A DNA stretch of 64,000 nucleotides from Actinomycetospora soli. GTDB lineage: Bacteria; Actinomycetota; Actinomycetes; Mycobacteriales; Pseudonocardiaceae. The notes beneath the pieces were generated by a model. It ran no database searches and was not told the origin of the DNA. It worked only from the letters and a program-made list of their open reading frames with translations. The translations under genes and the position numbers were made by a program. Location of the stretch: positions 124,001 through 188,000 of the forward strand of contig NZ_JAJNDA010000009.1 in the NCBI RefSeq assembly GCF_021026295.1, written 5' to 3'. How positions within the stretch are numbered: position 1 is the first letter of the stretch; each line of letters begins with the position of its first letter. This document shows, piece by piece, positions 1 to 64,000 of this stretch.

Positions 1-1
1 G

Positions 2-748
2 ACGGCGCTCGCGCGGGCCGGGGTCACGACGATCGCGGCGTTCGCGGCGATGCCGACCGCCGAGGTGACCGCCCTGCTGGGCTCCGCCGTCGGCTCGGCG
101 CTGCACCGGCTCGCCCGCGGGATCGACGACCGCGCGGTGACCGAGCGCGGCGAGGCCAAGCAGGTCAGCGCGGAGACGACGTTCGACACCGACCTGTCCG
201 ACGTCGCCGCGGTGCGCCGCGCCGTCGCCGACCTCGCGGCCTCGGCCCACCGGCGGCTCGTGGCCTCGCAGCGGGCGGCGCGCACGGTGACGGTGAAGGT
301 CCGCGGTGGGGACTTCGTGACCCACACCCGCTCCGAGACGTCCTCGGTCGCCTCGACCGACCTGCCGGCCCTCACGGGGGTGGCGCAGCGGCTCGCCGTC
401 GACGCGCTGCCCGACGCCGGTGTGCGGCTCGTCGGGGTCTCCTACGCCGGCCTGACGACCGCGGTGCAGGGCACGTTGTTCGAGACGGGGGACGAGGCAC
501 CCGTGGCGCCCGCACCCGACGTCGGGACGGAGCTGGAGGAGGACCCGGCTCCGACGCCGGAGCGGGGGTGGCGCACCGGGGACGACGCCGCGCACCCCGA
601 GCACGGGCACGGGTGGGTGCAGGGCGCCGGGCACGGCCGCGTCACGGTGCGGTTCGAGACGCGTTCGACCGGCCCGGGACGCGCGCGGACCTTCGCCGCG
701 GACGACCCGGAGCTCACGCGGGCCGATCCGCTGGTGTCGTTGACCTGA
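2..748 (+). CDS. dinB: DNA polymerase IV (Y-family), C-terminal part, cut by window start
   Basis: The reading frame is open from the first bases, so the start lies outside the window; an internal ATG at 50 is not the real start. What remains is the thumb and little-finger part: a helix-hairpin-helix-like stretch, ALARAGVTTIAAF, is followed by a little-finger domain with the recognisable RTVTVKVRGGDF strand. Y-family polymerases copy past DNA lesions without proofreading. The last 70 residues (acidic, proline-rich, then GWVQGAGHGRVTVRFETR) form the extra C-terminal tail common in actinobacterial DinB1-type proteins. The catalytic palm is not visible here. Confidence 0.88.
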   Translation, partial: TALARAGVTTIAAFAAMPTAEVTALLGSAVGSALHRLARGIDDRAVTERGEAKQVSAETTFDTDLSDVAAVRRAVADLAASAHRRLVASQRAARTVTVKVRGGDFVTHTRSETSSVASTDLPALTGVAQRLAVDALPDAGVRLVGVSYAGLTTAVQGTLFETGDEAPVAPAPDVGTELEEDPAPTPERGWRTGDDAAHPEHGHGWVQGAGHGRVTVRFETRSTGPGRARTFAADDPELTRADPLVSLT

Positions 749-753
749 CATCG

Positions 754-812
754 CGTGGCAGGAACGCGTCGTTGCTGCCACGCGGTGACAGCAACGACGC
801 TTTCCTGCCACG
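754..812. repeat. F1 palindrome between convergent dinB and ABC exporter genes
   Basis: Two 24-bp arms (754-777 and 789-812) are complementary at 23 of 24 positions around an 11-nt loop. The core is CAGCAACGACG followed by CTTTCCTGCCACG. The same element recurs at 30886-30940, and half of it lies inside a gene at 10831-10855. In this position it can act as a bidirectional transcription terminator. Confidence 0.85.
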
Positions 813-825
813 GGGCGGGGCGCCC

Positions 826-2559
826 TCAGAGCAGCAGTTGCGATCGCGCGAGCTCGGCGTAGAGCGGGCTGGCGTCGAGCAGCTCGGTGTGCGTGCCGGT
901 GGCGACCACCCGGCCGCCGTCGAGGACCACGATCTGGTCGCAGTCGACGACCGTGGAGAGCCGGTGCGCGACGATCAGCAGCGTCCGGTCGGCCGCGGCG
1001 GCGACGTCGATCGCCTCCTTGAGGGCCGCCTCGTTGCGGGCGTCGAGGCTCGCGGTGGGCTCGTCGAGCAGCATCAGCGACGGCTCGGCGAGCAGCGTGC
1101 GGGCGATGGCGAGGCGCTGGCGCTCGCCGCCCGAGAGCAGCACGCCGCCCTCGCCCACGGGCGCGTCCAGCCCGAGCGGGGACCGCGCGACGAGCCCGGA
1201 GAGGTTCACCGCCGCGAGGACCGCGAGCTGGTCGGTCTCGGGGGCGTCGGGGGCGGCGAGCACGAGGTTTCCCCGCAGCGTGCCGGCGAGTGCGGGGGAC
1301 TCCTGCTCGACGTAGCCCAGCCGCGCCCGCAGCGCGTCGCGGGGCCGGTCGCGCACGTCGACCCCGTCGACGAGGACGGCCCCCGCGGTGACGTCGTAGA
1401 ACCGCTCGACCAGGGCGAACACGGTCGACTTGCCGGCACCGGACGGGCCCACCAGCGCCGTGCGGGTGCCGCGCGGCACGGTGAACGACACCCCGCGCAG
1501 CACCGTGGTGCCGCCGGCGTAGCCGAAGTCGACGTCCCGCAGCTCCAGGGCCGGGGCGCTCGGGGCGGCGTCGGTGGCCGTCACGACGTCGCCCGCCGAC
1601 TCGGCGGGCAGCGCGGCCACCTCCTCGATCCGCGCGAGCGCACCGAGGCCGGTCTGCAGCTGCGTCCAGGCCTGGGTGAGCCGCGCGAACGGCAGGACGA
1701 GCAGGAAGAGGTAGAGCACGAAGGAGACCAGCTCGCCGACGGTGAGCTCGCCGGCCGCGACCCGGGCGCCCCCGATCCCGAGCACGGCGATGAACGAGCC
1801 CTGGGTCGCGATCGTCACGGCGGGCGAGACGAGGGCCTGCAGGCGGGCCGCGCGCACGCCCACCGCGTACGCGTCGGTGGCCGCGCCGACCACGCCCACC
1901 GCCTCGCGGTCGGTGGCACCGCTCGCGCGGATCGTGCGGACCGCTCCGAGCGCACGCTCCACGGCCGCGGTCATCTCGCCCACCCGCGCCTGGGAGAGCG
2001 TCGAGAGCGCCCGCAGCCGCCGCGACGCCGCCCCGATCACCACGACGCCCGCCGCCACCGCGAGCAGCGTGACCCCGAGCAGCGTGAGGTCGACCAGCGC
2101 CATGGCGACGGCCGCGCCGATCACGACCACCACCGAGCTGCCCAGCTCGAACAGGCCCGACGTGACCACGGCGCGCAGCAGCGTCGTGTCCGACCCGATG
2201 CGGGAGATGAGGTCGCCGGTGCGGCGCGCGTCGTACTCCGGCACCGACAGGCGCAGCACGCGGTCGACGAGCGTCCGGCGCGTCGACAGCACCAGACCCT
2301 CGGCGGTGCGCTGGAGCAGGAACGACTGCACGGCCCCGACGAGCGCGCCGCCGAGCAGGACCGCCACGAGGACGACCGCCGACCCCAGCACCGGGCCGGC
2401 GCCCTGGACCGCGGCGATCACCCGCCCGACCAGCAGCGGCTGGGCGAGCGAGGTCCCCGCCGTGACCAGCGAGAGCACGGCGACGACGAGCAGGGTGCCG
2501 CGGTGCGGCCGCAGGTAGGGCCACAGCCGCCGCAGCCCCGTGTCGGGCGCGGTCAGCAC
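826..2559 (-). CDS. ABC exporter, fused membrane and ATPase domains
   Basis: A 577-residue half-transporter of the MsbA/LmrA exporter type. An N-terminal six-helix membrane domain (about residues 15-300) is followed by an ATPase domain with Walker A GPSGAGKST (about 372), signature LSGGERQ (about 476), Walker B LMLLDEPTASLD and H-loop VAHRLST. It should work as a homodimer exporting drugs, lipids or peptides; the substrate cannot be read from the sequence. I chose the GTG at 2559, which overlaps the stop of the upstream hydrolase gene by 7 bp, because longer versions of the frame run through that gene. It is probably cotranscribed with the epoxide hydrolase. Confidence 0.88.
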   Translation of the reverse strand: MLTAPDTGLRRLWPYLRPHRGTLLVVAVLSLVTAGTSLAQPLLVGRVIAAVQGAGPVLGSAVVLVAVLLGGALVGAVQSFLLQRTAEGLVLSTRRTLVDRVLRLSVPEYDARRTGDLISRIGSDTTLLRAVVTSGLFELGSSVVVVIGAAVAMALVDLTLLGVTLLAVAAGVVVIGAASRRLRALSTLSQARVGEMTAAVERALGAVRTIRASGATDREAVGVVGAATDAYAVGVRAARLQALVSPAVTIATQGSFIAVLGIGGARVAAGELTVGELVSFVLYLFLLVLPFARLTQAWTQLQTGLGALARIEEVAALPAESAGDVVTATDAAPSAPALELRDVDFGYAGGTTVLRGVSFTVPRGTRTALVGPSGAGKSTVFALVERFYDVTAGAVLVDGVDVRDRPRDALRARLGYVEQESPALAGTLRGNLVLAAPDAPETDQLAVLAAVNLSGLVARSPLGLDAPVGEGGVLLSGGERQRLAIARTLLAEPSLMLLDEPTASLDARNEAALKEAIDVAAAADRTLLIVAHRLSTVVDCDQIVVLDGGRVVATGTHTELLDASPLYAELARSQLLL

Positions 2560-3737
2560 ACCACCCCGTCGAACGAGGCGCGGAGCTCGGACACGAACAC
2601 GTCGGGCACCTCGAGCGACGCGAAGTGGCCGCCGCGCTCCAGGACGCTCCAGCGCCGGACGTCGGTGTAGCGCGCCTCGACCCAGGACCGCGGCATCTTC
2701 GCCATCTCCGCGGGGAAGATCGAGATCGCGGCCGGGACGGTCACCTCGGAGCGGCGGTCGACCTGGGCGTTCTCCCAGTACATCCGGGCCGAGGACGCGC
2801 CGGAGGCGCCGAACCAGTACACGGCCACGTTGTCGAGCAGGCGCCGACGGGCCACGGAGGCGAGGCCCCCGTCGGTCCACACCCCGAACTTCTCCGCGAT
2901 CCACGCGAGCTGGCCGACCGGGGAGTCGACGAGCGCGTAGCCGAGGGTCTGCGGGCGGGTGCGCTGCTGGCCGGAGTAGCCGCTGCCGGTCTCCCGGAAC
3001 TCGCGGGCCTGGGCCAGCCACCGCTGCTCGAGCTCGGGGAGGTCCTCGGTCCGGGCGCCCTCCGGCCGGTCGGCGAGCGGCATCGTCGTGTGCAGCATGG
3101 CGACGCGGTCGGGGTGCCGGACCCCGAGCGCCGTCGTGATCATGGCGCCCCAGTCGCCACCCTGGGCGAGGAAGCGGGGGTAACCCAGACGCGACATGAG
3201 GACGGCCCACGCATCCGCGACGTGGTCGATGCCCCACCCCGTGACGGTCGGCTTGTCGGAGAACCCGAAGCCCGGCAACGAGGGCGCGACCACGTGGAAC
3301 GCCGGGCTCGCGGGGTCGTCGGGAGCCGTCAGCGGCCCCACGACGTCGAGGAACTCGACCACCGACCCGGGCCACCCGTGCGTGAGCAGAAGTGGCTGTG
3401 CGTCACGTCGTGGTGACTGTACGTGCAGGAAGTGGATGCCGAGCCCGTCGATCTCCGTCCGGTACTGGCCGAGCCCGTTCAGCTCGTCGGCCAGGGCGCC
3501 GATCTCGTGCTCCTCGAGCCACGTCCGGGCCAGCTCCGCCACGACCGTGGCGGGGATGCCCTGCGACCAGTCGGCCACCGGCTCCGGCTCGGCCAACCGT
3601 GCCCGGCGGAGGCGTTCGTGCAGGTCAGCGACCTGGTCGTCGGGGATGTCGAGCACGAACGGGGTGATCTCGTCGGGGGTCGTCGGTCGGGTCGACGACG
3701 GGTCGGCGGGGGTCGGCTCGGCGTCGGAGGGGGCCAT
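2553..3737 (-). CDS. epoxide hydrolase, alpha/beta hydrolase with EHN domain
   Basis: The 394-residue protein has the N-terminal epoxide-hydrolase EHN region (about 22-130), the oxyanion-hole motif HGWPGS (120-125) and the nucleophile elbow GGDWGA with Asp195. Asp as nucleophile is the mark of epoxide hydrolases, as opposed to the Ser of esterases. A C-terminal GGHFASLE carries the likely catalytic His. It should open epoxides to diols in the cytoplasm by a covalent ester intermediate. The first 20 residues (Pro/Asp/Thr-rich) look unconserved, so a start slightly further in is possible. It is the first gene of a two-gene unit with the ABC exporter. Confidence 0.88.
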   Translation of the reverse strand: MAPSDAEPTPADPSSTRPTTPDEITPFVLDIPDDQVADLHERLRRARLAEPEPVADWSQGIPATVVAELARTWLEEHEIGALADELNGLGQYRTEIDGLGIHFLHVQSPRRDAQPLLLTHGWPGSVVEFLDVVGPLTAPDDPASPAFHVVAPSLPGFGFSDKPTVTGWGIDHVADAWAVLMSRLGYPRFLAQGGDWGAMITTALGVRHPDRVAMLHTTMPLADRPEGARTEDLPELEQRWLAQAREFRETGSGYSGQQRTRPQTLGYALVDSPVGQLAWIAEKFGVWTDGGLASVARRRLLDNVAVYWFGASGASSARMYWENAQVDRRSEVTVPAAISIFPAEMAKMPRSWVEARYTDVRRWSVLERGGHFASLEVPDVFVSELRASFDGVVC

Positions 3738-3880
3738 GGGCGCGACGCTAACGGCCGAGGTCCGAACGCGCCGTGGGGAGGCATCCGTCCGGGTGTCACC
3801 CCGACACGCCGCCGGATGGAAGCTGTCCCCCGAAGGTGGCGTCTTCCGCCCACGCTGTCACACGGGCCGTCATCGTGGCG

Positions 3881-4153
3881 ATGAACGGAGCGGAGGTGAT
3901 CATCGTGCTGAACGAACGGCCCGCGGCACTGCTGGCGGCAGCGGCGGATCTGGACGAGTGCGACGGCTACGTGGTCCTGGTGTTCGACCCGGAGACCGGT
4001 GAGATGGACGCCCACGGCCCCTACGAGGGGGTCGCGGCGACACTCCGCGCCGAGGAACTGCGCAACAACTTCGACTCCGACGACCTGCGTGACGTCGTGG
4101 TGCGGGTGAGCAGGCTGCACCTGCCCGCGCCCATCCCGCAGCAGGCCTGGTGA
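3881..4153 (+). CDS. small conserved-looking acidic protein, function unknown
   Basis: An approximately 90-residue protein rich in Asp and Glu, with the run GYVVLVFDPETGEMDAHGPY followed by EGVAATLRAEELRNNFD. I do not recognise a family. The ATG at 3881 is given as start; GTG at 3905 is an alternative and has a better ribosome site (GGAGCGGAGG at 3887-3896). The frame continues upstream to 3773, but that part overlaps the likely promoter of the divergent hydrolase gene. It ends 30 bp before the benzoylformate decarboxylase gene and may be cotranscribed with it. The strong codon-position bias supports a real gene. Confidence 0.6.
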   Translation: MNGAEVIIVLNERPAALLAAAADLDECDGYVVLVFDPETGEMDAHGPYEGVAATLRAEELRNNFDSDDLRDVVVRVSRLHLPAPIPQQAW

Positions 4154-4183
4154 GTTCGTCCGCCGCAGGGTAGATCCTGCGGC

Positions 4184-5782
4184 GTGACGACAGTGCGCGC
4201 TGCCGCGCTCGAGCTGTTCCGGGCGCACGGCATGACGACGGTCTTCGGGAACCCGGGCTCGACCGAGCTCCCGATGCTCCAGGACTTCCCCGACGACTTC
4301 ACCTACGTCCTCGGGCTCCAGGAGGCCGTCGTCGTGGGGATGGCCGACGGGTACGCCCAGGCGACCGGTCGGCCGGCCCTGGTCAACCTGCACACCGCGC
4401 CCGGCGTCGGGAACGCGGTGGGCGCGCTGGTGAACGCGGCGGCGAACAGGACCCCGCTCGTGGTCACCGCGGGCCAGCAGGTGCGGCCGATGATGACGCT
4501 GGAGGCGATGCTCGCGAACCCGCGGGCCTCCGAGCTCCCGCGTCCCACCGTGAAGTACTCGGCGGAGCCGCCCCGGGCCCAGGACGTCGTCGCGACCCTG
4601 GCCCGGGCGATCCACCTCGCGACCACGCCGCCCACCGGCCCCGTGTTCGTGTCGATCCCGATGGACGACTGGGACGTCGAGCTCACCGGCGACGACCTCG
4701 AGGTGGCGCAGCGGGCGGCCCGACGCCGGGTCACGACGCCGCTCGCGCCCGCCGGTCTCGGCGCGATGGTCGCCGCGCTCGACGGCGCGTCGGCGCCCGC
4801 GCTGGTGGTCGGCGGCGAGATCGACTCCGGCGGCGGGTTCGACGACGCCGTGGCGCTGGCCGAACGGCTCGGCTGCGCGGTCTACGGGCCGCCCGCCGAC
4901 GGCCGCGTCGGCTTCCCCGAGACCCACCCGCAGTTCCGGGGCGCCCTGCCGATGGCGATCGCCCCGGTCGCGCAGACCCTCGCGGCGCACGACGTCGTGC
5001 TCGTCCTCGGCACGGCCGTCTTCCGCTACTACCCCTACGTTCCCGGCGGGTTCCTGCCCGAGGGCACGACGCTGCTGCACGTGACGTCCGACCCCGACGA
5101 GGCCGCCCGCGCGCCGATGGGCGACGCGCTCGTGGCCTCCCCGGTCGCGGTCGTGCGATCGCTGCTCGAGCGCGTCGCGTCGTCGTCGCGGGTGCCCGCG
5201 GGCTCGGCGCCCTCGGCGGCGCCCGCGCAGGCCTCGGCCGTCCCGGGCACGCTGACCGCCGAGGCGGTGTTCGACGTCGTCGGCGCCGTGTGGCCGCAGG
5301 ACGGCGTCGTCGTCGACGAGTCCCCGTCCAACCGGGGCGCCCTGCACGCGAGGCGCCCGGTCTCCCGGCCGTCCACGTCCTTCTTCACGACGTCGGGCGG
5401 GCTCGGCTTCGGGCTGCCCGCGGCGGTCGGCGTGGCGTTGGCCGACCGGTCCCGCCCCGTGCTCGCGGCGATCGGCGACGGGTCGATGCAGTACGCGATC
5501 CAGGCGCTGGGCTCCGCGGCGATGCTCGGTGTGCCGCTCACGGTGCTCGTCCTGGAGAACCGGGAGTACGCGATCCTCAAGTGGTTCGCCGCCCGGGAGA
5601 ACACCCCGAAGGCGCCCGGGCTGGACCTGCCGCCGGTGGACTTCGTGTCGTTGGCCGCGGGCTACGGCGTCCCGGCGGAGTCGGTGTCGACCGCCGGGGA
5701 CCTGCGCGCAGCCCTGGAGCGCGGGCGCGACTCCGACGGGCCGCGGTTGATCGCGGTGCCGGTCGGTCGGGCGGCCGGCTGA
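4184..5782 (+). CDS. mdlC: benzoylformate decarboxylase, ThDP-dependent
   Basis: The 532-residue enzyme belongs to the thiamine-diphosphate family. The N-terminal GNPGSTELPML closely matches the GNPGS...LP signature of benzoylformate decarboxylase, and GLQEAVVVGMADGYAQ carries the cofactor-activating Glu. HTAPGVGNAVGAL corresponds to the active-site His region. The C-terminal cofactor motif is GDGSMQYAIQAL...VLENREYAILKWF. It should convert phenylglyoxylate (benzoylformate) to benzaldehyde and CO2 in mandelate-type catabolism, but no mandelate dehydrogenase or benzaldehyde dehydrogenase lies next to it, so another 2-oxoacid is possible. Start is GTG. A strong terminator hairpin follows at 5789. 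Confidence 0.85.
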   Translation: MTTVRAAALELFRAHGMTTVFGNPGSTELPMLQDFPDDFTYVLGLQEAVVVGMADGYAQATGRPALVNLHTAPGVGNAVGALVNAAANRTPLVVTAGQQVRPMMTLEAMLANPRASELPRPTVKYSAEPPRAQDVVATLARAIHLATTPPTGPVFVSIPMDDWDVELTGDDLEVAQRAARRRVTTPLAPAGLGAMVAALDGASAPALVVGGEIDSGGGFDDAVALAERLGCAVYGPPADGRVGFPETHPQFRGALPMAIAPVAQTLAAHDVVLVLGTAVFRYYPYVPGGFLPEGTTLLHVTSDPDEAARAPMGDALVASPVAVVRSLLERVASSSRVPAGSAPSAAPAQASAVPGTLTAEAVFDVVGAVWPQDGVVVDESPSNRGALHARRPVSRPSTSFFTTSGGLGFGLPAAVGVALADRSRPVLAAIGDGSMQYAIQALGSAAMLGVPLTVLVLENREYAILKWFAARENTPKAPGLDLPPVDFVSLAAGYGVPAESVSTAGDLRAALERGRDSDGPRLIAVPVGRAAG

Positions 5783-5788
5783 GCACCA

Positions 5789-5815
5789 CCCGCGTGAGGG
5801 TTCCCCTCACGCGGG
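5789..5815 (+). terminator. hairpin terminator after benzoylformate decarboxylase
   Basis: CCCGCGTGAGGG and CCCTCACGCGGG form a perfect 12-bp stem around a 3-nt TTC loop, 6 bp after the stop codon. There is no T-run, as usual in GC-rich actinomycetes. Confidence 0.8.
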
Positions 5816-5830
5816 GACGGGTGGGCGCGC

Positions 5831-5861
5831 TTGACCTCAACTGTCGTCGAGGTCGCAGGCT
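5831..5861 (+). promoter_or_regulatory. MerR-family-type promoter with 19-bp spacer
   Basis: TTGACC (5831-5836) and CAGGCT (5856-5861) are separated by 19 bp. The region holds the inverted repeat GACCTC (5833-5838) / GAGGTC (5849-5854). An over-long spacer filled by a dyad is characteristic of promoters activated by MerR-family regulators such as SoxR or TipA. It stands 65 bp before the ABC exporter start. No merR gene is present in the window. Confidence 0.55.
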
Positions 5862-5925
5862 AGCGACCGTGCTCACCCGGGATCGAGATGCCCCGCCCCG
5901 GCACCTCCGCGTAGCGTCGCGGCAC

Positions 5926-6936
5926 GTGTCGACCCAGACGCAGCCCACCGGAATCCACGCCGGGCCGGCCGCCACTCCCGCCGTCGAGGTCGTCGACCTC
6001 GTGAAGCGCTACCCCAAGGCGAAGGTCAACGCCGTCGACGGCATCTCGTTCGCCGTCGCCCCCGGCGAGGTGTTCGGCCTCCTCGGTCCGAACGGCGCCG
6101 GCAAGACGACGACGATCGGCGTGCTCACCACCCGCGTCCGCAAGACCTCCGGCCACGCCGCCGTCACCGGCATCGACGTGGCCCGGGACCCGGTCGGTGC
6201 CCGCTCGGTGATCGGCGTCGTCCCGCAGCGCCCGAACCTCGACCGCAGCCTCGACGCCAAGGGCAATCTCGTCTGGCACGCGGCCTATCACGGCGTCCCA
6301 CGGCCCCGGCGCGGTCCGCTGGCCGACGAGCTGCTCGAGCGCATGGGCCTGAGCGACAAGGCCGACACCAACCCCGACGAGCTCTCCGGCGGCCAGGCGC
6401 AGCGGCTGATCATCGCCCGCGGCCTGATGCACGACCCCCGGGTGCTCTTCCTCGACGAGCCGTCCACCGGGCTCGACCCGCAGGCGCGGCTGTTCGTCCA
6501 CGACCGGGTCGCGGAGCTCGCCGCCAACGGCGTGACGATCGTGCTGACCACGCACGACATGGACGAGGCGGCCAAGCTCTCCGACCGGGTCGGGATCGTC
6601 GACCACGGCGAGCTGCTGAAGCTCGACACGCCCGCCAACCTCGTCGCGGGACTCTCCGGCTCCGCCACCGTCGACCTCGACGTCACGGGCCTCGACCCCG
6701 AGCAGCTGCGCCACCGGCTCGGCGCGGTCCGCGGCGTCGCGGGCGCCGAGGTCCTCGCGACGCCCGACGAGGGGCCCGCCCGCCTGCGCGTGCGCGTCGA
6801 GGGCGAGGCCGGTGCCGCCCTGCCCGGCCTGCTCGAGGAGGTCACGACGGCGGGTGGCCGGGTGTCCGACGTCGGGCTCGGCGAGCCCACGCTGGAGGAC
6901 GTCTTCATCGACCTGACCGGGAGGGGACTGCGGTGA
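5926..6936 (+). CDS. ABC exporter ATPase, drug-resistance (DrrA/ABC-2) type
   Basis: A 336-residue ATPase with Walker A GPNGAGKTT, signature LSGGQAQR, Walker B VLFLDEPSTGLDPQ and switch His in LTTHDMDEA. The C-terminal 90 residues form the accessory domain seen in DrrA-like proteins, ending TLEDVFIDLTGRGL. It energises the ABC-2 permease encoded directly downstream, with which it shares a GTGA overlap. I chose the GTG at 5926; longer versions of the frame run into the preceding gene and its terminator. The MerR-like promoter in front suggests induction by a drug or redox signal. Confidence 0.88.
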   Translation: MSTQTQPTGIHAGPAATPAVEVVDLVKRYPKAKVNAVDGISFAVAPGEVFGLLGPNGAGKTTTIGVLTTRVRKTSGHAAVTGIDVARDPVGARSVIGVVPQRPNLDRSLDAKGNLVWHAAYHGVPRPRRGPLADELLERMGLSDKADTNPDELSGGQAQRLIIARGLMHDPRVLFLDEPSTGLDPQARLFVHDRVAELAANGVTIVLTTHDMDEAAKLSDRVGIVDHGELLKLDTPANLVAGLSGSATVDLDVTGLDPEQLRHRLGAVRGVAGAEVLATPDEGPARLRVRVEGEAGAALPGLLEEVTTAGGRVSDVGLGEPTLEDVFIDLTGRGLR

Positions 6937-7739
6937 CCGCCGTGACTGAGACCGAGCCGTTCCGCCGGGTGTCGCCGGGGCGGGCGTTCCTCGGCGTGCT
7001 GGGCCGCGACGTCGCGGTCACGGGCAAGGAGCTCGGCAGCTTCATCTCGCAGGTGCTCGTCCAGCCGTTCTTCCTGCTGTTCGTGTTCGGCAAGGTGCTC
7101 TCCGAGCTCGGCTACATCGCGCCCGGGTACGCCCAGCTGCTGCTGCCGGGGCTGCTCGCGCTCAACGCCTTCCTCGTCGCGGTCCAGGCCGTCGCGCTGC
7201 CGCTGGTGATCGACTTCAGCTACACGAAGGAGATCGAGGACCGGCTGCTCGCGCCGCTGTCGACGCAGATGGTCGCCGTGGAGAAGATCGTGTTCGGTGC
7301 GCTGCGCGGGCTGATCGGGTCCCTGGTGATGATCCCGGTCGGCTACCTCGTGCTCGACGAGGTCAGCTGGGACCTCTCCGGCCTGCCGCTCTCGGCGCTG
7401 CTGCTCGTCCTCGGTGCCCTCGCGGGCGGCGCGTCCGGCCTCGTGATCGGCACGCTGGTCAGCCCGCGGCGGATCAACATCGTGTTCGCCGTGGTGATCA
7501 CGCCGCTGCTGTTCACCGGCTCGACGCAGTTCCCGTTCCTGCAGATCGGGTCGCTGCGCTGGTTCCAGGTGATCTGCGCGCTCAACCCGATCACGTACGT
7601 GGCGGAGGGGCTGCGCGGGGCGCTGACCCCGCAGATCCCGCACCTCCCGGCGTGGCTGTGCCTGGCGGCGCTGGTGTTCGCGTGCGTGCTGTTCGGGGCG
7701 ATCGGGATCCGGGGCTTCGTCCGGCGCGCGCTGGACTGA
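6933..7739 (+). CDS. ABC-2 type permease of the drug exporter
   Basis: The 268-residue membrane protein has about six hydrophobic segments in the ABC-2 arrangement, including LSALLLVLGALAGGASGLVIG and the C-terminal AALVFACVLFGAIGIRGF. The conserved region near FTGSTQFPF and NPITYVAEGLRG is typical of DrrB/NodJ-like permeases. Its GTG start overlaps the ATPase stop by 4 bp (GTGA), implying translational coupling. The pair should export a hydrophobic antibiotic, lipid or polysaccharide precursor; the substrate is unknown. Confidence 0.85.
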   Translation: MTAVTETEPFRRVSPGRAFLGVLGRDVAVTGKELGSFISQVLVQPFFLLFVFGKVLSELGYIAPGYAQLLLPGLLALNAFLVAVQAVALPLVIDFSYTKEIEDRLLAPLSTQMVAVEKIVFGALRGLIGSLVMIPVGYLVLDEVSWDLSGLPLSALLLVLGALAGGASGLVIGTLVSPRRINIVFAVVITPLLFTGSTQFPFLQIGSLRWFQVICALNPITYVAEGLRGALTPQIPHLPAWLCLAALVFACVLFGAIGIRGFVRRALD

Positions 7740-7750
7740 GCCCGCTCCGC

Positions 7751-7866
7751 GTGCCGGCAGTGCGTCACTGCCGGCACTGGACGCCGGATTCGCCGCACCG
7801 TCGTGGGCCCGCGCGACGGTGCGGCTCTCCTGGCACCGGGTGCAAGCAGTGACGCATTGCCGGCAC
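7751..7866. repeat. F2 palindrome cluster between convergent genes
   Basis: Three dyads are packed into 116 bp. GTGCCGGCAGTG / CACTGCCGGCAC (7751-7777) is a perfect 12-bp stem with a 3-nt loop. CCGCACCGTCG (7792-7802) pairs with CGACGGTGCGG (7816-7826). A degenerate copy of the first dyad, ending TTGCCGGCACC, lies at 7838-7866. The region separates the ABC-2 permease from the convergent WrbA-like gene and can terminate both. Confidence 0.8.
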
Positions 7867-7878
7867 CGGGAGGTGCTC

Positions 7879-8475
7879 TCAGTCCGAGAGCCGGCCCGCG
7901 ACCTGCGCGAGCCGCGTCCCCTGCACGCGCGCCGCGCCGAGCGCCTCGTCGTCGGGGGCCGCGGACTTCCGCGACACCCACGACGCGCCGTACGGGTTCC
8001 CCGACGACATCAGCGACGGGTCGGCGGCGTAGCCGAGGGGCATGATCAGCGTGCCCCAGTGGTAGAAGGTCATGTTCATCGCGACGGTGGTCGTCTCCAG
8101 GCCGCCGTGACCGGTCGAGGCCGAGGTGAACGAGGTCCCGACCTTGTTCGCGAGCTTGCCCTGCGCCCACAGCCCGCCGGTGGTGTCGAGGAACGACTTG
8201 AGCTGCTCGGCGGCGCCGCCGAAGCGCGTCGGGCTGCCGAGGGCGATCCCGTCGGCCCACTCGAGGTCGTCGAGCGAGGCGACGGTGTCGTAGGGGTTGT
8301 CGTCCACCCAGGCCTTCCAGCGGCGGTTGGCCTCGATCGCCTCGCGCGGCGCGCGCTCGGCCACCGGGCGGACGCGGACCTCCGCGCCCTCGCCGCGCGC
8401 CCCCTCGGCGAGCGCCTCGGCGAGGGCGGCCACGTTGCCGGTGGCGGAGTAGAAGACGACGGCGATGTTGGCCAC
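7879..8475 (-). CDS. wrbA: WrbA-like NAD(P)H:quinone oxidoreductase (flavodoxin fold)
   Basis: The 198-residue protein starts with the flavodoxin phosphate loop VVFYSATGNVAALAEA and has the WrbA-like motifs GSPTRFGG (FMN ring contact) and SFTSASTGHGGLETT. WrbA-type proteins bind FMN and reduce quinones by two electrons, limiting redox cycling. The GTG at 8475 is the natural start because the flavodoxin strand begins at once. It is divergent from the PucR gene, with 69 bp between the starts, so the two may share a control region. Confidence 0.88.
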   Translation of the reverse strand: MANIAVVFYSATGNVAALAEALAEGARGEGAEVRVRPVAERAPREAIEANRRWKAWVDDNPYDTVASLDDLEWADGIALGSPTRFGGAAEQLKSFLDTTGGLWAQGKLANKVGTSFTSASTGHGGLETTTVAMNMTFYHWGTLIMPLGYAADPSLMSSGNPYGASWVSRKSAAPDDEALGAARVQGTRLAQVAGRLSD

Positions 8476-8544
8476 GGGTCCTCCTGTCGACGGGGATGTC
8501 GTGATCACTCTCTCGCGCGCGCCCACGCGCGGCACACTGGACCG

Positions 8545-9867
8545 GTGGCGGCGGAGGACCCGACGACGGGTGCGCGGGAGGCGGTGGCCGACCCGCCCGC
8601 CGGGACGCTGCGCGGGCTGGTGCTGCTCCACCGGCGCATCTCCGGGCTCGCGGCGGCCGACGACGGGCCGGTGGCGGTGACGCGGCTGCTCGCCGAGCGG
8701 CTCGGCGCGGTCGCCGCCGTGGTGTCGGCCGACCCGACGCGCACCGTCCTCGCCGCCTCGGCGCCCGGTGTGGACGAGCCCCGCGCCGCGGCGGTGCTGC
8801 GCGCGGAGATCGCGGAACCGCGCTGGGTGCGGGTGCTCGAGGCGGCCGGTCGGGGTGGCCGGGCGATGCGGGTCCCCGGCCACGGCACGTGGGTGCGGGT
8901 GGTGGTCCCCGTCGAGGTCGCGGGCGAGACCGCGGCGTTCCTGGTGGCCGAGGAGGACCCCGCCGATCGCGCGCGCCCGGCGGCGCTCGACGGCAGCGCC
9001 GCCGACGACGTCCTGCTGCTCGCGGCCGAGCACGCGGCGACGATCGTCGGGGTGCTGCTGGGCCGCGAGCGGGTGCTCGCCGCGGCCGCCGGCCAGGTCC
9101 GCGACGACCTGCTCTCCGGGCTCCTGCTCGGCCGCGCCCGCTCGGCCGGCGAGGCGGCCCAGTGGGCCGAGCACCTCGGCCTCGACGTCCCCGGCGCCCG
9201 CGTCCTCGTCGTCGTTCCCGACGACGGGCGTGCGCCGGCGGGGCTGCTGGCCACGGCCCGCGACCGGCTGGGCCGCCTGCTCCCGGACGTGCTCGCCGTG
9301 CTGCGCGACAACGAGCTCGTCGCGGTCGTCGGGGAGGACGTGGACCCCGCCGACCTCGCCGCGCGGCTCGCGTCGGGGCTCGTCCGCGGCGGCGGCCCGT
9401 GGCCGGTGACGGTCGGGCTCGGGCGCGCGGTCGGCGACCTCGCGGGGCTCGCCGCCTCCTACGACCAGGCGCGCCGCACGGTCGAGGCCGCCCGCCGGCT
9501 GGGCCGCGAGGGCCGCCTCGTGCGCTTCGAGGACCTCGGGGTGCACCGGCTGCTGCTGCAGGTCCCCGACCCGGAGGACGCCCGCGCCTTCGCCCGCGAG
9601 GTGCTCGGGCGGCTCGCGGACGACCGCTCGGAACGCGCGGGCGAGCTCGTCCGCACGCTGGCGCGCTACTTCCGCGAGGACGGCAGCCCGCAGCGCACCG
9701 CGAAGGCGCTCTCGGTGCACCCGAACACGATCGGCTACCGGCTGCGGCGCGCCGAGGAGCTCTCCGGGCTCACCCTCGACCACTACTCCGACCGGCTCGC
9801 CGCGCAGGTCGCCCTGGAGATCCTCGGCCACATGGACGGGGCCGTCGACGGGACCGGGGACCGATGA
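8545..9867 (+). CDS. PucR-family transcriptional regulator
   Basis: A 440-residue protein with a GAF-like sensory N-terminal half, a middle GGDEF-like region (VTVGLGRAVGDLAGLAASYDQA), and a C-terminal PucR helix-turn-helix: RTAKALSVHPNTIGYRLRRA near residues 390-410. PucR/CdaR-type regulators bind small metabolites and usually activate adjacent catabolic genes. The stop codon overlaps the start of the homocysteine methyltransferase fusion gene (ATGA), so that gene is translationally coupled to it. It is also divergent from wrbA. The effector is unknown. Confidence 0.82.
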   Translation: MAAEDPTTGAREAVADPPAGTLRGLVLLHRRISGLAAADDGPVAVTRLLAERLGAVAAVVSADPTRTVLAASAPGVDEPRAAAVLRAEIAEPRWVRVLEAAGRGGRAMRVPGHGTWVRVVVPVEVAGETAAFLVAEEDPADRARPAALDGSAADDVLLLAAEHAATIVGVLLGRERVLAAAAGQVRDDLLSGLLLGRARSAGEAAQWAEHLGLDVPGARVLVVVPDDGRAPAGLLATARDRLGRLLPDVLAVLRDNELVAVVGEDVDPADLAARLASGLVRGGGPWPVTVGLGRAVGDLAGLAASYDQARRTVEAARRLGREGRLVRFEDLGVHRLLLQVPDPEDARAFAREVLGRLADDRSERAGELVRTLARYFREDGSPQRTAKALSVHPNTIGYRLRRAEELSGLTLDHYSDRLAAQVALEILGHMDGAVDGTGDR

Positions 9868-11825
9868 CGATCGCCGACGCCCTCGCCGCCGGGACCCTGC
9901 TCGGCGACGGCGCGATGGGCACGCTCGCGCAGGCCACCGGGGTCCGCGCCGAGGGCGCGGTCAGCGAGCTCGTGCTGCTCGCCCCCGAGCTCGTCGGGGC
10001 GCTGCACCGGCGCTACCTCGACGCGGGCGCCGACGTGATCCAGACCCACACCTACGGCGCGAGCCGGGTCCGCCTGGCCCGCCACGGGCTGGCGCGGCAG
10101 GTGCACGAGATCAACGTCGTCGCCGCGCGCCTCGCCCGCGAGGCGCGGGACGACGCGGAGCGGCCGGCGTTCGTCGCCGGGTCCGTGTCGCCCGCGACGT
10201 CGCCGCGCCTCGCCGGGCCGGTCGACCCCGCCGCCGTCCGCAGCGCGCTGCGCGAGCAGGCCGCCGCGCTCGCCGAGGGCGGGGTGGACGTCCTGGTGTG
10301 CGAGACGTTCGCGCACGCCGACGAGCTGGCGGAGGCGGTCGAGGCGGTCCGGGAGGCGACCGACCTGCCGGTGATCGCCCAGGCGACGTTCGTCGAGGAG
10401 GACGGCGGGCCGGTGACGACCCTGGGGGAGAGCCCCGAGCACGTCGCACGGGTGGTGGGCGCGCTCCGGCCGGTGGCGCTGGGGTCGAACTGCACGCTCG
10501 GGCCGCAGGGGCTGCTCGCGGTGGTCCGGCGCCTGGCCGCCGCGGTGCCCGACGGGGTCCCGGTCACCGCCCTGCCCAACGCCGGTCTGCCGCACGTCGT
10601 GTCCGACCGCAGCGTGCGCTTCGCCTCCGACGCGTCCCACTTCGGGCGGTACGCCGCTCGTTACGCCGCCGCCGGCGCCCGGTTGGTCGGCGGGTGCTGC
10701 GGCACGACCCCGGCGCATGTGGCCGCGGCCGCCGCGGAGCTCGCCCGCGGCCCGGTCGTCGACGAGCCGCCGGTGGCGCTGCGCCCGGGTGCGGTGGTCG
10801 GGCGCGGCGCGGCTCCGTCGCCCTCCCCGGGTGGCAGCGACGCCTTCCTGCCACGCAGTCCGGGGCCGGGTCCGGGGCCGGGTCCGGCGCCGGGGGAGGG
10901 ACCGGGGCGCGGCGCGATCGCCCGCTGGCTCGACACGTCCCGGCGGGCGCCGCTGCTCGTCGCCGAGGTCACCGGCCCGGGCACCGACGACCTCGACGCG
11001 CACGTCGCCCGCGGTCGGGTCGCGCTGGCCGCGGGGGCGGAGGCACTGTGGGCCGGCCGCGAGCGCACGCGACGCCGCCGCTCGACGACGGCCGGCGTGG
11101 CCGCGGGTCTGCACGAGCTGCTCGACACCGACGTCGCGCTGACGGTCACCAGCTGGAACACCAGCCGGATGGCGTTGCAGGCCGACCTGCTCGGGCTCGA
11201 CGCGCTCGGGCTGCACACGATCGTCACCGAGACCGGCAACCCGCCGGTGCACGCCGACCGGGCCGTCCGCGACGGGGTGTGGGAGGTGGACGCGGTGGGC
11301 CTGGTCGGGCTCGCCGCCTCCCTCGCGGCGGGTGTCGACACGGACGGCGCGCGGGTGACGCCGTCGCCGTTCCGCGTGGGCGTGCGGGTCACCCCCGGCA
11401 CCGACGACCTGGAGCGCGAGATGCACCGGGTGCGGCTCAAGGTGCGGGCGGGCGCGGAGTTCCTCGTGACGCGCCCGGTCTACGAGCTGGACCGCCTGCG
11501 CCGGGTGCTGGGCGGGGTCGGGGTGCGGGTCCCCGTGCTGCTCTCGCTCGCCCCGCTGTCGGGGTTCGCCGAGGCCGAGCACCTGCGCCACGAGGTCCCC
11601 GACGTGGTCCTGCCCGACGCCGTCCTCGCGCGGATGCGGGCGGCCGGCGAGGACGCCGCGCCGGGCCTCGACCTCGCGGCCGACCTCGCCGCCGAGGCCC
11701 TGGCGGAGGGGCTGGTCGACGGCGTCGTCGTGCGCCGCCCCGGGCCGCCCGCCCTGCTCGCCGAGGCGGTGTCCCGCCTCGGCGCCGTGCTCACGGCCGG
11801 AGCACGCGCCCCTCGCGCGCGCTGA
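9864..11825 (+). CDS. homocysteine S-methyltransferase fused to a divergent methylenetetrahydrofolate reductase-like domain
   Basis: The 653-residue protein has two parts. Residues 1-295 form a homocysteine S-methyltransferase barrel with GDGAMGT and the three zinc cysteines in GSNCTLGP (Cys210) and VGGCCGTTP (Cys278, Cys279). Residues 355-653 align with the MTHFR barrel of YitJ-like fusions, ending LVTRPVYELDRL...LLSLAPLSGF. This half is degenerate: the ITGDPP motif is replaced by ETGNPP (Asn459 for the catalytic Asp), and the EIDPP strand reads EVTGPG. The linker (295-350) is Gly/Pro-rich and contains SDAFLPR, encoded by an F1 repeat half-element. The 3' end overlaps the convergent gene by 35 bp. 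Confidence 0.82.
   Translation: MTIADALAAGTLLGDGAMGTLAQATGVRAEGAVSELVLLAPELVGALHRRYLDAGADVIQTHTYGASRVRLARHGLARQVHEINVVAARLAREARDDAERPAFVAGSVSPATSPRLAGPVDPAAVRSALREQAAALAEGGVDVLVCETFAHADELAEAVEAVREATDLPVIAQATFVEEDGGPVTTLGESPEHVARVVGALRPVALGSNCTLGPQGLLAVVRRLAAAVPDGVPVTALPNAGLPHVVSDRSVRFASDASHFGRYAARYAAAGARLVGGCCGTTPAHVAAAAAELARGPVVDEPPVALRPGAVVGRGAAPSPSPGGSDAFLPRSPGPGPGPGPAPGEGPGRGAIARWLDTSRRAPLLVAEVTGPGTDDLDAHVARGRVALAAGAEALWAGRERTRRRRSTTAGVAAGLHELLDTDVALTVTSWNTSRMALQADLLGLDALGLHTIVTETGNPPVHADRAVRDGVWEVDAVGLVGLAASLAAGVDTDGARVTPSPFRVGVRVTPGTDDLEREMHRVRLKVRAGAEFLVTRPVYELDRLRRVLGGVGVRVPVLLSLAPLSGFAEAEHLRHEVPDVVLPDAVLARMRAAGEDAAPGLDLAADLAAEALAEGLVDGVVVRRPGPPALLAEAVSRLGAVLTAGARAPRAR
10831..10855 (+). 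repeat. F1 half-element inside a coding sequence
   Basis: The bases GACGC, one substitution, then TTCCTGCCACG match the right arm of the F1 palindrome seen at 789-812 and 30919-30940, apart from a 3-nt deletion after GGCAGC and a T-to-C change. It is translated in frame as part of GGSDAFLPR in the linker of the two-domain protein. Confidence 0.75.
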
Positions 11826-12177
11826 CGTCGAGCCGCACGACGGTGCCGTCGGCCGGGACGACCTCCCCGCGGTCGGTCTCGACGCCGTCGGTGAACACCG
11901 TGCTCATCACGCACGGGATGCCGAACTCGCGGGACAGGATCCCGAGGTGCGAGGTGGGCATGCCCTGCAGGGTGATCAGCCCCTTGATCCCGGAGGCGAG
12001 CGCCGGGGCCATGAACGTGGTCGTCCCGCCGCGGGAGATCGCGATGACGTCGGCGATGTCGCCCGACCCGACGAGGTCGAGGACGGCGTCGGGGGAGTCG
12101 AGCCAGCGCACCGGGCCCTCGACGACGGTTCCGGCGGTGTAGGCCGACGTCCCGCGGCCGATCTCGGTGTCGCTCAT
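11791..12177 (-). CDS. stand-alone phosphohistidine (PEP-utilizer mobile) domain protein
   Basis: A 128-residue protein consisting essentially of one swivelling phosphohistidine domain. The motif GMPTSHLGILSREFGIPCV corresponds to the GG.TSH.AI.AR..GIP signature of PEP synthase and pyruvate phosphate dikinase, with His77 as the predicted phosphate carrier. There is no ATP-grasp or PEP-binding domain, so it needs a partner such as the kinase-like protein at 23616-25061. Its ATG overlaps the stop of the F420 oxidoreductase gene (ATGA). It is the last gene of the minus-strand operon that begins at 17805. Confidence 0.82.
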   Translation of the reverse strand: MSDTEIGRGTSAYTAGTVVEGPVRWLDSPDAVLDLVGSGDIADVIAISRGGTTTFMAPALASGIKGLITLQGMPTSHLGILSREFGIPCVMSTVFTDGVETDRGEVVPADGTVVRLDVSAREGRVLRP

Positions 12178-13205
12178 GCGGACCTCCGGTAGTTCTCGAT
12201 GACGGGTGCGAGCTCGGCCGGGGTGGACGCGTGCATGATCACGCCGTCCACGCCCAGGTCGAACTGGGCGGCGACGGCCTCCGCGCACCGCGCGGGGCTG
12301 CCGGTGGCGGCGGGCGCCAACCAGTCCTCCGGCAGGACCGTCGCGATGTGCTCGATCTCCTCGCGGGTGGCGACGATGTCGGCCCACCCGCCGAGCCCGG
12401 ACACCACCGGGTCGGTGCGGAAGCGCTCCAGGTCGGCCGGGTCCCAGTCGTTGGTGCGGACCATGAGGTCGCCGTAGACCTGCAGGTAGGTCGCGAGGCG
12501 GGCCACGGTGCGCTTGAGGCGGACCTCCTCGGGGAGGTGGTCGGGCACCGTCGCGAAGCACGACCAGACCGCGACCGACGCCGGGTCGCGTCCGGCGCGC
12601 TCGGCCGCCTCCCGCACCGTGCGCACGCAGCGGACCGTGGTCTCGTCGGTGAAGAAGGTGTGCAGCACGACGGCGTCGGCCGCCCGGCCCGCCAGCGCCA
12701 GGGTCTGCGGCCCGAACGCGGTGAGGGCGATCGGGATGTCCTCGTCGAACGTCGGGTCGAGCTTCAGGGCGGGCCAGTGGCCGGCGGGCCCGTCGTGGTC
12801 GACGACTCTCTCCCCGCGCCAGAGCCGGCGCATGAGCCCGATGAAGTCCTCGAGCTGCGCGGTCGTCACCGGCGGCAGACCGAAGGCCTTCAGCTGCGGC
12901 GCGAGCCCGCGGCCCAGCCCGAGCGTGAACCGGCCCTCGGTGAGCCGGTGCATCGTCGTGGCCCAGGCGGCCGTGACCGCGGGGTGGCGGGTGTTGTGGT
13001 TGGTGGCCGCCGTCGCCACCCGCAGGTCCGTCGTGACCGCGCCCATCGCCCCGGAGAGCGACGCGGCCTCCTTGACGGAGAAGCGCTCGGAGAGGAAGGC
13101 CGTGCCGAACCCCAGGTCCTCGCCGAGGCGGACCTCGTCGAACATCTCCCGCGGCGAGGTCGGCTGGCCGCCGAGGGTGTAGAAGCCGAGCTCGGGGTGC
13201 CTCAC
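12174..13205 (-). CDS. LLM-class F420-dependent oxidoreductase
   Basis: The 343-residue protein has the luciferase-like monooxygenase TIM barrel: GFYTLGGQPTSPREMFDEV at the start, then LGFGTAFLSERF, TAATNHNTRHPAVTA and FTLGLGRG, all typical of F420-dependent members of actinobacteria. It probably reduces or oxidises an intermediate of the island pathway using coenzyme F420; FMN use cannot be excluded. Start is GTG, overlapping the stop of the upstream 448-residue gene (GTGA). Every gene in this operon is coupled to its neighbour in that way or lies within a few bases. Confidence 0.87.
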   Translation of the reverse strand: MRHPELGFYTLGGQPTSPREMFDEVRLGEDLGFGTAFLSERFSVKEAASLSGAMGAVTTDLRVATAATNHNTRHPAVTAAWATTMHRLTEGRFTLGLGRGLAPQLKAFGLPPVTTAQLEDFIGLMRRLWRGERVVDHDGPAGHWPALKLDPTFDEDIPIALTAFGPQTLALAGRAADAVVLHTFFTDETTVRCVRTVREAAERAGRDPASVAVWSCFATVPDHLPEEVRLKRTVARLATYLQVYGDLMVRTNDWDPADLERFRTDPVVSGLGGWADIVATREEIEHIATVLPEDWLAPAATGSPARCAEAVAAQFDLGVDGVIMHASTPAELAPVIENYRRSA

Positions 13206-14548
13206 GGTGCCGCCACCGGGTCCTGTCCGTGCACCGGGACGAAGCCGTCGCCGGCGATCAGGACGCGGGGCAGCAGCTCGGCGGCCGTGCCCGCGTCGGT
13301 CAGCAGGGGCCACGAGCGCTGCGCGAGCTCCCCGAGCGACTCCCGGGTCGGGAGCCGCAGGCCGAGCTCGGTCAGCGTGGTCTCGTCGGCGAGGCCCGCG
13401 AGCCGCAGGAAGGGCAGGACGAAGTCGAGGACGTACATCTGCACGCCCGCACTGATCAGCTCCTCGCGGGACATGCGGGCGTAGCGGGCGTACAGCCCCG
13501 CGTTCCGGGTCCGGGCCTCCCGGGTGATCGAGGCCAGCTCCTCCTCGCCGAGCAGGCGGACGTCGGGGGAGTCCCACCGGTCGCGGGCGTAGACGGCCGA
13601 CCCGACGAGGTGGGGCAGGTAGTCGCCCGGCTCCGCGAAGGTGGTCGACAGGTCGTTGACCGTGAACCGCATCCCCTCCGGCGGGCGGAAGAACAGCGCC
13701 TGGGTGACCGCGTGCGGGAGGCCGACCGAGGCGTCGAACCAGGGATAGGCCTCGTCGTGCAGGAAGTGGTCCCGGACGATCAGCACCGTGCCGTCCGGCT
13801 GCGGGTACGGCCCGGAGTCGCCGAGGCCGAGCCGGTTGTCCAGGTGCAGCAGGAACGCGAAGAGCTGCGTCATCGCGTTGAACGAGCGCCGCGCCGGCGC
13901 GGCGTCGGAGTCGGAGTCGAACCAGGTCACCTCGACGCGGAATCGCTCGAGCCACCCCGACCCGGCGAGCAGCGGGGCCGCGTAGCCGCGCCCGGTGGCG
14001 AACATCGGCCCCTCGTCGCCCCACATCCCGCGGTAGAGGCGGCGGGGGAACTGGAGGGCCTGCGCGAGTTCGGGTCCGCGGTCGGACGGGGAGGCGAGGC
14101 CGAGCCCGGTGGCGAAGCCGCGCCCGGTCAGGACCGGCATGCAGCAGCACCAGGCGTGCAGGAGGTTGACCTTGGTGCCGATCTCGCGGCGGGCCGTCGC
14201 GCCGAGCTCGACGACCCCGTCCGCGCCGATGCGGTCGGTGATGCGGGCGAAGACGCCGGGGTAGGCGTCGTACTGCTGGACGCCCGCGATCGTCTCGTAC
14301 TCCTGACGCGGGATCAGGCCGGACTCGCCCTCGGTCGCGCGGCTGCCGAGCATGTCCCAGACGTTCCAGCCGCCGTAGGCGATGAGCTCGTCGAGGTCGC
14401 CGTCGGCGAGCGCGGACGGGGCGAGCGAGCCGTCGGACAGGGTGAGGACGTCCCCGCGCAGCACCCCGGCCACGGCGTCGTGGCCGGCGGACCCGGCGGG
14501 GAAGCGGGTGCGGTAGTGGGCCAGCAGGTCGGCGAACGCGGCGCTCAC
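13202..14548 (-). CDS. unknown 448-residue protein of the island operon
   Basis: I do not recognise this family. The protein is soluble-looking, with many aromatic residues (YGGWNVWDMLG, EVTWFDSDSD, FLHDEAYPWFD). A striking cluster HAWCCCMPVLTGRGF has three consecutive cysteines at 134-136. It has no signal peptide and no nucleotide-binding motif. Its GTG start overlaps the stop of the APH-like gene and its stop overlaps the F420 oxidoreductase start, so it is made in step with both. Context suggests an enzyme or binding component of the same pathway. Coding is certain; function is open. Confidence 0.8.
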   Translation of the reverse strand: MSAAFADLLAHYRTRFPAGSAGHDAVAGVLRGDVLTLSDGSLAPSALADGDLDELIAYGGWNVWDMLGSRATEGESGLIPRQEYETIAGVQQYDAYPGVFARITDRIGADGVVELGATARREIGTKVNLLHAWCCCMPVLTGRGFATGLGLASPSDRGPELAQALQFPRRLYRGMWGDEGPMFATGRGYAAPLLAGSGWLERFRVEVTWFDSDSDAAPARRSFNAMTQLFAFLLHLDNRLGLGDSGPYPQPDGTVLIVRDHFLHDEAYPWFDASVGLPHAVTQALFFRPPEGMRFTVNDLSTTFAEPGDYLPHLVGSAVYARDRWDSPDVRLLGEEELASITREARTRNAGLYARYARMSREELISAGVQMYVLDFVLPFLRLAGLADETTLTELGLRLPTRESLGELAQRSWPLLTDAGTAAELLPRVLIAGDGFVPVHGQDPVAAP

Positions 14549-15642
14549 CGGCCACTCCGTCCGCGGGTCGCGGCGATGCCGCCCCAGTCGTGCGCGGCGG
14601 CGCAGTTCCGTTCGAGCAGGGCGAGGATCAGCGTGTTGACCTGCTCGACGTCGGGCAGCACGGCGATCGCCGCGGTCGTGATCATGAGCCCCGACAGGAC
14701 CTGCGTGCGGTAGTCCTCGAACGCCTCCTCGGCGGAGTAGCCGGGGGCGATCGCGGCGAACTGCGCCAGGTAGTCGGAGATGAGCCGGCGCTCGTGGGTG
14801 CGCCGCAGGTCGGCGTCGATGCTGCCGGAGAGGAAGTACCCGACGTCGTACATGGGGTTGCGCAGCCCGGTGACCTGCCAGTCGATCAGCACGGCCCCGG
14901 TCCCGCCGTCGACGGGCTCGAAGAGGACGTTGTCCACCCGCGGGTCGCCGTGGGTGAGGGTGAGCCGCGTCTGGGGCAGCAGGTGCCAGTCGTGCGCGAT
15001 CTCGCCGGCGGCCGCGACGACGTCGAGGTCGGCCCGCGGCAGGCGGTCGCGGAACCGGTCGGTGATGATCGCCGCGCCGCGGCGGATCGTCGGGCTCCAG
15101 TAGTCCGCGGCCTCCGTCATGCGGATCGGCCACGCCGGCGCGGTCGCCGGGTCCTGCGGCGTGAACGTCGCGTGCAGCCGGGCGAGCTGGGTCAGCACCG
15201 CGGCGGCCTCGTCGACGCCGCAGCCCGCGACCTGGTTGCCGGGCGTGGCCGCGGTGAGGTCCTCGATGACGAGGTTGATGTTGGTCTCGTCGCCGTCGAC
15301 GTGGAACAGGTGCGGGATCCGTGCCGCGTGCCGCTCGGTGATCGCGCGGTACCCGCCGATCTCCCGGTGGTAGGCGCCGCTGCCGAGCCCGTGCTGGTGC
15401 ACCTCCGGCGAGCGCGGCCGGAACTTCGCGACGACCGCGTCCGGCGCCCCGTCCGGCCGGGTGCCGTACTCCAGCGTGAGGTGGACGGTGTCGCTGACGT
15501 TGCCCGCGCCGATCGGGCGGGCGGTGACCCCGGTGACGACGACGCCCGGGAGGCGGGCCGCGAGCGCGGCGGAGAGCCACGCGGGGTCGATCTCGTCGGT
15601 GGTGTCGAGCACCGGGACGGCGGGGGAGCTGGTGATGCTCAT
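14545..15642 (-). CDS. APH-family phosphotransferase (aminoglycoside phosphotransferase-like kinase)
   Basis: A 365-residue small-molecule kinase of the APH/ACAD10-like fold. The catalytic loop is LTHGDPRVDNVLFE, with Asp as catalytic base and Asn as metal ligand; the metal motif is VLIDWQVTGLRNPMYD. The N-terminal lobe has the lysine strand DAVVAKF and IEDL hinge. Such proteins phosphorylate hydroxyl groups of small molecules or act with acyl-CoA dehydrogenases. In this operon it accompanies PEP-synthase-like phosphohistidine proteins, making phosphorylation chemistry a theme. The start is ATG; the stop overlaps the next gene. Confidence 0.83.
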   Translation of the reverse strand: MSITSSPAVPVLDTTDEIDPAWLSAALAARLPGVVVTGVTARPIGAGNVSDTVHLTLEYGTRPDGAPDAVVAKFRPRSPEVHQHGLGSGAYHREIGGYRAITERHAARIPHLFHVDGDETNINLVIEDLTAATPGNQVAGCGVDEAAAVLTQLARLHATFTPQDPATAPAWPIRMTEAADYWSPTIRRGAAIITDRFRDRLPRADLDVVAAAGEIAHDWHLLPQTRLTLTHGDPRVDNVLFEPVDGGTGAVLIDWQVTGLRNPMYDVGYFLSGSIDADLRRTHERRLISDYLAQFAAIAPGYSAEEAFEDYRTQVLSGLMITTAAIAVLPDVEQVNTLILALLERNCAAAHDWGGIAATRGRSGR

Positions 15643-15679
15643 GGCGCGCTCGATTCGCGGGCCGGGGGCTTCGGGAGCC

Positions 15680-16063
15680 TCAGGCCCAGGGCTCGGTGGA
15701 GTAGGGGGTGTTCCAGACGTCGGTGATGCGGCCGTCGACCACGCGGAAGACCTCGATCCCGGACAGCACCCGCTCCGCGGTGCGCCCGCGGGCGGTCCAG
15801 ACGAGGACGGCGTACTGGTCGTCACCGGCGAGGACCTCGGCGGTGAACCACGGCTGCCACTGCGGCAGGTCGGCCCGGATGCGGGCGATCTGGGCCTCGT
15901 GGTCGAGGACCCGGGTGCCGCCGGGGTCGTGGCGCACGACGCCGTCGGCGGTGATCTCACGGACGAGCTCCACGTCCCCCGCGTGGTAGATCTCGTCGAG
16001 GTAGCGGCGGACGACCGCCACCGGCCCCTCGGCCGGTGCGGCGGCGGGCCCGGTGGCGGTCAC
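15680..16063 (-). CDS. NTF2-like / SnoaL-like protein
   Basis: A 127-residue cone-fold protein: VVRRYLDEIYHAGDVELVREI, then VRHDPGG, DLPQWQPWFTAEVLAGDDQYAVLVWTARG and GIEVFRVVDGRITDVWNTPY. This is the SnoaL/ester-cyclase-like layout. Family members are isomerases, cyclases, dehydratases or simple ligand binders acting on small organic molecules. Start is GTG, 5 bp after the stop of the large phosphohistidine-domain gene, so it is part of that operon. Confidence 0.78.
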   Translation of the reverse strand: MTATGPAAAPAEGPVAVVRRYLDEIYHAGDVELVREITADGVVRHDPGGTRVLDHEAQIARIRADLPQWQPWFTAEVLAGDDQYAVLVWTARGRTAERVLSGIEVFRVVDGRITDVWNTPYSTEPWA

Positions 16064-16068
16064 GTCCG

Positions 16069-17805
16069 TCAGCCGATGATCGTGACGGTCGCGGCGGTGC
16101 CGTCGACCTCGATGGTGGCGCCGTCCGGGATGCGCCCCGTGGCGTCGGTCGCGGACACCACGCACGGGATGCCGAGCTCGCGGCTGACGATCGCGGCGTG
16201 CGAGAACGGCGCGCCGACGTCGACCACGACGGCGGACGCGGCGACGAACAGCGGCGTCCAGGAGGGGTCGGTGATCGGCGCGACGAGGATGTCGCCCGGC
16301 TCCAGCTCGGCGTCGTCGTCGGGGTCGGTGAAGATCCGGGCGCGGCCGCGGGTCACGCCGGTGCAGCCGGAGACGCCCTGGATGACCTCGCCCGCCTGCG
16401 CGGCCGTGCGCGAGCGGTCGGAGCGGCGCTTCCACTCCGAGAGCGGCGGCGGGTCCCCGATCACCACGAACGGCGGCTCGTGGTCGAAGAGGTCGAGGTA
16501 GACCTTCTCCCGCTCGCGGACCGTGTCGGTGAACGCGCCCGGGTCGGCGAGGTAGGTGTCGAGCTCCTCGGCGAACACCATGTAGATCTGCTCGGGCGTG
16601 TCGAGGTGGCCGGCCGCGGCGCCGCGCCGGCCCAGCTCGAGGGCGGGGAGCCGCAGCTCGTGCACGAGCATCGCCGACGTCGTGCGGGAGCGCTCACGCC
16701 CGCGCAGCCACAGCGCCGCCGCGTGCAGGGCCGCCTCGAACTGTCCGGCCGCCTCGGCGTTCCCGGCGAGCATCTCGCGCATCGTCGCCGTCGCGGCCTC
16801 CCGGTCGGCGGCCCGGGCGGCGTTCTTGACGGCGGGTGCCTCGTCGTCGCCGACGGTGCGCATGCGGTCGACGGTGTGCAGCGCGAGCTCCGGGGCGAGG
16901 CCCCAGGTCTTCGAGCGCAGCTCCCACTCGCCCGGCCCGCGGAAGTCCCACTCGGCGAGGAACGCGTCGAGCTGGGCCCGGAAGGCGACGACGGCGGCCT
17001 CGTCGGACGCGGTGATCCGCTCGTACAGCCCGGACACCCCCGCGTCGAAGAGGGCGGCGACCGGCCCGGAGCGGGCGAGGCGACTGAGGCTCCACATCCC
17101 GTTCGACGGGCCGGCCGAGTCGACGTCGCCGATCCCGCTGACGAGGGTGAGGCCGAGCTCCGGGCGGCCGACGGCGGCCGCGACCTGCGCGACGGCGCCG
17201 AGGCCGACGCCCGACTTCAGGCTCGACTCGATGTGGTGCTGGAAGAACCGACGCTGCACGTCGCCGAACGAGCGCAGCCGGGCGACGAGGTCGGCGTCGG
17301 AGAGGGCGGCGATGTCGGGCCGGTCGGCCCGGATGGCCAGCACCTCGGCGCGGTCGGCGTCGTAGGCCGGGAGGCCCTGCGCGAGCAGGACCTCGTTCAT
17401 CAGCCAGGCGCCGGCCTTCTCGGAGTACGCGGGGTCCTCGTCGAAGTCCCGCTTCTCGCTCTCGTAGCTGGGGATGCCGGGCATGTCCCCGAAGTACTGC
17501 AGGTCGACGGCCTCGGCGCCCATCCCGGGCACGCGCACGCCGAACAGCCGCATCAGCGACATGTTGATGTACAGGTAGCTGCCGAACGCCGGGAGGATGT
17601 TGCGGGAGACGCCGCCGTCGTAGACGTCGTGGTCCCACACCCCGCAGGCGACGAAGGCGTCCCGCCACCCCGGCTCGAGGTACTCCTGGAAGCCGACCGA
17701 CGCGTTCAGCGGCGAGATGGGGTCCGGGAAGATCTCGCCGACGTTGGCCCGCGAGTACAGCGGGAACGTCTTCGAGGTGGCGTCGAAGATCGGCCAGTCG
17801 GGCAT
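16069..17805 (-). CDS. PEP-synthase-like protein: large N-terminal domain plus C-terminal phosphohistidine domain, no ATP-grasp
   Basis: The 578-residue protein ends in a PEP-utilizer swivelling domain (about 490-578) with GAPFSHAAIVSRELGIPCVV, predicted phosphohistidine His536. The N-terminal 430 residues contain no ATP-grasp motif and include SRANVGEIFPDPISPL and FFQHHIESSLKSGVG, resembling the substrate-side region of rifampicin phosphotransferase and of the central subunit of phenylphosphate synthase. It should accept phosphate on His536 from a separate ATP-grasp partner and pass it to an organic substrate. I chose ATG 17805 because AGGGAG lies 8 bp upstream; the frame continues to 17859 through a likely operator. 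It is first in the operon running to 11791. Confidence 0.8.
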   Translation of the reverse strand: MPDWPIFDATSKTFPLYSRANVGEIFPDPISPLNASVGFQEYLEPGWRDAFVACGVWDHDVYDGGVSRNILPAFGSYLYINMSLMRLFGVRVPGMGAEAVDLQYFGDMPGIPSYESEKRDFDEDPAYSEKAGAWLMNEVLLAQGLPAYDADRAEVLAIRADRPDIAALSDADLVARLRSFGDVQRRFFQHHIESSLKSGVGLGAVAQVAAAVGRPELGLTLVSGIGDVDSAGPSNGMWSLSRLARSGPVAALFDAGVSGLYERITASDEAAVVAFRAQLDAFLAEWDFRGPGEWELRSKTWGLAPELALHTVDRMRTVGDDEAPAVKNAARAADREAATATMREMLAGNAEAAGQFEAALHAAALWLRGRERSRTTSAMLVHELRLPALELGRRGAAAGHLDTPEQIYMVFAEELDTYLADPGAFTDTVREREKVYLDLFDHEPPFVVIGDPPPLSEWKRRSDRSRTAAQAGEVIQGVSGCTGVTRGRARIFTDPDDDAELEPGDILVAPITDPSWTPLFVAASAVVVDVGAPFSHAAIVSRELGIPCVVSATDATGRIPDGATIEVDGTAATVTIIG

Positions 17806-17820
17806 CGGGGTCTGCTCCCT

Positions 17821-17848
17821 CACGATGTGAACGATGCGTCGCATCGTG
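17821..17848. promoter_or_regulatory. inverted repeats, probable TetR operator
   Basis: ACGATGCG / CGCATCGT (17831-17847) is a perfect 8-bp dyad with one central base. An overlapping pair CACGATG (17821-17827) / CATCGTG (17842-17848) extends it. The site lies 16-43 bp upstream of the PEP-synthase-like gene and just after the TetR gene stop, the right place for repression of the operon by that TetR protein. Confidence 0.6.
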
Positions 17849-17868
17849 ATGGGCGCCACGTCAGGCTG

Positions 17869-18549
17869 TCAAGCCTCGTCGCGCTCCACGAGGGGCAGCG
17901 CCCGGTGCCACACCTCCCCGACGGCGACCGCGAGCTGCTCGATGCGCTCGCGGCGGGGGGTCGCGGCGGGCAGGCCGATGTGCACGTAGGCGGTCTGCTC
18001 GATGGCCGAACCGAGCACGTCGGCGAGCAGGTCGAAGTCGGTCTCGGTGAGCTTCCCGCGGCGGTGCAGGTCGCGCAGCCAGCGCGCCGTGCGCTCCACG
18101 TAGTTGGCCCGCTGGGCGAGCCACAGCTCGGAGAAACCCTCGTCGGTACTCGTGGCCGCGGCCTCGCGCATCACCCGCAGGATGCGCCGGTTGCGGGCGT
18201 ACGAGGTCAAGTACGCGCTGGTGAGGGCCACGAGCGTGGCCCGGTCGGTGCCGTCGCCGGTGCGGACGGTGCGGTGCGTCGAACGGGTCAGCTCGTCGAG
18301 GCTGGGGCGCAGCGCCTCGAGGAAGATCTCGTCCTTGCTCGCGAAGTGCCGGTAGAAGTTGCCCTGCGAGACGCCGGCCGCGAACACGATGTCCGCGATC
18401 CGGGTCCGGCTGTAGCCGTACTCGGAGAAGCAGGTGACCGCTGCCTCGAGCAGCTCCGAGCGGGTGCGCAGACCGCGGGTGTTCTTGCCGCGCCGGGCGG
18501 GGGTCGACCCGGCGTCGGCGCCTCCGGGATCGCTGTCCGCAACGCTCAC
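17869..18549 (-). CDS. TetR/AcrR-family regulator of the island
   Basis: The 226-residue protein has a TetR DNA-binding domain at about residues 28-75: RSELLEAAVTCFSEYGYSRT, then IADIVFAAGVSQGNFYRHFASKDEIF. The C-terminal ligand domain is FadR/KstR2-like in length and seems to have no special motif. It lies directly upstream of the phosphohistidine operon on the same strand, with the ACGATGCG dyad between them, and is divergent from the acyl-CoA synthetase gene. It could therefore control both sides. GTG start at 18549. Confidence 0.87.
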   Translation of the reverse strand: MSVADSDPGGADAGSTPARRGKNTRGLRTRSELLEAAVTCFSEYGYSRTRIADIVFAAGVSQGNFYRHFASKDEIFLEALRPSLDELTRSTHRTVRTGDGTDRATLVALTSAYLTSYARNRRILRVMREAAATSTDEGFSELWLAQRANYVERTARWLRDLHRRGKLTETDFDLLADVLGSAIEQTAYVHIGLPAATPRRERIEQLAVAVGEVWHRALPLVERDEA

Positions 18550-18691
18550 CGGGCGCCTCCTCGGGGTCGAGCCGTGATGCCGTAATCACCCTAGCTCAGG
18601 TCCCGACCTGCGAGAACGTGTTCGGGACTGCCGCTAGATGCGACTCGTCGTATACATTCTCGCCGTCCACGGCCGTGAGGGGAGTCAGCTG

Positions 18692-20239
18692 GTGTATCCC
18701 GGCAGCGTCGCCCGGCACGCGCCGGACCGTGCGGCGGTGGTCCTCGCCGAGACCGGCGAGACCGTCACCTACCGCGACCTCGACGAGCGCAGCGCCCGTC
18801 TCGCGACCGCACTGCGGGCGCGGGGCCTGGGCGACGGCGACGCGGTCGTGGTCCTGCTCGGCAACGACGTGCACTGGGGCGAGGTCTGCTGGGCGTGCTG
18901 GCGCAGCGGCCTCGTGCTGGCCGCGGTGAACCACCACCTCGCCGCCCGGGAGCTGCGCGCGGTACTCGCCGAGGCCGCGCCGCGGGCCGTCGTCACCACC
19001 GCCGACCTGCTGCCCGCAGCGGCGGCGGCGCTCGAGGGTGCCGAGGTCTCGTGGCTCGTCGTCGGGACGGTCCCCGACGACGCCCCCGCGGGGACGGTGG
19101 CGCTCGACGAGCTGGTCGCGGACACCGGGCGCGACCCGGAGCTCCCGGAGAGCGCGGGCGGCCGGCTGCTCTTCAGCTCGGGTACGACCGGACTGCCCAA
19201 GCCCGCGCGGGTGGCCCCGCGCGACGTGCATCCCGACGAGGTCGGGGTGCGCTCGGCCGGCCTGATGCGCACGCTCGGGTTCAGCGAGCCCGGGGCGGGG
19301 GTCGACGTGCTGCTCGTCCCCGGCCCGGCCTACCACGCGGGCCCGATCGGCTTCCTGCAGTCGGTGCACCAGGCCGGTGGCACCGTCGTGCTGATGCGCC
19401 GCTTCGACGCGGCGGCCGCGCTCGCCGCGATCGAGCGGTACCGCGTCACGCACAGCCAGTGGGTCCCGACGATGTTCGTCCGGCTGCTGCGCCTGCCCGA
19501 CGAGGTGAGGGCGGGCCACGACCTCTCGTCCCACCGCGTGGCGGTGCACGCCGCCGCGCCGTGCCCGCCGGCGGTGAAGCGGGCGGTGCTCGAGTGGTGG
19601 GGCCCGATCGTCCACGAGTACTACGGCGCGAGCGAGGGCTACGGGCGGACCGTGATCGGGCCGCAGGAGTGGCTCGCGCACCCCGGTTCGGTGGGGCGGG
19701 CGGTCGGCAGCGGCGTGTCGATCGCGGACGAGGCGGGACGGCCGCTGCCGTCCGGGCAGGTCGGGACGGTCTGGTTCAGCGCGCCGGGTGCTGCGGAGCC
19801 GGACCGCGCCCCGGACGGCGCGGCCGACCTCGCCGCGACGCCGGGCTGGGGCGCGGTCGGCGACCTCGGCTACCTGGACGACGACGGGTATCTGTATCTC
19901 ACCGGCCGGGCGAGCCAAATGATCATCACCGGCGGCGTCAACGTCCATCCCCGCGAGGTCGAGCTCGTGCTCCTCGAGCACCCGGAGGTCGACGACGTCG
20001 CCGTGGTCGGCGTGCCCGACGACGAGTTCGGGGAACGGGTGACCGCCGTCTTCGTGCCCGTCCCGGACGCCGCGCCCGACCTGGCGGACCGGCTCGTGGC
20101 CTGGGCCCGGGACCGGCTCGCGTACGTCAAGTGCCCCCGCACCGTGCACCTGGTGGAGGACCTGCCCCGCAACGACGCCGGGAAGGTCCTGCACCGCGTC
20201 CTCGTCGACCGCCTGACCCCCCACCCCGGAGGCTCGTGA
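18692..20239 (+). CDS. AMP-forming acyl-CoA synthetase
   Basis: A 515-residue adenylate-forming ligase. The P-loop is LLFSSGTTGLPKPARV, with YYGASEGYG (A5), GDLGYLDDDGYLYLTGR (A7/A8) and the C-terminal catalytic lysine in NDAGKVLHR. It activates a carboxylic acid to its CoA thioester; chain type is not readable, but relatives handle fatty, aromatic or terpenoid-derived acids. The GTG at 18692 has GGGGAG 8 bp upstream and fits the family N-terminus, better than the longer start at 18638. A TATACA sequence at 18650-18655 may be a -10 element. Divergent from the TetR gene. Confidence 0.87.
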   Translation: MYPGSVARHAPDRAAVVLAETGETVTYRDLDERSARLATALRARGLGDGDAVVVLLGNDVHWGEVCWACWRSGLVLAAVNHHLAARELRAVLAEAAPRAVVTTADLLPAAAAALEGAEVSWLVVGTVPDDAPAGTVALDELVADTGRDPELPESAGGRLLFSSGTTGLPKPARVAPRDVHPDEVGVRSAGLMRTLGFSEPGAGVDVLLVPGPAYHAGPIGFLQSVHQAGGTVVLMRRFDAAAALAAIERYRVTHSQWVPTMFVRLLRLPDEVRAGHDLSSHRVAVHAAAPCPPAVKRAVLEWWGPIVHEYYGASEGYGRTVIGPQEWLAHPGSVGRAVGSGVSIADEAGRPLPSGQVGTVWFSAPGAAEPDRAPDGAADLAATPGWGAVGDLGYLDDDGYLYLTGRASQMIITGGVNVHPREVELVLLEHPEVDDVAVVGVPDDEFGERVTAVFVPVPDAAPDLADRLVAWARDRLAYVKCPRTVHLVEDLPRNDAGKVLHRVLVDRLTPHPGGS

Positions 20240-20871
20240 TGGAGATGGTGCTGATCCGCCACGGGCGGCCGGCGGACGCGGCGCAGTCCGACCCCGGCCT
20301 CGCCCCGGACGGGTACGCGGCGGCCGAGCGGCTCGCCGAGCACCTCGCCGGCGGGGCCATCCGGCGCCCGGACGCCGTGTGGTCGAGCCCCATGCAGCGC
20401 GCGCTGGACACCGCGGCGCCCCTCGCCGAGCGCCTCGGCCTGCCGGTCCGCACCGACGAGCGGCTGCGCGAGTTCGACCACGGGGTGCCCGTCTACGTGG
20501 CCGCGGACCGGACGACGGACGCCGAGGAGCGCGCCGAGATGTGGCGGGCGCTGGAGACGGGTCGCTGGGGGGAGCACCGGTTCGACCCGGAGGCGTTCTG
20601 CCGCGACGTGGACGCGGCCCTCACCGACATCGCGACCGAGCACCCCCGCGGGGTCGTCGCCGTGGTGTGCCACTCGGGCGTCATCAACGCGCACCTGTGC
20701 TCGGTGCTGGAGCGACCCCTCAGCATGTTCTGCCAGCTGGAGCACACGTCGTTCAGTCGGCTGCTGGTCTCGCCGCAGGGCAAGCGGCTGCTGCACACCC
20801 TGAACGAGACGGCGCACCTGCAGCTCGCGGCCCGCCCCGATCCGAGCGAAGGGGCCCTTCGGTCGGTCTAG
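20239..20871 (+). CDS. histidine phosphatase superfamily protein
   Basis: The 210-residue protein has the phosphoglycerate-mutase-like motif VLIRHGRPAD with the nucleophilic His, SSPMQRALDTAAPLA, and the second His in VVCHSGVINAHL. It removes phosphate from a small metabolite or protein. The ATG at 20239 and a GTG at 20236 both fit; the latter makes a GTGA overlap with the acyl-CoA synthetase stop. The last residues (SEGALRSV) are encoded by the F4 palindrome, so the C-terminus appears to have been shaped by a repeat. In an island with phosphoryl-transfer proteins, a phosphatase may act on the same phosphorylated intermediates. Confidence 0.84.
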   Translation: MEMVLIRHGRPADAAQSDPGLAPDGYAAAERLAEHLAGGAIRRPDAVWSSPMQRALDTAAPLAERLGLPVRTDERLREFDHGVPVYVAADRTTDAEERAEMWRALETGRWGEHRFDPEAFCRDVDAALTDIATEHPRGVVAVVCHSGVINAHLCSVLERPLSMFCQLEHTSFSRLLVSPQGKRLLHTLNETAHLQLAARPDPSEGALRSV

Positions 20872-20897
20872 TCGACCGGAGGGGCCCTTCGGTCGAC
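20845..20897. repeat. F4 palindrome at a convergent junction, overlapping a stop codon
   Basis: GAGCGAAGGGGCCCTTCGGT (20845-20864) and the dyad GTCGACCG / CGGTCGAC (20871-20878, 20890-20897), which surrounds AGGGGCCCT, form an imperfect pair of palindromes. The element shares its core with 36662-36708. It spans the stop codon of the histidine phosphatase gene. Confidence 0.75.
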
Positions 20898-20909
20898 ACG
20901 GAGGAGCCG

Positions 20910-21530
20910 TCAGCCCTCGTCCGCGGCGTCCCGCGTGCGGCCGAGCGAGAGGATGAGGTCCTGGTGGAGCTCCATCCAGATGTCGTGGTAGGAGTCCTTC
21001 ATCGGCGCTGTGAACGCCGATCGCTCCCCGTCGCGGACGCGCTCCAGGGCGGCCGAGAGCCGCGGCCGGTAGCCCGACATGCGGTCGACGGCCGCGCCGA
21101 CCCCGTCCAGGACCTCGCCCGCGCGCCCGTCGACCTCGGCGAGCCGGGACACGACGCCGTCGTCGTACGTGGCGTCGGTGTGGTCGTTCGGCGCGTCGTC
21201 GTCCCCGCGGGTCTGCCACGCGTGGCAGACCGCCTTGAAGTCGCCGTTGAGCGGCAGGAACGCCTGGTAGGCCTGCTCGAGGGCGGCGCGGGCGTCGTCG
21301 TCGACCGAGCCGGCGACGAGCTCGGCGTGGGCCGCCTTCCCGTCCTTGGTCAGGCTCCATCCCTCGATCCGGCCGCCGGATCGGTGCCGGACGAGGCCCT
21401 CGGCGCCGAGCTCGTCGAGGGCCGCCGCGATCTCGTCCTCGGGCGCCGCGACCACGGCGGCCGCGACGGTCGCACTGGTCATCCCCTTGACGCGCAGGGC
21501 GTGCAGGGCGCGGAACCGGGCGTCGTCCAT
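20910..21530 (-). CDS. winged-helix protein, possible regulator of the P450 operon
   Basis: A 206-residue protein. Residues 1-70 read as a winged helix (RFRALHALRVKGMTSATVAA, EIAAALDELGAEGLVRHRSG, WSLTKDGKAAHAEL), similar to MarR-like or PadR-like DNA-binding domains. The remaining 130 residues are helical, with QAFLPLNGDFKAVCHAWQTR, and match no family I recognise. The ATG has an excellent ribosome site (AGGAGGAGCG). It is divergent from the P450-SDR-dikinase operon, and an inverted repeat lies between them (21554-21588), so control of that operon is likely. Confidence 0.72.
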   Translation of the reverse strand: MDDARFRALHALRVKGMTSATVAAAVVAAPEDEIAAALDELGAEGLVRHRSGGRIEGWSLTKDGKAAHAELVAGSVDDDARAALEQAYQAFLPLNGDFKAVCHAWQTRGDDDAPNDHTDATYDDGVVSRLAEVDGRAGEVLDGVGAAVDRMSGYRPRLSAALERVRDGERSAFTAPMKDSYHDIWMELHQDLILSLGRTRDAADEG

Positions 21531-21553
21531 CGCTCCTCCTCGAGCTGTTTTGT

Positions 21554-21588
21554 GAACGCTAGTTGCATCTGGGGCGAGACTAGTGTTC
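21554..21588. promoter_or_regulatory. inverted repeat in the divergent promoter of the P450 operon
   Basis: GAACGCTAGT (21554-21563) and ACTAGTGTTC (21579-21588) are complementary at 9 of 10 positions with a 15-bp spacer. The pair lies between the winged-helix gene and the P450 gene. Confidence 0.55.
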
Positions 21589-21637
21589 CCTGTCACCACC
21601 CGGCAAGCAGCGGCCGGCCGATTCCGGGGAGCCACGG

Positions 21638-22846
21638 GTGACCACCGCGAGTATCGACCTCACCGACGTGTCGGCCTTCGCGCAGGGACGCGACGCCGAC
21701 ATCCTCCGCGCACTGCGCGACGAGGACCCGCTGCACTGGAACCCCGAGCCCGACGGCGGGCCCGGCTTCTGGTCGGTGACCCGCTACGCCGACATCCGGC
21801 GCATCGCCACCGACCCCGGCGTCACCGTCCGCGAGGGCACCCAGATCCCGAGCCGGCGGGCGGAGGGCGACGGCGACCGCAGCATCCACCACCTCGACGC
21901 GCCGGAGCACATGAAGCTCCGTCGCCTCGTCATCCCGGCGCTGCGCCCGGCCGCGGTGGCCCGGTGGGAGGACGAGATCACGCGGGTGGTCGACGAGCTG
22001 ATCGACCCGTGCGTCGGCGCGGGCGAGTTCGACCTGGTCCCGACGATCTCCGCGCAGCTGCCGCTGCTGGTGCTCGGCCGCCTCCTCGGGGTGCCCGCCG
22101 AGGACTGCCCGGACATCCTGCGCTGGACGAACCAGATGGCGTCCGCCGACCCGGAGTACGCGGCCGGCCCCGAGACCGCGGTGACCGCGCGCGACGAGGT
22201 CTTCGCCTACTTCCGCGAGCTCGAGGCCGCGCGGCGGGAGGCCCCCGACGACGGGCTCGTCTCGGTGCTCGCGCAGGCGGAGGTCGACGGCGGGCCCCTC
22301 ACGCGCGGCCAGCTCGACGCCTACTACCTGATCCTCACGGTCGCCGGGAACGAGACGACCCGGAACCTGCTCTCCGGCGGGGTGCACGCGCTGAACCTGG
22401 AGCCGGACGCGTGGCCCTGGGTCACCGCCGACCCGGCCGCCCGGCTCCGGCCGGCGATCGAGGAGATGCTGCGCTGGGTCTCCCCGGTGCTGTGCATGCG
22501 GCGCACCGCGACCGAGGCGCTGGAACTGCACGACCGGGCGATCGCCCCTGGCGACAAGGTCGTCATGTGGTTCGTCTCGGGCAACCGCGACGACCGCGTC
22601 TACACCGACCCCGACCGCTTCCGCCCCTGGCGCGACGAGGCCGACCACCTCGGCTTCGGCTGGGGTGCCCACGCCTGCCTGGGCGCCCACCTCGCGCGGC
22701 TGGAGGCGACCGTGTTCTTCCGCCGCCTCGCCGAGCGGGGGCTGACCGTCACGCAGACCGGCGAGATCGACCGGCTCGCGTCGAACTTCTTCCGCGGCAC
22801 CAAGCACCTCCCGGTGCGGATCGACGAGGGGGGCGCGCGTGCCTGA
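21638..22846 (+). CDS. cytochrome P450
   Basis: The 402-residue P450 has the I-helix oxygen motif ILTVAGNETTRNLL, the ExxR motif EEMLRW and the haem loop FGWGAHACLGAHLARLE with the cysteine thiolate ligand. It is soluble, of the bacterial CYP type that needs a separate ferredoxin and reductase, neither of which is next to it. The SIHHLDAPEHMKLRRL segment is typical of actinobacterial steroid- or terpene-related CYPs, but the substrate is unknown. GTG start with GGGGAG upstream. The SDR gene overlaps its end by 8 bp. Confidence 0.9.
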   Translation: MTTASIDLTDVSAFAQGRDADILRALRDEDPLHWNPEPDGGPGFWSVTRYADIRRIATDPGVTVREGTQIPSRRAEGDGDRSIHHLDAPEHMKLRRLVIPALRPAAVARWEDEITRVVDELIDPCVGAGEFDLVPTISAQLPLLVLGRLLGVPAEDCPDILRWTNQMASADPEYAAGPETAVTARDEVFAYFRELEAARREAPDDGLVSVLAQAEVDGGPLTRGQLDAYYLILTVAGNETTRNLLSGGVHALNLEPDAWPWVTADPAARLRPAIEEMLRWVSPVLCMRRTATEALELHDRAIAPGDKVVMWFVSGNRDDRVYTDPDRFRPWRDEADHLGFGWGAHACLGAHLARLEATVFFRRLAERGLTVTQTGEIDRLASNFFRGTKHLPVRIDEGGARA

Positions 22847-23606
22847 GACCGCGCTCGTCACCGGCGCCGCCTCCGGGATCGGCGCCGCCCTCGTCGGGCT
22901 CCTGCTCGACGACGGGTGGCGCGTGCTGGCGCTCGACCGCGCCCCGGTGCCGGCCCGTCCCGGCGTCGAGGCCCTCACCTGCGACCTCGCCGACCCCGCC
23001 CTGATCGCCGCCGTGGTCGCGCGGGTCCGCGGTGAGGTGTCGGCGGTCGCGCACGTCGCGGGCGTCCCGGGCACCGCGCCCGCGCCGACCGTGCTCGCGG
23101 TCAACGTGCTCGCGCCCCGGCTGCTGATCGAACCGCTGCTCGGCGAGGTCGACGCCGTCGTCACCGTCGCCTCCGTGGCCCAGCACCGCAGCCCCGAACC
23201 CGACGACGTCCTCGACGAGCTCCTGGCCTGCGCCGACGCCGCGGATCTCGACGCCTGGCTGGCCCGTCACCCGCACGACGGTCCGGCGGCCTACGACACC
23301 TCGAAGAAGGCGCTCGTGCGCTGGACGCGGCTCGCCGCCGGGCGCCACGTCGGCGGGACCCGGCTCAACGCGGTGAGCCCCGGCCCCGTCGAGACCCCGA
23401 TCCTCGGCGACTTCCGCACCTCCATGGGCGAGGCCGACATCGACCGGGCCGCGGCCGCGGTCGGGCGGCACGGCCGCCCGGACGAGGTCGCCGCCGCCGT
23501 CGCCTTCCTGCTCGGCCCGTCCGCCTCGTGGGTCCGCGGCGTCGACCTCCCGGTCGAGGGCGGCCTGCTCGCGGCCCGCGCCGCCGCCACCGTCCCGACG
23601 ACCTGA
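22839..23606 (+). CDS. short-chain dehydrogenase/reductase
   Basis: A 255-residue SDR with the cofactor loop TGAASGIGAAL, the strand CDLADP (Asp binding adenine), the catalytic Tyr and Lys in YDTSKKAL, and SPGPVETPIL. The usual NNAG motif is changed to HVAGVPG. It has the classical layout of alcohol dehydrogenases acting on secondary alcohols or steroids. Between P450 and dikinase, it probably oxidises the hydroxyl made by the P450. GTG start within the end of the P450 gene. Confidence 0.88.
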   Translation: MPETALVTGAASGIGAALVGLLLDDGWRVLALDRAPVPARPGVEALTCDLADPALIAAVVARVRGEVSAVAHVAGVPGTAPAPTVLAVNVLAPRLLIEPLLGEVDAVVTVASVAQHRSPEPDDVLDELLACADAADLDAWLARHPHDGPAAYDTSKKALVRWTRLAAGRHVGGTRLNAVSPGPVETPILGDFRTSMGEADIDRAAAAVGRHGRPDEVAAAVAFLLGPSASWVRGVDLPVEGGLLAARAAATVPTT

Positions 23607-23615
23607 GGAGCCACC

Positions 23616-25061
23616 GTGACCACCGGCCTCGACGCCGCCGTCGTCGCCCTCGACGGCACCTGCCCGTACGGCCGCGAGCGGCTGGGAGGCAAGGCGCACT
23701 CCGTGAACCGGATGCGCTCCCTCGGCCTGCCCGGCCCGCCCGCCTTCGCCATCACGACCGACGTCTGCGCGCGCTACCGGGAGTCCGGGCTGCCCGACGA
23801 GGTGTGGGCGGGGGTCGTCGACGCGATGCGCGCCCTCGAGACCGACACCGGGTACCGGTTCGCGGACCCCTCCTCCCCGCTGCTCGTCTCGGTCCGCTCC
23901 GGGGCGGCACAGAGCATGCCCGGGATGATGGACACCGTCCTCAACCTGGGGCTGACCCCGGCCGCGGTCGAGGGGCTCGCGGAGGCGACCGGCGACCGCC
24001 GGTGGGCGGAGGACACCGACGCCCGCTTCCGACGCTCGTACGCCGAGGTCGTCGACCCGGCGGGCCCGCCCGAGGACCCGTGGGAGCAGCTGCGCGCGGC
24101 GATCGGCGCGGTGTTCCGCTCCTGGGACAGCCCCCGCGCGCGGGTCTACCGCGACCGGTACGGCCTCGACCACGACGCCGGGACGGCCGTGACCGTGCAG
24201 GCCATGGTCTTCGGCAACCGGGACGAGGCCTCGGGGACCGGCGTCGCGTTCAGCCGCGACCCGTCCACGGGTGAGTCGGTGCTCTACGGCGAGTGGGTAC
24301 GCGGCGGGCAGGGCGAGGACGTCGTCTCCGGCACGGTGACCCCCGTGCCGATCGCGACCTTCGCCGACGAGCTGCCGGCGCTGCACGCGGAGCTGGTCGA
24401 GGCCGCGACGGTCCTCGAGGGTGAGTACCGGGACCTCGTGGACGTCGAGTTCACCGTGGAGTCCGGGCGGCTGTACGTGCTGCAGGCCCGGGCCGGGAAG
24501 CGCTCCCCGACGGCCGCCCTGCGCGTCGCCGTCGAACTCGCGACGGCGGGGATGATCACGCGCGAGGAGGCGCTGGGTCGCCTGACCGCCGACCACGCCC
24601 GCGGGCACCTGGAGGCGTCGGCGACGACGGGCGGCGAGACGGTTGCGAGCGGCATCGGCGCGGGACCCGGGGTGGCGTCCGGGGTGGTCGTCACCGATCC
24701 CGACGACGCGCTGGACGCCGACGGACCGGTGGTCCTGGTGCGGCCGTTCACCGCGCCCGACGACGTGCCCGCGATGTACGCCTCGGTCGCGGTGGTCACC
24801 GAGCACGGGGGCACGACCTCGCACGCCGCCCTGGTGGCGCGTGAGGCCGGGCTGCCCTGCGTCGTCGGCTGCGGGGACGGCGTGGTCGCCGCGCTGGAGG
24901 GGCGGGTCGTCACCGTCGACGGCGCGCGCGGCGTGGTCCTCGAGGGCGACGTCACCGGTGAGACCGGTCCGCACGCGGCCGCCCCGTGGGAGTCCACCCT
25001 GCTGGAGTGGACCGGCGCGACGACGCCCGCGGACCTGCCCGACCGGCTCGGGACGAACTAG
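23616..25061 (+). CDS. ppdK: truncated pyruvate phosphate dikinase: ATP-grasp plus phosphohistidine domain, no PEP/pyruvate barrel
   Basis: The 481-residue protein has the PPDK nucleotide-binding half (GGKAHSVNRMRSLGLPGPPA, VSVRSGAAQSMPGMMDTVLN, QAMVFGNRDEASGTGVAFSRD) and the phosphohistidine domain, VVTEHGGTTSHAALVARE, with His403. Full-length PPDK is about 870 residues and adds a C-terminal PEP/pyruvate barrel, absent here. Similar short PpdK proteins of roughly this size are known from mycobacteria. It can probably phosphorylate its own His403 from ATP but must hand the phosphate to something other than pyruvate. The phosphohistidine proteins at 11791 and 16069 are candidate partners. Its stop shares bases with the stop of the opposite gene. 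Confidence 0.85.
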   Translation: MTTGLDAAVVALDGTCPYGRERLGGKAHSVNRMRSLGLPGPPAFAITTDVCARYRESGLPDEVWAGVVDAMRALETDTGYRFADPSSPLLVSVRSGAAQSMPGMMDTVLNLGLTPAAVEGLAEATGDRRWAEDTDARFRRSYAEVVDPAGPPEDPWEQLRAAIGAVFRSWDSPRARVYRDRYGLDHDAGTAVTVQAMVFGNRDEASGTGVAFSRDPSTGESVLYGEWVRGGQGEDVVSGTVTPVPIATFADELPALHAELVEAATVLEGEYRDLVDVEFTVESGRLYVLQARAGKRSPTAALRVAVELATAGMITREEALGRLTADHARGHLEASATTGGETVASGIGAGPGVASGVVVTDPDDALDADGPVVLVRPFTAPDDVPAMYASVAVVTEHGGTTSHAALVAREAGLPCVVGCGDGVVAALEGRVVTVDGARGVVLEGDVTGETGPHAAAPWESTLLEWTGATTPADLPDRLGTN

Positions 25062-25237
25062 ACCGCGACCGGACGCGGGGCGCTGCCGTGCACCGCCGCG
25101 CGCAGGCGGGCGACGGTCTCGCGCAGGTAGGTGACCTCCCGGGTCAGCGACTCGACGGTCTCCCCGGCGAAGTCGAAGGCCATCTCCTCCGGCATGACCA
25201 CGACCCCGCAGCAGGGGCAGGTCGCGGGGGTCGTCAT
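25058..25237 (-). CDS. 59-residue protein with CPCCG motif and short coiled coil
   Basis: The small protein begins MTTPATCPCCGVVVMPEEMA and continues with a helical heptad-like stretch, ESLTREVTYLRETVARLRAA. CPCCG could be half of a zinc ribbon or a redox motif; a second cysteine pair is missing, so a dimer would be needed for a four-Cys zinc site. AGGAG lies 8 bp before the ATG, which argues for a real gene. The stop codon overlaps the stop of ppdK on the other strand by 3 bp. Function unknown. Confidence 0.65.
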   Translation of the reverse strand: MTTPATCPCCGVVVMPEEMAFDFAGETVESLTREVTYLRETVARLRAAVHGSAPRPVAV

Positions 25238-25339
25238 GAGGTCCACTCCTCGGGTGCGTCGAACCGGTTCACCCTCCAGTTTCCTGACCGTCGACGCGCC
25301 CGGCACTGTCGTGCGCCCCAGCGTTGTCTCCCCGGACTT

Positions 25340-25353
25340 TGTGGTCGACCACA
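25340..25353. promoter_or_regulatory. perfect 14-bp palindrome TGTGGTCGACCACA
   Basis: A perfect dyad lies 13 bp beyond the stop of the tyrosine phosphatase gene and 103 bp upstream of the CPCCG gene on the same strand. It resembles GntR/HutC-type operators (TGGTC...GACCA), but it could also be part of a terminator. Confidence 0.4.
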
Positions 25354-25366
25354 GGGTGCGCGGCGG

Positions 25367-26146
25367 CTACTCCACCAGGAGCGATCGCCACTGCTCCACC
25401 CGGTCGTCGGCCAGGCCGGCGCCGCGGGTGATCTCGCGGGCGCCGTCGCCGTCGAGGCGGTCGAGGACCCCGAGGAGGTGCTCGCGGGTGACGCCGATGT
25501 CCCCCGCGGGCACGATGCCCGGCCGCAGCAGCGGGCGGCGCTCCAGGCGGCGCTGCAGCCCGATCCGGCGGGCGTTCGTGCGGGTGAAGTCGGCGTCGAC
25601 GGCCGCGCGCGTCACGCCCGCCAGTCGCAGCAGCAGCGCCACCGACACCCCGGTGCGGTCCTTGCCCGCGGCGCAGTGCACGAGCACGGGGTGCGGCCCG
25701 TCGAGCACGGCGTCGAACAGCGTCGGCAGCCAGACCGGGGCCGCGTCCAGCAGCGCGAGGTAGAGCTGGTCGGTGGGCAGCCGGTCGTTCTCGTCGCGGG
25801 CGAGGATCGTCGGGTCGAGCGCGTCGATCATCGACAGGTGCACCCACCGCGTCGTCGCGAGCGGGTACGGGTGGTCGAGCTCGCGCTCGCTGCGCAGGTC
25901 CACGGCCACCCCCGGCGGCCAGGCCAGACCCTGCGGCCACCCGGGGGAGTCGGGCCCGTCGTCGGCGAACGGGGCGTCCCCGCGCAGCAGGATCCCGGGC
26001 CGGGTGCGCCGGCCGTCGACGGTGGGCAGCCCCGCCACGTCGCGGATGTTGTGGGTGGGCGGGCCGGGCGGCACGTGCGCGATCACGGCGCGCCGGTTGG
26101 CGGCTTCCCGACGGAGACGGCGGATGCGGTTGAGGGGGTTCCTCAC
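25367..26146 (-). CDS. tyrosine/lipid phosphatase of the PTPB-like family
   Basis: The 259-residue protein carries the phosphatase loop VHCAAGKDRTG (Cys nucleophile, Arg), preceded by NIRDVAGL and ILLRGDAP, the layout of mycobacterial PtpB-type triple-specificity phosphatases. It has the general acid Asp region SMIDALDPTILARDENDRLP. It removes phosphate from tyrosine, or possibly from phosphoinositides. A basic N-terminus (MRNPLNRIRRLRREAANRR) is notable. GTG start. No kinase gene is adjacent. Confidence 0.85.
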   Translation of the reverse strand: MRNPLNRIRRLRREAANRRAVIAHVPPGPPTHNIRDVAGLPTVDGRRTRPGILLRGDAPFADDGPDSPGWPQGLAWPPGVAVDLRSERELDHPYPLATTRWVHLSMIDALDPTILARDENDRLPTDQLYLALLDAAPVWLPTLFDAVLDGPHPVLVHCAAGKDRTGVSVALLLRLAGVTRAAVDADFTRTNARRIGLQRRLERRPLLRPGIVPAGDIGVTREHLLGVLDRLDGDGAREITRGAGLADDRVEQWRSLLVE

Positions 26147-26203
26147 GCCCGCATCCTCACAGGCCCGACGGTCCGGCGGTGATCGCCCCGTCGTCGCGAC
26201 GCC

Positions 26204-26971
26204 TCAGACCGAGAACCCGAACGGGAGCTCCAGGCGGTGCTCGGCCAGGAAGGCGGTGTCGGCGAGGAGCTCGCGGGTCGGTGCGTCCGCGACGACGACG
26301 CCGTCGTCGATCACCACCGAGCGTGGACAGAGCTGCAGGGCGTAGGGCAGGTCGTGGGTGACCATGAGCATCGTGCGGTCCAGCCCGAGCAGGACCTCGG
26401 CGAGCTCGCGACGGGCCACGGGGTCGAGGTTGGACGAGGGCTCGTCGAGCACGAGGATCTCGGGGTCGCAGGCGAGGACGGTGGCGAGCGCGACCCGTCG
26501 TCGTTGACCGCCCGAGAGGTGCATGGGGGAGCGGTCGGCGTGCTCGCCCATCCCGACCGCGCCGAGCGCCTGCTTGACCCGCAGCGACAGCTCCGGCTCC
26601 ACCACGCCGAAGTTGGCCGGGCCGAAGGCCACGTCGTCGCCGACGGTGGGCATGAACAGCTGGTCGTCCGGGTCCTGGAAGACCACGCCGACCCGACGAC
26701 GGATCTCCTGCAGGTTCGGCTTCGCCACCTCCAGCCCGCCGACCCGCACGGTGCCCGCCCCGGCGCGGTGCACCCCGTTGAGGTGCAGCACGAGCGTGGT
26801 CTTGCCCGCCCCGTTCGGGCCGAGCAGCGCCACGCGCTCGCCGCGCTCGATGCGCAGGTCGACCCCGAAGAGGGCCTGGTGGCCGTCGGGGTAGGCGAAG
26901 GCGAGCCCCTCGACGTGCAGCGACGGCTCGGTCGACGGTCGAGCTCCGCCGCGCGGCGTCTCCCCGCTCAC
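26204..26971 (-). CDS. cbiO: cobalt/nickel ECF transporter ATPase
   Basis: A 255-residue ATPase with Walker A LLGPNGAGKTT, Q-loop VFQDPDDQLF, signature LSGGQRRR, Walker B EILVLDEPSSNLD and LMVTHDLPYAL. The QDPDDQLF Q-loop and the neighbouring cbiQ, cbiN and cbiM genes identify it as the energising subunit of an ECF metal transporter. GTG start overlapping the cbiQ stop (GTGA). It is the last gene of the four-gene operon. Confidence 0.9.
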   Translation of the reverse strand: MSGETPRGGARPSTEPSLHVEGLAFAYPDGHQALFGVDLRIERGERVALLGPNGAGKTTLVLHLNGVHRAGAGTVRVGGLEVAKPNLQEIRRRVGVVFQDPDDQLFMPTVGDDVAFGPANFGVVEPELSLRVKQALGAVGMGEHADRSPMHLSGGQRRRVALATVLACDPEILVLDEPSSNLDPVARRELAEVLLGLDRTMLMVTHDLPYALQLCPRSVVIDDGVVVADAPTRELLADTAFLAEHRLELPFGFSV

Positions 26972-27726
26972 GCGTACCCCGCCGTCGCCAGGAGGACCGC
27001 CGCGGCGGCCGGGACGAGCGCGAGCGTCCAGGACCGACGGCTCGTCGTGCCGTCTCCGAGCAGGGGCATGGCCCCGGTGTACCCGCGGGCGAGCATCGCC
27101 AGGTGCACGCGCTCGCCCCGCTCGTAGGAGCGCAGGAAGAGCGTGCCGATCCCGCGGATCGTCGGGCCGATCTGCCACAGGAACCGGGGGTCGTGCCCCC
27201 GCGCGACCCGGGCCAGGCGCATACGCCGCGCCTCGGCGGCGATGACCTCGAGGTAGCGGACCATGAGCGTCGCGATCGTCGTGACCAGGCCGGGGACGCG
27301 CAGGCGCGTGAGGCCGGCGAGCAGGTCGCGCACCGGCGTCGTCATGCCGAGCGTCACCGAGACCAGGACGCCGAGCGTGCCCTTGACCAGGATGTTCCAG
27401 CCCGCGAGCAGCCCGTCGACGGACAGCGAGAGCCCGAGGAACTCGGTGCGGGGCCCGGTGGCGAAGAACGGCAGCAGCACCGCGAGGACCACGAACGGCG
27501 CCTCGATCAGCGACCGGGCCGCGATCGCCGCGACCGGGAGCCGGGCGGCGACCCAGATCGCGACGAGCAGCAGCAGGTGCGCCCCGAACACCCAGAACGC
27601 CTCCCGCGGGGTGGCCACGACGGCCACCACCATGACGAACGCGGCGACGATCTTGACGTGCGCGGGCAGCCGGTGGACGACGCTGTCGCCGGCGTGGTGC
27701 AGCGTGTGGGCGTGTCCCGCCCCCAT
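26968..27726 (-). CDS. cbiQ: cobalt/nickel ECF transporter transmembrane (T) subunit
   Basis: A 252-residue membrane protein with the ECF T-component layout: an N-terminal amphipathic segment (HRLPAHVKI), about five to six helices, and the coupling motifs MRLARVARGHDPR and LAMLARGYTG, which match the two conserved Ala-Arg-Gly motifs that contact the ATPase. The ATG shares one base with the stop of the preceding gene (TGATG). It joins CbiO to the substrate-binding CbiM. Confidence 0.9.
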   Translation of the reverse strand: MGAGHAHTLHHAGDSVVHRLPAHVKIVAAFVMVVAVVATPREAFWVFGAHLLLLVAIWVAARLPVAAIAARSLIEAPFVVLAVLLPFFATGPRTEFLGLSLSVDGLLAGWNILVKGTLGVLVSVTLGMTTPVRDLLAGLTRLRVPGLVTTIATLMVRYLEVIAAEARRMRLARVARGHDPRFLWQIGPTIRGIGTLFLRSYERGERVHLAMLARGYTGAMPLLGDGTTSRRSWTLALVPAAAAVLLATAGYA

Positions 27727-28067
27727 CAGGGGCCCGAGCGGCGGCGGAGCAGCCAGAACAGGGCGCCGGCCACGGCGAGCGTGGCGATCACCCCGATGAC
27801 GCCCGCCACGCCGGTGAACGCCTCGTCGCCACCCACCGCGTAGTCGGCGAACGGGCTCCCGGCTGCGGGGTGCTCGCCGGCGTTCTGCGCGATGCACTGC
27901 CCCTGCAGCCCGGCGTCGGTCTCGCTGCAGCCGGTCTGCGTCACGGCGTCCAGCCCGTCGGGCGAGCTCGACGCGAGGTAGGAGGCGCCGCCCGCGAGCA
28001 GCAGCGCGACGAGGAGGAAGGCGCCGAGGAACCCGGCGTACCGGCGGTTGGTCGTGGCCGTGCTCAT
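27726..28067 (-). CDS. cbiN: CbiN-like auxiliary subunit (PDGLE domain)
   Basis: A 113-residue protein with one membrane segment near each end. SSPDGLDAV between them is the PDGLE-domain signature of the accessory protein of cobalt/nickel ECF systems. The loop after it has two cysteines (TGCSETDAGLQGQC) that could bind metal or form a disulfide outside the cell. The start overlaps the cbiM stop (ATGA). Confidence 0.85.
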   Translation of the reverse strand: MSTATTNRRYAGFLGAFLLVALLLAGGASYLASSSPDGLDAVTQTGCSETDAGLQGQCIAQNAGEHPAAGSPFADYAVGGDEAFTGVAGVIGVIATLAVAGALFWLLRRRSGP

Positions 28068-28765
28068 CGGACCGCCGCCGTCCGCAGCGTCAGCTCCGAA
28101 CGCTGCCCGCGCAGCAGGTACACGAGGTCGGGTCGGACCGCGGCCACCGCGCCCACCGTGAGGGCGGTGATGATCCCCTCGCCGATCCCGATGAGGGCGT
28201 GGAAGCCGGCCATCAGGCCGAACACCGTGCCGAGCGCGAGGCCCTGGCCGCCGAGGGCGTACTCGACGACGAAGCCCATCGACGCCACGACGGTGTTCAC
28301 CCACGCCGCGACGAAGGCCGTGAGCAGCAGCCCGGCCCGCGACCGGCGGGCGAGCGGACGCATCGCCACGGCCACCGCGAAGCCGACGAAGGTGCCGATC
28401 AGCGCCATGTTGGTGATGTTCGTGCCGAGGGCGGAGAGCCCGCCGTCGGCGAACAGCAGGGCCTGCAGCACCAGCACGATCGCCACGCACAGGGCCCCGA
28501 CGTACGGGCCGACCAGGATCGCGGTGAGCGCACCGCCGAGGAGGTGGCCGCTGACACCGGGCAGCACGGGGAAGTTGAGCATCTGGACCGCGAAGACGAA
28601 GGCCGCGACCAGGCCCGCGAGGGGCGCGGTGCGGTCGTCGAGATCGCGCCGGGCCCGGGCGACGCAGACCGCGAGCCCCAGGATCGCGACGACCCCGAAG
28701 CCCAGCGACACCGGCGCGTTCACGATGCCGTCGCTCATGTGCATCCCGACCAGCTCGGTCGTCAT
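28064..28765 (-). CDS. cbiM: cobalt/nickel ECF substrate-binding membrane protein
   Basis: The 233-residue protein has about six to seven membrane helices. MHMSDGIVNAPVS corresponds to the CbiM/NikM N-terminus MHI.DG, in which the N-terminal residues bind Co2+ or Ni2+. I chose the ATG at 28765 for its ribosome site (GAGGAGAGCGC). However, the mature metal site would begin at Met8 (28744), which needs a free amino end in studied homologues, so the shorter start deserves equal weight. The metal (Co or Ni) cannot be decided; cobalt would suit the B12-dependent dehydratase of this window. No cobalamin riboswitch is visible upstream. Confidence 0.87.
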   Translation of the reverse strand: MTTELVGMHMSDGIVNAPVSLGFGVVAILGLAVCVARARRDLDDRTAPLAGLVAAFVFAVQMLNFPVLPGVSGHLLGGALTAILVGPYVGALCVAIVLVLQALLFADGGLSALGTNITNMALIGTFVGFAVAVAMRPLARRSRAGLLLTAFVAAWVNTVVASMGFVVEYALGGQGLALGTVFGLMAGFHALIGIGEGIITALTVGAVAAVRPDLVYLLRGQRSELTLRTAAVR

Positions 28766-28802
28766 GCGCTCTCCTCACCCGTTCGTGATGTCCGGGTGAA
28801 GA

Positions 28803-28842
28803 GTGTCGCAACGACGTGCTTGTCGCACTAGTCCTGCGACAA
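28803..28842. promoter_or_regulatory. TTGTCGCA/TGCGACAA dyad plus extra half-site before cbiM
   Basis: TTGTCGCA (28820-28827) and TGCGACAA (28835-28842) are perfectly complementary with a 7-bp spacer. A third half-site GTGTCGCA lies at 28803-28810. The site is 40-80 bp upstream of cbiM and overlaps the end of the TetR gene. It may be a metal-regulator operator or the TetR terminator. Confidence 0.45.
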
Positions 28843-29490
28843 CCTCGTCCTGGCCGTTCGGAGGGTGGCGTCCGGCGCGTCGAGGAGGGTGTGGAGCGCG
28901 GCGACGAAGCCGTCGACGTCCCGGTAGCCGAACACGGCCCGCTGCATGACGAAGCCCGGGATCACGGCCATGACGACGTGCGCGCCGCTCTCCGGGGGGA
29001 GCGCGGCGGGGACGAGACCGGCCTCCTGACCCCGGCGCAGTCCCGTGGCGACCCGGTCGCGCAACGCCCGGAAGCCGCGGTGGACGCGGTCCTGCAGCGG
29101 CCCGGGCCGGGTCGCCTCGCCCCACGCCTGCACCCCGCAGCGCACCAGTTCGTCGAGGTCGATCTCCGAGCCGTCCGGCAGGCGCACGTGCTGCGCGCCG
29201 AAGGTCCCGACGACGGCGGTGACCAGGTCGGCGACGGTCGGGGCGGCGTCGGCGGTGACCACCTCGTCCAGCCGGCCGGCCAGGATCGAGAAGGCCTGCC
29301 CCGCGACCTCGAGGACGACGTCGTCCTTGCTCGGGTAGTAGCGGTAGAACGCGCCCGTCGACAGGCCGGCCTCGCGGGCGATGTCCGGCATCGAGGTCTG
29401 GTGGAAGCCGTCGCGGGCGAAGCACCGGCGGGCGGCGTCCAGGATGCGGCGCCGGTTCTCCGCGCGGCGTTCGTCGGTGAGGCGCGGCAC
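28828..29490 (-). CDS. TetR-family regulator of the FAD monooxygenase
   Basis: A 220-residue TetR protein: RRRILDAARRCFARDGFHQT, then MPDIAREAGLSTGAFYRYYPSKDDVV, is a clear helix-turn-helix, with a long helical C-terminal ligand domain. It is divergent from the FAD monooxygenase gene. Two copies of GTGAA-N6-TTC(A/G)C lie between them, so it probably represses both. Start GTG 29490 is preferred (GGAAAGG about 10 bp upstream); GTGs at 29496 and 29499 are in frame. Confidence 0.85.
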   Translation of the reverse strand: MPRLTDERRAENRRRILDAARRCFARDGFHQTSMPDIAREAGLSTGAFYRYYPSKDDVVLEVAGQAFSILAGRLDEVVTADAAPTVADLVTAVVGTFGAQHVRLPDGSEIDLDELVRCGVQAWGEATRPGPLQDRVHRGFRALRDRVATGLRRGQEAGLVPAALPPESGAHVVMAVIPGFVMQRAVFGYRDVDGFVAALHTLLDAPDATLRTARTRLSQD

Positions 29491-29506
29491 GCCCACCACC
29501 CTTTCC

Positions 29507-29570
29507 GTGAATGCTCGTTCGCCTTGACGGGGGTCCTCCGTCGGGTCCACCATAGTGAAAGCTCGTTCAC
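29507..29570. promoter_or_regulatory. two TetR-type operators in the divergent promoter
   Basis: GTGAATGCTCGTTCGC (29507-29522) and GTGAAAGCTCGTTCAC (29555-29570) agree at 14 of 16 positions. The second is a GTGAA-N6-TTCAC dyad. A TTGACG at 29524-29529 could be a -35 element. Copies spaced 48 bp apart would let the TetR protein cover both promoters. Confidence 0.65.
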
Positions 29571-29592
29571 GGTGGCTAACGAGGAGGCGGTC

Positions 29593-30837
29593 ATGGAACG
29601 GACGACGTGCTGCGTGGTGGGTGGTGGCCCGGCCGGGATGGTGCTCGGCCTGATGCTGGCCCGGGCCGGGGTCGAGGTGACCGTGCTGGAGAAGCACGGC
29701 GACTTCCTCCGCGACTTCCGCGGCGACACGGTGCACACCTCGACGCTCACGCTCATCGACGAACTCGGCCTCTGGCCCCGCTTCGAGCAGCTGCCCTACC
29801 GCGCGCTGACCCGGGCGCGGGTCCGCCTCGACGCCGGCGAGATCACGATCGGCGACCTGACGCGGCTGGACGCCCCGCACCCGATGGTGGCGATGACGCC
29901 GCAGTGGAACCTGCTCGACCTGCTCGCCACCGCCGCCCGCGAGGAGCCCTCGTTCACGCTGCGGATGTCGACCGAGGTCGCGGGGCTGGTCCGCACCGGG
30001 GACCGGGTCACCGGGGTGCGCCTGGCCGACGGCGGCGAGATCGCCGCCGACCTCGTCGTCGCCTGCGACGGCCGGGACTCGCGCGTGCGCGCCGACTCCG
30101 GGCTGCCGCTGCACCGCTACGACGTGCCCATCGACGTCGAGTGGTTCCGGGTGCCCCGCCACGACGACGATCCCGACGGCGGGTTGGGGCGGATCGGCCG
30201 CGGCCGCTTCCTCGTGATGCTCGACCGCGGCGACTACTTCCAGTGCGCCCTGATCATCGGCAAGGGCACCGACGCCCGCCTGCGCGCCGGCTCGGTCCAG
30301 GCGCTGCGGGACCTGCTCGTCGATCTCAACCCCTGGCTCGGCGGGCGCCTCGACGACCTGGCGTGGGACGACGTCAAGCTGCTCGAGGTGTCCCTGGACC
30401 GCCTCACCCGCTGGTCGGCGCCCGGGCTGCTCTGCCTCGGCGACGCGGCCCACGCGATGTCGCCGATGGGCGGGGTCGGCATCAACCTGGCGGTGCAGGA
30501 CGCGGTGGCGGCGGCCCGCGTGCTGGCCGACCCGCTGCTGGCGCGCGACCCCGCGGCGGTGGACCGGGCCGGTCGCGCCGTGCAGCGGCGCCGCACGCCG
30601 CCGACGGTGGTCACGCAGACCGCCCAGGACCTCGCGCACCGGCGGGTCCTCGTGCCGATGCTGGAGAACGCGCAGGAACTCGACGCGGCGACGGTGCCGT
30701 GGCCGATCCGGATGGTGCAGCGCTTCCCGGCGCTGCAGTGGGTGCCGGCGCGCGCCATCGGGATCGGCGTGCTGCCCGAGCACGCGCCGGACTTCGCGCG
30801 GCGGCCGCCGCTGCCGGTGGCCGCCCCCTCGTCTTGA
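29593..30837 (+). CDS. FAD-dependent aromatic-type monooxygenase
   Basis: A 414-residue flavoprotein with the FAD dinucleotide motif CCVVGGGPAGMVLGLMLARAG, the second motif CDGRDSRVR, and the GD motif CLGDAAHAMSPMGGVGINL. This is the p-hydroxybenzoate-hydroxylase-like group A layout (single component, NAD(P)H-dependent). The substrate is unknown; divergent TetR control suggests a toxic or inducing aromatic or antibiotic. The ATG has GAGGAGG upstream. Its stop codon TGA lies inside the first unit of a 17-bp tandem repeat. Confidence 0.88.
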   Translation: MERTTCCVVGGGPAGMVLGLMLARAGVEVTVLEKHGDFLRDFRGDTVHTSTLTLIDELGLWPRFEQLPYRALTRARVRLDAGEITIGDLTRLDAPHPMVAMTPQWNLLDLLATAAREEPSFTLRMSTEVAGLVRTGDRVTGVRLADGGEIAADLVVACDGRDSRVRADSGLPLHRYDVPIDVEWFRVPRHDDDPDGGLGRIGRGRFLVMLDRGDYFQCALIIGKGTDARLRAGSVQALRDLLVDLNPWLGGRLDDLAWDDVKLLEVSLDRLTRWSAPGLLCLGDAAHAMSPMGGVGINLAVQDAVAAARVLADPLLARDPAAVDRAGRAVQRRRTPPTVVTQTAQDLAHRRVLVPMLENAQELDAATVPWPIRMVQRFPALQWVPARAIGIGVLPEHAPDFARRPPLPVAAPSS

Positions 30838-30893
30838 CAGGCCCCTCGTCCTGACAGACCCCTCGTCCCGGCAGGCCCCTCGTCCTGGCAGGA
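30826..30893. repeat. four 17-bp tandem repeats leading into an F1 palindrome
   Basis: The consensus unit CCCTCGTCCTGGCAGGC is repeated four times (30826, 30843, 30860, 30877) with two to three changes each. The last unit merges with the tip of the F1 palindrome, whose left arm begins TGGCAGG. The monooxygenase stop codon is in unit one. Confidence 0.85.
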
Positions 30894-30940
30894 AAGCGTC
30901 GTTGCTGTCGGTGAGTGGCAGCAACGACGCTTTCCTGCCA
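30886..30940. repeat. F1 palindrome between convergent FAD monooxygenase and VOC genes
   Basis: Arms at 30886-30907 and 30919-30940 are perfectly complementary over 22 bp with an 11-nt loop. The right arm starts CAGCAACGACG and ends TTTCCTGCCA, the same as in the element near base 789. It is a probable bidirectional terminator. Confidence 0.88.
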
Positions 30941-30952
30941 CGGGGAGCGGGG

Positions 30953-31348
30953 TCAGCCCGCCAGCATGAAGAACTCGAGCGCGTTCCCGTCGGGGTCCTT
31001 CACCGACAGGGCGAGCCCGTAGTCGGCCTCGACGATGCCGGAGTGCTCGATGCCGACGCTGTCGAGGTGGTCGCGCCAGGCGGTCACCGCGTCGGCGTCG
31101 GCGCAGCCGAACCCGACGTGGTCGAGGCCGACGCGGGCCGGGTCGAAGCGGTCGTCGGGCGAGACGGTGTCGTGCTGGGTGAGCCCGAAGAGCTGGCCGT
31201 CGGCGAGGGCGAAGACGCGGCGGTGGAACGGGCCGTCGGACAGCGTCATGGCGGGCTCGGCGCCGAAGAGCTTCGAGTAGAAGGGCTCGCTGACCGACAG
31301 GTCGCGGACGGACATGGCCACGTGGTGCACGGCGGGGATGGCAGGCAT
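30953..31348 (-). CDS. VOC-family (glyoxalase/dioxygenase-like) protein
   Basis: The 131-residue protein shows paired beta-alpha-beta-beta-beta modules: AVHHVAMSVRDLSVSEPFYS at the start, GLDHVGFGCADADAVTAW in the second half and ALSVKDPDGNALEFFML at the end. Metal ligands expected in VOC enzymes (His8-type, His, Glu in LEFF) are present. It may be a lyase, isomerase or resistance protein; the substrate is unknown. I took the ATG at 31348, since upstream codons are not conserved in character. Confidence 0.82.
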   Translation of the reverse strand: MPAIPAVHHVAMSVRDLSVSEPFYSKLFGAEPAMTLSDGPFHRRVFALADGQLFGLTQHDTVSPDDRFDPARVGLDHVGFGCADADAVTAWRDHLDSVGIEHSGIVEADYGLALSVKDPDGNALEFFMLAG

Positions 31349-31414
31349 GACGGTGCCCTGCCCGGTCGCGCGCAATCCCATGCGCGTCCGGCGATGCCTG
31401 ACCGATCCGGACGC

Positions 31415-32677
31415 TCAGGCGGCGACCGGGAACCGCCGGGGCCCGCGCAGCACCGTCGCCGTCCTGGGCACCGCCCGGCCGGCGGCGCGCAGCCCCGGCA
31501 GCCGCTCGGCGAGCAGGCGCAGGGCCACCTCGCCCTCGAGGCGGGCCAGGGCCGCACCGAGGCAGTAGTGCGCGCCCCCGGAGAACGCGAGGTGCGGGGT
31601 GGTCTGCTCGCGGGCGATGTCGAAGCGGTCCGGGTCGGGATGGGCCTCCGGGTCCCGTCCGGCGGCCGCGAGCAGCACGAGCAGGCCCGAGTCGCGACGG
31701 ATCGGGACGCCGTCGATCTCCACGTCCTCGTGCGCGATCCGGGCGGTCAGCTGGACGGGCGGGTCGAAGCGCAACGTCTCCTCGACGGCGCCCGCGGCCA
31801 GCCCCGGGTCGGCGACCAGCGCCTCCCACTGCCCGGGCGCCGACTGCATGGCGCGGACGGCGTTCCCGACGAGGTTCGTCGTCGTCTCGAACCCCGCCAC
31901 GAGCAGCAGCTGGGCCAGCGAGACCAGCTCGTCGATCGTCATCGAGCCCGCGTCGAGAGCCCCGACCAGCTGCGAGACGACGTCCTCACCGGGGTCGACC
32001 CGACGTCGGGACACCAACGACTCGAAGAGTGCGCGGACCTCCGCCGTGGTGCGGGCGAGCTCGCGCGCGTGCGCGACGGAGCGGACGCCGTCGAGCGCCC
32101 CGCCGAGGGCCCGGCCCCAGGCCGCGAAGCGGTCGGCGTCGACCTCGGGGATCGCGAGCAGGCGGGCGATCACCGTGATCGGCAGCGGGGCGGCGAGGTC
32201 GTGCACGAGGTCGAACCGGCCGCGCGCGGCCGCACGGTCGAGCAGGTCGCGGGTGAGGGTCTCGGCGATCTCGCGGTACCGCTCGAGGCGGCGCGGCGCG
32301 AAGGTGGGCTGCGCGAGGCGGCGGAGCCGGGTGTGGTCGGGGGCGTCGAGGTTGAGCAGCGACAGGTCGACCGGCTCGAGCAGTGACGGCCCCTCCTCCG
32401 GCGCGAACGGGACGCGGCCGTCGGCGAGCCGGACGCCGAAGCGCCGGTCGCGCAGCACCTGCTCGCAGAGGGCGTGCGTGGCGACGGCGCTGATCCCGGT
32501 GCGGCTGCGGACCACCCGACGCAGGGTGCGTACCGTCCGATAGGTCGGATACGGGTCGTGCCGCCAGGGCCGGTGCATCAACCGGGCGACCGGATCGCCC
32601 CGCAGCGCCAGGGCCAGACCACCCGCGCGCATCGCCGCGATGCGGCTGCCGAGGGCGAGATCGTCACGGAGGGTCAC
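31415..32677 (-). CDS. cytochrome P450
   Basis: A 420-residue P450 with I-helix LLLVAGFETTTNLV, ExxR EETLRF and haem loop FSGGAHYCLGAALARLE. The DPYPTYRTVRTLRR N-terminal region resembles CYP107/CYP125-like soluble actinobacterial enzymes. It is a different subfamily from the P450 at 21638. GTG start at 32677 with GAGGAG 6 bp upstream. It is divergent from the isochorismate synthase gene; an 8-bp dyad lies between the two. No ferredoxin gene is adjacent. Confidence 0.9.
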   Translation of the reverse strand: MTLRDDLALGSRIAAMRAGGLALALRGDPVARLMHRPWRHDPYPTYRTVRTLRRVVRSRTGISAVATHALCEQVLRDRRFGVRLADGRVPFAPEEGPSLLEPVDLSLLNLDAPDHTRLRRLAQPTFAPRRLERYREIAETLTRDLLDRAAARGRFDLVHDLAAPLPITVIARLLAIPEVDADRFAAWGRALGGALDGVRSVAHARELARTTAEVRALFESLVSRRRVDPGEDVVSQLVGALDAGSMTIDELVSLAQLLLVAGFETTTNLVGNAVRAMQSAPGQWEALVADPGLAAGAVEETLRFDPPVQLTARIAHEDVEIDGVPIRRDSGLLVLLAAAGRDPEAHPDPDRFDIAREQTTPHLAFSGGAHYCLGAALARLEGEVALRLLAERLPGLRAAGRAVPRTATVLRGPRRFPVAA

Positions 32678-32731
32678 TGATCTCCTCGCGATGCGTCGCG
32701 TGTCACGTGGCCGGGCCGGGCGGTCCGGGTG

Positions 32732-32758
32732 AGAGTGGACGTACGGGATATCCACTCT
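32732..32758. promoter_or_regulatory. inverted repeat between divergent P450 and isochorismate synthase genes
   Basis: AGAGTGGA (32732-32739) and TCCACTCT (32751-32758) are a perfect 8-bp dyad with an 11-bp spacer, about midway between the two starts. Confidence 0.55.
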
Positions 32759-32818
32759 GCCAGCGGATCGGCACGAGTGCGGCGATGATCGGCTGACCCG
32801 AGCGGGAGGAGCCACCAC

Positions 32819-33991
32819 GTGACGAGCGAGGCCACGGCCGGCCTGCTGGCCGTTCCCGGCACTCCACTGACGGGGTCCGGGGACTCGGCGGAACTGCTGG
32901 ACCGCTGGCGCCCCGGCGAGGGCACCTGGTTCTCCGGGCCGCGCGGCGGCCTGCTCGCCGAGGGCGTCGCCCGTCGCGTCGACGATCCCGACGAGGCCCG
33001 GCGCGTGCTGCGGGAGACCGACGCGGCCGGCGGCGCACCCGCCGTCGTGATCGGGGCCCTGCCGTTCGACCCGACCGCCCCCGCGGCGCTCGTCGTCCCC
33101 GAGGCCGTGACGTGGGCGCCGCCGCTGCCCGGTTCCGTCGGCCGCCGCGGCGAGGGTGCGGACCCGACGCACTGGCAGTCCCGTCCGGTCCCCGAGCCCG
33201 CCGGCTACGAGGCGATGGTGGCCGACGCGCTGCGGCGGATGCGTCGCGGTGAGCTGGAGAAGGTCGTGCTCTCCCGCGTCCTCGACCTCGTGCGCGACGC
33301 CCCCATCGACCAGCCCGCCATGCTCTGCGAGCTCGCCGCCCGAAACCTCGCGGGCTACGTGTTCGCGGTGGACCTGCCGTCGTCCGCCGGGGCGCGCTCG
33401 CTGATCGGGGCGAGCCCGGAGCTGCTGGTGTCGCGGCGCGACGGCGAGGTCGTCGCCAACCCGCTGGCCGGTTCGGCGCCGCGGCGCTCGGACCCCGACG
33501 ACGACGAGGCCACCGGCGCGGCCCTGCTCGCCTCGGCCAAGGACCGGCACGAGCACGCGCTCGTCGTCGACGCGGTCGCGGCCGCGCTGGCCGGGACCTG
33601 CGAGGACCTCGAGGTCCCCGACGAGCCGACCCTGATCCGCACCGACGCGCTCTGGCACCTCTCGACGACGATCCGCGGGCGTTCGGCCGCGGCGTCGCTG
33701 GACATCGCCCGGGGCCTGCACCCGACACCCGCCGTCGGCGGCGTGCCGCGCGACGCGGCCCGGCGCGCGATCGACGAGCTCGAGCCGTTCTCGCGCGGCT
33801 TCTACACCGGCATGGTCGGGTGGATGGACGCCGACGGCGACGGCGAATGGGTCATCGCGCTGCGCTGCGGCGAGGTCTCCGGGGCGGCGGCGCGGCTCTA
33901 CGCCGGGGCCGGGATCGTGCCCGCCTCGGTGCCCGCGTCGGAGCTGGCCGAGACCACCACCAAGTTGGAGACGATGCTCGCCTCGCTGTGA
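32819..33991 (+). CDS. isochorismate synthase (EntC/DhbC/MenF type)
   Basis: The 390-residue chorismate-binding enzyme includes ELEKVVLSRVLDL, SLIGASPELLVSR, NPLAGSAPR, KDRHEHALVVDAV, LHPTPAVGGVPRDAA and RGFYTGMVGW. These are the family motifs for chorismate to isochorismate conversion with Mg2+. It feeds menaquinone or catecholate/salicylate siderophore synthesis; no partner gene of either pathway is adjacent, so the pathway stays open. GTG start with GGGAGGAG upstream. The pseudouridine synthase gene overlaps its stop (GTGA). Confidence 0.9.
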   Translation: MTSEATAGLLAVPGTPLTGSGDSAELLDRWRPGEGTWFSGPRGGLLAEGVARRVDDPDEARRVLRETDAAGGAPAVVIGALPFDPTAPAALVVPEAVTWAPPLPGSVGRRGEGADPTHWQSRPVPEPAGYEAMVADALRRMRRGELEKVVLSRVLDLVRDAPIDQPAMLCELAARNLAGYVFAVDLPSSAGARSLIGASPELLVSRRDGEVVANPLAGSAPRRSDPDDDEATGAALLASAKDRHEHALVVDAVAAALAGTCEDLEVPDEPTLIRTDALWHLSTTIRGRSAAASLDIARGLHPTPAVGGVPRDAARRAIDELEPFSRGFYTGMVGWMDADGDGEWVIALRCGEVSGAAARLYAGAGIVPASVPASELAETTTKLETMLASL

Positions 33992-34722
33992 CACTGGCCG
34001 ACGTGACCACCTGGGCCGACCTGCGCGCGGCGCGCACGCTGTACGAGGACGACGGGGCGCTGGTGCTCGACAAGCCCGTCGGGTGGTCGGTGATGGGCGA
34101 GCGGCACGACACCGACCTCGTGCGGCTCGCCGCCGACGACGGCGAGAAGCTCTGGCCGGCCCACCGGATCGACAAGGTCACCAGCGGTGTCGTCCTGTTC
34201 GCCACGCGGCTCGAGGCGCACGGGGACCTGACCCGCCAGTTCAACCGACGCACCGTCGGGAAGAGCTACCTGGCCGTGACGGGCACGGTCGGCCTGCCGG
34301 ACGAGGGACGGATCGAGCTGCCGCTGTCGGTCGGGCGCAAGAACCGGGTGCGCATCGCGGCGCCGCGCGAGGCGATCGCGCTGGTCGACGGGGTGTGGAC
34401 CGTGCCGGACGACGCGGTGGACACGTCGAAGGAGACCTACCCGAGCACGACGACGTTCACGAGGCTCGAGTCGCGGGAGCGGGCGACGCTGCTCGAGGTC
34501 CACCCGCTGACCGGGCGGCGCCACCAGATCCGCGTGCACCTGGCGTGGATCGGGCACGCGCTCGTCGGCGACCCGCTGTTCGAGAAGAACCCGACGACCC
34601 GCACCGGGCTGCACGCGCACCGGCTCGCCTTCGATGCCCCGGACGGTCAGCGTCGCACCGTGACAGCGGAGCCGGACGACGAGTTCCGGGCCCTGCTCGG
34701 CGGCGCCGCGAGTGGTACGTAG
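33988..34722 (+). CDS. RluA-family pseudouridine synthase
   Basis: A 244-residue protein with the RluA catalytic motif AHRIDKVTSGVVLFA (catalytic Asp), the FNRRTVGKSYLAVTGTV strand, and LTGRRHQIRVHLAWIGHALVGDPLF. It isomerises uridine to pseudouridine in rRNA or tRNA. The N-terminal DGALVLDKPVGWSV is the typical entry, and no S4 domain is present. The GTG at 33988 overlaps the preceding stop; GTG 34003 is an alternative. Confidence 0.87.
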   Translation: MTLADVTTWADLRAARTLYEDDGALVLDKPVGWSVMGERHDTDLVRLAADDGEKLWPAHRIDKVTSGVVLFATRLEAHGDLTRQFNRRTVGKSYLAVTGTVGLPDEGRIELPLSVGRKNRVRIAAPREAIALVDGVWTVPDDAVDTSKETYPSTTTFTRLESRERATLLEVHPLTGRRHQIRVHLAWIGHALVGDPLFEKNPTTRTGLHAHRLAFDAPDGQRRTVTAEPDDEFRALLGGAASGT

Positions 34723-34930
34723 CGCAGGTCCGGAGCCGCCGGAACCTGCCTGACGTCCCTCTCGCGAACGGCGCAGAGGGGCGCGCGTTCGCCAGTGGCA
34801 CACAGGACAGGTCGACGGGCTTCAGAACCTGCGTGCTGTACCTCTCGCGCGGAGCGCTACCCGCCGAGCGCGGGTGTGGCGCATTCCTGACACTCGACGT
34901 CAGCCGTGTGCCACCGCTGACGCCACAGCC
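34709..34930. repeat. composite repeat region: long imperfect inverted repeat plus F3 palindrome
   Basis: Between convergent genes, an imperfect inverted repeat has arms near 34709-34731 (GTACGTAGCGCAGG) and 34823-34849 (AACCTGCGTGCTGTACC). It encloses a second dyad, GCGAACGGCGC / GCGCGCGTTCGC (34764-34792). An F3 palindrome follows at 34896-34922 (GACGTCAGCCGTG ... CACCGCTGACG). No gene is visible in this stretch. Confidence 0.6.
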
Positions 34931-35386
34931 CTACGCCAGCGCCTCCGCCAGCAGCCCGAGCGAGGCGTCCAGGGTGTCCGCGTCGACGACCGGGAAGAAC
35001 TCGAGCAGCTGCGGGTCGGTGACGGCGGACCAGTCGTAGGTCAGGGTGACCCGCGTGCCGTCGCCCTCGGCCTCGAACGTGTAGGTCCACGTGTAGCCGG
35101 CCGGGCGCTGGCCGGGGCCCGCCGGCGCCCACCCGAGCGCGGCGTCGGGCTCGTAGACCACGACGTGGTTCTCGACGATGTAGTCGCCCATCTGCTCGTT
35201 GTGCATGTCCATCGTGAACACGTCGCCGAGCTCGGTGAGCGCGAGATGGGTCTGCGAGGCGCGGACCATGCCCGAGGCGTCCAGGTCGGGGTGCCGGTCC
35301 GGGTCGGCGACCAGGGCGAAGGCGCGCTCCGGCGGCGCGTCGACCAGGCGGGACACCTCGATGCTGCGGTCCGACGTCATACGCAT
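34931..35386 (-). CDS. SRPBCC (polyketide cyclase/START-like) family protein
   Basis: A 151-residue protein with the helix-grip fold: SIEVSRLVDAPPERAFALVADPDRHPDLD at the start, then PAGYTWTYTFEAEGDGTRVTLTYDWSAV and a long C-terminal helix. Such proteins bind hydrophobic ligands in a deep cavity, some being cyclases. The function of this one is unknown. ATG at 35386; the ATG at 35380 also fits. Divergent from the macro-domain gene by 32 bp. Confidence 0.8.
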   Translation of the reverse strand: MRMTSDRSIEVSRLVDAPPERAFALVADPDRHPDLDASGMVRASQTHLALTELGDVFTMDMHNEQMGDYIVENHVVVYEPDAALGWAPAGPGQRPAGYTWTYTFEAEGDGTRVTLTYDWSAVTDPQLLEFFPVVDADTLDASLGLLAEALA

Positions 35387-35418
35387 GATCGTGGCACGGC
35401 CGGGGGTACTGGCGTGCC

Positions 35419-35934
35419 GTGGGAGCGCGCATCACCCTCGTGCAGGGCGACATCACGACGCAGGAGGTCGACGCCGTCGTCAACGCCGCCAACTCCGGCC
35501 TGCTCGGCGGCGGCGGGGTGGACGGGGCGATCCACCGCCGCGGCGGGCCCGAGATCCTCGCGGAGTGCCGACAGCTGCGGGCGACGAGCCTGCCCGACGG
35601 CCTGCCCACCGGTCAGGCGGTGGCCACGACGGCCGGGAAGCTCCCCGCGCGACACGTGATCCACACGGTGGGGCCGGTCCACGCGACGTCCGAGGACCGC
35701 TCGGAGCTGCTCGCCGGCGCCTACCGCGAGTCCCTGCGCGTCGCCGACGAGCTCGGCGCCCGCACCGTCGCGTTCCCCGCGATCTCGGCGGGCGTCTACG
35801 GCTGGCCGATGGACGACGCGGCCCGCATCGCCGTGGGGACCGTCGAATCCACCCGGACGGCCGTGGAGGAGGTCCGCTTCGTCCTGTTCGGCGACGACGC
35901 GTACCAGGCGTTCACCCGCGCGGCCCAGTCCTGA
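35419..35934 (+). CDS. macro-domain ADP-ribose (O-acetyl-ADP-ribose) deacetylase
   Basis: The 171-residue protein is a single macro domain of the YmdB/MacroD type: ITLVQGDITTQEVDAVVNAANSGLLGGGGVDGAIHRRGG contains the ADP-ribose pocket and catalytic Asp/Asn, and FPAISAGVYGWP the phosphate loop. It hydrolyses O-acetyl-ADP-ribose or removes ADP-ribose from proteins or DNA. GTG start. It stands alone in its transcription unit. Confidence 0.9.
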   Translation: MGARITLVQGDITTQEVDAVVNAANSGLLGGGGVDGAIHRRGGPEILAECRQLRATSLPDGLPTGQAVATTAGKLPARHVIHTVGPVHATSEDRSELLAGAYRESLRVADELGARTVAFPAISAGVYGWPMDDAARIAVGTVESTRTAVEEVRFVLFGDDAYQAFTRAAQS

Positions 35935-36142
35935 CACGGCGCGCTGCCCGTTCGCCGAGGACCTTCCCGACGACGGGTGTCGGGCGCCCGGGTTGCCCCG
36001 GAGCGACCCATCTCGCGTCATCAATCCGGTTCGTGACCCTCCCCGTACCGCGTCGTTGTCCCCATCGTGCGCGCTCGGGGGGAGCCGTGCGTGCATGCCG
36101 GCACGGCGCGTGGCCGGCGCGTGGACGAACGAGCGAGGTTCA

Positions 36143-36646
36143 TTGAGCAAGGGCAGGCACCGCAAGCAGCAGCGCCCGGGCACGGGGCGCTTCGTCCTCT
36201 CCGCGGCCGCCGTCGGGATGGGCCTGGTCCAGGCCTCCGGCATCGCCGCCGCCGCTGCACCGGCCGGGACCGCACCGGGCGTGGGCGGCACACCGTGCAC
36301 CACGCCCACGATCAAGGCGTGCGTCGACCTCTCCGAGAACAAGGCGTGGCTGCTGGACGGCAAGGGCACGGTCGTCTACGGCCCGGTCGCCAACACCCAC
36401 GGCGGGCAGGGGCACGAGACGCCGGTGGGCGACTACGTCATCCAGCGCAAGGACCAGTACCACGTCAGCCAGGAGTTCGAGGGCGCGAGGATGCCGTACG
36501 CGGTGTTCTTCGACAACAACGGCCGCGCGTTCCACCAGGGCACGCTGGACCGCCAGTCGGCGGGCTGCGTGCGGCTGAACGAGGCCGACGCGAAGCGCTT
36601 CTTCGAGCACCTGAACCCGAACGACCGGGTGCAGATCGTCCAGTAG
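36143..36646 (+). CDS. secreted L,D-transpeptidase (YkuD domain)
   Basis: A 167-residue protein with a signal peptide: basic SKGRHRKQQRPGTGRF, then a hydrophobic AAAVGMGLVQASGIAAAAA. The YkuD domain follows: VDLSENKAWLLDGKGTVVYG, then HQGTLDRQSAGCVRLNEAD with the catalytic Cys in SAGCVRL. It forms 3-3 cross-links in peptidoglycan or attaches proteins. The first His of the motif reads FHQG. I chose the TTG at 36143 because SKGRHRK-type N-termini are usual for exported actinobacterial proteins; ATG 36095 is an alternative. Confidence 0.85.
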   Translation: MSKGRHRKQQRPGTGRFVLSAAAVGMGLVQASGIAAAAAPAGTAPGVGGTPCTTPTIKACVDLSENKAWLLDGKGTVVYGPVANTHGGQGHETPVGDYVIQRKDQYHVSQEFEGARMPYAVFFDNNGRAFHQGTLDRQSAGCVRLNEADAKRFFEHLNPNDRVQIVQ

Positions 36647-36661
36647 CGCACCCCGAGCCGG

Positions 36662-36708
36662 GCGAAGGGCCCCGCCGGTCGACCAGGTCGACCGACGGGG
36701 CCCTTCGC
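36662..36708. repeat. F4 palindrome between convergent transpeptidase and CopC genes
   Basis: Arms 36662-36684 and 36686-36708 match at 22 of 23 positions with a one-base loop. The core is GGTCGACCGACGGGGCCCTT. It is related to 20845-20897. Probable bidirectional terminator. Confidence 0.85.
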
Positions 36709-36734
36709 TCGTCCCGGCGGGACGAGGCCCGCGT

Positions 36735-37328
36735 CTACGCCCGGCGGCGCAGCACCAGGGCGACCGCGCCGATCACGACGACGACCGCCAGCAGCACGAA
36801 CGGCCACGCCGGGGTGCCGCCCTCGTCGGCCGCGGGGGCCGCCGAGGCCGCGGGGCTGGGGGCCGCCGCGGAGGGGGCCGCGGGGGCACCGGCCGCCGGC
36901 GCGGTGGTGGCCGGGGCGGCGGCTGCGGGCCCGGGGGTCGTCAGGGTGAAGGACAGGGCCCCCGAGACGGGGTGGCCGTCACCGGAGACGACCCGGTAGC
37001 CGATCTCGTAGCGCCCGGCCGCCCCGAGCGGGGCGACGCCGACCGAGATCGTCTCGCCGTCCGAGGTCGGGGCACCGGACTCGTAGTGCGTGGTGCCGTC
37101 CGGCCCCACCACGGTGATCGTGGCGGTGTTCGGGGTCGGGGCGTCGCCGAAGGTCAGGGTGATCCGGGACGGGGCGGTGGCGACCTGCGCGCCGTCGGCG
37201 GGGTCGCTGCCCTCGAGCACGTCGTGCGCGGCGGCCGGACCGGCGCCGAGCAGTGCCAGCAGGCCGATCAGCGCCGCCACGAGGGCAGGGCGGAGGAACG
37301 CGCCACGGGGCGCGGAGGAGGTGGTCAT
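36735..37328 (-). CDS. copC: CopC-like copper-binding protein with C-terminal membrane anchor
   Basis: A 197-residue exported protein. The signal peptide ends AAAHDVLEGSDPADGA; the mature N-terminal His is the first copper ligand of the CopC family. The beta-sandwich continues to VVSGDGHPVSGALSF, which holds the second conserved His (GDGHPVSG). A 40-residue Ala/Pro/Thr spacer and a single membrane helix (WPFVLLAVVVVIGAVALVL) end in RRRA. It binds copper outside the membrane. The following membrane-protein gene is on the same strand just upstream and may belong with it. Confidence 0.88.
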   Translation of the reverse strand: MTTSSAPRGAFLRPALVAALIGLLALLGAGPAAAHDVLEGSDPADGAQVATAPSRITLTFGDAPTPNTATITVVGPDGTTHYESGAPTSDGETISVGVAPLGAAGRYEIGYRVVSGDGHPVSGALSFTLTTPGPAAAAPATTAPAAGAPAAPSAAAPSPAASAAPAADEGGTPAWPFVLLAVVVVIGAVALVLRRRA

Positions 37329-37352
37329 GGTCCCTTCACGGGTCGGAGGTGG

Positions 37353-37892
37353 TCACGCGACGGCGGGACGCACCGGGGGACCACGCAGGGGACGCACCCG
37401 CAGCAGGGCGGCGGCGACCACGGGCGTGGCCGCCGGTCCGGGGACGGCGGGCGGGGCCGACGGCGCCGCCACGACCGGACGGGACCCCAGCAGCGCCAGC
37501 ACCGCACCGACCCGGCGCGCGAGCAGTGTGCGCACCGCCCGGTCGGCCCCGGCGGCCCCGAGCGCGACCAGCAGGGTGGCGAGCGCGTGCGCGGCGACCA
37601 TGCCCGGGGACGGGAGCGCGTGGGCGACGTCGTGGCCCGCGTGCGGGTCGCCGGGGCCCGCGCCCATCGTCAGGTGCCAGCCGACCTGCCCGGCGCCGAG
37701 CACCGCCACGAGCCGCACCACGGGCACCCGCCGGCGGACGGCCAGCGCGGCCACACCCGCCGTCAGGAACGCGACCAGGACGACCGGGGCCGTGAGGTCG
37801 GGCGTGCCGCCCCCCGCCTCGACGTGCGCAGCCACGCCGAGCGCGGGCGCGAGGGCGCCCACGCCGAGCGCACGGGCGCCGGTCGAGGTCAC
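37353..37892 (-). CDS. membrane protein with His-rich segment, unknown
   Basis: The 179-residue protein has about four hydrophobic helices and the segment GAGPGDPHAGHDVAHALPSPG, with four His residues between helices. Located between copC and an esterase gene on the same strand, it could be a copper-related membrane protein, but I do not recognise a named family. GTG start overlaps the esterase stop (GTGA). It is 24 bp from copC, consistent with one operon. Confidence 0.7.
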   Translation of the reverse strand: MTSTGARALGVGALAPALGVAAHVEAGGGTPDLTAPVVLVAFLTAGVAALAVRRRVPVVRLVAVLGAGQVGWHLTMGAGPGDPHAGHDVAHALPSPGMVAAHALATLLVALGAAGADRAVRTLLARRVGAVLALLGSRPVVAAPSAPPAVPGPAATPVVAAALLRVRPLRGPPVRPAVA

Positions 37893-38890
37893 GGCTCCAC
37901 GGTAGGCGAGCCCCCTGACGGCCCCAGACACGTGCTCACCCACGACCCGACCTCCCACGCGGCCTGGTGGGCCGTCGTCGCGAGCAGCCGGGGCATCGAG
38001 ATGTAGCCGTGGCAGGCGCCCTGGTAGTCGGTGTAGCGGACGGTGACGCCGGCCGCGGCGAGCGCGTCGGCGTAGCGGATGCCGTGGTCGCGCAGCGGGT
38101 CGTGCTCGGCGGTCTGGACCAGTGCGGGCGGTAGGTCGGCGAGGTCCGCGCGCAGCGGCGAGGCGTAGGGGTCGGTGCCGTCCGCGCCGGCGAGGTAGAG
38201 GCGCGAGAAGCCGCGGATGTCGCTCGCGTGCAGGATCGGGGCGGTCGGGATGGCGCGCTCCGAGGGCAGGACGTCGACCATCTCGGCGCCCGGGTAGACC
38301 AGGCACTGCGCGCCGATCGTCGGGGCGTCCTCGCCGCGCCGGCGGGCGTCGCGGGCCATGAGGCAGACGACGGTGGAGAGGGTGCCGCCCGCGCTGTCGC
38401 CCATCACCGCGACGCGCTCCGGGTCGATGCCCCACCGTCCGGGATCGGCGACGAGCGCCCCGACCGCGGCGTAGCAGTCCTGCGCGGGCACGGGGAACGG
38501 GTGCTCGGGGGCGAGCCGGTAGTCGACCGACACCACCACGGCACCGGCCACGAGCGCGACCTGACCGCAGAACCAGTCCGACTGGTCGAGGTCGCCCTGG
38601 ACGAACCCGCCGCCGTGGAAGTTCACGACGACGGGTGCGGGCACCTGCGCGACGTGCGGCGGCCGGTAGACGCGCACCGGGAGCACCGCGCCGGGGACGT
38701 CGAGCGACGCGTCCTCGGTGACCACCCGCCGGTCGTGCCGACCGACCACGGCGCGCCCGGCCGGCCCGGCCTGGATGCGGCCGGACCGTTCCCGTGCGGC
38801 GGGTACCTCGGCCGGCGGGAGGTCGGCGACCGAGCCGGCGAGGGAGCTGCGCAGGGCGCCGAGGACGCGGGTCCGGAGGGGGAGACGCAC
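37889..38890 (-). CDS. alpha/beta hydrolase of the HSL (hormone-sensitive lipase-like) family
   Basis: A 333-residue esterase with the HSL oxyanion motif NFHGGGFVQGD, nucleophile elbow VMGDSAGGTLS, the acidic residue in EHDPLRD and the His in GACHGYI. It should hydrolyse short-chain esters. The N-terminal 50 residues are basic and may be a cap region. GTG start. First gene of a probable three-gene unit with the membrane protein and copC. Confidence 0.87.
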   Translation of the reverse strand: MRLPLRTRVLGALRSSLAGSVADLPPAEVPAARERSGRIQAGPAGRAVVGRHDRRVVTEDASLDVPGAVLPVRVYRPPHVAQVPAPVVVNFHGGGFVQGDLDQSDWFCGQVALVAGAVVVSVDYRLAPEHPFPVPAQDCYAAVGALVADPGRWGIDPERVAVMGDSAGGTLSTVVCLMARDARRRGEDAPTIGAQCLVYPGAEMVDVLPSERAIPTAPILHASDIRGFSRLYLAGADGTDPYASPLRADLADLPPALVQTAEHDPLRDHGIRYADALAAAGVTVRYTDYQGACHGYISMPRLLATTAHQAAWEVGSWVSTCLGPSGGSPTVEP

Positions 38891-38944
38891 GGGGTGAGCT
38901 TCGCTCAGGTGAGCAGAAAGGGTCGCTATGACGACCGTTACTGC

Positions 38945-39364
38945 TCACGAGACGAGAGCGACCACCGACACGTCGACGTTGCCCCGGGTGGCCTTCGAGT
39001 ACGGGCAGAGCTCGTGGGCGCGCGCGACGACCGCGTCGGCGGTCTCCTGGTCGAGGCTCGGCAGGTGCACGGTGATCGAGGCCTCGATGCCGAAGCTGTC
39101 GCCGTCCGGGCCGAGCCCCACCTCGGCGTCGACGACCGAGTCCTTCGCCGACACCTTCTTCTCCCCGGCGGCCATCTTGACCGCCTGGTGGAAGCACGCG
39201 GCGTAGCCGGCGGCGAACAGCTGCTCGGGGTTGGTGCCCCTGCCGTCGCCCCCGAGCGCCTCGGGGAGCCGGACGTCCTGGTCGATGTAGGAGTCCGACG
39301 ACCGGACGTGCCCGTCCCGGGCGTTGCCGGTCGAGGTGGCCTCGGCGAGGTAGGTGATGTCCAT
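38945..39364 (-). CDS. ohr: organic hydroperoxide resistance protein Ohr (OsmC superfamily)
   Basis: A 139-residue thiol peroxidase. The two redox cysteines are in GYAACFHQAVKMA and AHELCPYSKATRGNVDV; the arginine and glutamate of the catalytic network fall in DVRLPEALGGDGRGTNPEQLF. It reduces organic and fatty-acid hydroperoxides. No OhrR-type regulator is adjacent. ATG start. Confidence 0.9.
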   Translation of the reverse strand: MDITYLAEATSTGNARDGHVRSSDSYIDQDVRLPEALGGDGRGTNPEQLFAAGYAACFHQAVKMAAGEKKVSAKDSVVDAEVGLGPDGDSFGIEASITVHLPSLDQETADAVVARAHELCPYSKATRGNVDVSVVALVS

Positions 39365-39405
39365 GACCGGACCAGTACCCCTTCAGGTTGCGCGCAACCA
39401 GAGGA

Positions 39406-40176
39406 TCACGCCGGCCACACCGGCGCCCGCTTGCCGACGAACGACGCGACGCCCTCCCGGCCCTCCGCCGACAGCCCGCGGTCGCCGATCGACTTCGCCT
39501 CGACCTCGAAGTGGCTGTCGGTGAGCACGCCGCCCGCCGCGTGCACCAGCTTCTTGGTCGCCGCCAGGGCCTGCGGCGGCCCACCCGCGATCGTCGCGCT
39601 GATCGCCGCGACCTCGGCGTGCAGCGACTCGTCGGGCACCACCCGCGAGGCCAGCCCCGCCGTCAGGGCCTCCGCGGCGCCCATCGGCCGGTTCGTGAGG
39701 AACATGTCGAGCGCGCGGGCGCGGCCCACGGCCGCGGGCAGGGTCGCGGTCATCCCGCCGTCGGGGGTCAGCCCGATCGCGGTGTACGCCGGGCGCAGGC
39801 GCGCGCCCTCGGCGAGCACGATCACGTCGCCGGTGAGCACGAGCGACAGCCCGATCCCGGCGGCCCAGCCCTGCACCCCGATCACCACCGGGACCGCGAG
39901 GTCGAGGAGCAGCCGCTGGCAGGCGTGGAAGTCGTCGGCCAGGGCGGACAGCGACGAGTCCGGGTTCGCCGCGAAGCCGCGCACGTCGCCGCCCACGCAG
40001 AAGTTCGGCCCCTCGGCGACGATCTCGACGACCCGTGCGCCCTGCGCCGGGCCCGCGAGCGCCGCCCGGAACTGGGCGCCGAACTCGAAGTCGACCGCGT
40101 TGTGTCCCGCCCCGTTGGCCAGGACCAGCCGCACGACCCCGTCGGACTCCTCGACCCGCACCCGCACGTCCGCCAC
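39406..40176 (-). CDS. enoyl-CoA hydratase/isomerase family protein
   Basis: The 256-residue crotonase-fold protein: VRLVLANGAGHNAVDFEFG, then EGPNFCVGGDVRGFAANPD (oxyanion hole) and VQGWAAGIGLSLVLTGDVIVLAEGARLRPAYTAIGLTPDGG. The second acid usually found near IGLTPDGG is Asp here. It should hydrate enoyl-CoA or isomerise a CoA thioester; exact substrate unknown. GTG 40176 chosen because GAGGAGGAG stands 4 bp upstream. Divergent from the dienelactone hydrolase gene, 76 bp apart. Confidence 0.85.
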   Translation of the reverse strand: MADVRVRVEESDGVVRLVLANGAGHNAVDFEFGAQFRAALAGPAQGARVVEIVAEGPNFCVGGDVRGFAANPDSSLSALADDFHACQRLLLDLAVPVVIGVQGWAAGIGLSLVLTGDVIVLAEGARLRPAYTAIGLTPDGGMTATLPAAVGRARALDMFLTNRPMGAAEALTAGLASRVVPDESLHAEVAAISATIAGGPPQALAATKKLVHAAGGVLTDSHFEVEAKSIGDRGLSAEGREGVASFVGKRAPVWPA

Positions 40177-40252
40177 GAACTCCTCCTCGATCACGCGATG
40201 TCGCCGCGAGCCTGCCACGCTGGGCGCCTCGCCACGCAGAGGAGGAGACGCG

Positions 40253-40951
40253 GTGCCCGACCTGCACATCCCCGCCGCCGAGGGGTCGCACCAGGAGGCC
40301 TACCTGGCCACCCCCGCCGGGCCCGGCCCGCACCCCGGGGTCGTCGTCCTCCAGGACGCCTTCGGCATGGGGCAGAACCTGCGCGCGCACACCGACCGGC
40401 TCGCCGCGGCCGGCTACGTGGCGGTCGCGCCGCGGCTCTACACCCCGCGCGGCGGGGGCGTCCGCTGCGTCGCCGCGGTGTTCCGCGCGATGACGAGCGG
40501 CCAGGGTCCGGTGTTCGACGACATCGAGGCCGCCCGCGTCTGGCTCGCCGGCCGGGAGGACTGCACCGGTCGGATCGGCGTCATCGGCTTCTGCCAGGGC
40601 GGCGGGTTCGCGCTGCTCGCGGCCGCGCGCTACGACTTCGCGGCCTCCGCCCCGAACTACGGCCACGTCCCCACCGACGCCGAGCGCGAGCTCGAGGGCA
40701 TCTGCCCCGTCGTCGCGAGCTTCGGGGCGAAGGACGTCTCCCTGAAGGGGCACCCGGAGCGGCTGGAGGCGGCGCTGACCACGCTCGGCGTCGAGAAGGA
40801 CGTGAAGACCTACGAGGGCGCGGGCCACTCGTTCCACGAGCGGTTCTACGCCGAGAGCCTCGTCCGCCCCCTGGGCATGGGCTACGACGCCTCGGCGTCG
40901 GAGGACTCCTGGCGGCGCATCCTGACCTTCTTCGGGGAGCACCTGGCATGA
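40253..40951 (+). CDS. dienelactone hydrolase family protein
   Basis: A 232-residue alpha/beta hydrolase: GVVVLQDAFGMGQNLRAHTDRLAAAGYVAVAPRLY, then the nucleophile elbow IGFCQGGGFALL (Cys), the Asp in ASFGAKDVSLKG and His in GAGHSFHE. Dienelactone hydrolases use this Cys-Asp-His triad to open lactone rings in chloroaromatic breakdown; many homologues act on other esters. GTG start with AGGAGGAG upstream. The HAD gene overlaps its stop (ATGA). Confidence 0.87.
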   Translation: MPDLHIPAAEGSHQEAYLATPAGPGPHPGVVVLQDAFGMGQNLRAHTDRLAAAGYVAVAPRLYTPRGGGVRCVAAVFRAMTSGQGPVFDDIEAARVWLAGREDCTGRIGVIGFCQGGGFALLAAARYDFAASAPNYGHVPTDAERELEGICPVVASFGAKDVSLKGHPERLEAALTTLGVEKDVKTYEGAGHSFHERFYAESLVRPLGMGYDASASEDSWRRILTFFGEHLA

Positions 40952-41730
40952 CCGAACCCGAGCTCGACAGCTACCTCATCGACATGGACGGCGTGCTCGT
41001 CCACGAGGAGAACGCGCTCCCGGGCGCGGACGAGTTCATCCGCCGGTTGACGGAGGCGGGCAAGACCTTCCTCGTCCTCACCAACAACTCGATCTACACC
41101 CCGCGCGACCTGCGGGCGCGCCTGCACGCCAGCGGCATCGACATCCCCGTCGAGAACCTCTGGACGTCGGCTCTCGCCACCGCCCAGTTCCTCGACGACC
41201 AGCGCCCGAACGGGTCCGCGTTCGTCGTCGGGGAGGCGGGCCTGACGACGGCGCTGCACGAGATCGGCTACGTCCTCACCGAACGCGACCCGGACTACGT
41301 CGTCATCGGCGAGACCCGGACCTACTCGTTCGAGGCGATCACCCGCGCGATCCGGCTCATCGAGAAGGGCGCGCGCTACATCTGCACCAACCCCGACGCG
41401 ACCGGTCCCAGCGCCGAGGGGACCCTCCCCGCGACCGGCTCGGTGGCCGCGCTGATCACCCACGCCACCCGGAAGAAGCCCTACTTCGTCGGGAAGCCGA
41501 ACCCGCTGATGATCCGGGCCGGGCTGAACACCATCGGCGCGCACTCCGAGACCACGGCGATGATCGGCGACCGGATGGACACCGACATGGTGGCGGGCAT
41601 GGAGGCGGGGCTGCACACGATCCTCGTGCTCACCGGGGTGACCGACGAGGCCGAGCTGGACCGCTACCCCTACCGGCCCAACCAGATCGTGCAGAGCGTC
41701 GCCTCGCTGGAGGTCGGCTCGCGGGGCTGA
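40948..41730 (+). CDS. HAD-superfamily class IIA phosphatase (NagD-like)
   Basis: A 260-residue phosphatase. The nucleophile motif is LIDMDGVLVHEENALPGA, then LTNNSIYTPRDL (motif II), YFVGKPNPLMIRAGL (Lys motif) and MIGDRMDTDMVAGMEAGLHTILVLTG (motif IV). This matches the NagD/PGPase-type cap class. It dephosphorylates sugar phosphates or nucleotides. Coupled to the dienelactone hydrolase gene by an ATGA overlap. Confidence 0.88.
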   Translation: MTEPELDSYLIDMDGVLVHEENALPGADEFIRRLTEAGKTFLVLTNNSIYTPRDLRARLHASGIDIPVENLWTSALATAQFLDDQRPNGSAFVVGEAGLTTALHEIGYVLTERDPDYVVIGETRTYSFEAITRAIRLIEKGARYICTNPDATGPSAEGTLPATGSVAALITHATRKKPYFVGKPNPLMIRAGLNTIGAHSETTAMIGDRMDTDMVAGMEAGLHTILVLTGVTDEAELDRYPYRPNQIVQSVASLEVGSRG

Positions 41731-41748
41731 TCCGGGTACCCGGCGAGC

Positions 41749-42150
41749 ATGCCGGATGACTTCGAGGACCTCCCGTCGACGCTGCAGCGATCGGACGAGA
41801 AGGCCCGTGACACGTACGCGCAGGCCAAGGAGTCCGCGGAGGAGACCTACGGGAAGGGCGAGCGCGCGAGCCGGACGGCCTACGCGGCGCTGAAGCACAC
41901 CCACGAGAAGGTCGGCGACCACTGGGAGCCCAAGGAGGAGTACGGCCCCTCCGACTCCCGGGCGGAGAGCGGCGGCGCCGATCCGGACGGGAAGCCGGCG
42001 GGCGGCGTCGACGCGAACGCCAGCAAGGAGCACCTCTACGAGCGGGCCAAGGAGCTCGGCGTCGAGGGCCGCTCGACGATGGACAAGGACGAGCTCGTCG
42101 ACGCCCTGCAGAAGGCGAACGACCGGGAGACCCGGAAGGCCCGCGAGTGA
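41749..42150 (+). CDS. chaB: ChaB-domain protein with C-terminal Rho N-like domain
   Basis: A 133-residue acidic protein. Residues 1-65 match ChaB: DLPSTLQRSDEKARDTYAQAKESAEETYG, then AYAALKHTHEKVGDHWEPKEE. Residues 95-130 read KEHLYERAKELGVEGRSTMDKDELVDAL, the helix-extended-helix of the Rho N-terminal/SAP-like class that may bind nucleic acid. The combination is common in actinobacterial stress-related small proteins; the molecular role is not established. Its stop overlaps the GTG of the CPBP protease gene. Confidence 0.82.
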   Translation: MPDDFEDLPSTLQRSDEKARDTYAQAKESAEETYGKGERASRTAYAALKHTHEKVGDHWEPKEEYGPSDSRAESGGADPDGKPAGGVDANASKEHLYERAKELGVEGRSTMDKDELVDALQKANDRETRKARE

Positions 42151-42941
42151 GCGTCCCGCCCCGCGACGAGGCCTTCCCGACGACGGGTCCCACCGCATCG
42201 GGCGAGGACGCACCCGTCGTCGGGACCGGCCCGGCGGGCCTGGGCGACGCCCCGCTGCCCCCCGCCCCGACCGAGCCCGGATGGAGCCCGCGCGGCCGGC
42301 GCCTCGGGCTGCCCGAGCTCGTCGTCGCCGCGGTGGTCTACGTCGCGATCCAGGTCCTCGCGGGCTTCGCCCTCATCACCGCCACGGGGGCGCTCCCGCC
42401 CGCGCCGGTCCTGCTCGCGATCTCCGCGGTGTCGGCGTTCGGTGCGGTCGCGGTGGCCCTCGCGCTCCGGGTCCGCTCGCTCGCGGCCCTCGGGATGCGC
42501 CGGGTGCCGTGGCGCACGGTGGGCCTCGCGGTGCTGCTCGGGCTGGCCGTCTGGCTCGTGTCGCGCGTGCTGATCGTCGTGTACGTGTCGGTCACCGGGG
42601 ACCTCACCGACCCGCAGGCGGCGCTCACCCAGTTCTCCGGCGGGCTCGCCGCGGCGCTGGTCGTGGCGCTCGGCGGTCTCGCGGTGCCGCTGGGGGAGGA
42701 GCTGCTGTTCCGGGGGATCGGCTACGGCTCGCTGCGCCGCTTCGGCCGGGTGGCCGCGACGGTCGTGTCGTCGCTGGTCTTCGCGATCGCGCACGGGTTC
42801 AACGTCGTGTTCCTCGCCGTGCTCGTCCTGGCCGTGCTCAACGCCGTCCTCTACGAGCGCACGCGGTCGATCTGGCCGTGCTTCGTCACGCACGCGACGT
42901 TCAACCTGACGTCGTTCGCCCTGCTGCTGATCGCGCTGTAG
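42147..42941 (+). CDS. CPBP-family intramembrane metalloprotease
   Basis: A 264-residue membrane protein with about seven helices. The CPBP (Abi/CAAX) signature is present: PLGEELLFRGIGYGSLRR (EExxxR) and FAIAHGFNVVFLAVL, then FVTHATFNL, the second His motif. Such proteins cleave prenylated or bacteriocin-like peptides or signal peptides in the membrane. The N-terminal 45 residues are soluble and Pro-rich. GTG start in GTGA overlap. Confidence 0.87.
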   Translation: MSVPPRDEAFPTTGPTASGEDAPVVGTGPAGLGDAPLPPAPTEPGWSPRGRRLGLPELVVAAVVYVAIQVLAGFALITATGALPPAPVLLAISAVSAFGAVAVALALRVRSLAALGMRRVPWRTVGLAVLLGLAVWLVSRVLIVVYVSVTGDLTDPQAALTQFSGGLAAALVVALGGLAVPLGEELLFRGIGYGSLRRFGRVAATVVSSLVFAIAHGFNVVFLAVLVLAVLNAVLYERTRSIWPCFVTHATFNLTSFALLLIAL

Positions 42942-42955
42942 GGGCGCCCGGGCTC

Positions 42956-43034
42956 GTCAGCGGTGGCCCACGGCTGACACCTGACGTCAGGATCGCGCCA
43001 CGGCCACGGCCACGGCCACGGCCACGGCCACGGC
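42956..43034. repeat. F3 palindrome and hexamer tandem repeat before the aldehyde dehydrogenase gene
   Basis: An F3 dyad GTCAGCGGTGG...CACGGCTGAC lies at 42956-42978. A tandem array of six GCCACG hexamers (42997-43032) follows. This is the non-coding stretch between two co-directional genes; no further gene is seen in it. Confidence 0.75.
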
Positions 43035-43113
43035 GCCGGGCGGGCACCACGGGTGGGGCGGGAGCTCGGTGGGCACCCCCGCCCGACCGTCCCGACACCT
43101 GCGAAGGAGCCCC

Positions 43114-44514
43114 ATGACCGCCGCCACCGCCGAGATCGAGATCCGCGACCCCGCGACCGACGAGGTGGTGGGCCGCGTCCGGCCCGCCGGTCAGGACCAG
43201 GTCGACGACGCCGTCGGCCGGGCGGTCGCCGCCGGGCGGGACTGGGCCCGGACCTCGCCTGCGGACCGGGCGGGCATGGTGAAGGACGCCGCGGCCGCGG
43301 TGCGCGGGGTCGCCGAGGAGCTCGCGAGGCTCAACGAGACCGAGACCGGACGCCCGTTCGAGGACGGGCTCGGCGGCGTCCTCGCCGCGGCGGGCACGCT
43401 GGAGCAGTACGCCGAGCTGGGCCCCCTGCACCGCGGCCGCTCGCTGCAGGGCGACTGGTCGGCCACCGACCTCATGGTCCCCGGCCCCCGCGGGGTGGTC
43501 GCCGTGATCACGCCCTGGAACGACCCGGTCGCCGTGGCCGCGGGCCTCATCGGGGCGGCGCTCGTCACCGGGAACACCGTCGTGCACAAGCCCTCCGAGC
43601 GCTGCCCGCACCTCGGGCGCCGCTTCGCCGACCTCCTGGCGTCGTTCCTGCCCGACGGCGTGCTCACCGTCGTGGACGGCGCGGGACCGACCGGCGCGCT
43701 GCTCTCGTCGCACGCGGGCGTCGACGTCGTCGCGCACGTGGGGTCGATCGCGGCCGGGCGGGCGATCGCCGAGGCCGCCGCGGCGACCGGGGCGAAGGTG
43801 CTGCTGGAGAACGGCGGCAACGACGCGCTCATCGTCGACGACGGGGTCGATCCGGTGTGGGCGGCCGGCCAGGTGGCGCTCGGCTCCTACGCCAACGGCG
43901 GCCAGGTCTGCGTCTCGGTCGAGCGCGTGTACTGCCACGCCGCCGTCGCCGAGGAGTTCCTCGCGGCGCTGGCCGAGGAGGCCACGCGGTGGGTGTACCG
44001 GCCCGCCGCCGAGGGCGAGAAGGCGCTGGGACCCCTGGTCGACCGGCGGCAGCGCGAGCACGTCCACAGCCAGGTCGCGGAGGCGCTCGCGAGCGGTGCG
44101 GTCGCCCACGTCGGCGGGGCGGTGCCCGACGGCGCCGGCGCGTTCTACCCGGCGACCGTGCTCTCGGGGTGCACCCCCGACATGCGGATCCTCCGCGAGG
44201 AGACGTTCGGGCCCGTCGTGCCGGTGCGCGTGGTCGACTCGTTCGAGCAGGCGCTGGCCGAGGCGATCGACGACCCGCACGGGCTCGCGGCCACCGTGCT
44301 CACCCCGGACATGGCGCACGCGCAGGAGGCGTGGCGGGCCCTGCCGGTCGGCACCGTGAAGATCAACGCCGCCTTCGGGGGCGCTCCGGGCGGTGCGGCG
44401 CAGCCGCGCGGGCTCTCGGGCGCGGGCTTCGGGTACGGCCCGGAGCTGCTCGACGAGATGACCACGACGAAGGTCGTGCACATCGAGCCGTGCCCGCCGC
44501 GCGACGATCGGTAG
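43114..44514 (+). CDS. NAD(P)-dependent aldehyde dehydrogenase
   Basis: A 466-residue ALDH. Motifs: VAVITPWNDPVAV, HKPSERCPHLG (cofactor), the glutamate motif LLENGGNDALIVDD, catalytic Cys in YANGGQVCVSVERVY, and EETFGPVVPV. It oxidises an aldehyde to an acid, substrate unknown. The usual ELGG motif reads ENGG. I chose ATG 43114 with GAAGGAG 7 bp upstream; the frame also opens at 43069, but that leader is not family-like. It is 15 kb from the diol dehydratase operon, so it is not obviously its partner. Confidence 0.88.
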   Translation: MTAATAEIEIRDPATDEVVGRVRPAGQDQVDDAVGRAVAAGRDWARTSPADRAGMVKDAAAAVRGVAEELARLNETETGRPFEDGLGGVLAAAGTLEQYAELGPLHRGRSLQGDWSATDLMVPGPRGVVAVITPWNDPVAVAAGLIGAALVTGNTVVHKPSERCPHLGRRFADLLASFLPDGVLTVVDGAGPTGALLSSHAGVDVVAHVGSIAAGRAIAEAAAATGAKVLLENGGNDALIVDDGVDPVWAAGQVALGSYANGGQVCVSVERVYCHAAVAEEFLAALAEEATRWVYRPAAEGEKALGPLVDRRQREHVHSQVAEALASGAVAHVGGAVPDGAGAFYPATVLSGCTPDMRILREETFGPVVPVRVVDSFEQALAEAIDDPHGLAATVLTPDMAHAQEAWRALPVGTVKINAAFGGAPGGAAQPRGLSGAGFGYGPELLDEMTTTKVVHIEPCPPRDDR

Positions 44515-44520
44515 TCGCGC

Positions 44521-44572
44521 ATCACCCAGCGTGGTGATCGGGTTGAGACCCGTCACCCCTGATCGGGTGATC
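44521..44572. promoter_or_regulatory. inverted and direct repeats before the Pro-rich membrane protein
   Basis: ATCACC / GGTGAT (44521-44538) is a 6-bp dyad, and GATCGGGT occurs twice (44537 and 44561), the second running into GTGATC. All lie within 65 bp of the next start. Possibly an operator; weak evidence. Confidence 0.35.
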
Positions 44573-44585
44573 TCGTTACGCCGAC

Positions 44586-45167
44586 GTGATGTCTCAGCCA
44601 CCCGCCGGTCCCCCGTCGGCGCCCGAGTCGGAGACCGCGCTCATCCGGCCGACCCCGCGCCGGCGGTCGCGGGCCGGGCGCGGGCCGGGGATCCAGCCGG
44701 CGCACTCGCTGCTGGCGTTCGTGGTGTCCGCGACGGCCGCGCTCGGCGTGGTCGTCGCGACCGGCGTGGCGCCGGTGACGAGCCTGGCGGCGATGGCCGG
44801 GGTGGCGACCGTCCCGGCGGGGTCGTCGGTCGCGGGGGTGCCCGACGCTCCGGTGCTGCCGGTGCTCGGCCCGGCGCCGTCCTCGGTGGACGAGGAGACC
44901 GTGGTCGCGGAGCCCACGACCACCACGGTCGCGCCGCCCGTGCGCTCCACGGTGGGGCGCCCGGTGCTCCCGGTGCGTCCGCCCGCGGCCGTGCCGCCGG
45001 CCCCACAGGCCCCGCCGGAGCAGGCCCCGCCGGAGCAGGACCCGCCGCAGGAGCCGCAGCCGACGACGACGACGGACCCGGCGCCCTCCGACCCGCCGTC
45101 GCAGGACCCCGAGCCCGCGCCGGACCCGCCGGGGACGTCGACGACGCCCGGCGAGCCCCGGCGCTGA
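44586..45167 (+). CDS. proline/threonine-rich single-pass membrane protein, unknown
   Basis: A 193-residue protein. A basic cytoplasmic N-terminus (RPTPRRRSRAGRGPGI) is followed by one membrane helix (SLLAFVVSATAALGVVVATGV), then about 110 low-complexity residues rich in Pro, Thr, Glu and Val, with repeats of APPEQ/DPP and TTTT. This looks like a cell-wall-spanning stalk without a folded domain. Coding is supported by the codon pattern and a clear helix; function unknown. GTG 44586 and ATG 44589 are adjacent possible starts. Confidence 0.65.
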   Translation: MMSQPPAGPPSAPESETALIRPTPRRRSRAGRGPGIQPAHSLLAFVVSATAALGVVVATGVAPVTSLAAMAGVATVPAGSSVAGVPDAPVLPVLGPAPSSVDEETVVAEPTTTTVAPPVRSTVGRPVLPVRPPAAVPPAPQAPPEQAPPEQDPPQEPQPTTTTDPAPSDPPSQDPEPAPDPPGTSTTPGEPRR

Positions 45168-45180
45168 ACTCCCGGCCGCC

Positions 45181-45627
45181 TCAGCGCATCAGTTCCACGA
45201 GGTCACCCGGCAACTGCTCGAGGGTGCGGTCGACGTCGGACTCGGGCAGCCACTCGCGCAGCAGGCGCAGGACCTGCTCCACCTGACGCCCGACCTCCTC
45301 GGCGTCCACCGAGTGCACCGCGCCGCTCACGGCGTCGACGAACTCGGCGCGCCCGACCGAGCGGGCCTGGTCGTCGGACGGCCGCTGCGCGCGCAGTTCC
45401 GCCGACAGCTCCGGCGGCAGGCTGATCGTGAGGTCCTGGGCGAGTCCGGCGCTCACGACCTTGCCGAACTCGTTCAGCGTCGCGCGGGTGAGCACCTCGG
45501 CCTCGCTCTCGGTGTCGAGCCCGAGTCGGCGCTGCACCTGGCCGGTGAACGCGGAGAGGGTGGCGCTCGAGCGCGCGGGGTTCGGGTCGTTCGGGTTCGG
45601 GTCGTCCTGCAGGGGCGGGGTGGTCAT
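45181..45627 (-). CDS. DUF2267-family protein
   Basis: A 148-residue acidic protein with FTGQVQRRLGLDTESEAEVLTRATLNEFGKVVSAGLAQDLTISLPPEL, the DUF2267 pattern, and a C-terminal helical repeat ending EWLPESDVDRTLEQLPGDLVELM. The family is cytoplasmic and often stress-associated; its biochemical role is unknown. The N-terminal DDPNPNDPNPARSS is low complexity. It ends 13 bp from the convergent Pro-rich gene. Confidence 0.78.
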   Translation of the reverse strand: MTTPPLQDDPNPNDPNPARSSATLSAFTGQVQRRLGLDTESEAEVLTRATLNEFGKVVSAGLAQDLTISLPPELSAELRAQRPSDDQARSVGRAEFVDAVSGAVHSVDAEEVGRQVEQVLRLLREWLPESDVDRTLEQLPGDLVELMR

Positions 45628-45654
45628 GGTGTCGACTCCCCGCTGGGGAGCCGA

Positions 45655-45948
45655 TCAGAAACCCTCCTCGGCCGCGCGGTCGACGCCGGCCGTCCAGCGG
45701 GCCCGGCGGTCGTCCGCGGACTGCTCCCACCAGGGATCCCCACGCTCGCCGAGCGCGGTCTTCGCGGCGTGGACCCGGTCACGCGCGGCCCGCTCGGCGG
45801 TCGGGTCGTCGGCCTTCTTCGCCCGCCCCACGTCCCGCCGGGCGGCCATCAGCCAGCGGCGCAGCCGGGCCGCGTCCTCCTCCGGGATAGCCGGGTCGGT
45901 GGCGCGCCAGCGGCGGCCGTCGATGACGATGAACCGGGGCTCCGCCAT
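45655..45948 (-). CDS. small conserved basic/acidic protein, unknown
   Basis: A 97-residue protein: FIVIDGRRWRATDPAIPEED, RLRRWLMAARRDVGRAKKAD and GERGDPWWEQSADDRRARW. The pattern (short N-terminal strand, charged helix, WWE motif) recurs in actinobacterial small proteins without known function. ATG start. Co-directional with the DUF2267 gene 28 bp downstream, so perhaps one stress-related unit. Confidence 0.7.
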   Translation of the reverse strand: MAEPRFIVIDGRRWRATDPAIPEEDAARLRRWLMAARRDVGRAKKADDPTAERAARDRVHAAKTALGERGDPWWEQSADDRRARWTAGVDRAAEEGF

Positions 45949-45965
45949 GTGAGCAGCTCCCGTGC

Positions 45966-46991
45966 CTAGACCGACGGACGGTGCGCACGAGGCGGAGCCA
46001 CCCGGCCCACCGCGTCGACCACCCGCTCCGGGTCGATGTCGAGGCACTCCTGGTCGAACGGGCAGACGAGCTGCCGGCAGGGCGAGCAGCTCACCGGGCG
46101 GGTCAGCACCTCGGCCGGCACGGACCGCGGCGCGTACTGCCCGACCTCCTCCGTCCCCGCGAACAGCTCCACGACCGGGGTCCCGACGGCGTCGGCCAGG
46201 TGGGCGCCGCCGGAGTTGTTCACGACGACCGCGTCCGCGTCCGACACGAGCGCCGCGAGCCCGGGGAGGTCGAGCACGCCGACCATCGGGACGGCCCCCG
46301 GCACGTCGGCGGCGGCGCGGCCGACGAGGTCGGCCTCCTTCGCCGTCCCGGTGACCACCACGGTCCAGCCGCGGGCGGCGAGCCCGCGACCCGCCGTCGC
46401 GAACCGCTCGGGGGACCAGCGCCGGGAGGAGCAGCTCGCCCCGGGGGCGACGACCACGTAGCGGCCCGCGGGACGCGCGCCGGACGGGCCGGGGACGGTG
46501 ACGGCGAGGTCGGTGCCGCGGGACGGCACGCCCACGGCGGCGAGCACGGCCAGGGCCCGGTCGACCTGGTGGCCGTCGTCGGGCGGGGCCGGGACCCAGT
46601 GGGTCAGCCCGTCGCCGCCGAACTCCTTGCTGGTGCCCACGCGCACGCCGATCCCCGCGCGGCGGCACAGCGCGGCGGCGGGCCAGGGCGACTGGGAGAA
46701 CGAGGTGAGGACGACGGCCGCGTCGTAGTCCCGCACGGCGAGCGTCGCCACCAGGTCGGCGTCGGGGTCGGGGTCCTCGGCCGCCGCCACCGACGGCAGG
46801 CGCTGCCAGGACACCGAGGCGACCACCACGTCGTCGAGCTCGTCGATCAGCGGGGCGACCGCCGCACCGGCCGGCGAGGCGAGCAGGTCGATCCGCGCCT
46901 GCGGGGCCGCGGCGCGCAGCGCCCGCAGGGCGGGCACCGTCATGATCACGTCGCCCACGTTGTCGGGCCGCACCACGAGGATGCGTGCCAT
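45966..46991 (-). CDS. glycosyltransferase family 9 (heptosyltransferase-like)
   Basis: A 341-residue GT9 protein: MARILVVRPDNVGDVIMTVPALRAL at the N-terminus, APGASCSSRRWSPERFA (donor-binding), VVVNNSGGAHLADAVGTPVVELFAG (nucleotide-sugar pocket) and a C-terminal cysteine cluster SCSPCRQLVCPFDQECL. GT9 enzymes add heptose or related sugars; in Gram-positives they build surface glycans. ATG 46991 is chosen because the family begins with this strand; a GTG at 47075 would add 28 Pro-rich residues. Divergent from the glycine-rich protein gene. Confidence 0.85.
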   Translation of the reverse strand: MARILVVRPDNVGDVIMTVPALRALRAAAPQARIDLLASPAGAAVAPLIDELDDVVVASVSWQRLPSVAAAEDPDPDADLVATLAVRDYDAAVVLTSFSQSPWPAAALCRRAGIGVRVGTSKEFGGDGLTHWVPAPPDDGHQVDRALAVLAAVGVPSRGTDLAVTVPGPSGARPAGRYVVVAPGASCSSRRWSPERFATAGRGLAARGWTVVVTGTAKEADLVGRAAADVPGAVPMVGVLDLPGLAALVSDADAVVVNNSGGAHLADAVGTPVVELFAGTEEVGQYAPRSVPAEVLTRPVSCSPCRQLVCPFDQECLDIDPERVVDAVGRVAPPRAHRPSV

Positions 46992-47519
46992 CGCCGTCCA
47001 GTCCGGGTCGTCGATCCCGGGACGGTGGGCCGCCGGGTGGGCGGGCAGGGGCAGCAGGGACGGCGGGGACGTCACGAGGTGCAGGTACCCGCCGCGCCCG
47101 GGGCCACGCGACGTGTTCCCGGGAGCGAATCGCCCGTTCGGGGAGCAACGGTTCGGTCACGGCCGTAGCGCGCTGGTCCGAACGGACCACATAGTCGCTG
47201 CCCCCCGTCACCGACCGACGGCGGGGAGCCATCACCGGGCCCGACCACCCGGGCGTGTCCACGCGGGGACGCGCTGCGGTCCGCGCCCGCCACGACCGGG
47301 GAGGACACCAGTCGTCGACCTCGCGGCACGTTTCCGGACATCGCTCGATCGAGGAGACGGATCGCGTAGCGGACTGCTCCGTCCGGACGACACACCTGAT
47401 GCCGCTGCGTTACCGGTCGACCACGAACCGTGCTCGACCGCCGCGAGGCGTGTCCGTGCGGTGACATGCCCGGCCCGCTGTTCCGAGGAAGTCCGACCGA
47501 GAACCCCTGGAGTCCCCGC
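46992..47519. other. 528-bp intergenic region between divergent surface genes
   Basis: No gene is supported here; long frames on both strands have no family signal. The stretch is less GC-rich than its surroundings around 47330-47420. It contains a perfect dyad TGGTCCG-AA-CGGACCA (47174-47189) and GTCCGGAC near 47383. It should hold the promoters of the GT9 gene and of the glycine-rich protein gene. Confidence 0.5.
47174..47189. promoter_or_regulatory. 16-bp palindrome in the glycine-rich gene leader
   Basis: TGGTCCG / CGGACCA are complementary over 7 bp with a 2-bp centre. Position: about 330 bp upstream of the glycine-rich gene and 180 bp upstream of the GT9 gene. Confidence 0.4.
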
Positions 47520-48746
47520 ATGTCGTCGACGACCCGTCTCTCCGCCGTCACGGCCACCGCCGCGATGGCCCTGTTCTTCCTGCCCGGCAGCGCCAGCGCG
47601 GCGCCCACGCAGGCCCTCCCGAGCCAGTGCGCGCAGTCCGGCAGCAGCGTCACCTGCACGTACCTGGCCGCGGGCGGTCAGCAGACCCTCGCGATCCCGG
47701 CGAACGCCACGAACGTGCGGGTCACCGTGCGCGGCGGCGCCGGGGGCGCGGGCGGCGACGGCGGCGGGGCCACGGCCGGGGCCGCCGGCGGCAACGGCGC
47801 CGTCGTCTCCGGCGCGCTCCCGACCGCGGCCGGCACCACCCTCACGATCCGGCCCGGCGTGCGGGGTGCGGACGGCACCGACGGCACGGCCGCGGCCGGG
47901 ACCGGCGGCGCGGGCTCGGGCACGGGTGGCGGCGGCGGGACCGGCGGGATCGGCGGCGGGGCCGTCGGCGGCGGCGGCGGGGGTGGCGCCGGCGGTGCCT
48001 CCTCGGTCGTCCTGCAGGGCGACGCGGCCGTGGCCGTCGCGGCCGGTGGCGGCGGCGGTGGCGGTGGAGCGGGCGGCACCAACGCCGCCCGCGTCGGCGG
48101 CGCCGGTGGCGCGGCCGCCGCGAACGGGAGCGCCGGCGTCGGCACGGGCACCGCGACGGGCGGTGCGGCCGGGGCCAGCGCCACGCAGACCGGCGCCACG
48201 GCGGCCGCGGCCACCGGCGAGCGGGCCGGCGGCGGGGGGGGGGGTGGCGGCGGGCTGCGCGGCGGCGACGCCGGCGCGACGGCCGCCAACACCGGCGGGG
48301 GCGGCGGCGGGGGCGGCACCAACCGCGTCCCGACCGGCGGCACCGTCGCCGCGACCAACACCGCCGCCGGCTCGGTGGTCGTCACCTACCAGGGCCCGGT
48401 CGTGAAGCCGGCCTCGGTGCGCGGCGACGTCCGCTACGGCGTCGACGGTCGCGCGTCGATCTCGCTGTCCGGCTCCGCGAACTCCGGGTCCGGCACCTGC
48501 TCGTTCCGCGACGGTGACGTCCGGATCGTCTGCCGCACGATCACCTCGGCGACGAGCGACGGTGCCGGCACCGCCACGGTCACGGGCACGGCCCTGACCC
48601 AGTCCGGCGCCGTGGTCGGCTTCACGCTCGTCGTCAAGGACGGCGCCCGGACCGGTGCGCTCGACTCCCTGTCGCTGACGCTGGGGACGCAGGCGAGCCC
48701 GGTCACCAGCGGCGTCGTCACCCGCGGGGACCTCGTGGTCGGCTGA
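47520..48746 (+). CDS. secreted glycine-rich repeat protein
   Basis: A 408-residue protein. The signal peptide (LSAVTATAAMALFFLPGSASA) is followed by a beta-like N-terminal domain with CAQSGSSVTCTYLAAGGQQTL and IPANATNVRVTVRGG. About 220 residues are then dominated by Gly-Gly-Ala runs in a PGRS-like pattern. The C-terminal 110 residues (VVTYQGPVVKPASVRGDVRYG, SGSGTCSFRDGDVRIVC) form a second folded domain with a cysteine pair. It is probably a cell-wall or surface protein. It lies between glycosyltransferase genes. ATG 47520 has GGAG 9 bp upstream. Confidence 0.8.
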   Translation: MSSTTRLSAVTATAAMALFFLPGSASAAPTQALPSQCAQSGSSVTCTYLAAGGQQTLAIPANATNVRVTVRGGAGGAGGDGGGATAGAAGGNGAVVSGALPTAAGTTLTIRPGVRGADGTDGTAAAGTGGAGSGTGGGGGTGGIGGGAVGGGGGGGAGGASSVVLQGDAAVAVAAGGGGGGGGAGGTNAARVGGAGGAAAANGSAGVGTGTATGGAAGASATQTGATAAAATGERAGGGGGGGGGLRGGDAGATAANTGGGGGGGGTNRVPTGGTVAATNTAAGSVVVTYQGPVVKPASVRGDVRYGVDGRASISLSGSANSGSGTCSFRDGDVRIVCRTITSATSDGAGTATVTGTALTQSGAVVGFTLVVKDGARTGALDSLSLTLGTQASPVTSGVVTRGDLVVG

Positions 48747-48799
48747 CCCCGCTCGAGGCCGCTCGACCCACGGACTCCGCCGTCCGTCACCTCCGCGGG

Positions 48800-49957
48800 G
48801 TGACGACGGCGGGGTCCGTGCTGCACGGGCCCGCGTTGTGGGTACCGGTCCCCGTGCCCCAGCCCTCCGTCGCGATGCTCCACGGCCGCGCCGATCCCGC
48901 CCACGACGGCGTCGCCGACTACACCGCCCGCCTCGTCGCCGCCCTGCGCGCCGACGGCACCGAGGTCCGGGACGTCCCGGTCGACCCCGGTCCGCGCGGA
49001 CTGCTCGCCGCGGTCCGCGCCGCCCGCGGCGCCGACGTGGTGCACCTGCAGTTCGCCCCGTCGGCCTACCGGTTCTCCAGCTGGCCGGGCCTGCTCGGCG
49101 ATCTCGTCGGCGCCCCGCTGGTCACCACCGTCCACGAGTACGGCTGGTGGTCGCCCCGGCCCTGGCGCCTCCCCGCCCGCCTCGGGCTCGCCGACCCCGA
49201 GAGCGGCCGGCTCGTCCCACGCAGCGCGCGCGTCGTCACCACCAACGGCGCCCACGAGGCGGTGCTGCGGGCCCGCTTCCCGACGAGCACCGTCGTCCGG
49301 CTGCCCATCCCGCCGAACGTCGTGGTGGGCCCTCCGGCCGATCCGGCCGCGACCCGCCGCGCGCTCGGGATCGCCGAGGACGCGACGCTGGTGGTGTTCT
49401 TCGGCTTCGTGCACCCCGTGAAGGGGCTGCGCTACCTCGTCGACGCGGTCGCCCGGCTCGCCGCGGAGCACCCGTCGCTGCACCTCGCGATCGTCGGCGG
49501 GTTCACCTCGCTCGCCCTGCCCGACGACGAGGCGGCCGCGTTCCGGGCGGAGCTCACGAAGCACGTCGCGGACGCCGGGGCGACCGACCGCGTCACGATC
49601 ACCGGGCACCTCCCGGCCGGCGAGGTCTCCGCCGCCCTGCAGGCCGCCGACCTCGCCGCGTTCCCGTTCACCGCCGGGGCGACGACGAAGAGCGGCGCCC
49701 TGCTCGCCGCGTTCGACCACGGCCTCCCGACGATCGTCACCCAGCTCGCGGACGACACGGAGCTGGTCGACGGCCGCACCGTCGTCGTCGCCCCGGCCGT
49801 CCGCGACGTCGACGTGCTCGTCACGGCCCTGCGCCGGCTGCTCGACGACGCCGGGCTGCGCGAGCGGGTCGCCGCCGGCGGCCGCGCCCTGCTGAGCGGC
49901 CGGGACTGGCCGACCCTGTCCGCCCGCCACCGCGCGCTGTACGCGGAGCTCGCGTGA
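48800..49957 (+). CDS. glycosyltransferase family 4
   Basis: A 385-residue GT-B enzyme: MLHGRADPAHDGVADYTARLVAAL and DVVHLQFAPSAYRF in the acceptor lobe, VVFFGFVHPVKGLRYLVDAVARL and LAAFPFTAGATTKSGALLAAFDHGLPTIVT in the donor lobe. The usual E-x7-E motif is not perfect. It probably transfers a sugar from a nucleotide sugar to a lipid or glycan. The first 25 residues may not be translated; GTG 48854 or ATG 48875 are alternatives. The next gene overlaps its stop (GTGA). Confidence 0.82.
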   Translation: MTTAGSVLHGPALWVPVPVPQPSVAMLHGRADPAHDGVADYTARLVAALRADGTEVRDVPVDPGPRGLLAAVRAARGADVVHLQFAPSAYRFSSWPGLLGDLVGAPLVTTVHEYGWWSPRPWRLPARLGLADPESGRLVPRSARVVTTNGAHEAVLRARFPTSTVVRLPIPPNVVVGPPADPAATRRALGIAEDATLVVFFGFVHPVKGLRYLVDAVARLAAEHPSLHLAIVGGFTSLALPDDEAAAFRAELTKHVADAGATDRVTITGHLPAGEVSAALQAADLAAFPFTAGATTKSGALLAAFDHGLPTIVTQLADDTELVDGRTVVVAPAVRDVDVLVTALRRLLDDAGLRERVAAGGRALLSGRDWPTLSARHRALYAELA

Positions 49958-50868
49958 GGACGCTGGTCGTCGACCTCCTCGGGGGCCTCGGCGACCTGAT
50001 CATGGTCCTGCCGTCGGTCCACGCGCTCGCCGACGCCGACCCGGGCGGCGAGCTGGTCGTGCTCACCCACGAGCCCGGCGCCGCGCTGCTCGCCCGCGAC
50101 CCCGCGGTGACCGCCGTGCGGACCGCGGAGAAGCACGCGGAGCGATCCGCCGTCGGGACGGCGCTGGCGGAGCTGACGCCGGACCTGGTGGTGACCACCA
50201 CCCGCTTCGACGGGATCGGCGACCTGATCGACGACGACGCGGCGGCCCGCGGGACGCGCGCCGTGACGAACCTCTGGCGCTCCCCGCCCGCGGACGAGCT
50301 GGTGGGGGAGCGCTACCAGCGGATCCTCGCCGCGGAGGGCGTGATCAGCGGTCCGCCGCGGCCGCCGCGGATCGTGCTCGGCGACGACGAGCGCGTCGCC
50401 GACCCGGAACCCGGCACGGTGGTGCTCGTGCCGGACGCGGGCATGGCGGTGAAGCGCTGGCCCTGGTGGCGCGACCTCGTGGCGTCGCTGGACGCACGAC
50501 CCGTCGTCGCGGTCACCCCGGTCGCGAACGTGCCCACCTGGGAGCCGACCGACCTGCGCGGCCTCGCCGCCCGCTTCGCCGCGGTGGGCCGCGCCGGGGG
50601 CGTCGTCGTGGGCGGGGACACGGGCCCGGTGCGGATGGCGGCGGCGGTCGGGGCGCCGACCGTGGCGCTGTTCGGCCCCACGCTCGCGAGCCGCTACGGG
50701 CTCGAGGAGGGCCGCAACCTGCAGGGACACCCGGACTGCCCCGTCCGGCGACCGACCGCGATCACCGAGCAGGAGTGCTGGTGGGAGGCCGCCTGCCCCT
50801 TCTCGACGACGGGTCCGGCCTGTCTCGAGGCGCTGCCGGCGGCGGACGTCGCGGCCGTCATCGGGTAA
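49954..50868 (+). CDS. glycosyltransferase family 9 (second copy)
   Basis: A 304-residue GT9 protein: TLVVDLLGGLGDLIMVLPSVHALADADPGGE, VLVPDAGMAVKRWPWWRDLV and VVVGGDTGPVRMAAAVGAPTVALFGPT, with C-terminal cysteines (GHPDCPVRR, QECWWEAACPF, GPACLEAL). Coupled by GTGA overlap to the GT4 gene. With the GT9 at 45966 it suggests a heptose-like surface glycan in which two GT9 enzymes act in sequence. Acceptor unknown. Confidence 0.85.
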   Translation: MRTLVVDLLGGLGDLIMVLPSVHALADADPGGELVVLTHEPGAALLARDPAVTAVRTAEKHAERSAVGTALAELTPDLVVTTTRFDGIGDLIDDDAAARGTRAVTNLWRSPPADELVGERYQRILAAEGVISGPPRPPRIVLGDDERVADPEPGTVVLVPDAGMAVKRWPWWRDLVASLDARPVVAVTPVANVPTWEPTDLRGLAARFAAVGRAGGVVVGGDTGPVRMAAAVGAPTVALFGPTLASRYGLEEGRNLQGHPDCPVRRPTAITEQECWWEAACPFSTTGPACLEALPAADVAAVIG

Positions 50869-50877
50869 CCAGGAGGC

Positions 50878-51864
50878 ATGCGCTATCTGGAGCTGCCGAC
50901 CGCGAAGCGCTGGTCGGCCATCGGGCTCGGCACGTGGCAGTTCGGCTCGAACGAGTGGGGCTACGGCGGCGACTACACCTCGGGGCCGGACTCGGAGGCC
51001 GCGCGGATCGTGCGGCGCGCCCTGGAGCTGGGCATCACGGTCTTCGACACCGCCGAGGTCTACGGCTTCGGCCGCAGCGAGCGCATCCTCGGCGACGCCC
51101 TGGACCGCGCCGACGCCGACCCGGCCACCACGGTCGTCGCGTCGAAGGTGTTCCCCGTGTTCCCCGTGGGACCGGTCGTCGAGCAGCGCGGGGTCGCGAG
51201 CTCCGGCCGGGTCCGCCGCCCGCTCGACCTCTACCAGGTGCACCAGCCGAACCCGCTCATCGGCGACCGCCGCACCATGCCCGGCATGCGCACGCTGCAG
51301 GCCGCCGGGGTGGTCGACGAGGTCGGCGTGTCGAACTACTCGCTCGACCGCTGGCAGGACGCGGAGAGCGCGCTCGGCTCCCGGGTGATCTCCAACCAGG
51401 TGTCCTACAGCCTCGTCTCGCGCGACCCGGAACGGGAGCTGCTGCCCTACGCCGCCGAGGCCGGCCGCGCGATCATCGCGTACAGCCCGCTCGCGCAGGG
51501 CCTGCTGTCGGGCAAGTTCGACGCCGACCACCGGCCGGCGAACCGGGTGCGGCAGATCAACCCCCTGTTCCTGCCCGAGTCGCTGCGCCGGGCCCAGCCG
51601 CTGATCGACGTGCTCCGCGAGGTCGCCGCCGCCCACGACGCGACGCCGTCGCAGGTCGCGCTGGCCTGGACCATCCACCGCCCCGAGGTCGTCGCCATCC
51701 CCGGCGCGTCGAGCGTGGCGCAGGTGGAGAGCAACTGCGCGGCGGCGGAGATCGTGCTCGCGCCCGACGAGTGGACCGCGCTGAACGAGGCCTCCGACCG
51801 GTTCTCCCCGGTGCGCGGGGTGTCGGCGGCGGTCGGGATCGTGCGGGGCGTGGCGGGCGTGTAG
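50878..51864 (+). CDS. aldo/keto reductase
   Basis: A 328-residue AKR barrel: IGLGTWQFGSNEWGYGG, GITVFDTAEVYGFGRSERILG (catalytic Asp and Tyr), VVASKVF (Lys), VGVSNYSL and an NADPH site near IPGASSVAQVESNCAA. The usual His of the tetrad falls in LYQVHQPNP. It reduces carbonyls using NADPH. ATG start with AGGAGG upstream, 9 bp after the GT9 gene, so it may belong to the same unit. Confidence 0.9.
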   Translation: MRYLELPTAKRWSAIGLGTWQFGSNEWGYGGDYTSGPDSEAARIVRRALELGITVFDTAEVYGFGRSERILGDALDRADADPATTVVASKVFPVFPVGPVVEQRGVASSGRVRRPLDLYQVHQPNPLIGDRRTMPGMRTLQAAGVVDEVGVSNYSLDRWQDAESALGSRVISNQVSYSLVSRDPERELLPYAAEAGRAIIAYSPLAQGLLSGKFDADHRPANRVRQINPLFLPESLRRAQPLIDVLREVAAAHDATPSQVALAWTIHRPEVVAIPGASSVAQVESNCAAAEIVLAPDEWTALNEASDRFSPVRGVSAAVGIVRGVAGV

Positions 51865-51871
51865 GTCACCG

Positions 51872-51931
51872 GACGTCAGCGGTGGCCCACCACTGACGTC
51901 GGGTGTCAGCGGTGGCGCACCGCTGACACCC
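51872..51931. repeat. F3 palindrome doublet between convergent genes
   Basis: Two palindromes stand side by side: 51872-51900 (GACGTCAGCGGTGG...CACTGACGTC) and 51901-51931 (GGGTGTCAGCGGTG / CACCGCTGACACCC, a perfect 14-bp stem with a 3-nt loop). The second ends 5 bp before the stop of the LuxR-type gene. Copies: 34896, 42956 and 63523. Confidence 0.88.
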
Positions 51932-51936
51932 CGGGA

Positions 51937-53406
51937 TCACGGCCCGACGGACACCAGCATCGTCCGGTTCCGCGCCCCGGTCTTGCGCAGCAGCGAACCG
52001 ACGTGCTTCTCGACGGTCTTCGCCGAGATCCGCAGGGCCGTGGCGATCTGGCGGTCGGTCATCCCGCGCGCGACGAGGGCGCAGACCTCCCGCTCGCGCG
52101 CGGTGATGCCCCGGACCCGCGGGGCGTCGGCGAGCCGGCCGAGCTGGTCGGGGCGGAACGTCGACTCGCCGCGGCCCGCGGCGGTGACGACCTCCACGAG
52201 CCGCTCGCCGTCGTCCGGCCCGACGCAGCCCTTGGCGCCCGCGGTGACCGCGGTGCGCAGCGCGTGGTCGGCGCCCGCGTCGGCGAGCAGGACGACGGCG
52301 GGCGCGGTCGGCAGGGTGGCGAGCCGGCCGAGGGCGCCCGCGAGGTCGGCGGGCAGCAGGTCGGGCTCGACGACGAGGACGTCCGGCCCGAGCAGGCGGC
52401 ACGCGGCGGCGAGGTCGTGACCGGCCCCGAGGTCCACCTCGGAGACCATGCCCAGCTCGGGGGCGCCGAGCTGCAGCTGGCGCACCACCCCGGCCCGGAT
52501 CACCGGGCGGCCCGCGGCCACCAGCACCGACGGCCGCGGCCGTCCGGGCGTCGACGCCTCCGGCCCGCAGGGCACGGTCAGCCGGAGCAGCGTGCCGCCG
52601 CCGGTCCCGGAGCCGATCTCCAGGTCGCCGTCGAGGCGCCGGGCCCGCGCGCTCATGGCGACGAGCCCGCGGTGCGCCCCGGACGCGGCCTCGGCGAGCC
52701 CGCCGTGACGGGTGGCGTCGAAACCCGAGCCGTCGTCCTCCACGAGCACGGTCACCGTGCCCGGCCCGTGCAGCACACCGACCTGCACGCGCCCGGCCCC
52801 GGCGTGGGCCACGACGTTGACCAGCGCCTCCTGGACGATGCGGAAGACCTCCTCGGCCCGCGCGTCGTCGAGGGTGCCGTTGCCGACGGTGACGAGGTCG
52901 GTGCGCGGCACCCCCGCCCGCTCCACCCACCCGAGCTCCTGGTGGACCGCCTCGAGCAGGGGCCGCCCGGCGAGCGACCCGTGGTCGACCAGGGCGAGCG
53001 CGGCGTAGTCGGCGAACAGCTCGGCGAGGCCGCGGTCGGTCGCCGAGAGCCGGGCGCCGGCGACCGCGCACACGCCGATCACCCGCGGCCCGCGACGGAC
53101 CGGGACCCCGAGCACGGCCGTGCCCGCGACCGTGGCGGTGACGGGCGCCCGGTCGCGGACCACGGCGGCGACCAGGTCCTCCGGCGGGGCGGCAGCGCCG
53201 TCACCGACGTCGACGCACCAGGAGCCCGCCGCCTCGTCGACCCGGACCACCCACGCGGAGCGCGCGCCGGTCAGGGCCCGCAGCTGCGTGACCACCCGCC
53301 CGAGCAGCGACCCCGACCCGCCGTCGGGAACGCCCGATCCCATCGCGCGCGACCCGATGACCGGGTGCAGGAGGTCGAGCTGTCGTGCCGGCGACGTCAC
53401 CGTCAT
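51937..53406 (-). CDS. fused GAF / HATPase / degenerate receiver / LuxR-HTH regulator
   Basis: A 489-residue protein that joins parts of a two-component pair. Residues 35-140 are GAF-like; 190-280 form a HATPase with N-box EALVNVVAHA and DDGSGFD; 292-412 are receiver-like; 432-485 are a LuxR/NarL DNA-binding domain, ITAREREVCALVARGMTDRQ and AKTVEKHVGSLLRKTG. The HisKA_3 helix with an ELHD box is missing. The receiver lacks its acidic pair, and the phosphate-accepting Asp is replaced by Glu347 (DVLVVEPD). It is probably a ligand- or ATP-sensing activator with no phosphotransfer. ATG 53406 has GAGGAGG upstream. Divergent from the GntR gene. Confidence 0.82.
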   Translation of the reverse strand: MTVTSPARQLDLLHPVIGSRAMGSGVPDGGSGSLLGRVVTQLRALTGARSAWVVRVDEAAGSWCVDVGDGAAAPPEDLVAAVVRDRAPVTATVAGTAVLGVPVRRGPRVIGVCAVAGARLSATDRGLAELFADYAALALVDHGSLAGRPLLEAVHQELGWVERAGVPRTDLVTVGNGTLDDARAEEVFRIVQEALVNVVAHAGAGRVQVGVLHGPGTVTVLVEDDGSGFDATRHGGLAEAASGAHRGLVAMSARARRLDGDLEIGSGTGGGTLLRLTVPCGPEASTPGRPRPSVLVAAGRPVIRAGVVRQLQLGAPELGMVSEVDLGAGHDLAAACRLLGPDVLVVEPDLLPADLAGALGRLATLPTAPAVVLLADAGADHALRTAVTAGAKGCVGPDDGERLVEVVTAAGRGESTFRPDQLGRLADAPRVRGITAREREVCALVARGMTDRQIATALRISAKTVEKHVGSLLRKTGARNRTMLVSVGP

Positions 53407-53439
53407 GCGTCCTCCTCGGACCCCGACCCCCGAGATCGG

Positions 53440-53458
53440 GATGCATACAAGATGCATC
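53440..53458. promoter_or_regulatory. GntR-type operator between the two divergent regulators
   Basis: GATGCAT (53440-53446) and ATGCATC (53452-53458) form a perfect 7-bp dyad with a 5-bp spacer. The opposite strand reads TTGTATGCAT, which resembles operators of FCD-type GntR regulators. It lies 34 bp from the LuxR-fusion start and about 70 bp from the GntR start. Confidence 0.6.
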
Positions 53459-53531
53459 AATGCGGGCGAGAGTAGGGTCACACCGGCCCGTGGGCAAGGT
53501 GTCCGGGCGTGGCGGACGGGAGCCGGTGGCG

Positions 53532-54191
53532 GTGGACGTGACGCGTGCGGGGCACTCGGCGAAGGAGCGCGCCTATCGGCACACGAAGGCGGCCATCCTC
53601 GACGGCAGCCTCCCCGGGGGCGACCTGATCAGCGAGGGCCAGGTCGCCGAGGTGCTGGCGATGAGCCGGACGCCCGTGCGCGAGGCCTTCCTCCGGCTCG
53701 AGGCCGAGGGGCTGCTGCGCCTGTTCCCGAAGCGCGGCGCGCTGGTCGTGCCCGTCTCGCCCGCCGAGGTCGAGGCGGTGCTCGAGGCCCGCGAGCTCGT
53801 CGAGGGACACGCCGTGGCGAAGCTGTGCGCGGCGGGGGAGGCCGAGCGCGCGGCGGTCGTCGCACGGCTGCGCGACGTGCTCGCCGAGCAGCGGGACGCG
53901 TCCGCCGCGGGCAACGAGCAGGCCTTCGCCGAGGGCGACCGCAGCTTCCACACCGTGCTCGTCGAGAGCGCGGGCAACCCGATCCTCTCCGAGCTGTACG
54001 CCTCGCTGCGCGACCGGCAGCTGCGGATGAACCTCGGCTCCCTGCTCGGCCACGGCCCCGGCCGCGCCGAGGAGATCCTCGGCCAGCACGAGGCGATCCT
54101 GGCCGCGCTCGGCCCCGACCGGACCAGCGAGGCCCACGGCCGCCTCTCCGAGCACCTCGAGGCCACGCGCACGGCGGTCCTCGGCCGGTAG
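53532..54191 (+). CDS. GntR-family regulator (FadR/FCD subfamily)
   Basis: A 219-residue protein: winged helix KAAILDGSLPGGDLISEGQVAEVLAMSRTPVREAFLRLEAEGLLRL (about 18-68), then the FCD helical domain with ARELVEGHAVAKL and DRSFHTVLVESAGNPIL. The His and Asp positions expected for metal-carboxylate binding are present (SFH). It probably senses an organic acid or diol product and controls the adjacent dehydratase operon. GTG 53532 is preferred (GGGAG 9 bp upstream); a GTG at 53526 is also in frame. Confidence 0.83.
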   Translation: MDVTRAGHSAKERAYRHTKAAILDGSLPGGDLISEGQVAEVLAMSRTPVREAFLRLEAEGLLRLFPKRGALVVPVSPAEVEAVLEARELVEGHAVAKLCAAGEAERAAVVARLRDVLAEQRDASAAGNEQAFAEGDRSFHTVLVESAGNPILSELYASLRDRQLRMNLGSLLGHGPGRAEEILGQHEAILAALGPDRTSEAHGRLSEHLEATRTAVLGR

Positions 54192-54477
54192 CCGGGTCCC
54201 GACGGCGGGTCGGGCCGGGCCGGGTACCGCGGCCGGCGGCTGCCCGCGGCACGGTGACCCGGCGCGGGCGCTCCGTCGACCCGCCGTCAGGACGGGCCCG
54301 CCCGCTGCGGCGGCCGGGCTACGGGAGATCCCCCATCGGACGGGGGTGGGGACACTCCCCGTGGCCGGGTGAGCGGCCGCACTCCTAGCGTCGTGGCGTC
54401 GGGCACACCGCCCGGCCCCGCCACGTGACCGGCCGAGCCTCCGTGGCGCCGACGTGCACCCCCGTGGAGGTACACCC
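54192..54477 (+). promoter_or_regulatory. 286-bp promoter region of the diol dehydratase operon
   Basis: No gene is seen. The region holds the dyad ACGGGG (54340s) / CCCCGT (54350s), two similar CCCCCAT/CCCCGTG segments about 27 bp apart, and TAGCGT (54386-54391), a plausible -10 element. No copy of GATGCAT is visible here, so the link to the GntR protein is not direct. No cobalamin riboswitch features are visible. Confidence 0.4.
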
Positions 54478-54882
54478 ATGCCGGGCCTGACCCTGGCCGA
54501 CGCCCGCGCCGCCCTCGACGCCGGACTCGCCGAGGCCGACGCGATCGGCCAGCCGATGAACGTGGCCGTGGTCGACGACGGCGGGCACCTGCTCGCGTTC
54601 GCCCGCCAGGACGGGGCGATCCGCGCCAGCATCGACATCGCGCAGCGCAAGGCGCGGACCTCGATCCTCATGGAGGCGCCCACCGCGGCGCTGATGTCGC
54701 TCGTCCAGCCGGGCGCCGAGCTCTACGGGCTCGAGCAGACCGCGGGCGGGATGGTCATCTTCGGCGGCGGGGTGCCGGTGTACCGCGACGGCGTGCTCGT
54801 CGGCGCCGTCGGGGTGAGCGCGGGCTCGGTCGACCAGGACGTGCAGGTCGCCGAGGCGGCGGTCAAGGCGGTGTCGGCATGA
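54478..54882 (+). CDS. DUF336 / GlcG-HbpS-like protein of the diol dehydratase operon
   Basis: A 134-residue protein: LTLADARAALDAGLAEADAIG, MNVAVVDDGGHLLAFARQDGA and GGGVPVYRDGVLVGAVGVSAG. This matches GlcG/HbpS and the C-terminal part of PduO. HbpS binds haem and the PduO C-terminal domain is linked to cobalamin metabolism, so a role in B12 or haem handling for the dehydratase is reasonable. ATG with GGAGG 6 bp upstream. First gene of the operon; its stop overlaps the aquaporin start (ATGA). Confidence 0.83.
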   Translation: MPGLTLADARAALDAGLAEADAIGQPMNVAVVDDGGHLLAFARQDGAIRASIDIAQRKARTSILMEAPTAALMSLVQPGAELYGLEQTAGGMVIFGGGVPVYRDGVLVGAVGVSAGSVDQDVQVAEAAVKAVSA

Positions 54883-55754
54883 CGCCGGCGCTGCGCCGCG
54901 AGCTCGTCGGCGAGTTCGCGGGCACCTTCATCCTGCTGATCTTCGGCACCGCGTCGGTGGCGCAGATGGTCGTCTCCGAGGGCGACGCCGGAGACTGGGC
55001 CACCCTCACCTGGGGCTGGGTCGCCGGCCTGATCATGGGCATCTACGTGGCCGGGCGGCTCGGCGCGGGGCACCTGAACCCGGCCGTGTCGGTGGCCATG
55101 GCGGCCTACCGGAAGTTCCCCTGGCGCCACGTGCTGCCCTACACCGCGGCCCAGACCCTCGGCGCGTTCCTCGCCGCCCTCGTCACGCGCGGCGTGTACG
55201 GCTCGGGCATCGCGAAGGTCGACCCGGGCCTCACCTCGGCGTCCCAGACGATCTTCTCGACGCTGCCCAACCACGGCGTCACGACGGCGTTCTTCGACCA
55301 GGTCGTCGGCACCGCGCTGCTGGTGTTCGTGCTGTTCGCGCTGCTCGCGACCCTGCAGGGCGCCGCGGGTCAGCTGCTGCCGCTCATGGTGGGCCTGCTG
55401 CTGCTCGGCATCGGGTTCGCCTGGGGCACCAACGCGGGCTACGCGATCAACCCGGCCCGCGACTTCGGCCCGCGCCTGGCGTCCTGGATCACCGGCTACG
55501 ACACGGCCTGGGTGACGCCGGACGGCACGCCCTACTGGTGGCTCCCGATCGTCGCGCCGGTGATCGGCGCCCTGCTCGGCGGTGGGCTCTACGTCCTGCT
55601 CGTCGAGCGCCTCGAGGTCCCCGCGGCGGCGGACACCCCTGCTCCCGCACCCACCCCGGAGTCGGCGGAGGCCGGCGCCAACGCCGACCCGCGCCACCCC
55701 GCCGACGTCGTCGTCCCCGACCGGGACGCCACCCGCAAGGAGGCCACCCGATGA
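54879..55754 (+). CDS. glpF: aquaglyceroporin (MIP family)
   Basis: A 291-residue channel with six helices and both NPA loops: GAGHLNPAVSVA and YAINPARDFGPR. The Asp after NPAR is typical of glycerol-conducting members. The C-terminal 50 residues are a cytoplasmic Ala/Pro/Glu tail. It should admit glycerol or 1,2-propanediol, the substrates of the dehydratase encoded immediately downstream. Coupled to both neighbours by ATGA overlaps. Confidence 0.92.
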   Translation: MTPALRRELVGEFAGTFILLIFGTASVAQMVVSEGDAGDWATLTWGWVAGLIMGIYVAGRLGAGHLNPAVSVAMAAYRKFPWRHVLPYTAAQTLGAFLAALVTRGVYGSGIAKVDPGLTSASQTIFSTLPNHGVTTAFFDQVVGTALLVFVLFALLATLQGAAGQLLPLMVGLLLLGIGFAWGTNAGYAINPARDFGPRLASWITGYDTAWVTPDGTPYWWLPIVAPVIGALLGGGLYVLLVERLEVPAAADTPAPAPTPESAEAGANADPRHPADVVVPDRDATRKEATR

Positions 55755-56182
55755 CCAGTGACGTCACCGACCTGACGCCCGCCGACTATCCGCTCTCCAT
55801 CAACCGCCCCGAGCTGCTGCGCACGCCCACCGGCAAGGCGCTCGCCGACATCACCATGGCCGCCGTCGTCTCCGGGGAGGTGACGAACGAGGACCTGCGC
55901 GTGACGCCGGAGACCCTCGTCCTGCAGGGCCGGATCGCCGAGTCGATGGGCCGCCGCCAGCTCGGCGAGAACTGCCGGCGGGCGGCGGAGATGACCGCCA
56001 TCCCCGACGCCGAGGTGCTCGCGATGTACAACGCGCTGCGCCCCAACGCCTCCACCGCCGCGCAGATGGAGGAGATCGCCGCACGGCTCGAGGGCACCTA
56101 CTCCGCCACCACCTGCGCCGCGCTCGTCCGCGAGGCCGCGCAGGTCTACGCGGCCCGGAACCTGCTCGCCGAGGAGTCCTGA
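55751..56182 (+). CDS. pduE: B12-dependent diol dehydratase small subunit
   Basis: A 143-residue protein: DYPLSINRPELLRTPTGKALADITMAAVVSGEVTNEDLRVTPETL, then GRRQLGENCRRAAEMTAIPD, is diagnostic of the PduE/DhaB small subunit. The RPELL.TPTGK..DIT motif is complete. It stabilises the (alpha-beta-gamma)2 dehydratase. In the classical operons this gene comes last (large, medium, small); here it precedes the large-subunit gene. Its stop shares a base with the next start. Confidence 0.93.
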   Translation: MTSDVTDLTPADYPLSINRPELLRTPTGKALADITMAAVVSGEVTNEDLRVTPETLVLQGRIAESMGRRQLGENCRRAAEMTAIPDAEVLAMYNALRPNASTAAQMEEIAARLEGTYSATTCAALVREAAQVYAARNLLAEES

Positions 56183-57897
56183 TGACCGCCGTGGAACCGC
56201 GCCCGCAGACCTCCGAGGTCCGCCCCTCGAAGCGCACCGAGGTCCTCGAGAACCGCCCCGTGAACCTCGACGGCTTCGTCGAGGAGTGGCCCGAGAAGGG
56301 CCTCGTCGCGATGGAGTCGGACTTCGACCCGCAGCCGAGCGTCCGCGTCGAGGACGGCCGGATCGTCGAGCTCGACGGTCGGACCCGCGACCGGTTCGAC
56401 TTCATGGACACCTTCATCGCCGACCACGCGATCGACGTCGACACGTGCGAGGCCGCCATGGCCACGCCGTCGGTGGAGATCGCGCGGATGCTCGTCGACC
56501 CGCGGGCGAGCCGCGCGGACGTCGTCGCGCTCGGCCGCGGGCTCACGCCGGCCAAGATCCTCGACGTCGTCAAGCTGATGAACGTCGTCGAGATCATGAT
56601 GGGCATCCAGAAGACCCGGTCGCGGCGCACGCCCGCGAACCAGGCGCACTCGACGAGCGCGAAGGACAACCCGATCCAGGTCGCCGCGGACGCGGCGGAG
56701 GGCGCGGTCCGCGGGTTCGCGGAGCTGGAGACCACCCTCGGCGTCGTGCGATACGCGCCGCTCGTGGCGATCGGGCTGCAGGTCGGCGGCCAGGTCGGGC
56801 GCGGCGGCGTGCTCACCCAGTGCGCGCTGGAGGAGGCCACCGAGCTCGACCTCGGCATGCGCGGCATCACCGCCTACGCCGAGACGATCTCGATCTACGG
56901 CACCGAGTCGGTGTTCGTCGACGGCGACGACACGCCCTGGTCGAAGGCGTTCCTCGCCTCGGCCTACGCCAGCCGCGGCATCAAGATGCGCTTCACCTCG
57001 GGCACCGGCTCCGAGGTGCAGATGGGCAACGCCGAGGGCCGCTCCATGCTCTACCTGGAGATCCGCTGCATCCTCATGGCCAAGGGTGCCGGGGTGCAGG
57101 GCCTGCAGAACGGCTCGATCTCCTGCATCGGCGTGCCCGGCGCGGTGCCCGGCGGCATCCGCGCGGTGGCGGCGGAGAACCTCGTCGCGAGCTGGATGGA
57201 CCTGGAGTGCGCCTCCGGGAACGACCAGTCGTTCTCGCACTCGGCGATGCGGCGCACCAGCCGGCTCCTCCCGCAGATGCTGCCCGGCACCGACTTCGTG
57301 TGCTCCGGCTACTCGGCCGTGCCGAACAAGGACAACATGTTCGCGGGCTCGAACCTCGACACCGAGGACTACGACGACTGGAACACCATCCAGCGCGACA
57401 TGCAGGTCGACGGCGGGCTGCGCCACGTCCGCGAGGACGTGATCCTCCAGGTCCGCAACAAGGCGGCCCGGGCGCTGCAGGCCGTGTTCGCCGAGCTCGA
57501 CCTCCCCGCGATCACCGACGAGGAGGTGGAGGCGGCGACCTACGCCGACTCCAGCGACGACTACCCCGACCGCGACGTGCTCGCCGACCTCGAGGGCGCC
57601 CGCAGCGTCATGGAGCGCGGCGTCACCGGCCTCGACCTCGTCAAGGCCCTCGAGCGCAGCGGCTTCGGCGACGTCGCCGAGAACTACCTGCAGGTGCTGC
57701 GCCAGCGGGTGTCCGGCGACCTGCTGCAGACCGCCGCCATCTTCACCGGCGACTTCGTCCCGCTCGCCGCGATCAACGACGCCAACGACTACGCCGGGCC
57801 CGGCACCGGTTACCGCCTGACCGGCGAGCGGTGGGAGCAGCTCAAGAAGCTGCGCCACGTCACCTCCGCCGAGAACCCCGAGGAGGAGGTCGTATGA
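56182..57897 (+). CDS. pduC: B12-dependent diol/glycerol dehydratase large (catalytic) subunit
   Basis: The 571-residue alpha subunit. It aligns through its whole length with the Klebsiella oxytoca enzyme at an offset of about 13 residues. The K+/Ca2+ and substrate ligands fall in place: Gln154 and His156 (NQAHSTS), Glu183, Glu234 (YAETISIYG), Gln309 (GLQNGS), Asp348 (ASGNDQSF) and Ser375 (FVCSGYS). It converts 1,2-propanediol to propanal or glycerol to 3-hydroxypropanal by an adenosylcobalamin radical mechanism. The N-terminal extension of about 13 residues is not an obvious encapsulation peptide, and no shell gene is present. Confidence 0.96.
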   Translation: MTAVEPRPQTSEVRPSKRTEVLENRPVNLDGFVEEWPEKGLVAMESDFDPQPSVRVEDGRIVELDGRTRDRFDFMDTFIADHAIDVDTCEAAMATPSVEIARMLVDPRASRADVVALGRGLTPAKILDVVKLMNVVEIMMGIQKTRSRRTPANQAHSTSAKDNPIQVAADAAEGAVRGFAELETTLGVVRYAPLVAIGLQVGGQVGRGGVLTQCALEEATELDLGMRGITAYAETISIYGTESVFVDGDDTPWSKAFLASAYASRGIKMRFTSGTGSEVQMGNAEGRSMLYLEIRCILMAKGAGVQGLQNGSISCIGVPGAVPGGIRAVAAENLVASWMDLECASGNDQSFSHSAMRRTSRLLPQMLPGTDFVCSGYSAVPNKDNMFAGSNLDTEDYDDWNTIQRDMQVDGGLRHVREDVILQVRNKAARALQAVFAELDLPAITDEEVEAATYADSSDDYPDRDVLADLEGARSVMERGVTGLDLVKALERSGFGDVAENYLQVLRQRVSGDLLQTAAIFTGDFVPLAAINDANDYAGPGTGYRLTGERWEQLKKLRHVTSAENPEEEVV

Positions 57898-58472
57898 CGA
57901 CCGCGACCGGCACCCGCACCCTCTCGCTCCGCGAGACCGGGCCCGCGGAGCGCGGCACCCGGCCCGAGGAGGTCGTCATCGCGCTGTCCCCGGCGTTCGG
58001 GGACCCGTTCACCAAGACGATCGTCGACGTCCCGCACGCCGAGGTGATCCGCCAGCTGCTGGCGGGCGTCGAGGAGCAGGGCGGCGTGGCCCGGCTGATC
58101 AAGGTCTACCGGACGGCCGACCTCGCGGCGATCGCGCACTTCGGGGCGAAGCTCTCCGGCTCCGGGATCGCCGTCGGCATCCTCGCCCGGGGGACCACCG
58201 TGATCCACCAGCGCGACCTCGCCCGGCTGTCCAACCTCGAGCTCTTCCCGCAGGCGCCGCTCCTCGACGCCGAGGTGTTCCGGATGATCGGCGCCAACGC
58301 CGCGCAGTACGCGCAGAGCCGCTCGCCGCGCCCGGTGCCGACGCGCAACGACCAGATGGCCCGCCCCCGCTGGCAGGCCAAGGCCGCGCTGCTGCACCTC
58401 AAGGAGTTCGAGTGCATCGACCACGCGCGGGCGGCGGTGGAGGTCGAGCCGGTCATCACGCGGGTCGACTGA
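57894..58472 (+). CDS. pduD: B12-dependent diol dehydratase medium subunit
   Basis: A 192-residue beta subunit: EEVVIALSPAFGDPFTKTIVDVPHAEVIRQLLAGVEEQG, then RLIKVYRTADLAAIAHFGAKLSGSGIAVGILARGTTVIHQRDL, the PduD cobalamin-binding region. It is shorter than Klebsiella PduD (about 224), lacking part of the N-terminal extension that in pdu operons targets the microcompartment. ATGA overlap with the large-subunit gene. Confidence 0.93.
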   Translation: MTTATGTRTLSLRETGPAERGTRPEEVVIALSPAFGDPFTKTIVDVPHAEVIRQLLAGVEEQGGVARLIKVYRTADLAAIAHFGAKLSGSGIAVGILARGTTVIHQRDLARLSNLELFPQAPLLDAEVFRMIGANAAQYAQSRSPRPVPTRNDQMARPRWQAKAALLHLKEFECIDHARAAVEVEPVITRVD

Positions 58473-58473
58473 C

Positions 58474-60297
58474 GTGCGACTGGTCGTCGGCGTCGACGTC
58501 GGCAACTCCACCACCGAGGCCTGCGCGGCCGAGGTGGACGAGGGGCGGGAGACCGAGCGGCTCGCCGCGTCGCTCACCCCGACGACGGGGGTGAAGGGCA
58601 CCCCGGCCAACGCGGCCGGGGTGGTCACCGCCGTCCGGCGGGCCCTGGAGGCCGCCGGCCGGCCGGGGGCGGTGGTCGACACGGTGCTGCTCAACGAGGC
58701 GACGCCGGTCATCAGCGGCCTCGCCATGGAGACCATCTCCGAGACGATCATCACCGAGTCGACGATGATCGGCCACAACCCGGAGACCCCCGGTGGCGAG
58801 GGCCTCGGGGTCGGGACGACGGTGGCCCTGGACGAGCTGGGTGGACAGGACGGACCCGTCGTCGTGGTGGTCGGCGCGGGCGCGGACTTCGACGACGTGG
58901 CGCACGCGCTCAACCGCGCGGTCGAGCGGGGCGTCGACGTGGTGGCCGCGGTGCTGCACGGCGACGACGCGGTGCTCGTGGCGAACCGGCTCGACCGCCG
59001 CGTCCCGGTCGTCGACGAGGTGGCCGCCGTGGACCGGGTGCCGCTCGGCATGCTCGCGGCGGTCGAGGTGGCGCCGCCGGGCCGGACGATCCGCACGCTC
59101 GCGGACTCCTACGGCCTGGCGTCGACGTTCTCCCTCGACGCCGAGCAGACCCGCCAGGTCTCGCCGGTGGCGCGGGCGCTCGCGGGGACCCGCTCGGCGG
59201 TCGTCGTGCGGACCCCCGAGGGCGACGTGACCGACCGGCGCATCCCGGTCGGGACGCTCACCGTCACCGGGGCGACCCGCTCGATCGACGTGGGGGTCGA
59301 CGAGGGCGCCGACGCGATCATGGCCGCGATCGGCCGGGTGGCGCCGCTGCAGGACGTGGCGGGGGAACCCGGCACGCACGTCGGCGGGATGCTCGCCGCG
59401 GTCCGGGACACGATGGTCGACGTGACCGGGCAGCCGGCCGCGGAGATCCGGATCCGGGACGTCCTCGCCGTCGACACCATGGTGCCGGTGACCGTGCAGG
59501 GCGGGCTCGCGGGCGAGGTGTCGCGGGAGAACGCGGTGGCGCTCGCGGCGATGGTGCGCACCTCGCGCAGCCGGATGCAGGCGGTCGCCGACGAGGTGGC
59601 CGCGGCGCTGGGCTGCGACGTGCGGATCGGCGGGGTGGAGGGCGAGGTCGCGGTCCGCGGCGCGCTGACCACCCCCGGCTCGGCCGTCCCGATCGCCGTC
59701 GTCGACATGGGGGGCGGCTCCACCGACGCGGCGCTGCTCGACCGCGACGGCCGGACCGACGCGGTCCACGTCGCGGGCGCGGGCGAGCTGGTGACGAAGC
59801 TGATCGACTCCGAGCTGGGCCTCGACGACCGGGAGGCCGCGGAGTCGGTGAAGCGGCACCCGCTGGCGAAGGTGGAGAGCTTCTTCCACGTCCGCCACGA
59901 GGACGGCTCTGTGCAGTTCTTCGCCGAGGCACTGCCACCGCACGTCTTCGGGCGCGTGGTGACGGTGACTCCCGAGGGCCTCGTCCCGGTACCGGTGCGC
60001 CGGCCGGTGGAGGCGGTCCGCGTGGTGCGGCGGGAGGCGAAGCGGCGGGTGTTCGTGGTCAACGCGCTGCGGGCGCTCGCCCAGGTCGCACCGCAGGGGT
60101 CGCTGCGGCTGCTGGGCTCGGTGGTGCTGCTCGGCGGGTCGGCGCTGGACTTCGAGATCCCGGCGATGGTGGCCGACGCCCTCGCCCCGCACGGCGTGGT
60201 GTGCGGGATCGGCAACGTCCACGGCACCGAGGGGCCGCGCAACGCCGTCGCCGCGGGCCTCGTCGACGCCCACGCGGCCGCCCTGGTGGCCCCGTGA
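58474..60297 (+). CDS. ddrA: diol dehydratase reactivase large subunit
   Basis: A 607-residue ATPase with the actin-like fold: VVGVDVGNSTTEACAAEVD (phosphate 1), LLNEATPVISGLAMETISETIITESTMIGHNP and VVDMGGGSTDAALLD. It swaps damaged cobalamin out of inactivated dehydratase in an ATP-dependent step. Same family as PduG/DdrA. GTG start 1 bp after the medium-subunit stop. Its stop overlaps the small reactivase gene by GTGA. Confidence 0.94.
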   Translation: MRLVVGVDVGNSTTEACAAEVDEGRETERLAASLTPTTGVKGTPANAAGVVTAVRRALEAAGRPGAVVDTVLLNEATPVISGLAMETISETIITESTMIGHNPETPGGEGLGVGTTVALDELGGQDGPVVVVVGAGADFDDVAHALNRAVERGVDVVAAVLHGDDAVLVANRLDRRVPVVDEVAAVDRVPLGMLAAVEVAPPGRTIRTLADSYGLASTFSLDAEQTRQVSPVARALAGTRSAVVVRTPEGDVTDRRIPVGTLTVTGATRSIDVGVDEGADAIMAAIGRVAPLQDVAGEPGTHVGGMLAAVRDTMVDVTGQPAAEIRIRDVLAVDTMVPVTVQGGLAGEVSRENAVALAAMVRTSRSRMQAVADEVAAALGCDVRIGGVEGEVAVRGALTTPGSAVPIAVVDMGGGSTDAALLDRDGRTDAVHVAGAGELVTKLIDSELGLDDREAAESVKRHPLAKVESFFHVRHEDGSVQFFAEALPPHVFGRVVTVTPEGLVPVPVRRPVEAVRVVRREAKRRVFVVNALRALAQVAPQGSLRLLGSVVLLGGSALDFEIPAMVADALAPHGVVCGIGNVHGTEGPRNAVAAGLVDAHAAALVAP

Positions 60298-60659
60298 GCG
60301 ACGCGGCCGAGGGCCCGCCGACCGTGGTCGTCGCCGCACACCCGGGCGCCCCGCCCGGAGTGCTGCGGGAGGTGCGAGCGGGGGCCGAGGAGCAGGGCGT
60401 CCCGACGGCGCTCCTGCCCGACGCCGGGTCGTCCCCGGACGCCGCCGCGCGGCGCGGCGCGGCGGACTCGCGGCTGCAGGTCGGCGTCGGGATCGGCGAC
60501 GACGGGGCCGTGGTGGTGCGGCACGCGCTGGTCCCGGACGCGGTCCTCGTCCTGGGTCCGGACGCCCCGGCGGGGGAGCAGCGGCAGGCCGGCGCGGACG
60601 CGGCGCGGATCGTCGGGGGAGGTGCGCTGCGCGCGGGTGAGCCCGCTGCGGGGCTATGA
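60294..60659 (+). CDS. ddrB: diol dehydratase reactivase small subunit
   Basis: A 121-residue protein: VVVAAHPGAPPGVLREVRAGAEEQGVP, SRLQVGVGIGDDGAVVVRHALVPD, the PduH/DdrB pattern; it resembles the dehydratase beta subunit and substitutes for it during reactivation. GTG start in GTGA overlap with ddrA. The stop overlaps the end of the convergent patatin gene by 6 bp, so the operon ends here. Confidence 0.88.
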   Translation: MSDAAEGPPTVVVAAHPGAPPGVLREVRAGAEEQGVPTALLPDAGSSPDAAARRGAADSRLQVGVGIGDDGAVVVRHALVPDAVLVLGPDAPAGEQRQAGADAARIVGGGALRAGEPAAGL

Positions 60660-61643
60660 CGAGACGGTCCGCTCCCGGGCCGGGGGCACCTCCAGGGCCG
60701 GCTCGACCAGCGCCCGCAACGTGTCGCAGCCGGTCTCGACGCCACGGCGCAGCCGGTCGGGATCGGTCTCGAGCGGGTTGATCGTGTCCGCACCCTCGGG
60801 CGGGCGGACCTCGAGCAGGTGCGGCGGCTCGCTGCCCTCGTCGAGGCTCGCCGCCGCCAGCCGCTCGTCGTCGGCCCGGCGGGTCTCCAGCCGGTTGCCG
60901 AGCACGTGCACGAGCCCCGGCACCTTGGCCTGCCCGAGCCGCGTCACGAGGGCCTTCTCCAGCCGCGTGGCGTCGATCGCCTCCTGGTCGGCGCGCCGGG
61001 TGCGCAGCATGAGGACGTGGGTGGCGCCCTGGTCGAGGGCGGTGTGGAAGGGGAGGGGCTCGGCGACCGCCGCGTCGACCAGCCGTCGTCCGTGGATCTC
61101 GATCGGCAGCCCGGCGAGCAGGGGCACGTTCGCCGAGGCCCGCAGCGCGAGCTTGAGCGAGACCGGGTCCGAGATGGTGCCGTGCAGGTCGAGCGCGTCG
61201 CCGGTGTCGACGTCGGTGGCGACCGGGTGCAGCGGCACCTCGGCGTCGACGATGGCCTGCCAGTCGACGGGGACGATCTTCTCGCCGACCGTCTCGACCA
61301 GGTACTCGACGTCGACCACGGGCCGGCCCCGCAGCCCGCGCACGGGCCGGGTCACCCGCTCCATCAGCCCGGGCTCCCACCAGCCCGCGCAGCACTTCTC
61401 GGTCTGGCCGCCGACGAGCCAGCTCCCCGCGAGCGCCCCGGCGGAGGCGCCGTAGACCGCGTCGAAGCAGCGGGTCAGCCCGAGGCGCTCCAGGCCGAGG
61501 ACCATGCCCGACGAGTACGTGGCCCGGCTGCCGCCGCCCTCGATGGCGAGGGCGACGCGGTGGCCGTCGGTCCGGTCGCCCGGGCCCGATCCCTCGGCGC
61601 GGCGGGCGGCGAGGACCTCGAGGACAGCATGACGCCGGGGCAC
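60654..61643 (-). CDS. patatin-like phospholipase family protein
   Basis: A 329-residue protein with the oxyanion motif ALAIEGGGSRATYSSGMV, nucleophile GASAGALAGSWLVGG (Ser) and the dyad Asp in GRRLVDAAVAEPLPF. It should hydrolyse phospholipid or acylglycerol esters; DAA instead of the usual DGG is a small deviation. GTG 61643 is chosen; upstream codons look unlike the family. The first 30 residues (VPRRHAVLEVLAARRAEGSG) are basic. Minus-strand unit, 56 bp after the phosphatase gene. Confidence 0.83.
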   Translation of the reverse strand: MPRRHAVLEVLAARRAEGSGPGDRTDGHRVALAIEGGGSRATYSSGMVLGLERLGLTRCFDAVYGASAGALAGSWLVGGQTEKCCAGWWEPGLMERVTRPVRGLRGRPVVDVEYLVETVGEKIVPVDWQAIVDAEVPLHPVATDVDTGDALDLHGTISDPVSLKLALRASANVPLLAGLPIEIHGRRLVDAAVAEPLPFHTALDQGATHVLMLRTRRADQEAIDATRLEKALVTRLGQAKVPGLVHVLGNRLETRRADDERLAAASLDEGSEPPHLLEVRPPEGADTINPLETDPDRLRRGVETGCDTLRALVEPALEVPPARERTVSS

Positions 61644-61699
61644 GCGCTCATCCTCACGGGTGCGGACCGATCGGGCGAGACGGACCCGGCTCACCCGGC

Positions 61700-63409
61700 T
61701 CACCCGGCACGGCGCTCCAGCGTGACCCGGTCGATCTCGGTGCCGGTGTCGGTGATCGTCCGCAGCGTCATCGTCGTGGTCTGCCCGGGCCCCGGCGGCG
61801 GGACCACGTCCACCGTCACGTAGGCGTAGTCGAGGTAACGCGCCTGCGACCAGTCGACGGCGTCCGGGATCTTCGCGTCCTCGCCGACCGCCTGGTAGCT
61901 CACCACGTTCACGTCGCCCTGCGGGGCGGGGTTGCCGCGGTAGCGGTCGACCTCGCCGGGCTGCCAGGAGTAGCGCGGGCGCCCGCCGGAGCCGACGCAG
62001 ACGTAGGTGGTGCCGTCGGTCTCCGGGCGCACCGTCCCGCCGTCGGGGGCCTGGGTGGTCGAGCGGCCCCCGCGGATCGGGTTCGAGCGCTCGTACTGGT
62101 GGTTGTGGCCCTGAAGCGCGAGGTCGACCGAGAACTCGTCGAACAGCGGGGCGACCGCGGCGCGCACCCCGGCGTCGGAGGCGTGCGTCGAGGACGTCGC
62201 GTAGGCGCAGTGGTGGAAGAACGCGACGACGAAGTCCACGCCCGAGTTCGGCGTGCGCCACTGGCCCAGCGTCTGCCGCAGCCAGGCGACCTGCGCGCCG
62301 TCCGAGTAGCCGGCGTTGGTGGGGATCTCCGTCGACAGGTCGTTGGCGTCGACGCTGATCACGCCGACGTTGCCGTAGCGCATCGAGTAGACGCTGGGGC
62401 AGGCGCTCGGCCCGGTCCGCGGCAGGTCCAACCGGGCCGCGTGGCCGCCGTAGCCGTGCGTGGCCCCGCGCCGCTGGTTGTCGTCGTAGAGGGCCTCCAT
62501 GTCGTGGTTGCCGGTGGCGAACATCCACGGGGTGGAGGCGGCACTGCGCTCGATGAGCCCGAAGTAGGTGGTCCAGACGGTGGGGTCGAACGAGTCGAAG
62601 CCGGTCGGCGACTTCGAGGTCCCGGTGCTGCGCACCGGCTGTCCCTCCCCGGAGGGATCGGCGTAGCAGATGTCGCCCGCGAGCAGGTGGAACGCCGGAC
62701 GGGTGGTCGCGATCCGGTCCACCATCGACGTGGAGGGCGTCATCGTGCGCCGGGTGTCGTCCGGCTTGTAGTAGGCGTTGGTGAACCCGGAGAGCCCGCT
62801 CGGCGGCACCATGTCGACGCCCTGGTCGGCGAAGGCGGTGAAGCTCCACGGTCCGCTCGGCTCCCGCGGCGCCGTGTGGAAGGTCGCGGTGTCCGTGGTG
62901 GTGCCGTCGGCGAGCCGGAAGCGGTAGTCGTAGGCCTGCCCGGGCTGCAGCCCGGTGGCGAGCGCGTGCACGAAGTACTGGTCGGCGGCCCGGATCGACC
63001 CGTCGGCCTGCGGCACCTGGGAGACGAGCCGGCGGACCTCCACGGGCAGCCGTGCGCCGAACGAGCCGTTCTGCCCGAGGTCGACGACGACCGCGCCCTG
63101 CGGCGGGGCGGTCAGCTCCCCGGCCATCGCCATCGAACGCATCGGGTCGTCGCCGAAGGACAGGTGGCGGCCGACGACCGACAACGGCGCCTGCGCCGCC
63201 GAGGCGCACGCCGTCAGCGTCCACGGCGCGGAGGCCAGACCCATCGCCGCGATGACCCCGGAGCCGCGCTTGAGGGCGCTGCGCCGCGAGACCGGGTGGC
63301 GGCGCAGGAAGCCCGCGATCCAGTCGTGCTGCTCGGCGACGGTCATGTGCTCGGCGAGGTGGGCGGGCACGCCGACGTCGGGTGCCTCGCCACGGGGGGT
63401 GCGCGTCAC
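61700..63409 (-). CDS. secreted purple-acid/PhoD-like metallophosphatase
   Basis: A 569-residue exported enzyme. The signal (RRSALKRGSGVIAAMGLASAPWTLTACASA) begins with twin arginines, so Tat export is likely. A fibronectin-like domain (90-190) precedes the metallophosphatase core: TAFADQGVD, LLAGDICYAD, ATGNHDMEAL, VAFFHHCAYATS and LALQGHNHQYERS, the metal ligands of the family. It should release phosphate from organic phosphates outside the cell. GTG start. Divergent from the CocE-type gene. Confidence 0.88.
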   Translation of the reverse strand: MTRTPRGEAPDVGVPAHLAEHMTVAEQHDWIAGFLRRHPVSRRSALKRGSGVIAAMGLASAPWTLTACASAAQAPLSVVGRHLSFGDDPMRSMAMAGELTAPPQGAVVVDLGQNGSFGARLPVEVRRLVSQVPQADGSIRAADQYFVHALATGLQPGQAYDYRFRLADGTTTDTATFHTAPREPSGPWSFTAFADQGVDMVPPSGLSGFTNAYYKPDDTRRTMTPSTSMVDRIATTRPAFHLLAGDICYADPSGEGQPVRSTGTSKSPTGFDSFDPTVWTTYFGLIERSAASTPWMFATGNHDMEALYDDNQRRGATHGYGGHAARLDLPRTGPSACPSVYSMRYGNVGVISVDANDLSTEIPTNAGYSDGAQVAWLRQTLGQWRTPNSGVDFVVAFFHHCAYATSSTHASDAGVRAAVAPLFDEFSVDLALQGHNHQYERSNPIRGGRSTTQAPDGGTVRPETDGTTYVCVGSGGRPRYSWQPGEVDRYRGNPAPQGDVNVVSYQAVGEDAKIPDAVDWSQARYLDYAYVTVDVVPPPGPGQTTTMTLRTITDTGTEIDRVTLERRAG

Positions 63410-63522
63410 GACGGCAGCGTCGCCCGGAGGTGGGTCGTGCGCATCCGAACGTGGTTGAACACGAGATGAACACGATCGGTGAAGGGGACGAAACGGTCAG
63501 TGACGAGTCCGGAGGGTGGGGT

Positions 63523-63581
63523 GACGTCAGCGGTGGCCCACCGCCGACGTCGGGTGGCAGCCGTGTGCCACCGCTGACATC
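63523..63581. repeat. F3 palindrome doublet in a divergent promoter region
   Basis: A near-perfect palindrome GACGTCAGCGGTGG...CCGCCGACGTC (63523-63551) and a degenerate second unit (63552-63581, GGCAGCCGTGTGCCACCGCT) repeat the pattern at 51872-51931. Here both flanking genes point away, so it is not a terminator for either. Confidence 0.8.
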
Positions 63582-63604
63582 GGCGTCGCGTCATGATGGA
63601 GCCC

Positions 63605-64000
63605 ATGAGCCCCGTCACCCGACTGCTGCGACGCGGGATCGGACTGCCCGCCCCCCGCGTCCCGCGCGTGCGCGTCGCCCGGGACGTCGCGGTCCCGATG
63701 CCGGACGGGACCGTGCTGCGCCACGACCACCACCGCCCGGCCGGCGTCACCCGCGGCCCGGTCGTCCTCGTCCGCAGCCCGTACGGCCGGGCCGGGTGGG
63801 TCGGCCAGGTGTTCGGTCGCGTCGTCGCCGAGCGCGGCTACCACGTCGTCGTGCAGTCGGTGCGCGGCACGGCCGGCTCGGAGGGGGAGCTCTCGCCGTT
63901 CGACGAGGCCGACGACGGCGTCGCCACCGTCCGCTGGCTCGTCGCCCAGCCGTTCTGCGACGGCCGCATCGCCACGCTCGGACCGAGCTACCTCGGCATC
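63605..64000 (+). CDS. CocE/NonD-family hydrolase (X-Pro dipeptidyl-peptidase-like), cut by window end
   Basis: The first 132 residues are visible: RDVAVPMPDGTVLRHDHHRP, VVLVRSPYGRAGWVGQVFGR, GYHVVVQSVRGTAGSEGELSPFDEADDGVATVRWL, and the nucleophile region LGPSYLGI at the very end. This is the CocE/NonD (S15 peptidase-like) start, with the VRGTxGSEGE motif. The active-site Ser in GPSYLG is the last feature before the window stops. ATG 63605 has TGGAG upstream; ATG 63593 is in frame. Confidence 0.88.
   Translation, partial: MSPVTRLLRRGIGLPAPRVPRVRVARDVAVPMPDGTVLRHDHHRPAGVTRGPVVLVRSPYGRAGWVGQVFGRVVAERGYHVVVQSVRGTAGSEGELSPFDEADDGVATVRWLVAQPFCDGRIATLGPSYLGI

What the first reader, a model, noticed from the sequence alone, without database searches (positions are those of the whole stretch)
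11791..25061. Candidate split PEP-synthase-type phosphotransfer system acting on an unknown small molecule
Three proteins with phosphohistidine domains lie within 13 kb: a 578-residue substrate-like domain plus phosphohistidine protein (His536), a stand-alone 128-residue phosphohistidine domain (His77), and an ATP-grasp plus phosphohistidine protein lacking the pyruvate barrel (His403). None is a complete PEP synthase, PPDK or rifampicin phosphotransferase, but together they supply every part except a PEP/pyruvate site. This is the layout of phenylphosphate synthase, where separate subunits carry the ATP-binding and the central His parts. Coupled genes encode an APH-like kinase, an F420 oxidoreductase, a P450, an SDR, an NTF2-like protein, a phosphatase, an acyl-CoA ligase, a TetR and a wHTH protein. 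Inference: an alcohol or phenol is activated by phosphorylation before oxidation.
Basis: partly seen in the sequence, partly recalled or inferred. Interest (0 to 1): 0.8.

Follow-up and report, generated by a model that had tools for sequence, protein, structure and literature searches.

The report
Split phosphate relay for small molecules
This soil-bacterium gene cluster appears to encode an enzyme machine in separate parts, in which a cut-down metabolic enzyme charged by ATP probably hands phosphate, with the help of an adaptor protein, to an enzyme that tags a small molecule before it is oxidised.

Summary
In detail: three swivel (phosphohistidine) proteins with His536, His77 and His403 lie where stated. 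The 578-aa protein is the rifampin-phosphotransferase (RPH) substrate domain plus swivel. The 481-aa protein is PPDK-type, ATP site complete, PEP barrel gone: VadK-like, not PpsB/HpeI-like. In 25 related loci with 9 kb upstream of the 578-aa gene, PPDK is seen in 24, the 'wHTH' gene in 25, P450 24, SDR 24, ALDH 22, acyl-CoA ligase 25. Two surprises. The wHTH protein is part of the machine: its domain is fused to the short PPDK in 6 of 6 long PPDK relatives and to swivel plus U448 in 49 of 120 U448 relatives; and the 128-aa domain belongs with the neighbouring 448-aa protein, fused in 58 of 120. In 11 genomes the donor beside the wHTH gene is the mirror image, ATP site lost and PEP site intact; all 11 carry a 578-like gene. 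This suggests an ATP- or PEP-charged phosphorelay to small-molecule kinases. Activity, substrate and His-to-His transfer are untested.

The parts
11791..12177 (-). HdomS: stand-alone swivel domain, 128 aa, His77; detached swivel partner of U448
   Evidence: PF00391; 58 of 120 listed U448 relatives carry it fused N-terminally; His77
12174..13205 (-). TIGR03857 F420-dependent LLM oxidoreductase, accessory
   Evidence: 406 bits, cut-off 218; found in 14 of 32 related loci
13202..14548 (-). U448: probable substrate domain of a second, split dikinase; no Pfam match
   Evidence: AlphaFold mean pLDDT 91.7; no PDB match at E<=0.001
14545..15642 (-). APH/EcKL-like kinase, accessory
   Evidence: PF02958, PF01636; 13 of 32 loci
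15680..16063 (-). SnoaL/NTF2-like protein, accessory
   Evidence: PF12680; 13 of 32 loci
16069..17805 (-). P578: RPH-like substrate domain plus C-terminal swivel, His536; acceptor and small-molecule kinase component
17869..18549 (-). TetR-family regulator
   Evidence: PF00440; 21 of 32 loci
18638..20239 (+). acyl-CoA ligase
   Evidence: NCBIfam best hit FadD4, 482 bits, below its cut-off of 850; 29 of 32 loci
20910..21530 (-). wHTH protein, 206 aa: proposed adaptor subunit of the relay
   Evidence: 27 of 32 loci; donor gene within 2 kb in 71 of 86 places elsewhere and here; fusions
21638..22846 (+). cytochrome P450, best PDB hits mostly CYP125, CYP124 further down
   Evidence: 26 of 32 loci
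22839..23606 (+). short-chain dehydrogenase, near the coniferyl-alcohol dehydrogenase subfamily
   Evidence: 204 bits, cut-off 242; 26 of 32 loci
23616..25061 (+). short PPDK (VadK-like): ATP-grasp plus swivel, His403; ATP-charged phosphate donor
   Evidence: NF004531 598 bits, cut-off 456; ATP-site residues intact, no PEP barrel
25367..26146 (-). PF13350 tyrosine-phosphatase-like gene beside the donor; membership uncertain
   Evidence: of the 32 loci a homologue beside the donor was seen only in L003

Best explanation
A split small-molecule dikinase with exchangeable parts. The 481-aa half-PPDK binds ATP (and, as in PPDK, probably Pi) and phosphorylates its own swivel His403 (inferred; shown in the literature for the similar VadK). 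The 206-aa wHTH protein binds the donor and docks it on an acceptor (inferred). Phosphate passes to the 578-aa protein, most likely onto His536, whose swivel carries it to a hydroxyl of a small molecule held in its RPH-like domain (inferred). The phosphorylated compound is then oxidised at a side chain by P450, SDR and, in most relatives, ALDH; dephosphorylated (SurE in most relatives); and turned into a CoA thioester. A phenolic or alkylphenol-like substrate is the best guess. HdomS and U448 form a second acceptor with another substrate domain, fed by the same donor.
Against: No activity, substrate or complex has been tested. In the window the donor and acceptor operons start 5.8 kb apart on opposite strands, and the wHTH gene is 2.1 kb from the donor. 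Of the six sampled genomes with a close 578 orthologue, four (G012, G035, G069, G053) have it far from, or on another contig than, the wHTH gene, and in G053 the listed short PPDK is on yet another contig. Of 59 census places with a PPDK-type donor within 2 kb of a wHTH gene, 43 (38 short, 5 long-frame) show no 578- or U448-like gene in the stretch fetched, and one of the 16 others (L037) is an epimerase-swivel protein; so the donor also serves something else, and VadK is proposed to regulate the methylcitrate cycle. D321 is replaced in 5 of the 12 sampled short-type donors. HdomS and U448 occur in only 1 of the 32 cluster loci. Three of four other phylum-sample genomes with U448 showed only long-frame (894-980 aa) PPDK hits. 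ALDH and SurE were not found in the window cluster; a SurE match lies elsewhere in the genome.
Confidence: 0.6

Rival explanations
1. HpeHI-like direct charging: the ATP-grasp of the 481-aa protein phosphorylates the swivel of the 578-aa protein in trans, its own swivel being a leftover; no His-to-His transfer.
For: This is the mechanism described for HpeHI and PpsAB (PMC12167813, sections 2, 8 and 10 read). The 578 protein has an intact swivel, His536 invariant in 23 of 23 aligned.
Against: The donor swivel His is invariant in 16 of 16 aligned orthologues and kept in both ATP- and PEP-type donors, which a leftover would not predict. An acceptor swivel visiting either donor site in trans is not excluded.
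Confidence: 0.25
2. The 481-aa protein is a VadK-type regulatory histidine kinase acting on cluster enzymes, and the 578-aa protein is charged by another ATP-grasp protein, for example the HpeI-like protein encoded elsewhere in this genome (L033).
For: VadK is proposed as regulatory (PMC13400623, sections 16-18 read). This genome holds an HpeI-like protein beside its own HpeH-like partner.
Against: A close HpeI homologue (over 600 bits) is found in only 4 of 28 genomes carrying the 578 gene, and 11 of 28 have no match to the HpeI-like query at E<=1e-10; the short PPDK is in the cluster in 24 of 25.
Confidence: 0.15
3. Biosynthesis or ligation rather than catabolism: the 578-aa protein activates a substrate by phosphorylation for condensation, as PigC/RedH-type ligases do.
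For: The 578-aa protein scores 127 bits against RedH and 123 against PigC, far below both cut-offs.
Against: Neighbours are catabolic oxidation genes, P450-SDR-ALDH-ligase and in 6 of 32 loci HpaB. Not every gene of the loci was named, so a biosynthetic enzyme is not excluded.
Confidence: 0.08
4. Unrelated neighbours: three swivel proteins in 13 kb by chance.
For: This genome has eight PF00391 matches in all.
Against: Conserved cluster over several genera and fusions of the parts.
Confidence: 0.01

Closest known systems
HpeHI / CreHI / PpsAB two-component small-molecule dikinases
   Same: H component with RPH-like substrate domain plus swivel His; separate ATP-grasp protein; phosphorylation at the start of aromatic catabolism
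   Different: The ATP component here is PPDK-type and carries its own swivel, with a wHTH partner; those have a PEPS/RPH-like ATP-grasp (PMC12167813). The 578 protein is only 28% identical, over 357 aligned columns, to the HpeH-like protein of the same genome.
VadK (Rv1127c) with Rv1126c
   Same: Truncated PPDK, ATP-grasp plus swivel, no PEP domain; neighbouring partner gene. That the 481 protein and the wHTH family correspond to Rv1127c and Rv1126c is inferred from architecture and position; no alignment with the tuberculosis proteins was made here.
   Different: VadK is described as a regulatory histidine kinase of the methylcitrate cycle; no small-molecule acceptor was proposed in the sections read. 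Here the donor lies in a catabolic cluster with a swivel-bearing acceptor.
Rifampin phosphotransferase (RPH)
   Different: RPH is one chain with its own ATP-grasp; the 578 protein has none.
PTS Enzyme I / HPr
   Same: Idea of a PEP- or ATP-charged swivel passing phosphate to another histidine carrier
   Different: None of the cluster proteins given to Pfam matched a PTS sugar-transport family, and none was searched for specially; the resemblance is of mechanism only and unproven.

Membership tests
Two-component small-molecule dikinase (HpeHI/CreHI/PpsAB) | H component: RPH-like substrate domain plus swivel with catalytic His | tested here: met
Two-component small-molecule dikinase (HpeHI/CreHI/PpsAB) | I component: separate ATP-grasp of PEPS/RPH type, without swivel | tested here: not met
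   481 aa is PPDK-type (PDB PPDK E 1.8e-107; 9goj, a 387-aa chain named phosphoenolpyruvate synthase, only E 2e-4) and has a swivel
Two-component small-molecule dikinase (HpeHI/CreHI/PpsAB) | Both components needed for ATP-dependent phosphorylation of a phenol | not testable with these tools
   needs enzyme assay
VadK-type truncated PPDK | PPDK ATP site and swivel His intact, PEP/pyruvate domain absent | tested here: met
VadK-type truncated PPDK | Partner gene (Rv1126c type) next to it | tested here: inconclusive
   A wHTH gene accompanies the family (PPDK-type donor within 2 kb in 59 of 86 wHTH places), 2.1 kb away in the window; identity with Rv1126c inferred from position only
VadK-type truncated PPDK | Autophosphorylation on the swivel His | not testable with these tools
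   needs purified protein
VadK-type truncated PPDK | Regulation of the methylcitrate cycle | not tested
   no methylcitrate gene was looked for
RPH (single-chain rifampin phosphotransferase) | ATP-grasp, RIF-binding and swivel domains in one chain | tested here: not met
   no Pfam PPDK_N match in the 578-aa protein
PEP synthase / PPDK | PEP/pyruvate barrel | tested here: not met
   no Pfam match in the three swivel proteins; alignment gap in the 481-aa protein

The most novel reading that the evidence does not exclude
A so far undescribed modular phosphorelay of actinobacteria, PTS-like in logic. A half-PPDK donor is charged by ATP (barrel lost) or by PEP (ATP site lost); a dedicated wHTH-fold adaptor bridges it to interchangeable small-molecule kinases that carry their own swivel (RPH-like, or the new U448 type). 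Phosphate runs His to His and then to a metabolite. VadK with its partner would be an orphan donor pair of this system, which would give its unknown phosphate target a concrete class of candidates.
Probability: 0.4. Interest if true: 0.86.

Novelty: new variant of a known kind. Interest (0 to 1): 0.7.

Why it matters
It joins two recent, so far separate stories: two-component dikinases that phosphorylate phenols before breakdown, and VadK, a truncated PPDK whose phosphate target is open. The mirror-image donors (ATP-only against PEP-only) suggest that the swivel, not the energy source, is what partners recognise. It also proposes a function for a protein annotated as a MarR regulator and for an unannotated domain family (U448), and points to an oxidation pathway, present on a mobilizable Rhodococcus plasmid, that may work on phosphorylated intermediates.

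Tried and rejected
Rejected: phenylphosphate-synthase membership as such (ATP component of another type); HdomS as a third carrier for the 578 protein (it belongs with U448); wHTH as only a regulator.

Limits: the scan finds close relatives only (58-93 per cent identity). Match lists were cut by the tool at their weak ends; the 18 genomes with a full-length 578-like gene were read by eye from the listed part (a hit spanning the model at over 350 bits). The 11-of-28 absence rests on one HpeI-like query. In one search an acceptor counts only within about 9.5 kb and, for 578-like ones, above 120 bits and near full length; many contigs are short, so absence there is weak. 'Long' means over 250 aa of open frame beyond the donor match. 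L106 (donor split over two frames) was left out of the residue table. The 12 short-type donors are a hand-picked sample; 11 are among the 47 short ones or the window's own, and one is L118, whose frame is long. In one search a wrong reference frame was used for the residue table; it was redone. The first PEP-donor count tested (12) was corrected to 11.
Full report
Where it is. The window comes from a genome very close to Actinomycetospora chiangmaiensis (93% identity in the 578-aa protein). On the minus strand, TetR (17869-18549) is followed by P578 (16069-17805), a SnoaL-like gene, an APH/EcKL-like kinase, U448 (13202-14548), an F420 LLM oxidoreductase and HdomS (11791-12177), with gaps of -4 to +63 bp. 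On the plus strand are an acyl-CoA ligase (18638-20239) and the coupled genes P450 (21638-22846), SDR (22839-23606) and short PPDK (23616-25061). A 206-aa wHTH gene (20910-21530) is divergent from the P450.

PF00391 swivel domains are found in the 128-, 578- and 481-aa proteins, PPDK_N only in the last, and the histidines are 77, 536 and 403.

The ATP part is a half-PPDK. It scores 598 bits against NF004531 (cut-off 456), and its best PDB chains are PPDKs (E 1.8e-107). Aligned with a long PPDK-like protein of the same genome it keeps K22, R92, D321, E323, Q335, R337 and H455 (C. symbiosum numbering recalled) and ends before the PEP barrel. This is the layout of VadK, which autophosphorylates on its swivel histidine and was purified after co-expression with its operonic partner Rv1126c, the two being separated by washing with 2 M NaCl (PMC13400623: abstract, sections 16-18 and passages read). 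HpeI, CreI and PpsB instead have a nucleotide-binding motif closer to PEP synthase than to PPDK (PMC12167813, sections 2, 8 and 10 read).

The cluster is conserved. A scan of genome contigs with P578 gave 32 loci. In the 25 with at least 9 kb upstream, PPDK is found in 24, wHTH 25, P450 24, SDR 24, ALDH 22, acyl-CoA ligase 25, SurE phosphatase 18, TetR 20, LLM 12, APH 12 and HpaB 6; an HpeI-like or HpeH-like gene in none (over all 32 loci the counts are PPDK 24, wHTH 27, P450 26, SDR 26, ALDH 24, ligase 29, SurE 21, TetR 21, LLM 14, APH 13, HpaB 6). The missing PPDK among the 25 (L016) is cut by the locus edge. L018, an 18.7-kb MAG contig with 8.4 kb upstream and so outside the 25, shows only SurE of these genes. 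Of 28 of these genomes searched as wholes (L008, L009, L026 and L032 were not given), all 28 match the PPDK profile, 27 with an open frame under 800 aa; the exception is the Labilithrix MAG. Only 4 carry a close HpeI homologue (over 600 bits) and 11 have no match to the HpeI-like query at E<=1e-10. A mobilizable plasmid of Rhodococcus pyridinivorans P23 carries the cluster, annotated as pyruvate phosphate dikinase, coniferyl-alcohol dehydrogenase, aldehyde dehydrogenase, P450, AMP-binding protein, MarR regulator (the wHTH), SurE, PEP-utilizing enzyme, phosphotransferase, LLM and a 4-hydroxyphenylacetate-3-hydroxylase-type protein.

The wHTH protein is part of the machine. In 394 class genomes the wHTH profile matches 78 at E<=1e-12 (86 places). 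All 86 places were examined: 71 have a PPDK-like or PEPS-like ATP-grasp gene within 2 kb, 59 of the 71 on the same strand, median gap 102 bp (47 short PPDK-type, 12 with a long frame, 12 PEPS-like). The window itself (2.1 kb), L052 and L055 have one further off; 12 places have none found in the stretch. In some actinobacteria the two are one protein: 6 of 6 hits of 715-726 aa among the 120 listed relatives of the 481-aa protein carry the wHTH domain at the C terminus (five named Nocardia, one unnamed), and G361 (unnamed) has them in one 934-aa frame.

HdomS and U448 are one enzyme in pieces. Of 120 listed U448 relatives (331 found), 61 are U448 alone, 49 are swivel-U448-wHTH (about 770 aa), 9 swivel-U448 and 1 U448-wHTH. 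In the four other U448 genomes of a 296-genome phylum sample a stand-alone swivel-like frame lies within 0.5 kb of U448. G085 and G546 have swivel, U448, wHTH and PPDK in a row. U448 is confidently modelled (pLDDT 91.7) but finds no PDB match at E<=0.001; the fold question stays open.

Mirror-image donors. In 11 genomes the wHTH neighbour is a long PPDK relative. Aligned with short donors, all 11 keep the swivel histidine and R561, R617, E745, N768, D769 and C831 of the PEP site, while K22, Q335 and R337 are lost in 11 of 11 and R92 and E323 in 10 of 11 (both kept in L048). The 12 sampled short-type donors show the reverse: K22, R92, E323, Q335, R337 and the swivel histidine in 12 of 12, D321 in 7 (E in 1, Y in 4), and no intact PEP site. 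L118 and L138 look like intermediates: ATP-site motifs largely present, PEP barrel decayed. All 11 PEP-type genomes carry a full-length but distant P578 relative, in 6 of the 11 within the stretch fetched. None of the 60 wHTH-bearing genomes without P578 showed a long-frame donor (Fisher 4e-9 for 11 of 18 against 0 of 60); residue motifs were not checked in all of those. Rieske oxygenase genes lie near P578 paralogues or PEP-type donors in 7 loci. The parsimonious reading is that acceptors and wHTH recognise the swivel-bearing core, whichever way it is charged.

Co-occurrence. Full-length P578-like genes are in 18 of the 394 genomes, and all 18 have the wHTH gene, against 60 of 376 others (Fisher 4e-14; by genus 9 of 9 against 27 of 129, 2e-6). 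Relatedness is not corrected for.

What speaks against. Of the 59 places with a PPDK-type donor within 2 kb, 43 show no P578- or U448-like gene in the stretch fetched, and none of the 12 with a PEPS-like donor does; one counted acceptor (L037) is an epimerase-swivel protein. So the pair has other uses. In four of the six sampled genomes with a close P578 orthologue (G012, G035, G069, G053) P578 lies far from the wHTH gene or on another contig, and in G053 the listed short PPDK is on a third contig. U448 is in 1 of 32 cluster loci besides the window, and three of four other phylum-sample genomes with U448 have only long-frame PPDK hits. Nothing biochemical was tested.

Mechanism and substrate. 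Most likely ATP charges His403, the wHTH protein docks the donor on P578, His536 takes the phosphate and passes it to a hydroxyl group. P450 (best PDB hits mostly CYP125, with CYP124 further down), SDR, ALDH and ligase then turn a methyl or alkyl group into a CoA thioester, and SurE removes the phosphate. This resembles the 4-cresol route of Corynebacterium glutamicum, which starts with CreHI (PMC12167813); that its P450 acts on the phosphorylated phenol is recalled. HpaB genes in 6 of 32 loci favour a phenol. In the window itself ALDH and SurE were not found in the cluster. The substrate remains a guess.

Verdict. The cluster is best called a new variant of the two-component small-molecule dikinases, with a VadK-type donor.

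Noticed in passing
L033:4419-7375 (this genome, C11:17500-33000): An HpeH/HpeI-like pair (594 and 391 aa), with a Rieske-type gene a few kb downstream and a P450 gene beyond; probably a second, independent small-molecule dikinase in the same genome.
   Followed up: partly
L129 (Rhodococcus pyridinivorans P23 plasmid pA): The cluster sits on a mobilizable 581-kb plasmid, with the wHTH protein annotated as a MarR regulator.
   Followed up: partly
L130 (Rhodococcus sp. ZPP plasmid pRZP2): Two distant P578 relatives 10 kb apart among P450, acyl-CoA dehydrogenase and histidine-phosphatase genes; no PPDK-type donor or wHTH match in the stretch.
   Followed up: partly
L075, L076, L078, L080, L082, L083, L084, L089, L099, L102, L110, L113: 12 wHTH genes lie near (11 divergent, 1 on the same strand) short PEP-synthase-like ATP-grasp plus swivel genes: a third donor type with no acceptor seen nearby.
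   Followed up: partly
L118 and L138: Swivel, U448, wHTH and PPDK genes in a row, whose PPDK keeps ATP-site motifs but has a decayed PEP barrel; possible evolutionary intermediates.
   Followed up: partly
window 26204-28765: By eye (not searched) a cobalt/nickel-type ABC transporter set next to the cluster.
   Followed up: no
window 9864-11825: By eye (not searched) a homocysteine methyltransferase-like protein fused to a methylenetetrahydrofolate-reductase-like domain, on the other side of the cluster.
   Followed up: no
wHTH protein 20910-21530, about residues 180-192: A stretch with invariant S180, Y181, H182, D183, W185, M186, E187, L188, H189 and D191 in 13 aligned members, unusual for a plain DNA-binding regulator; role unknown.
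   Followed up: no
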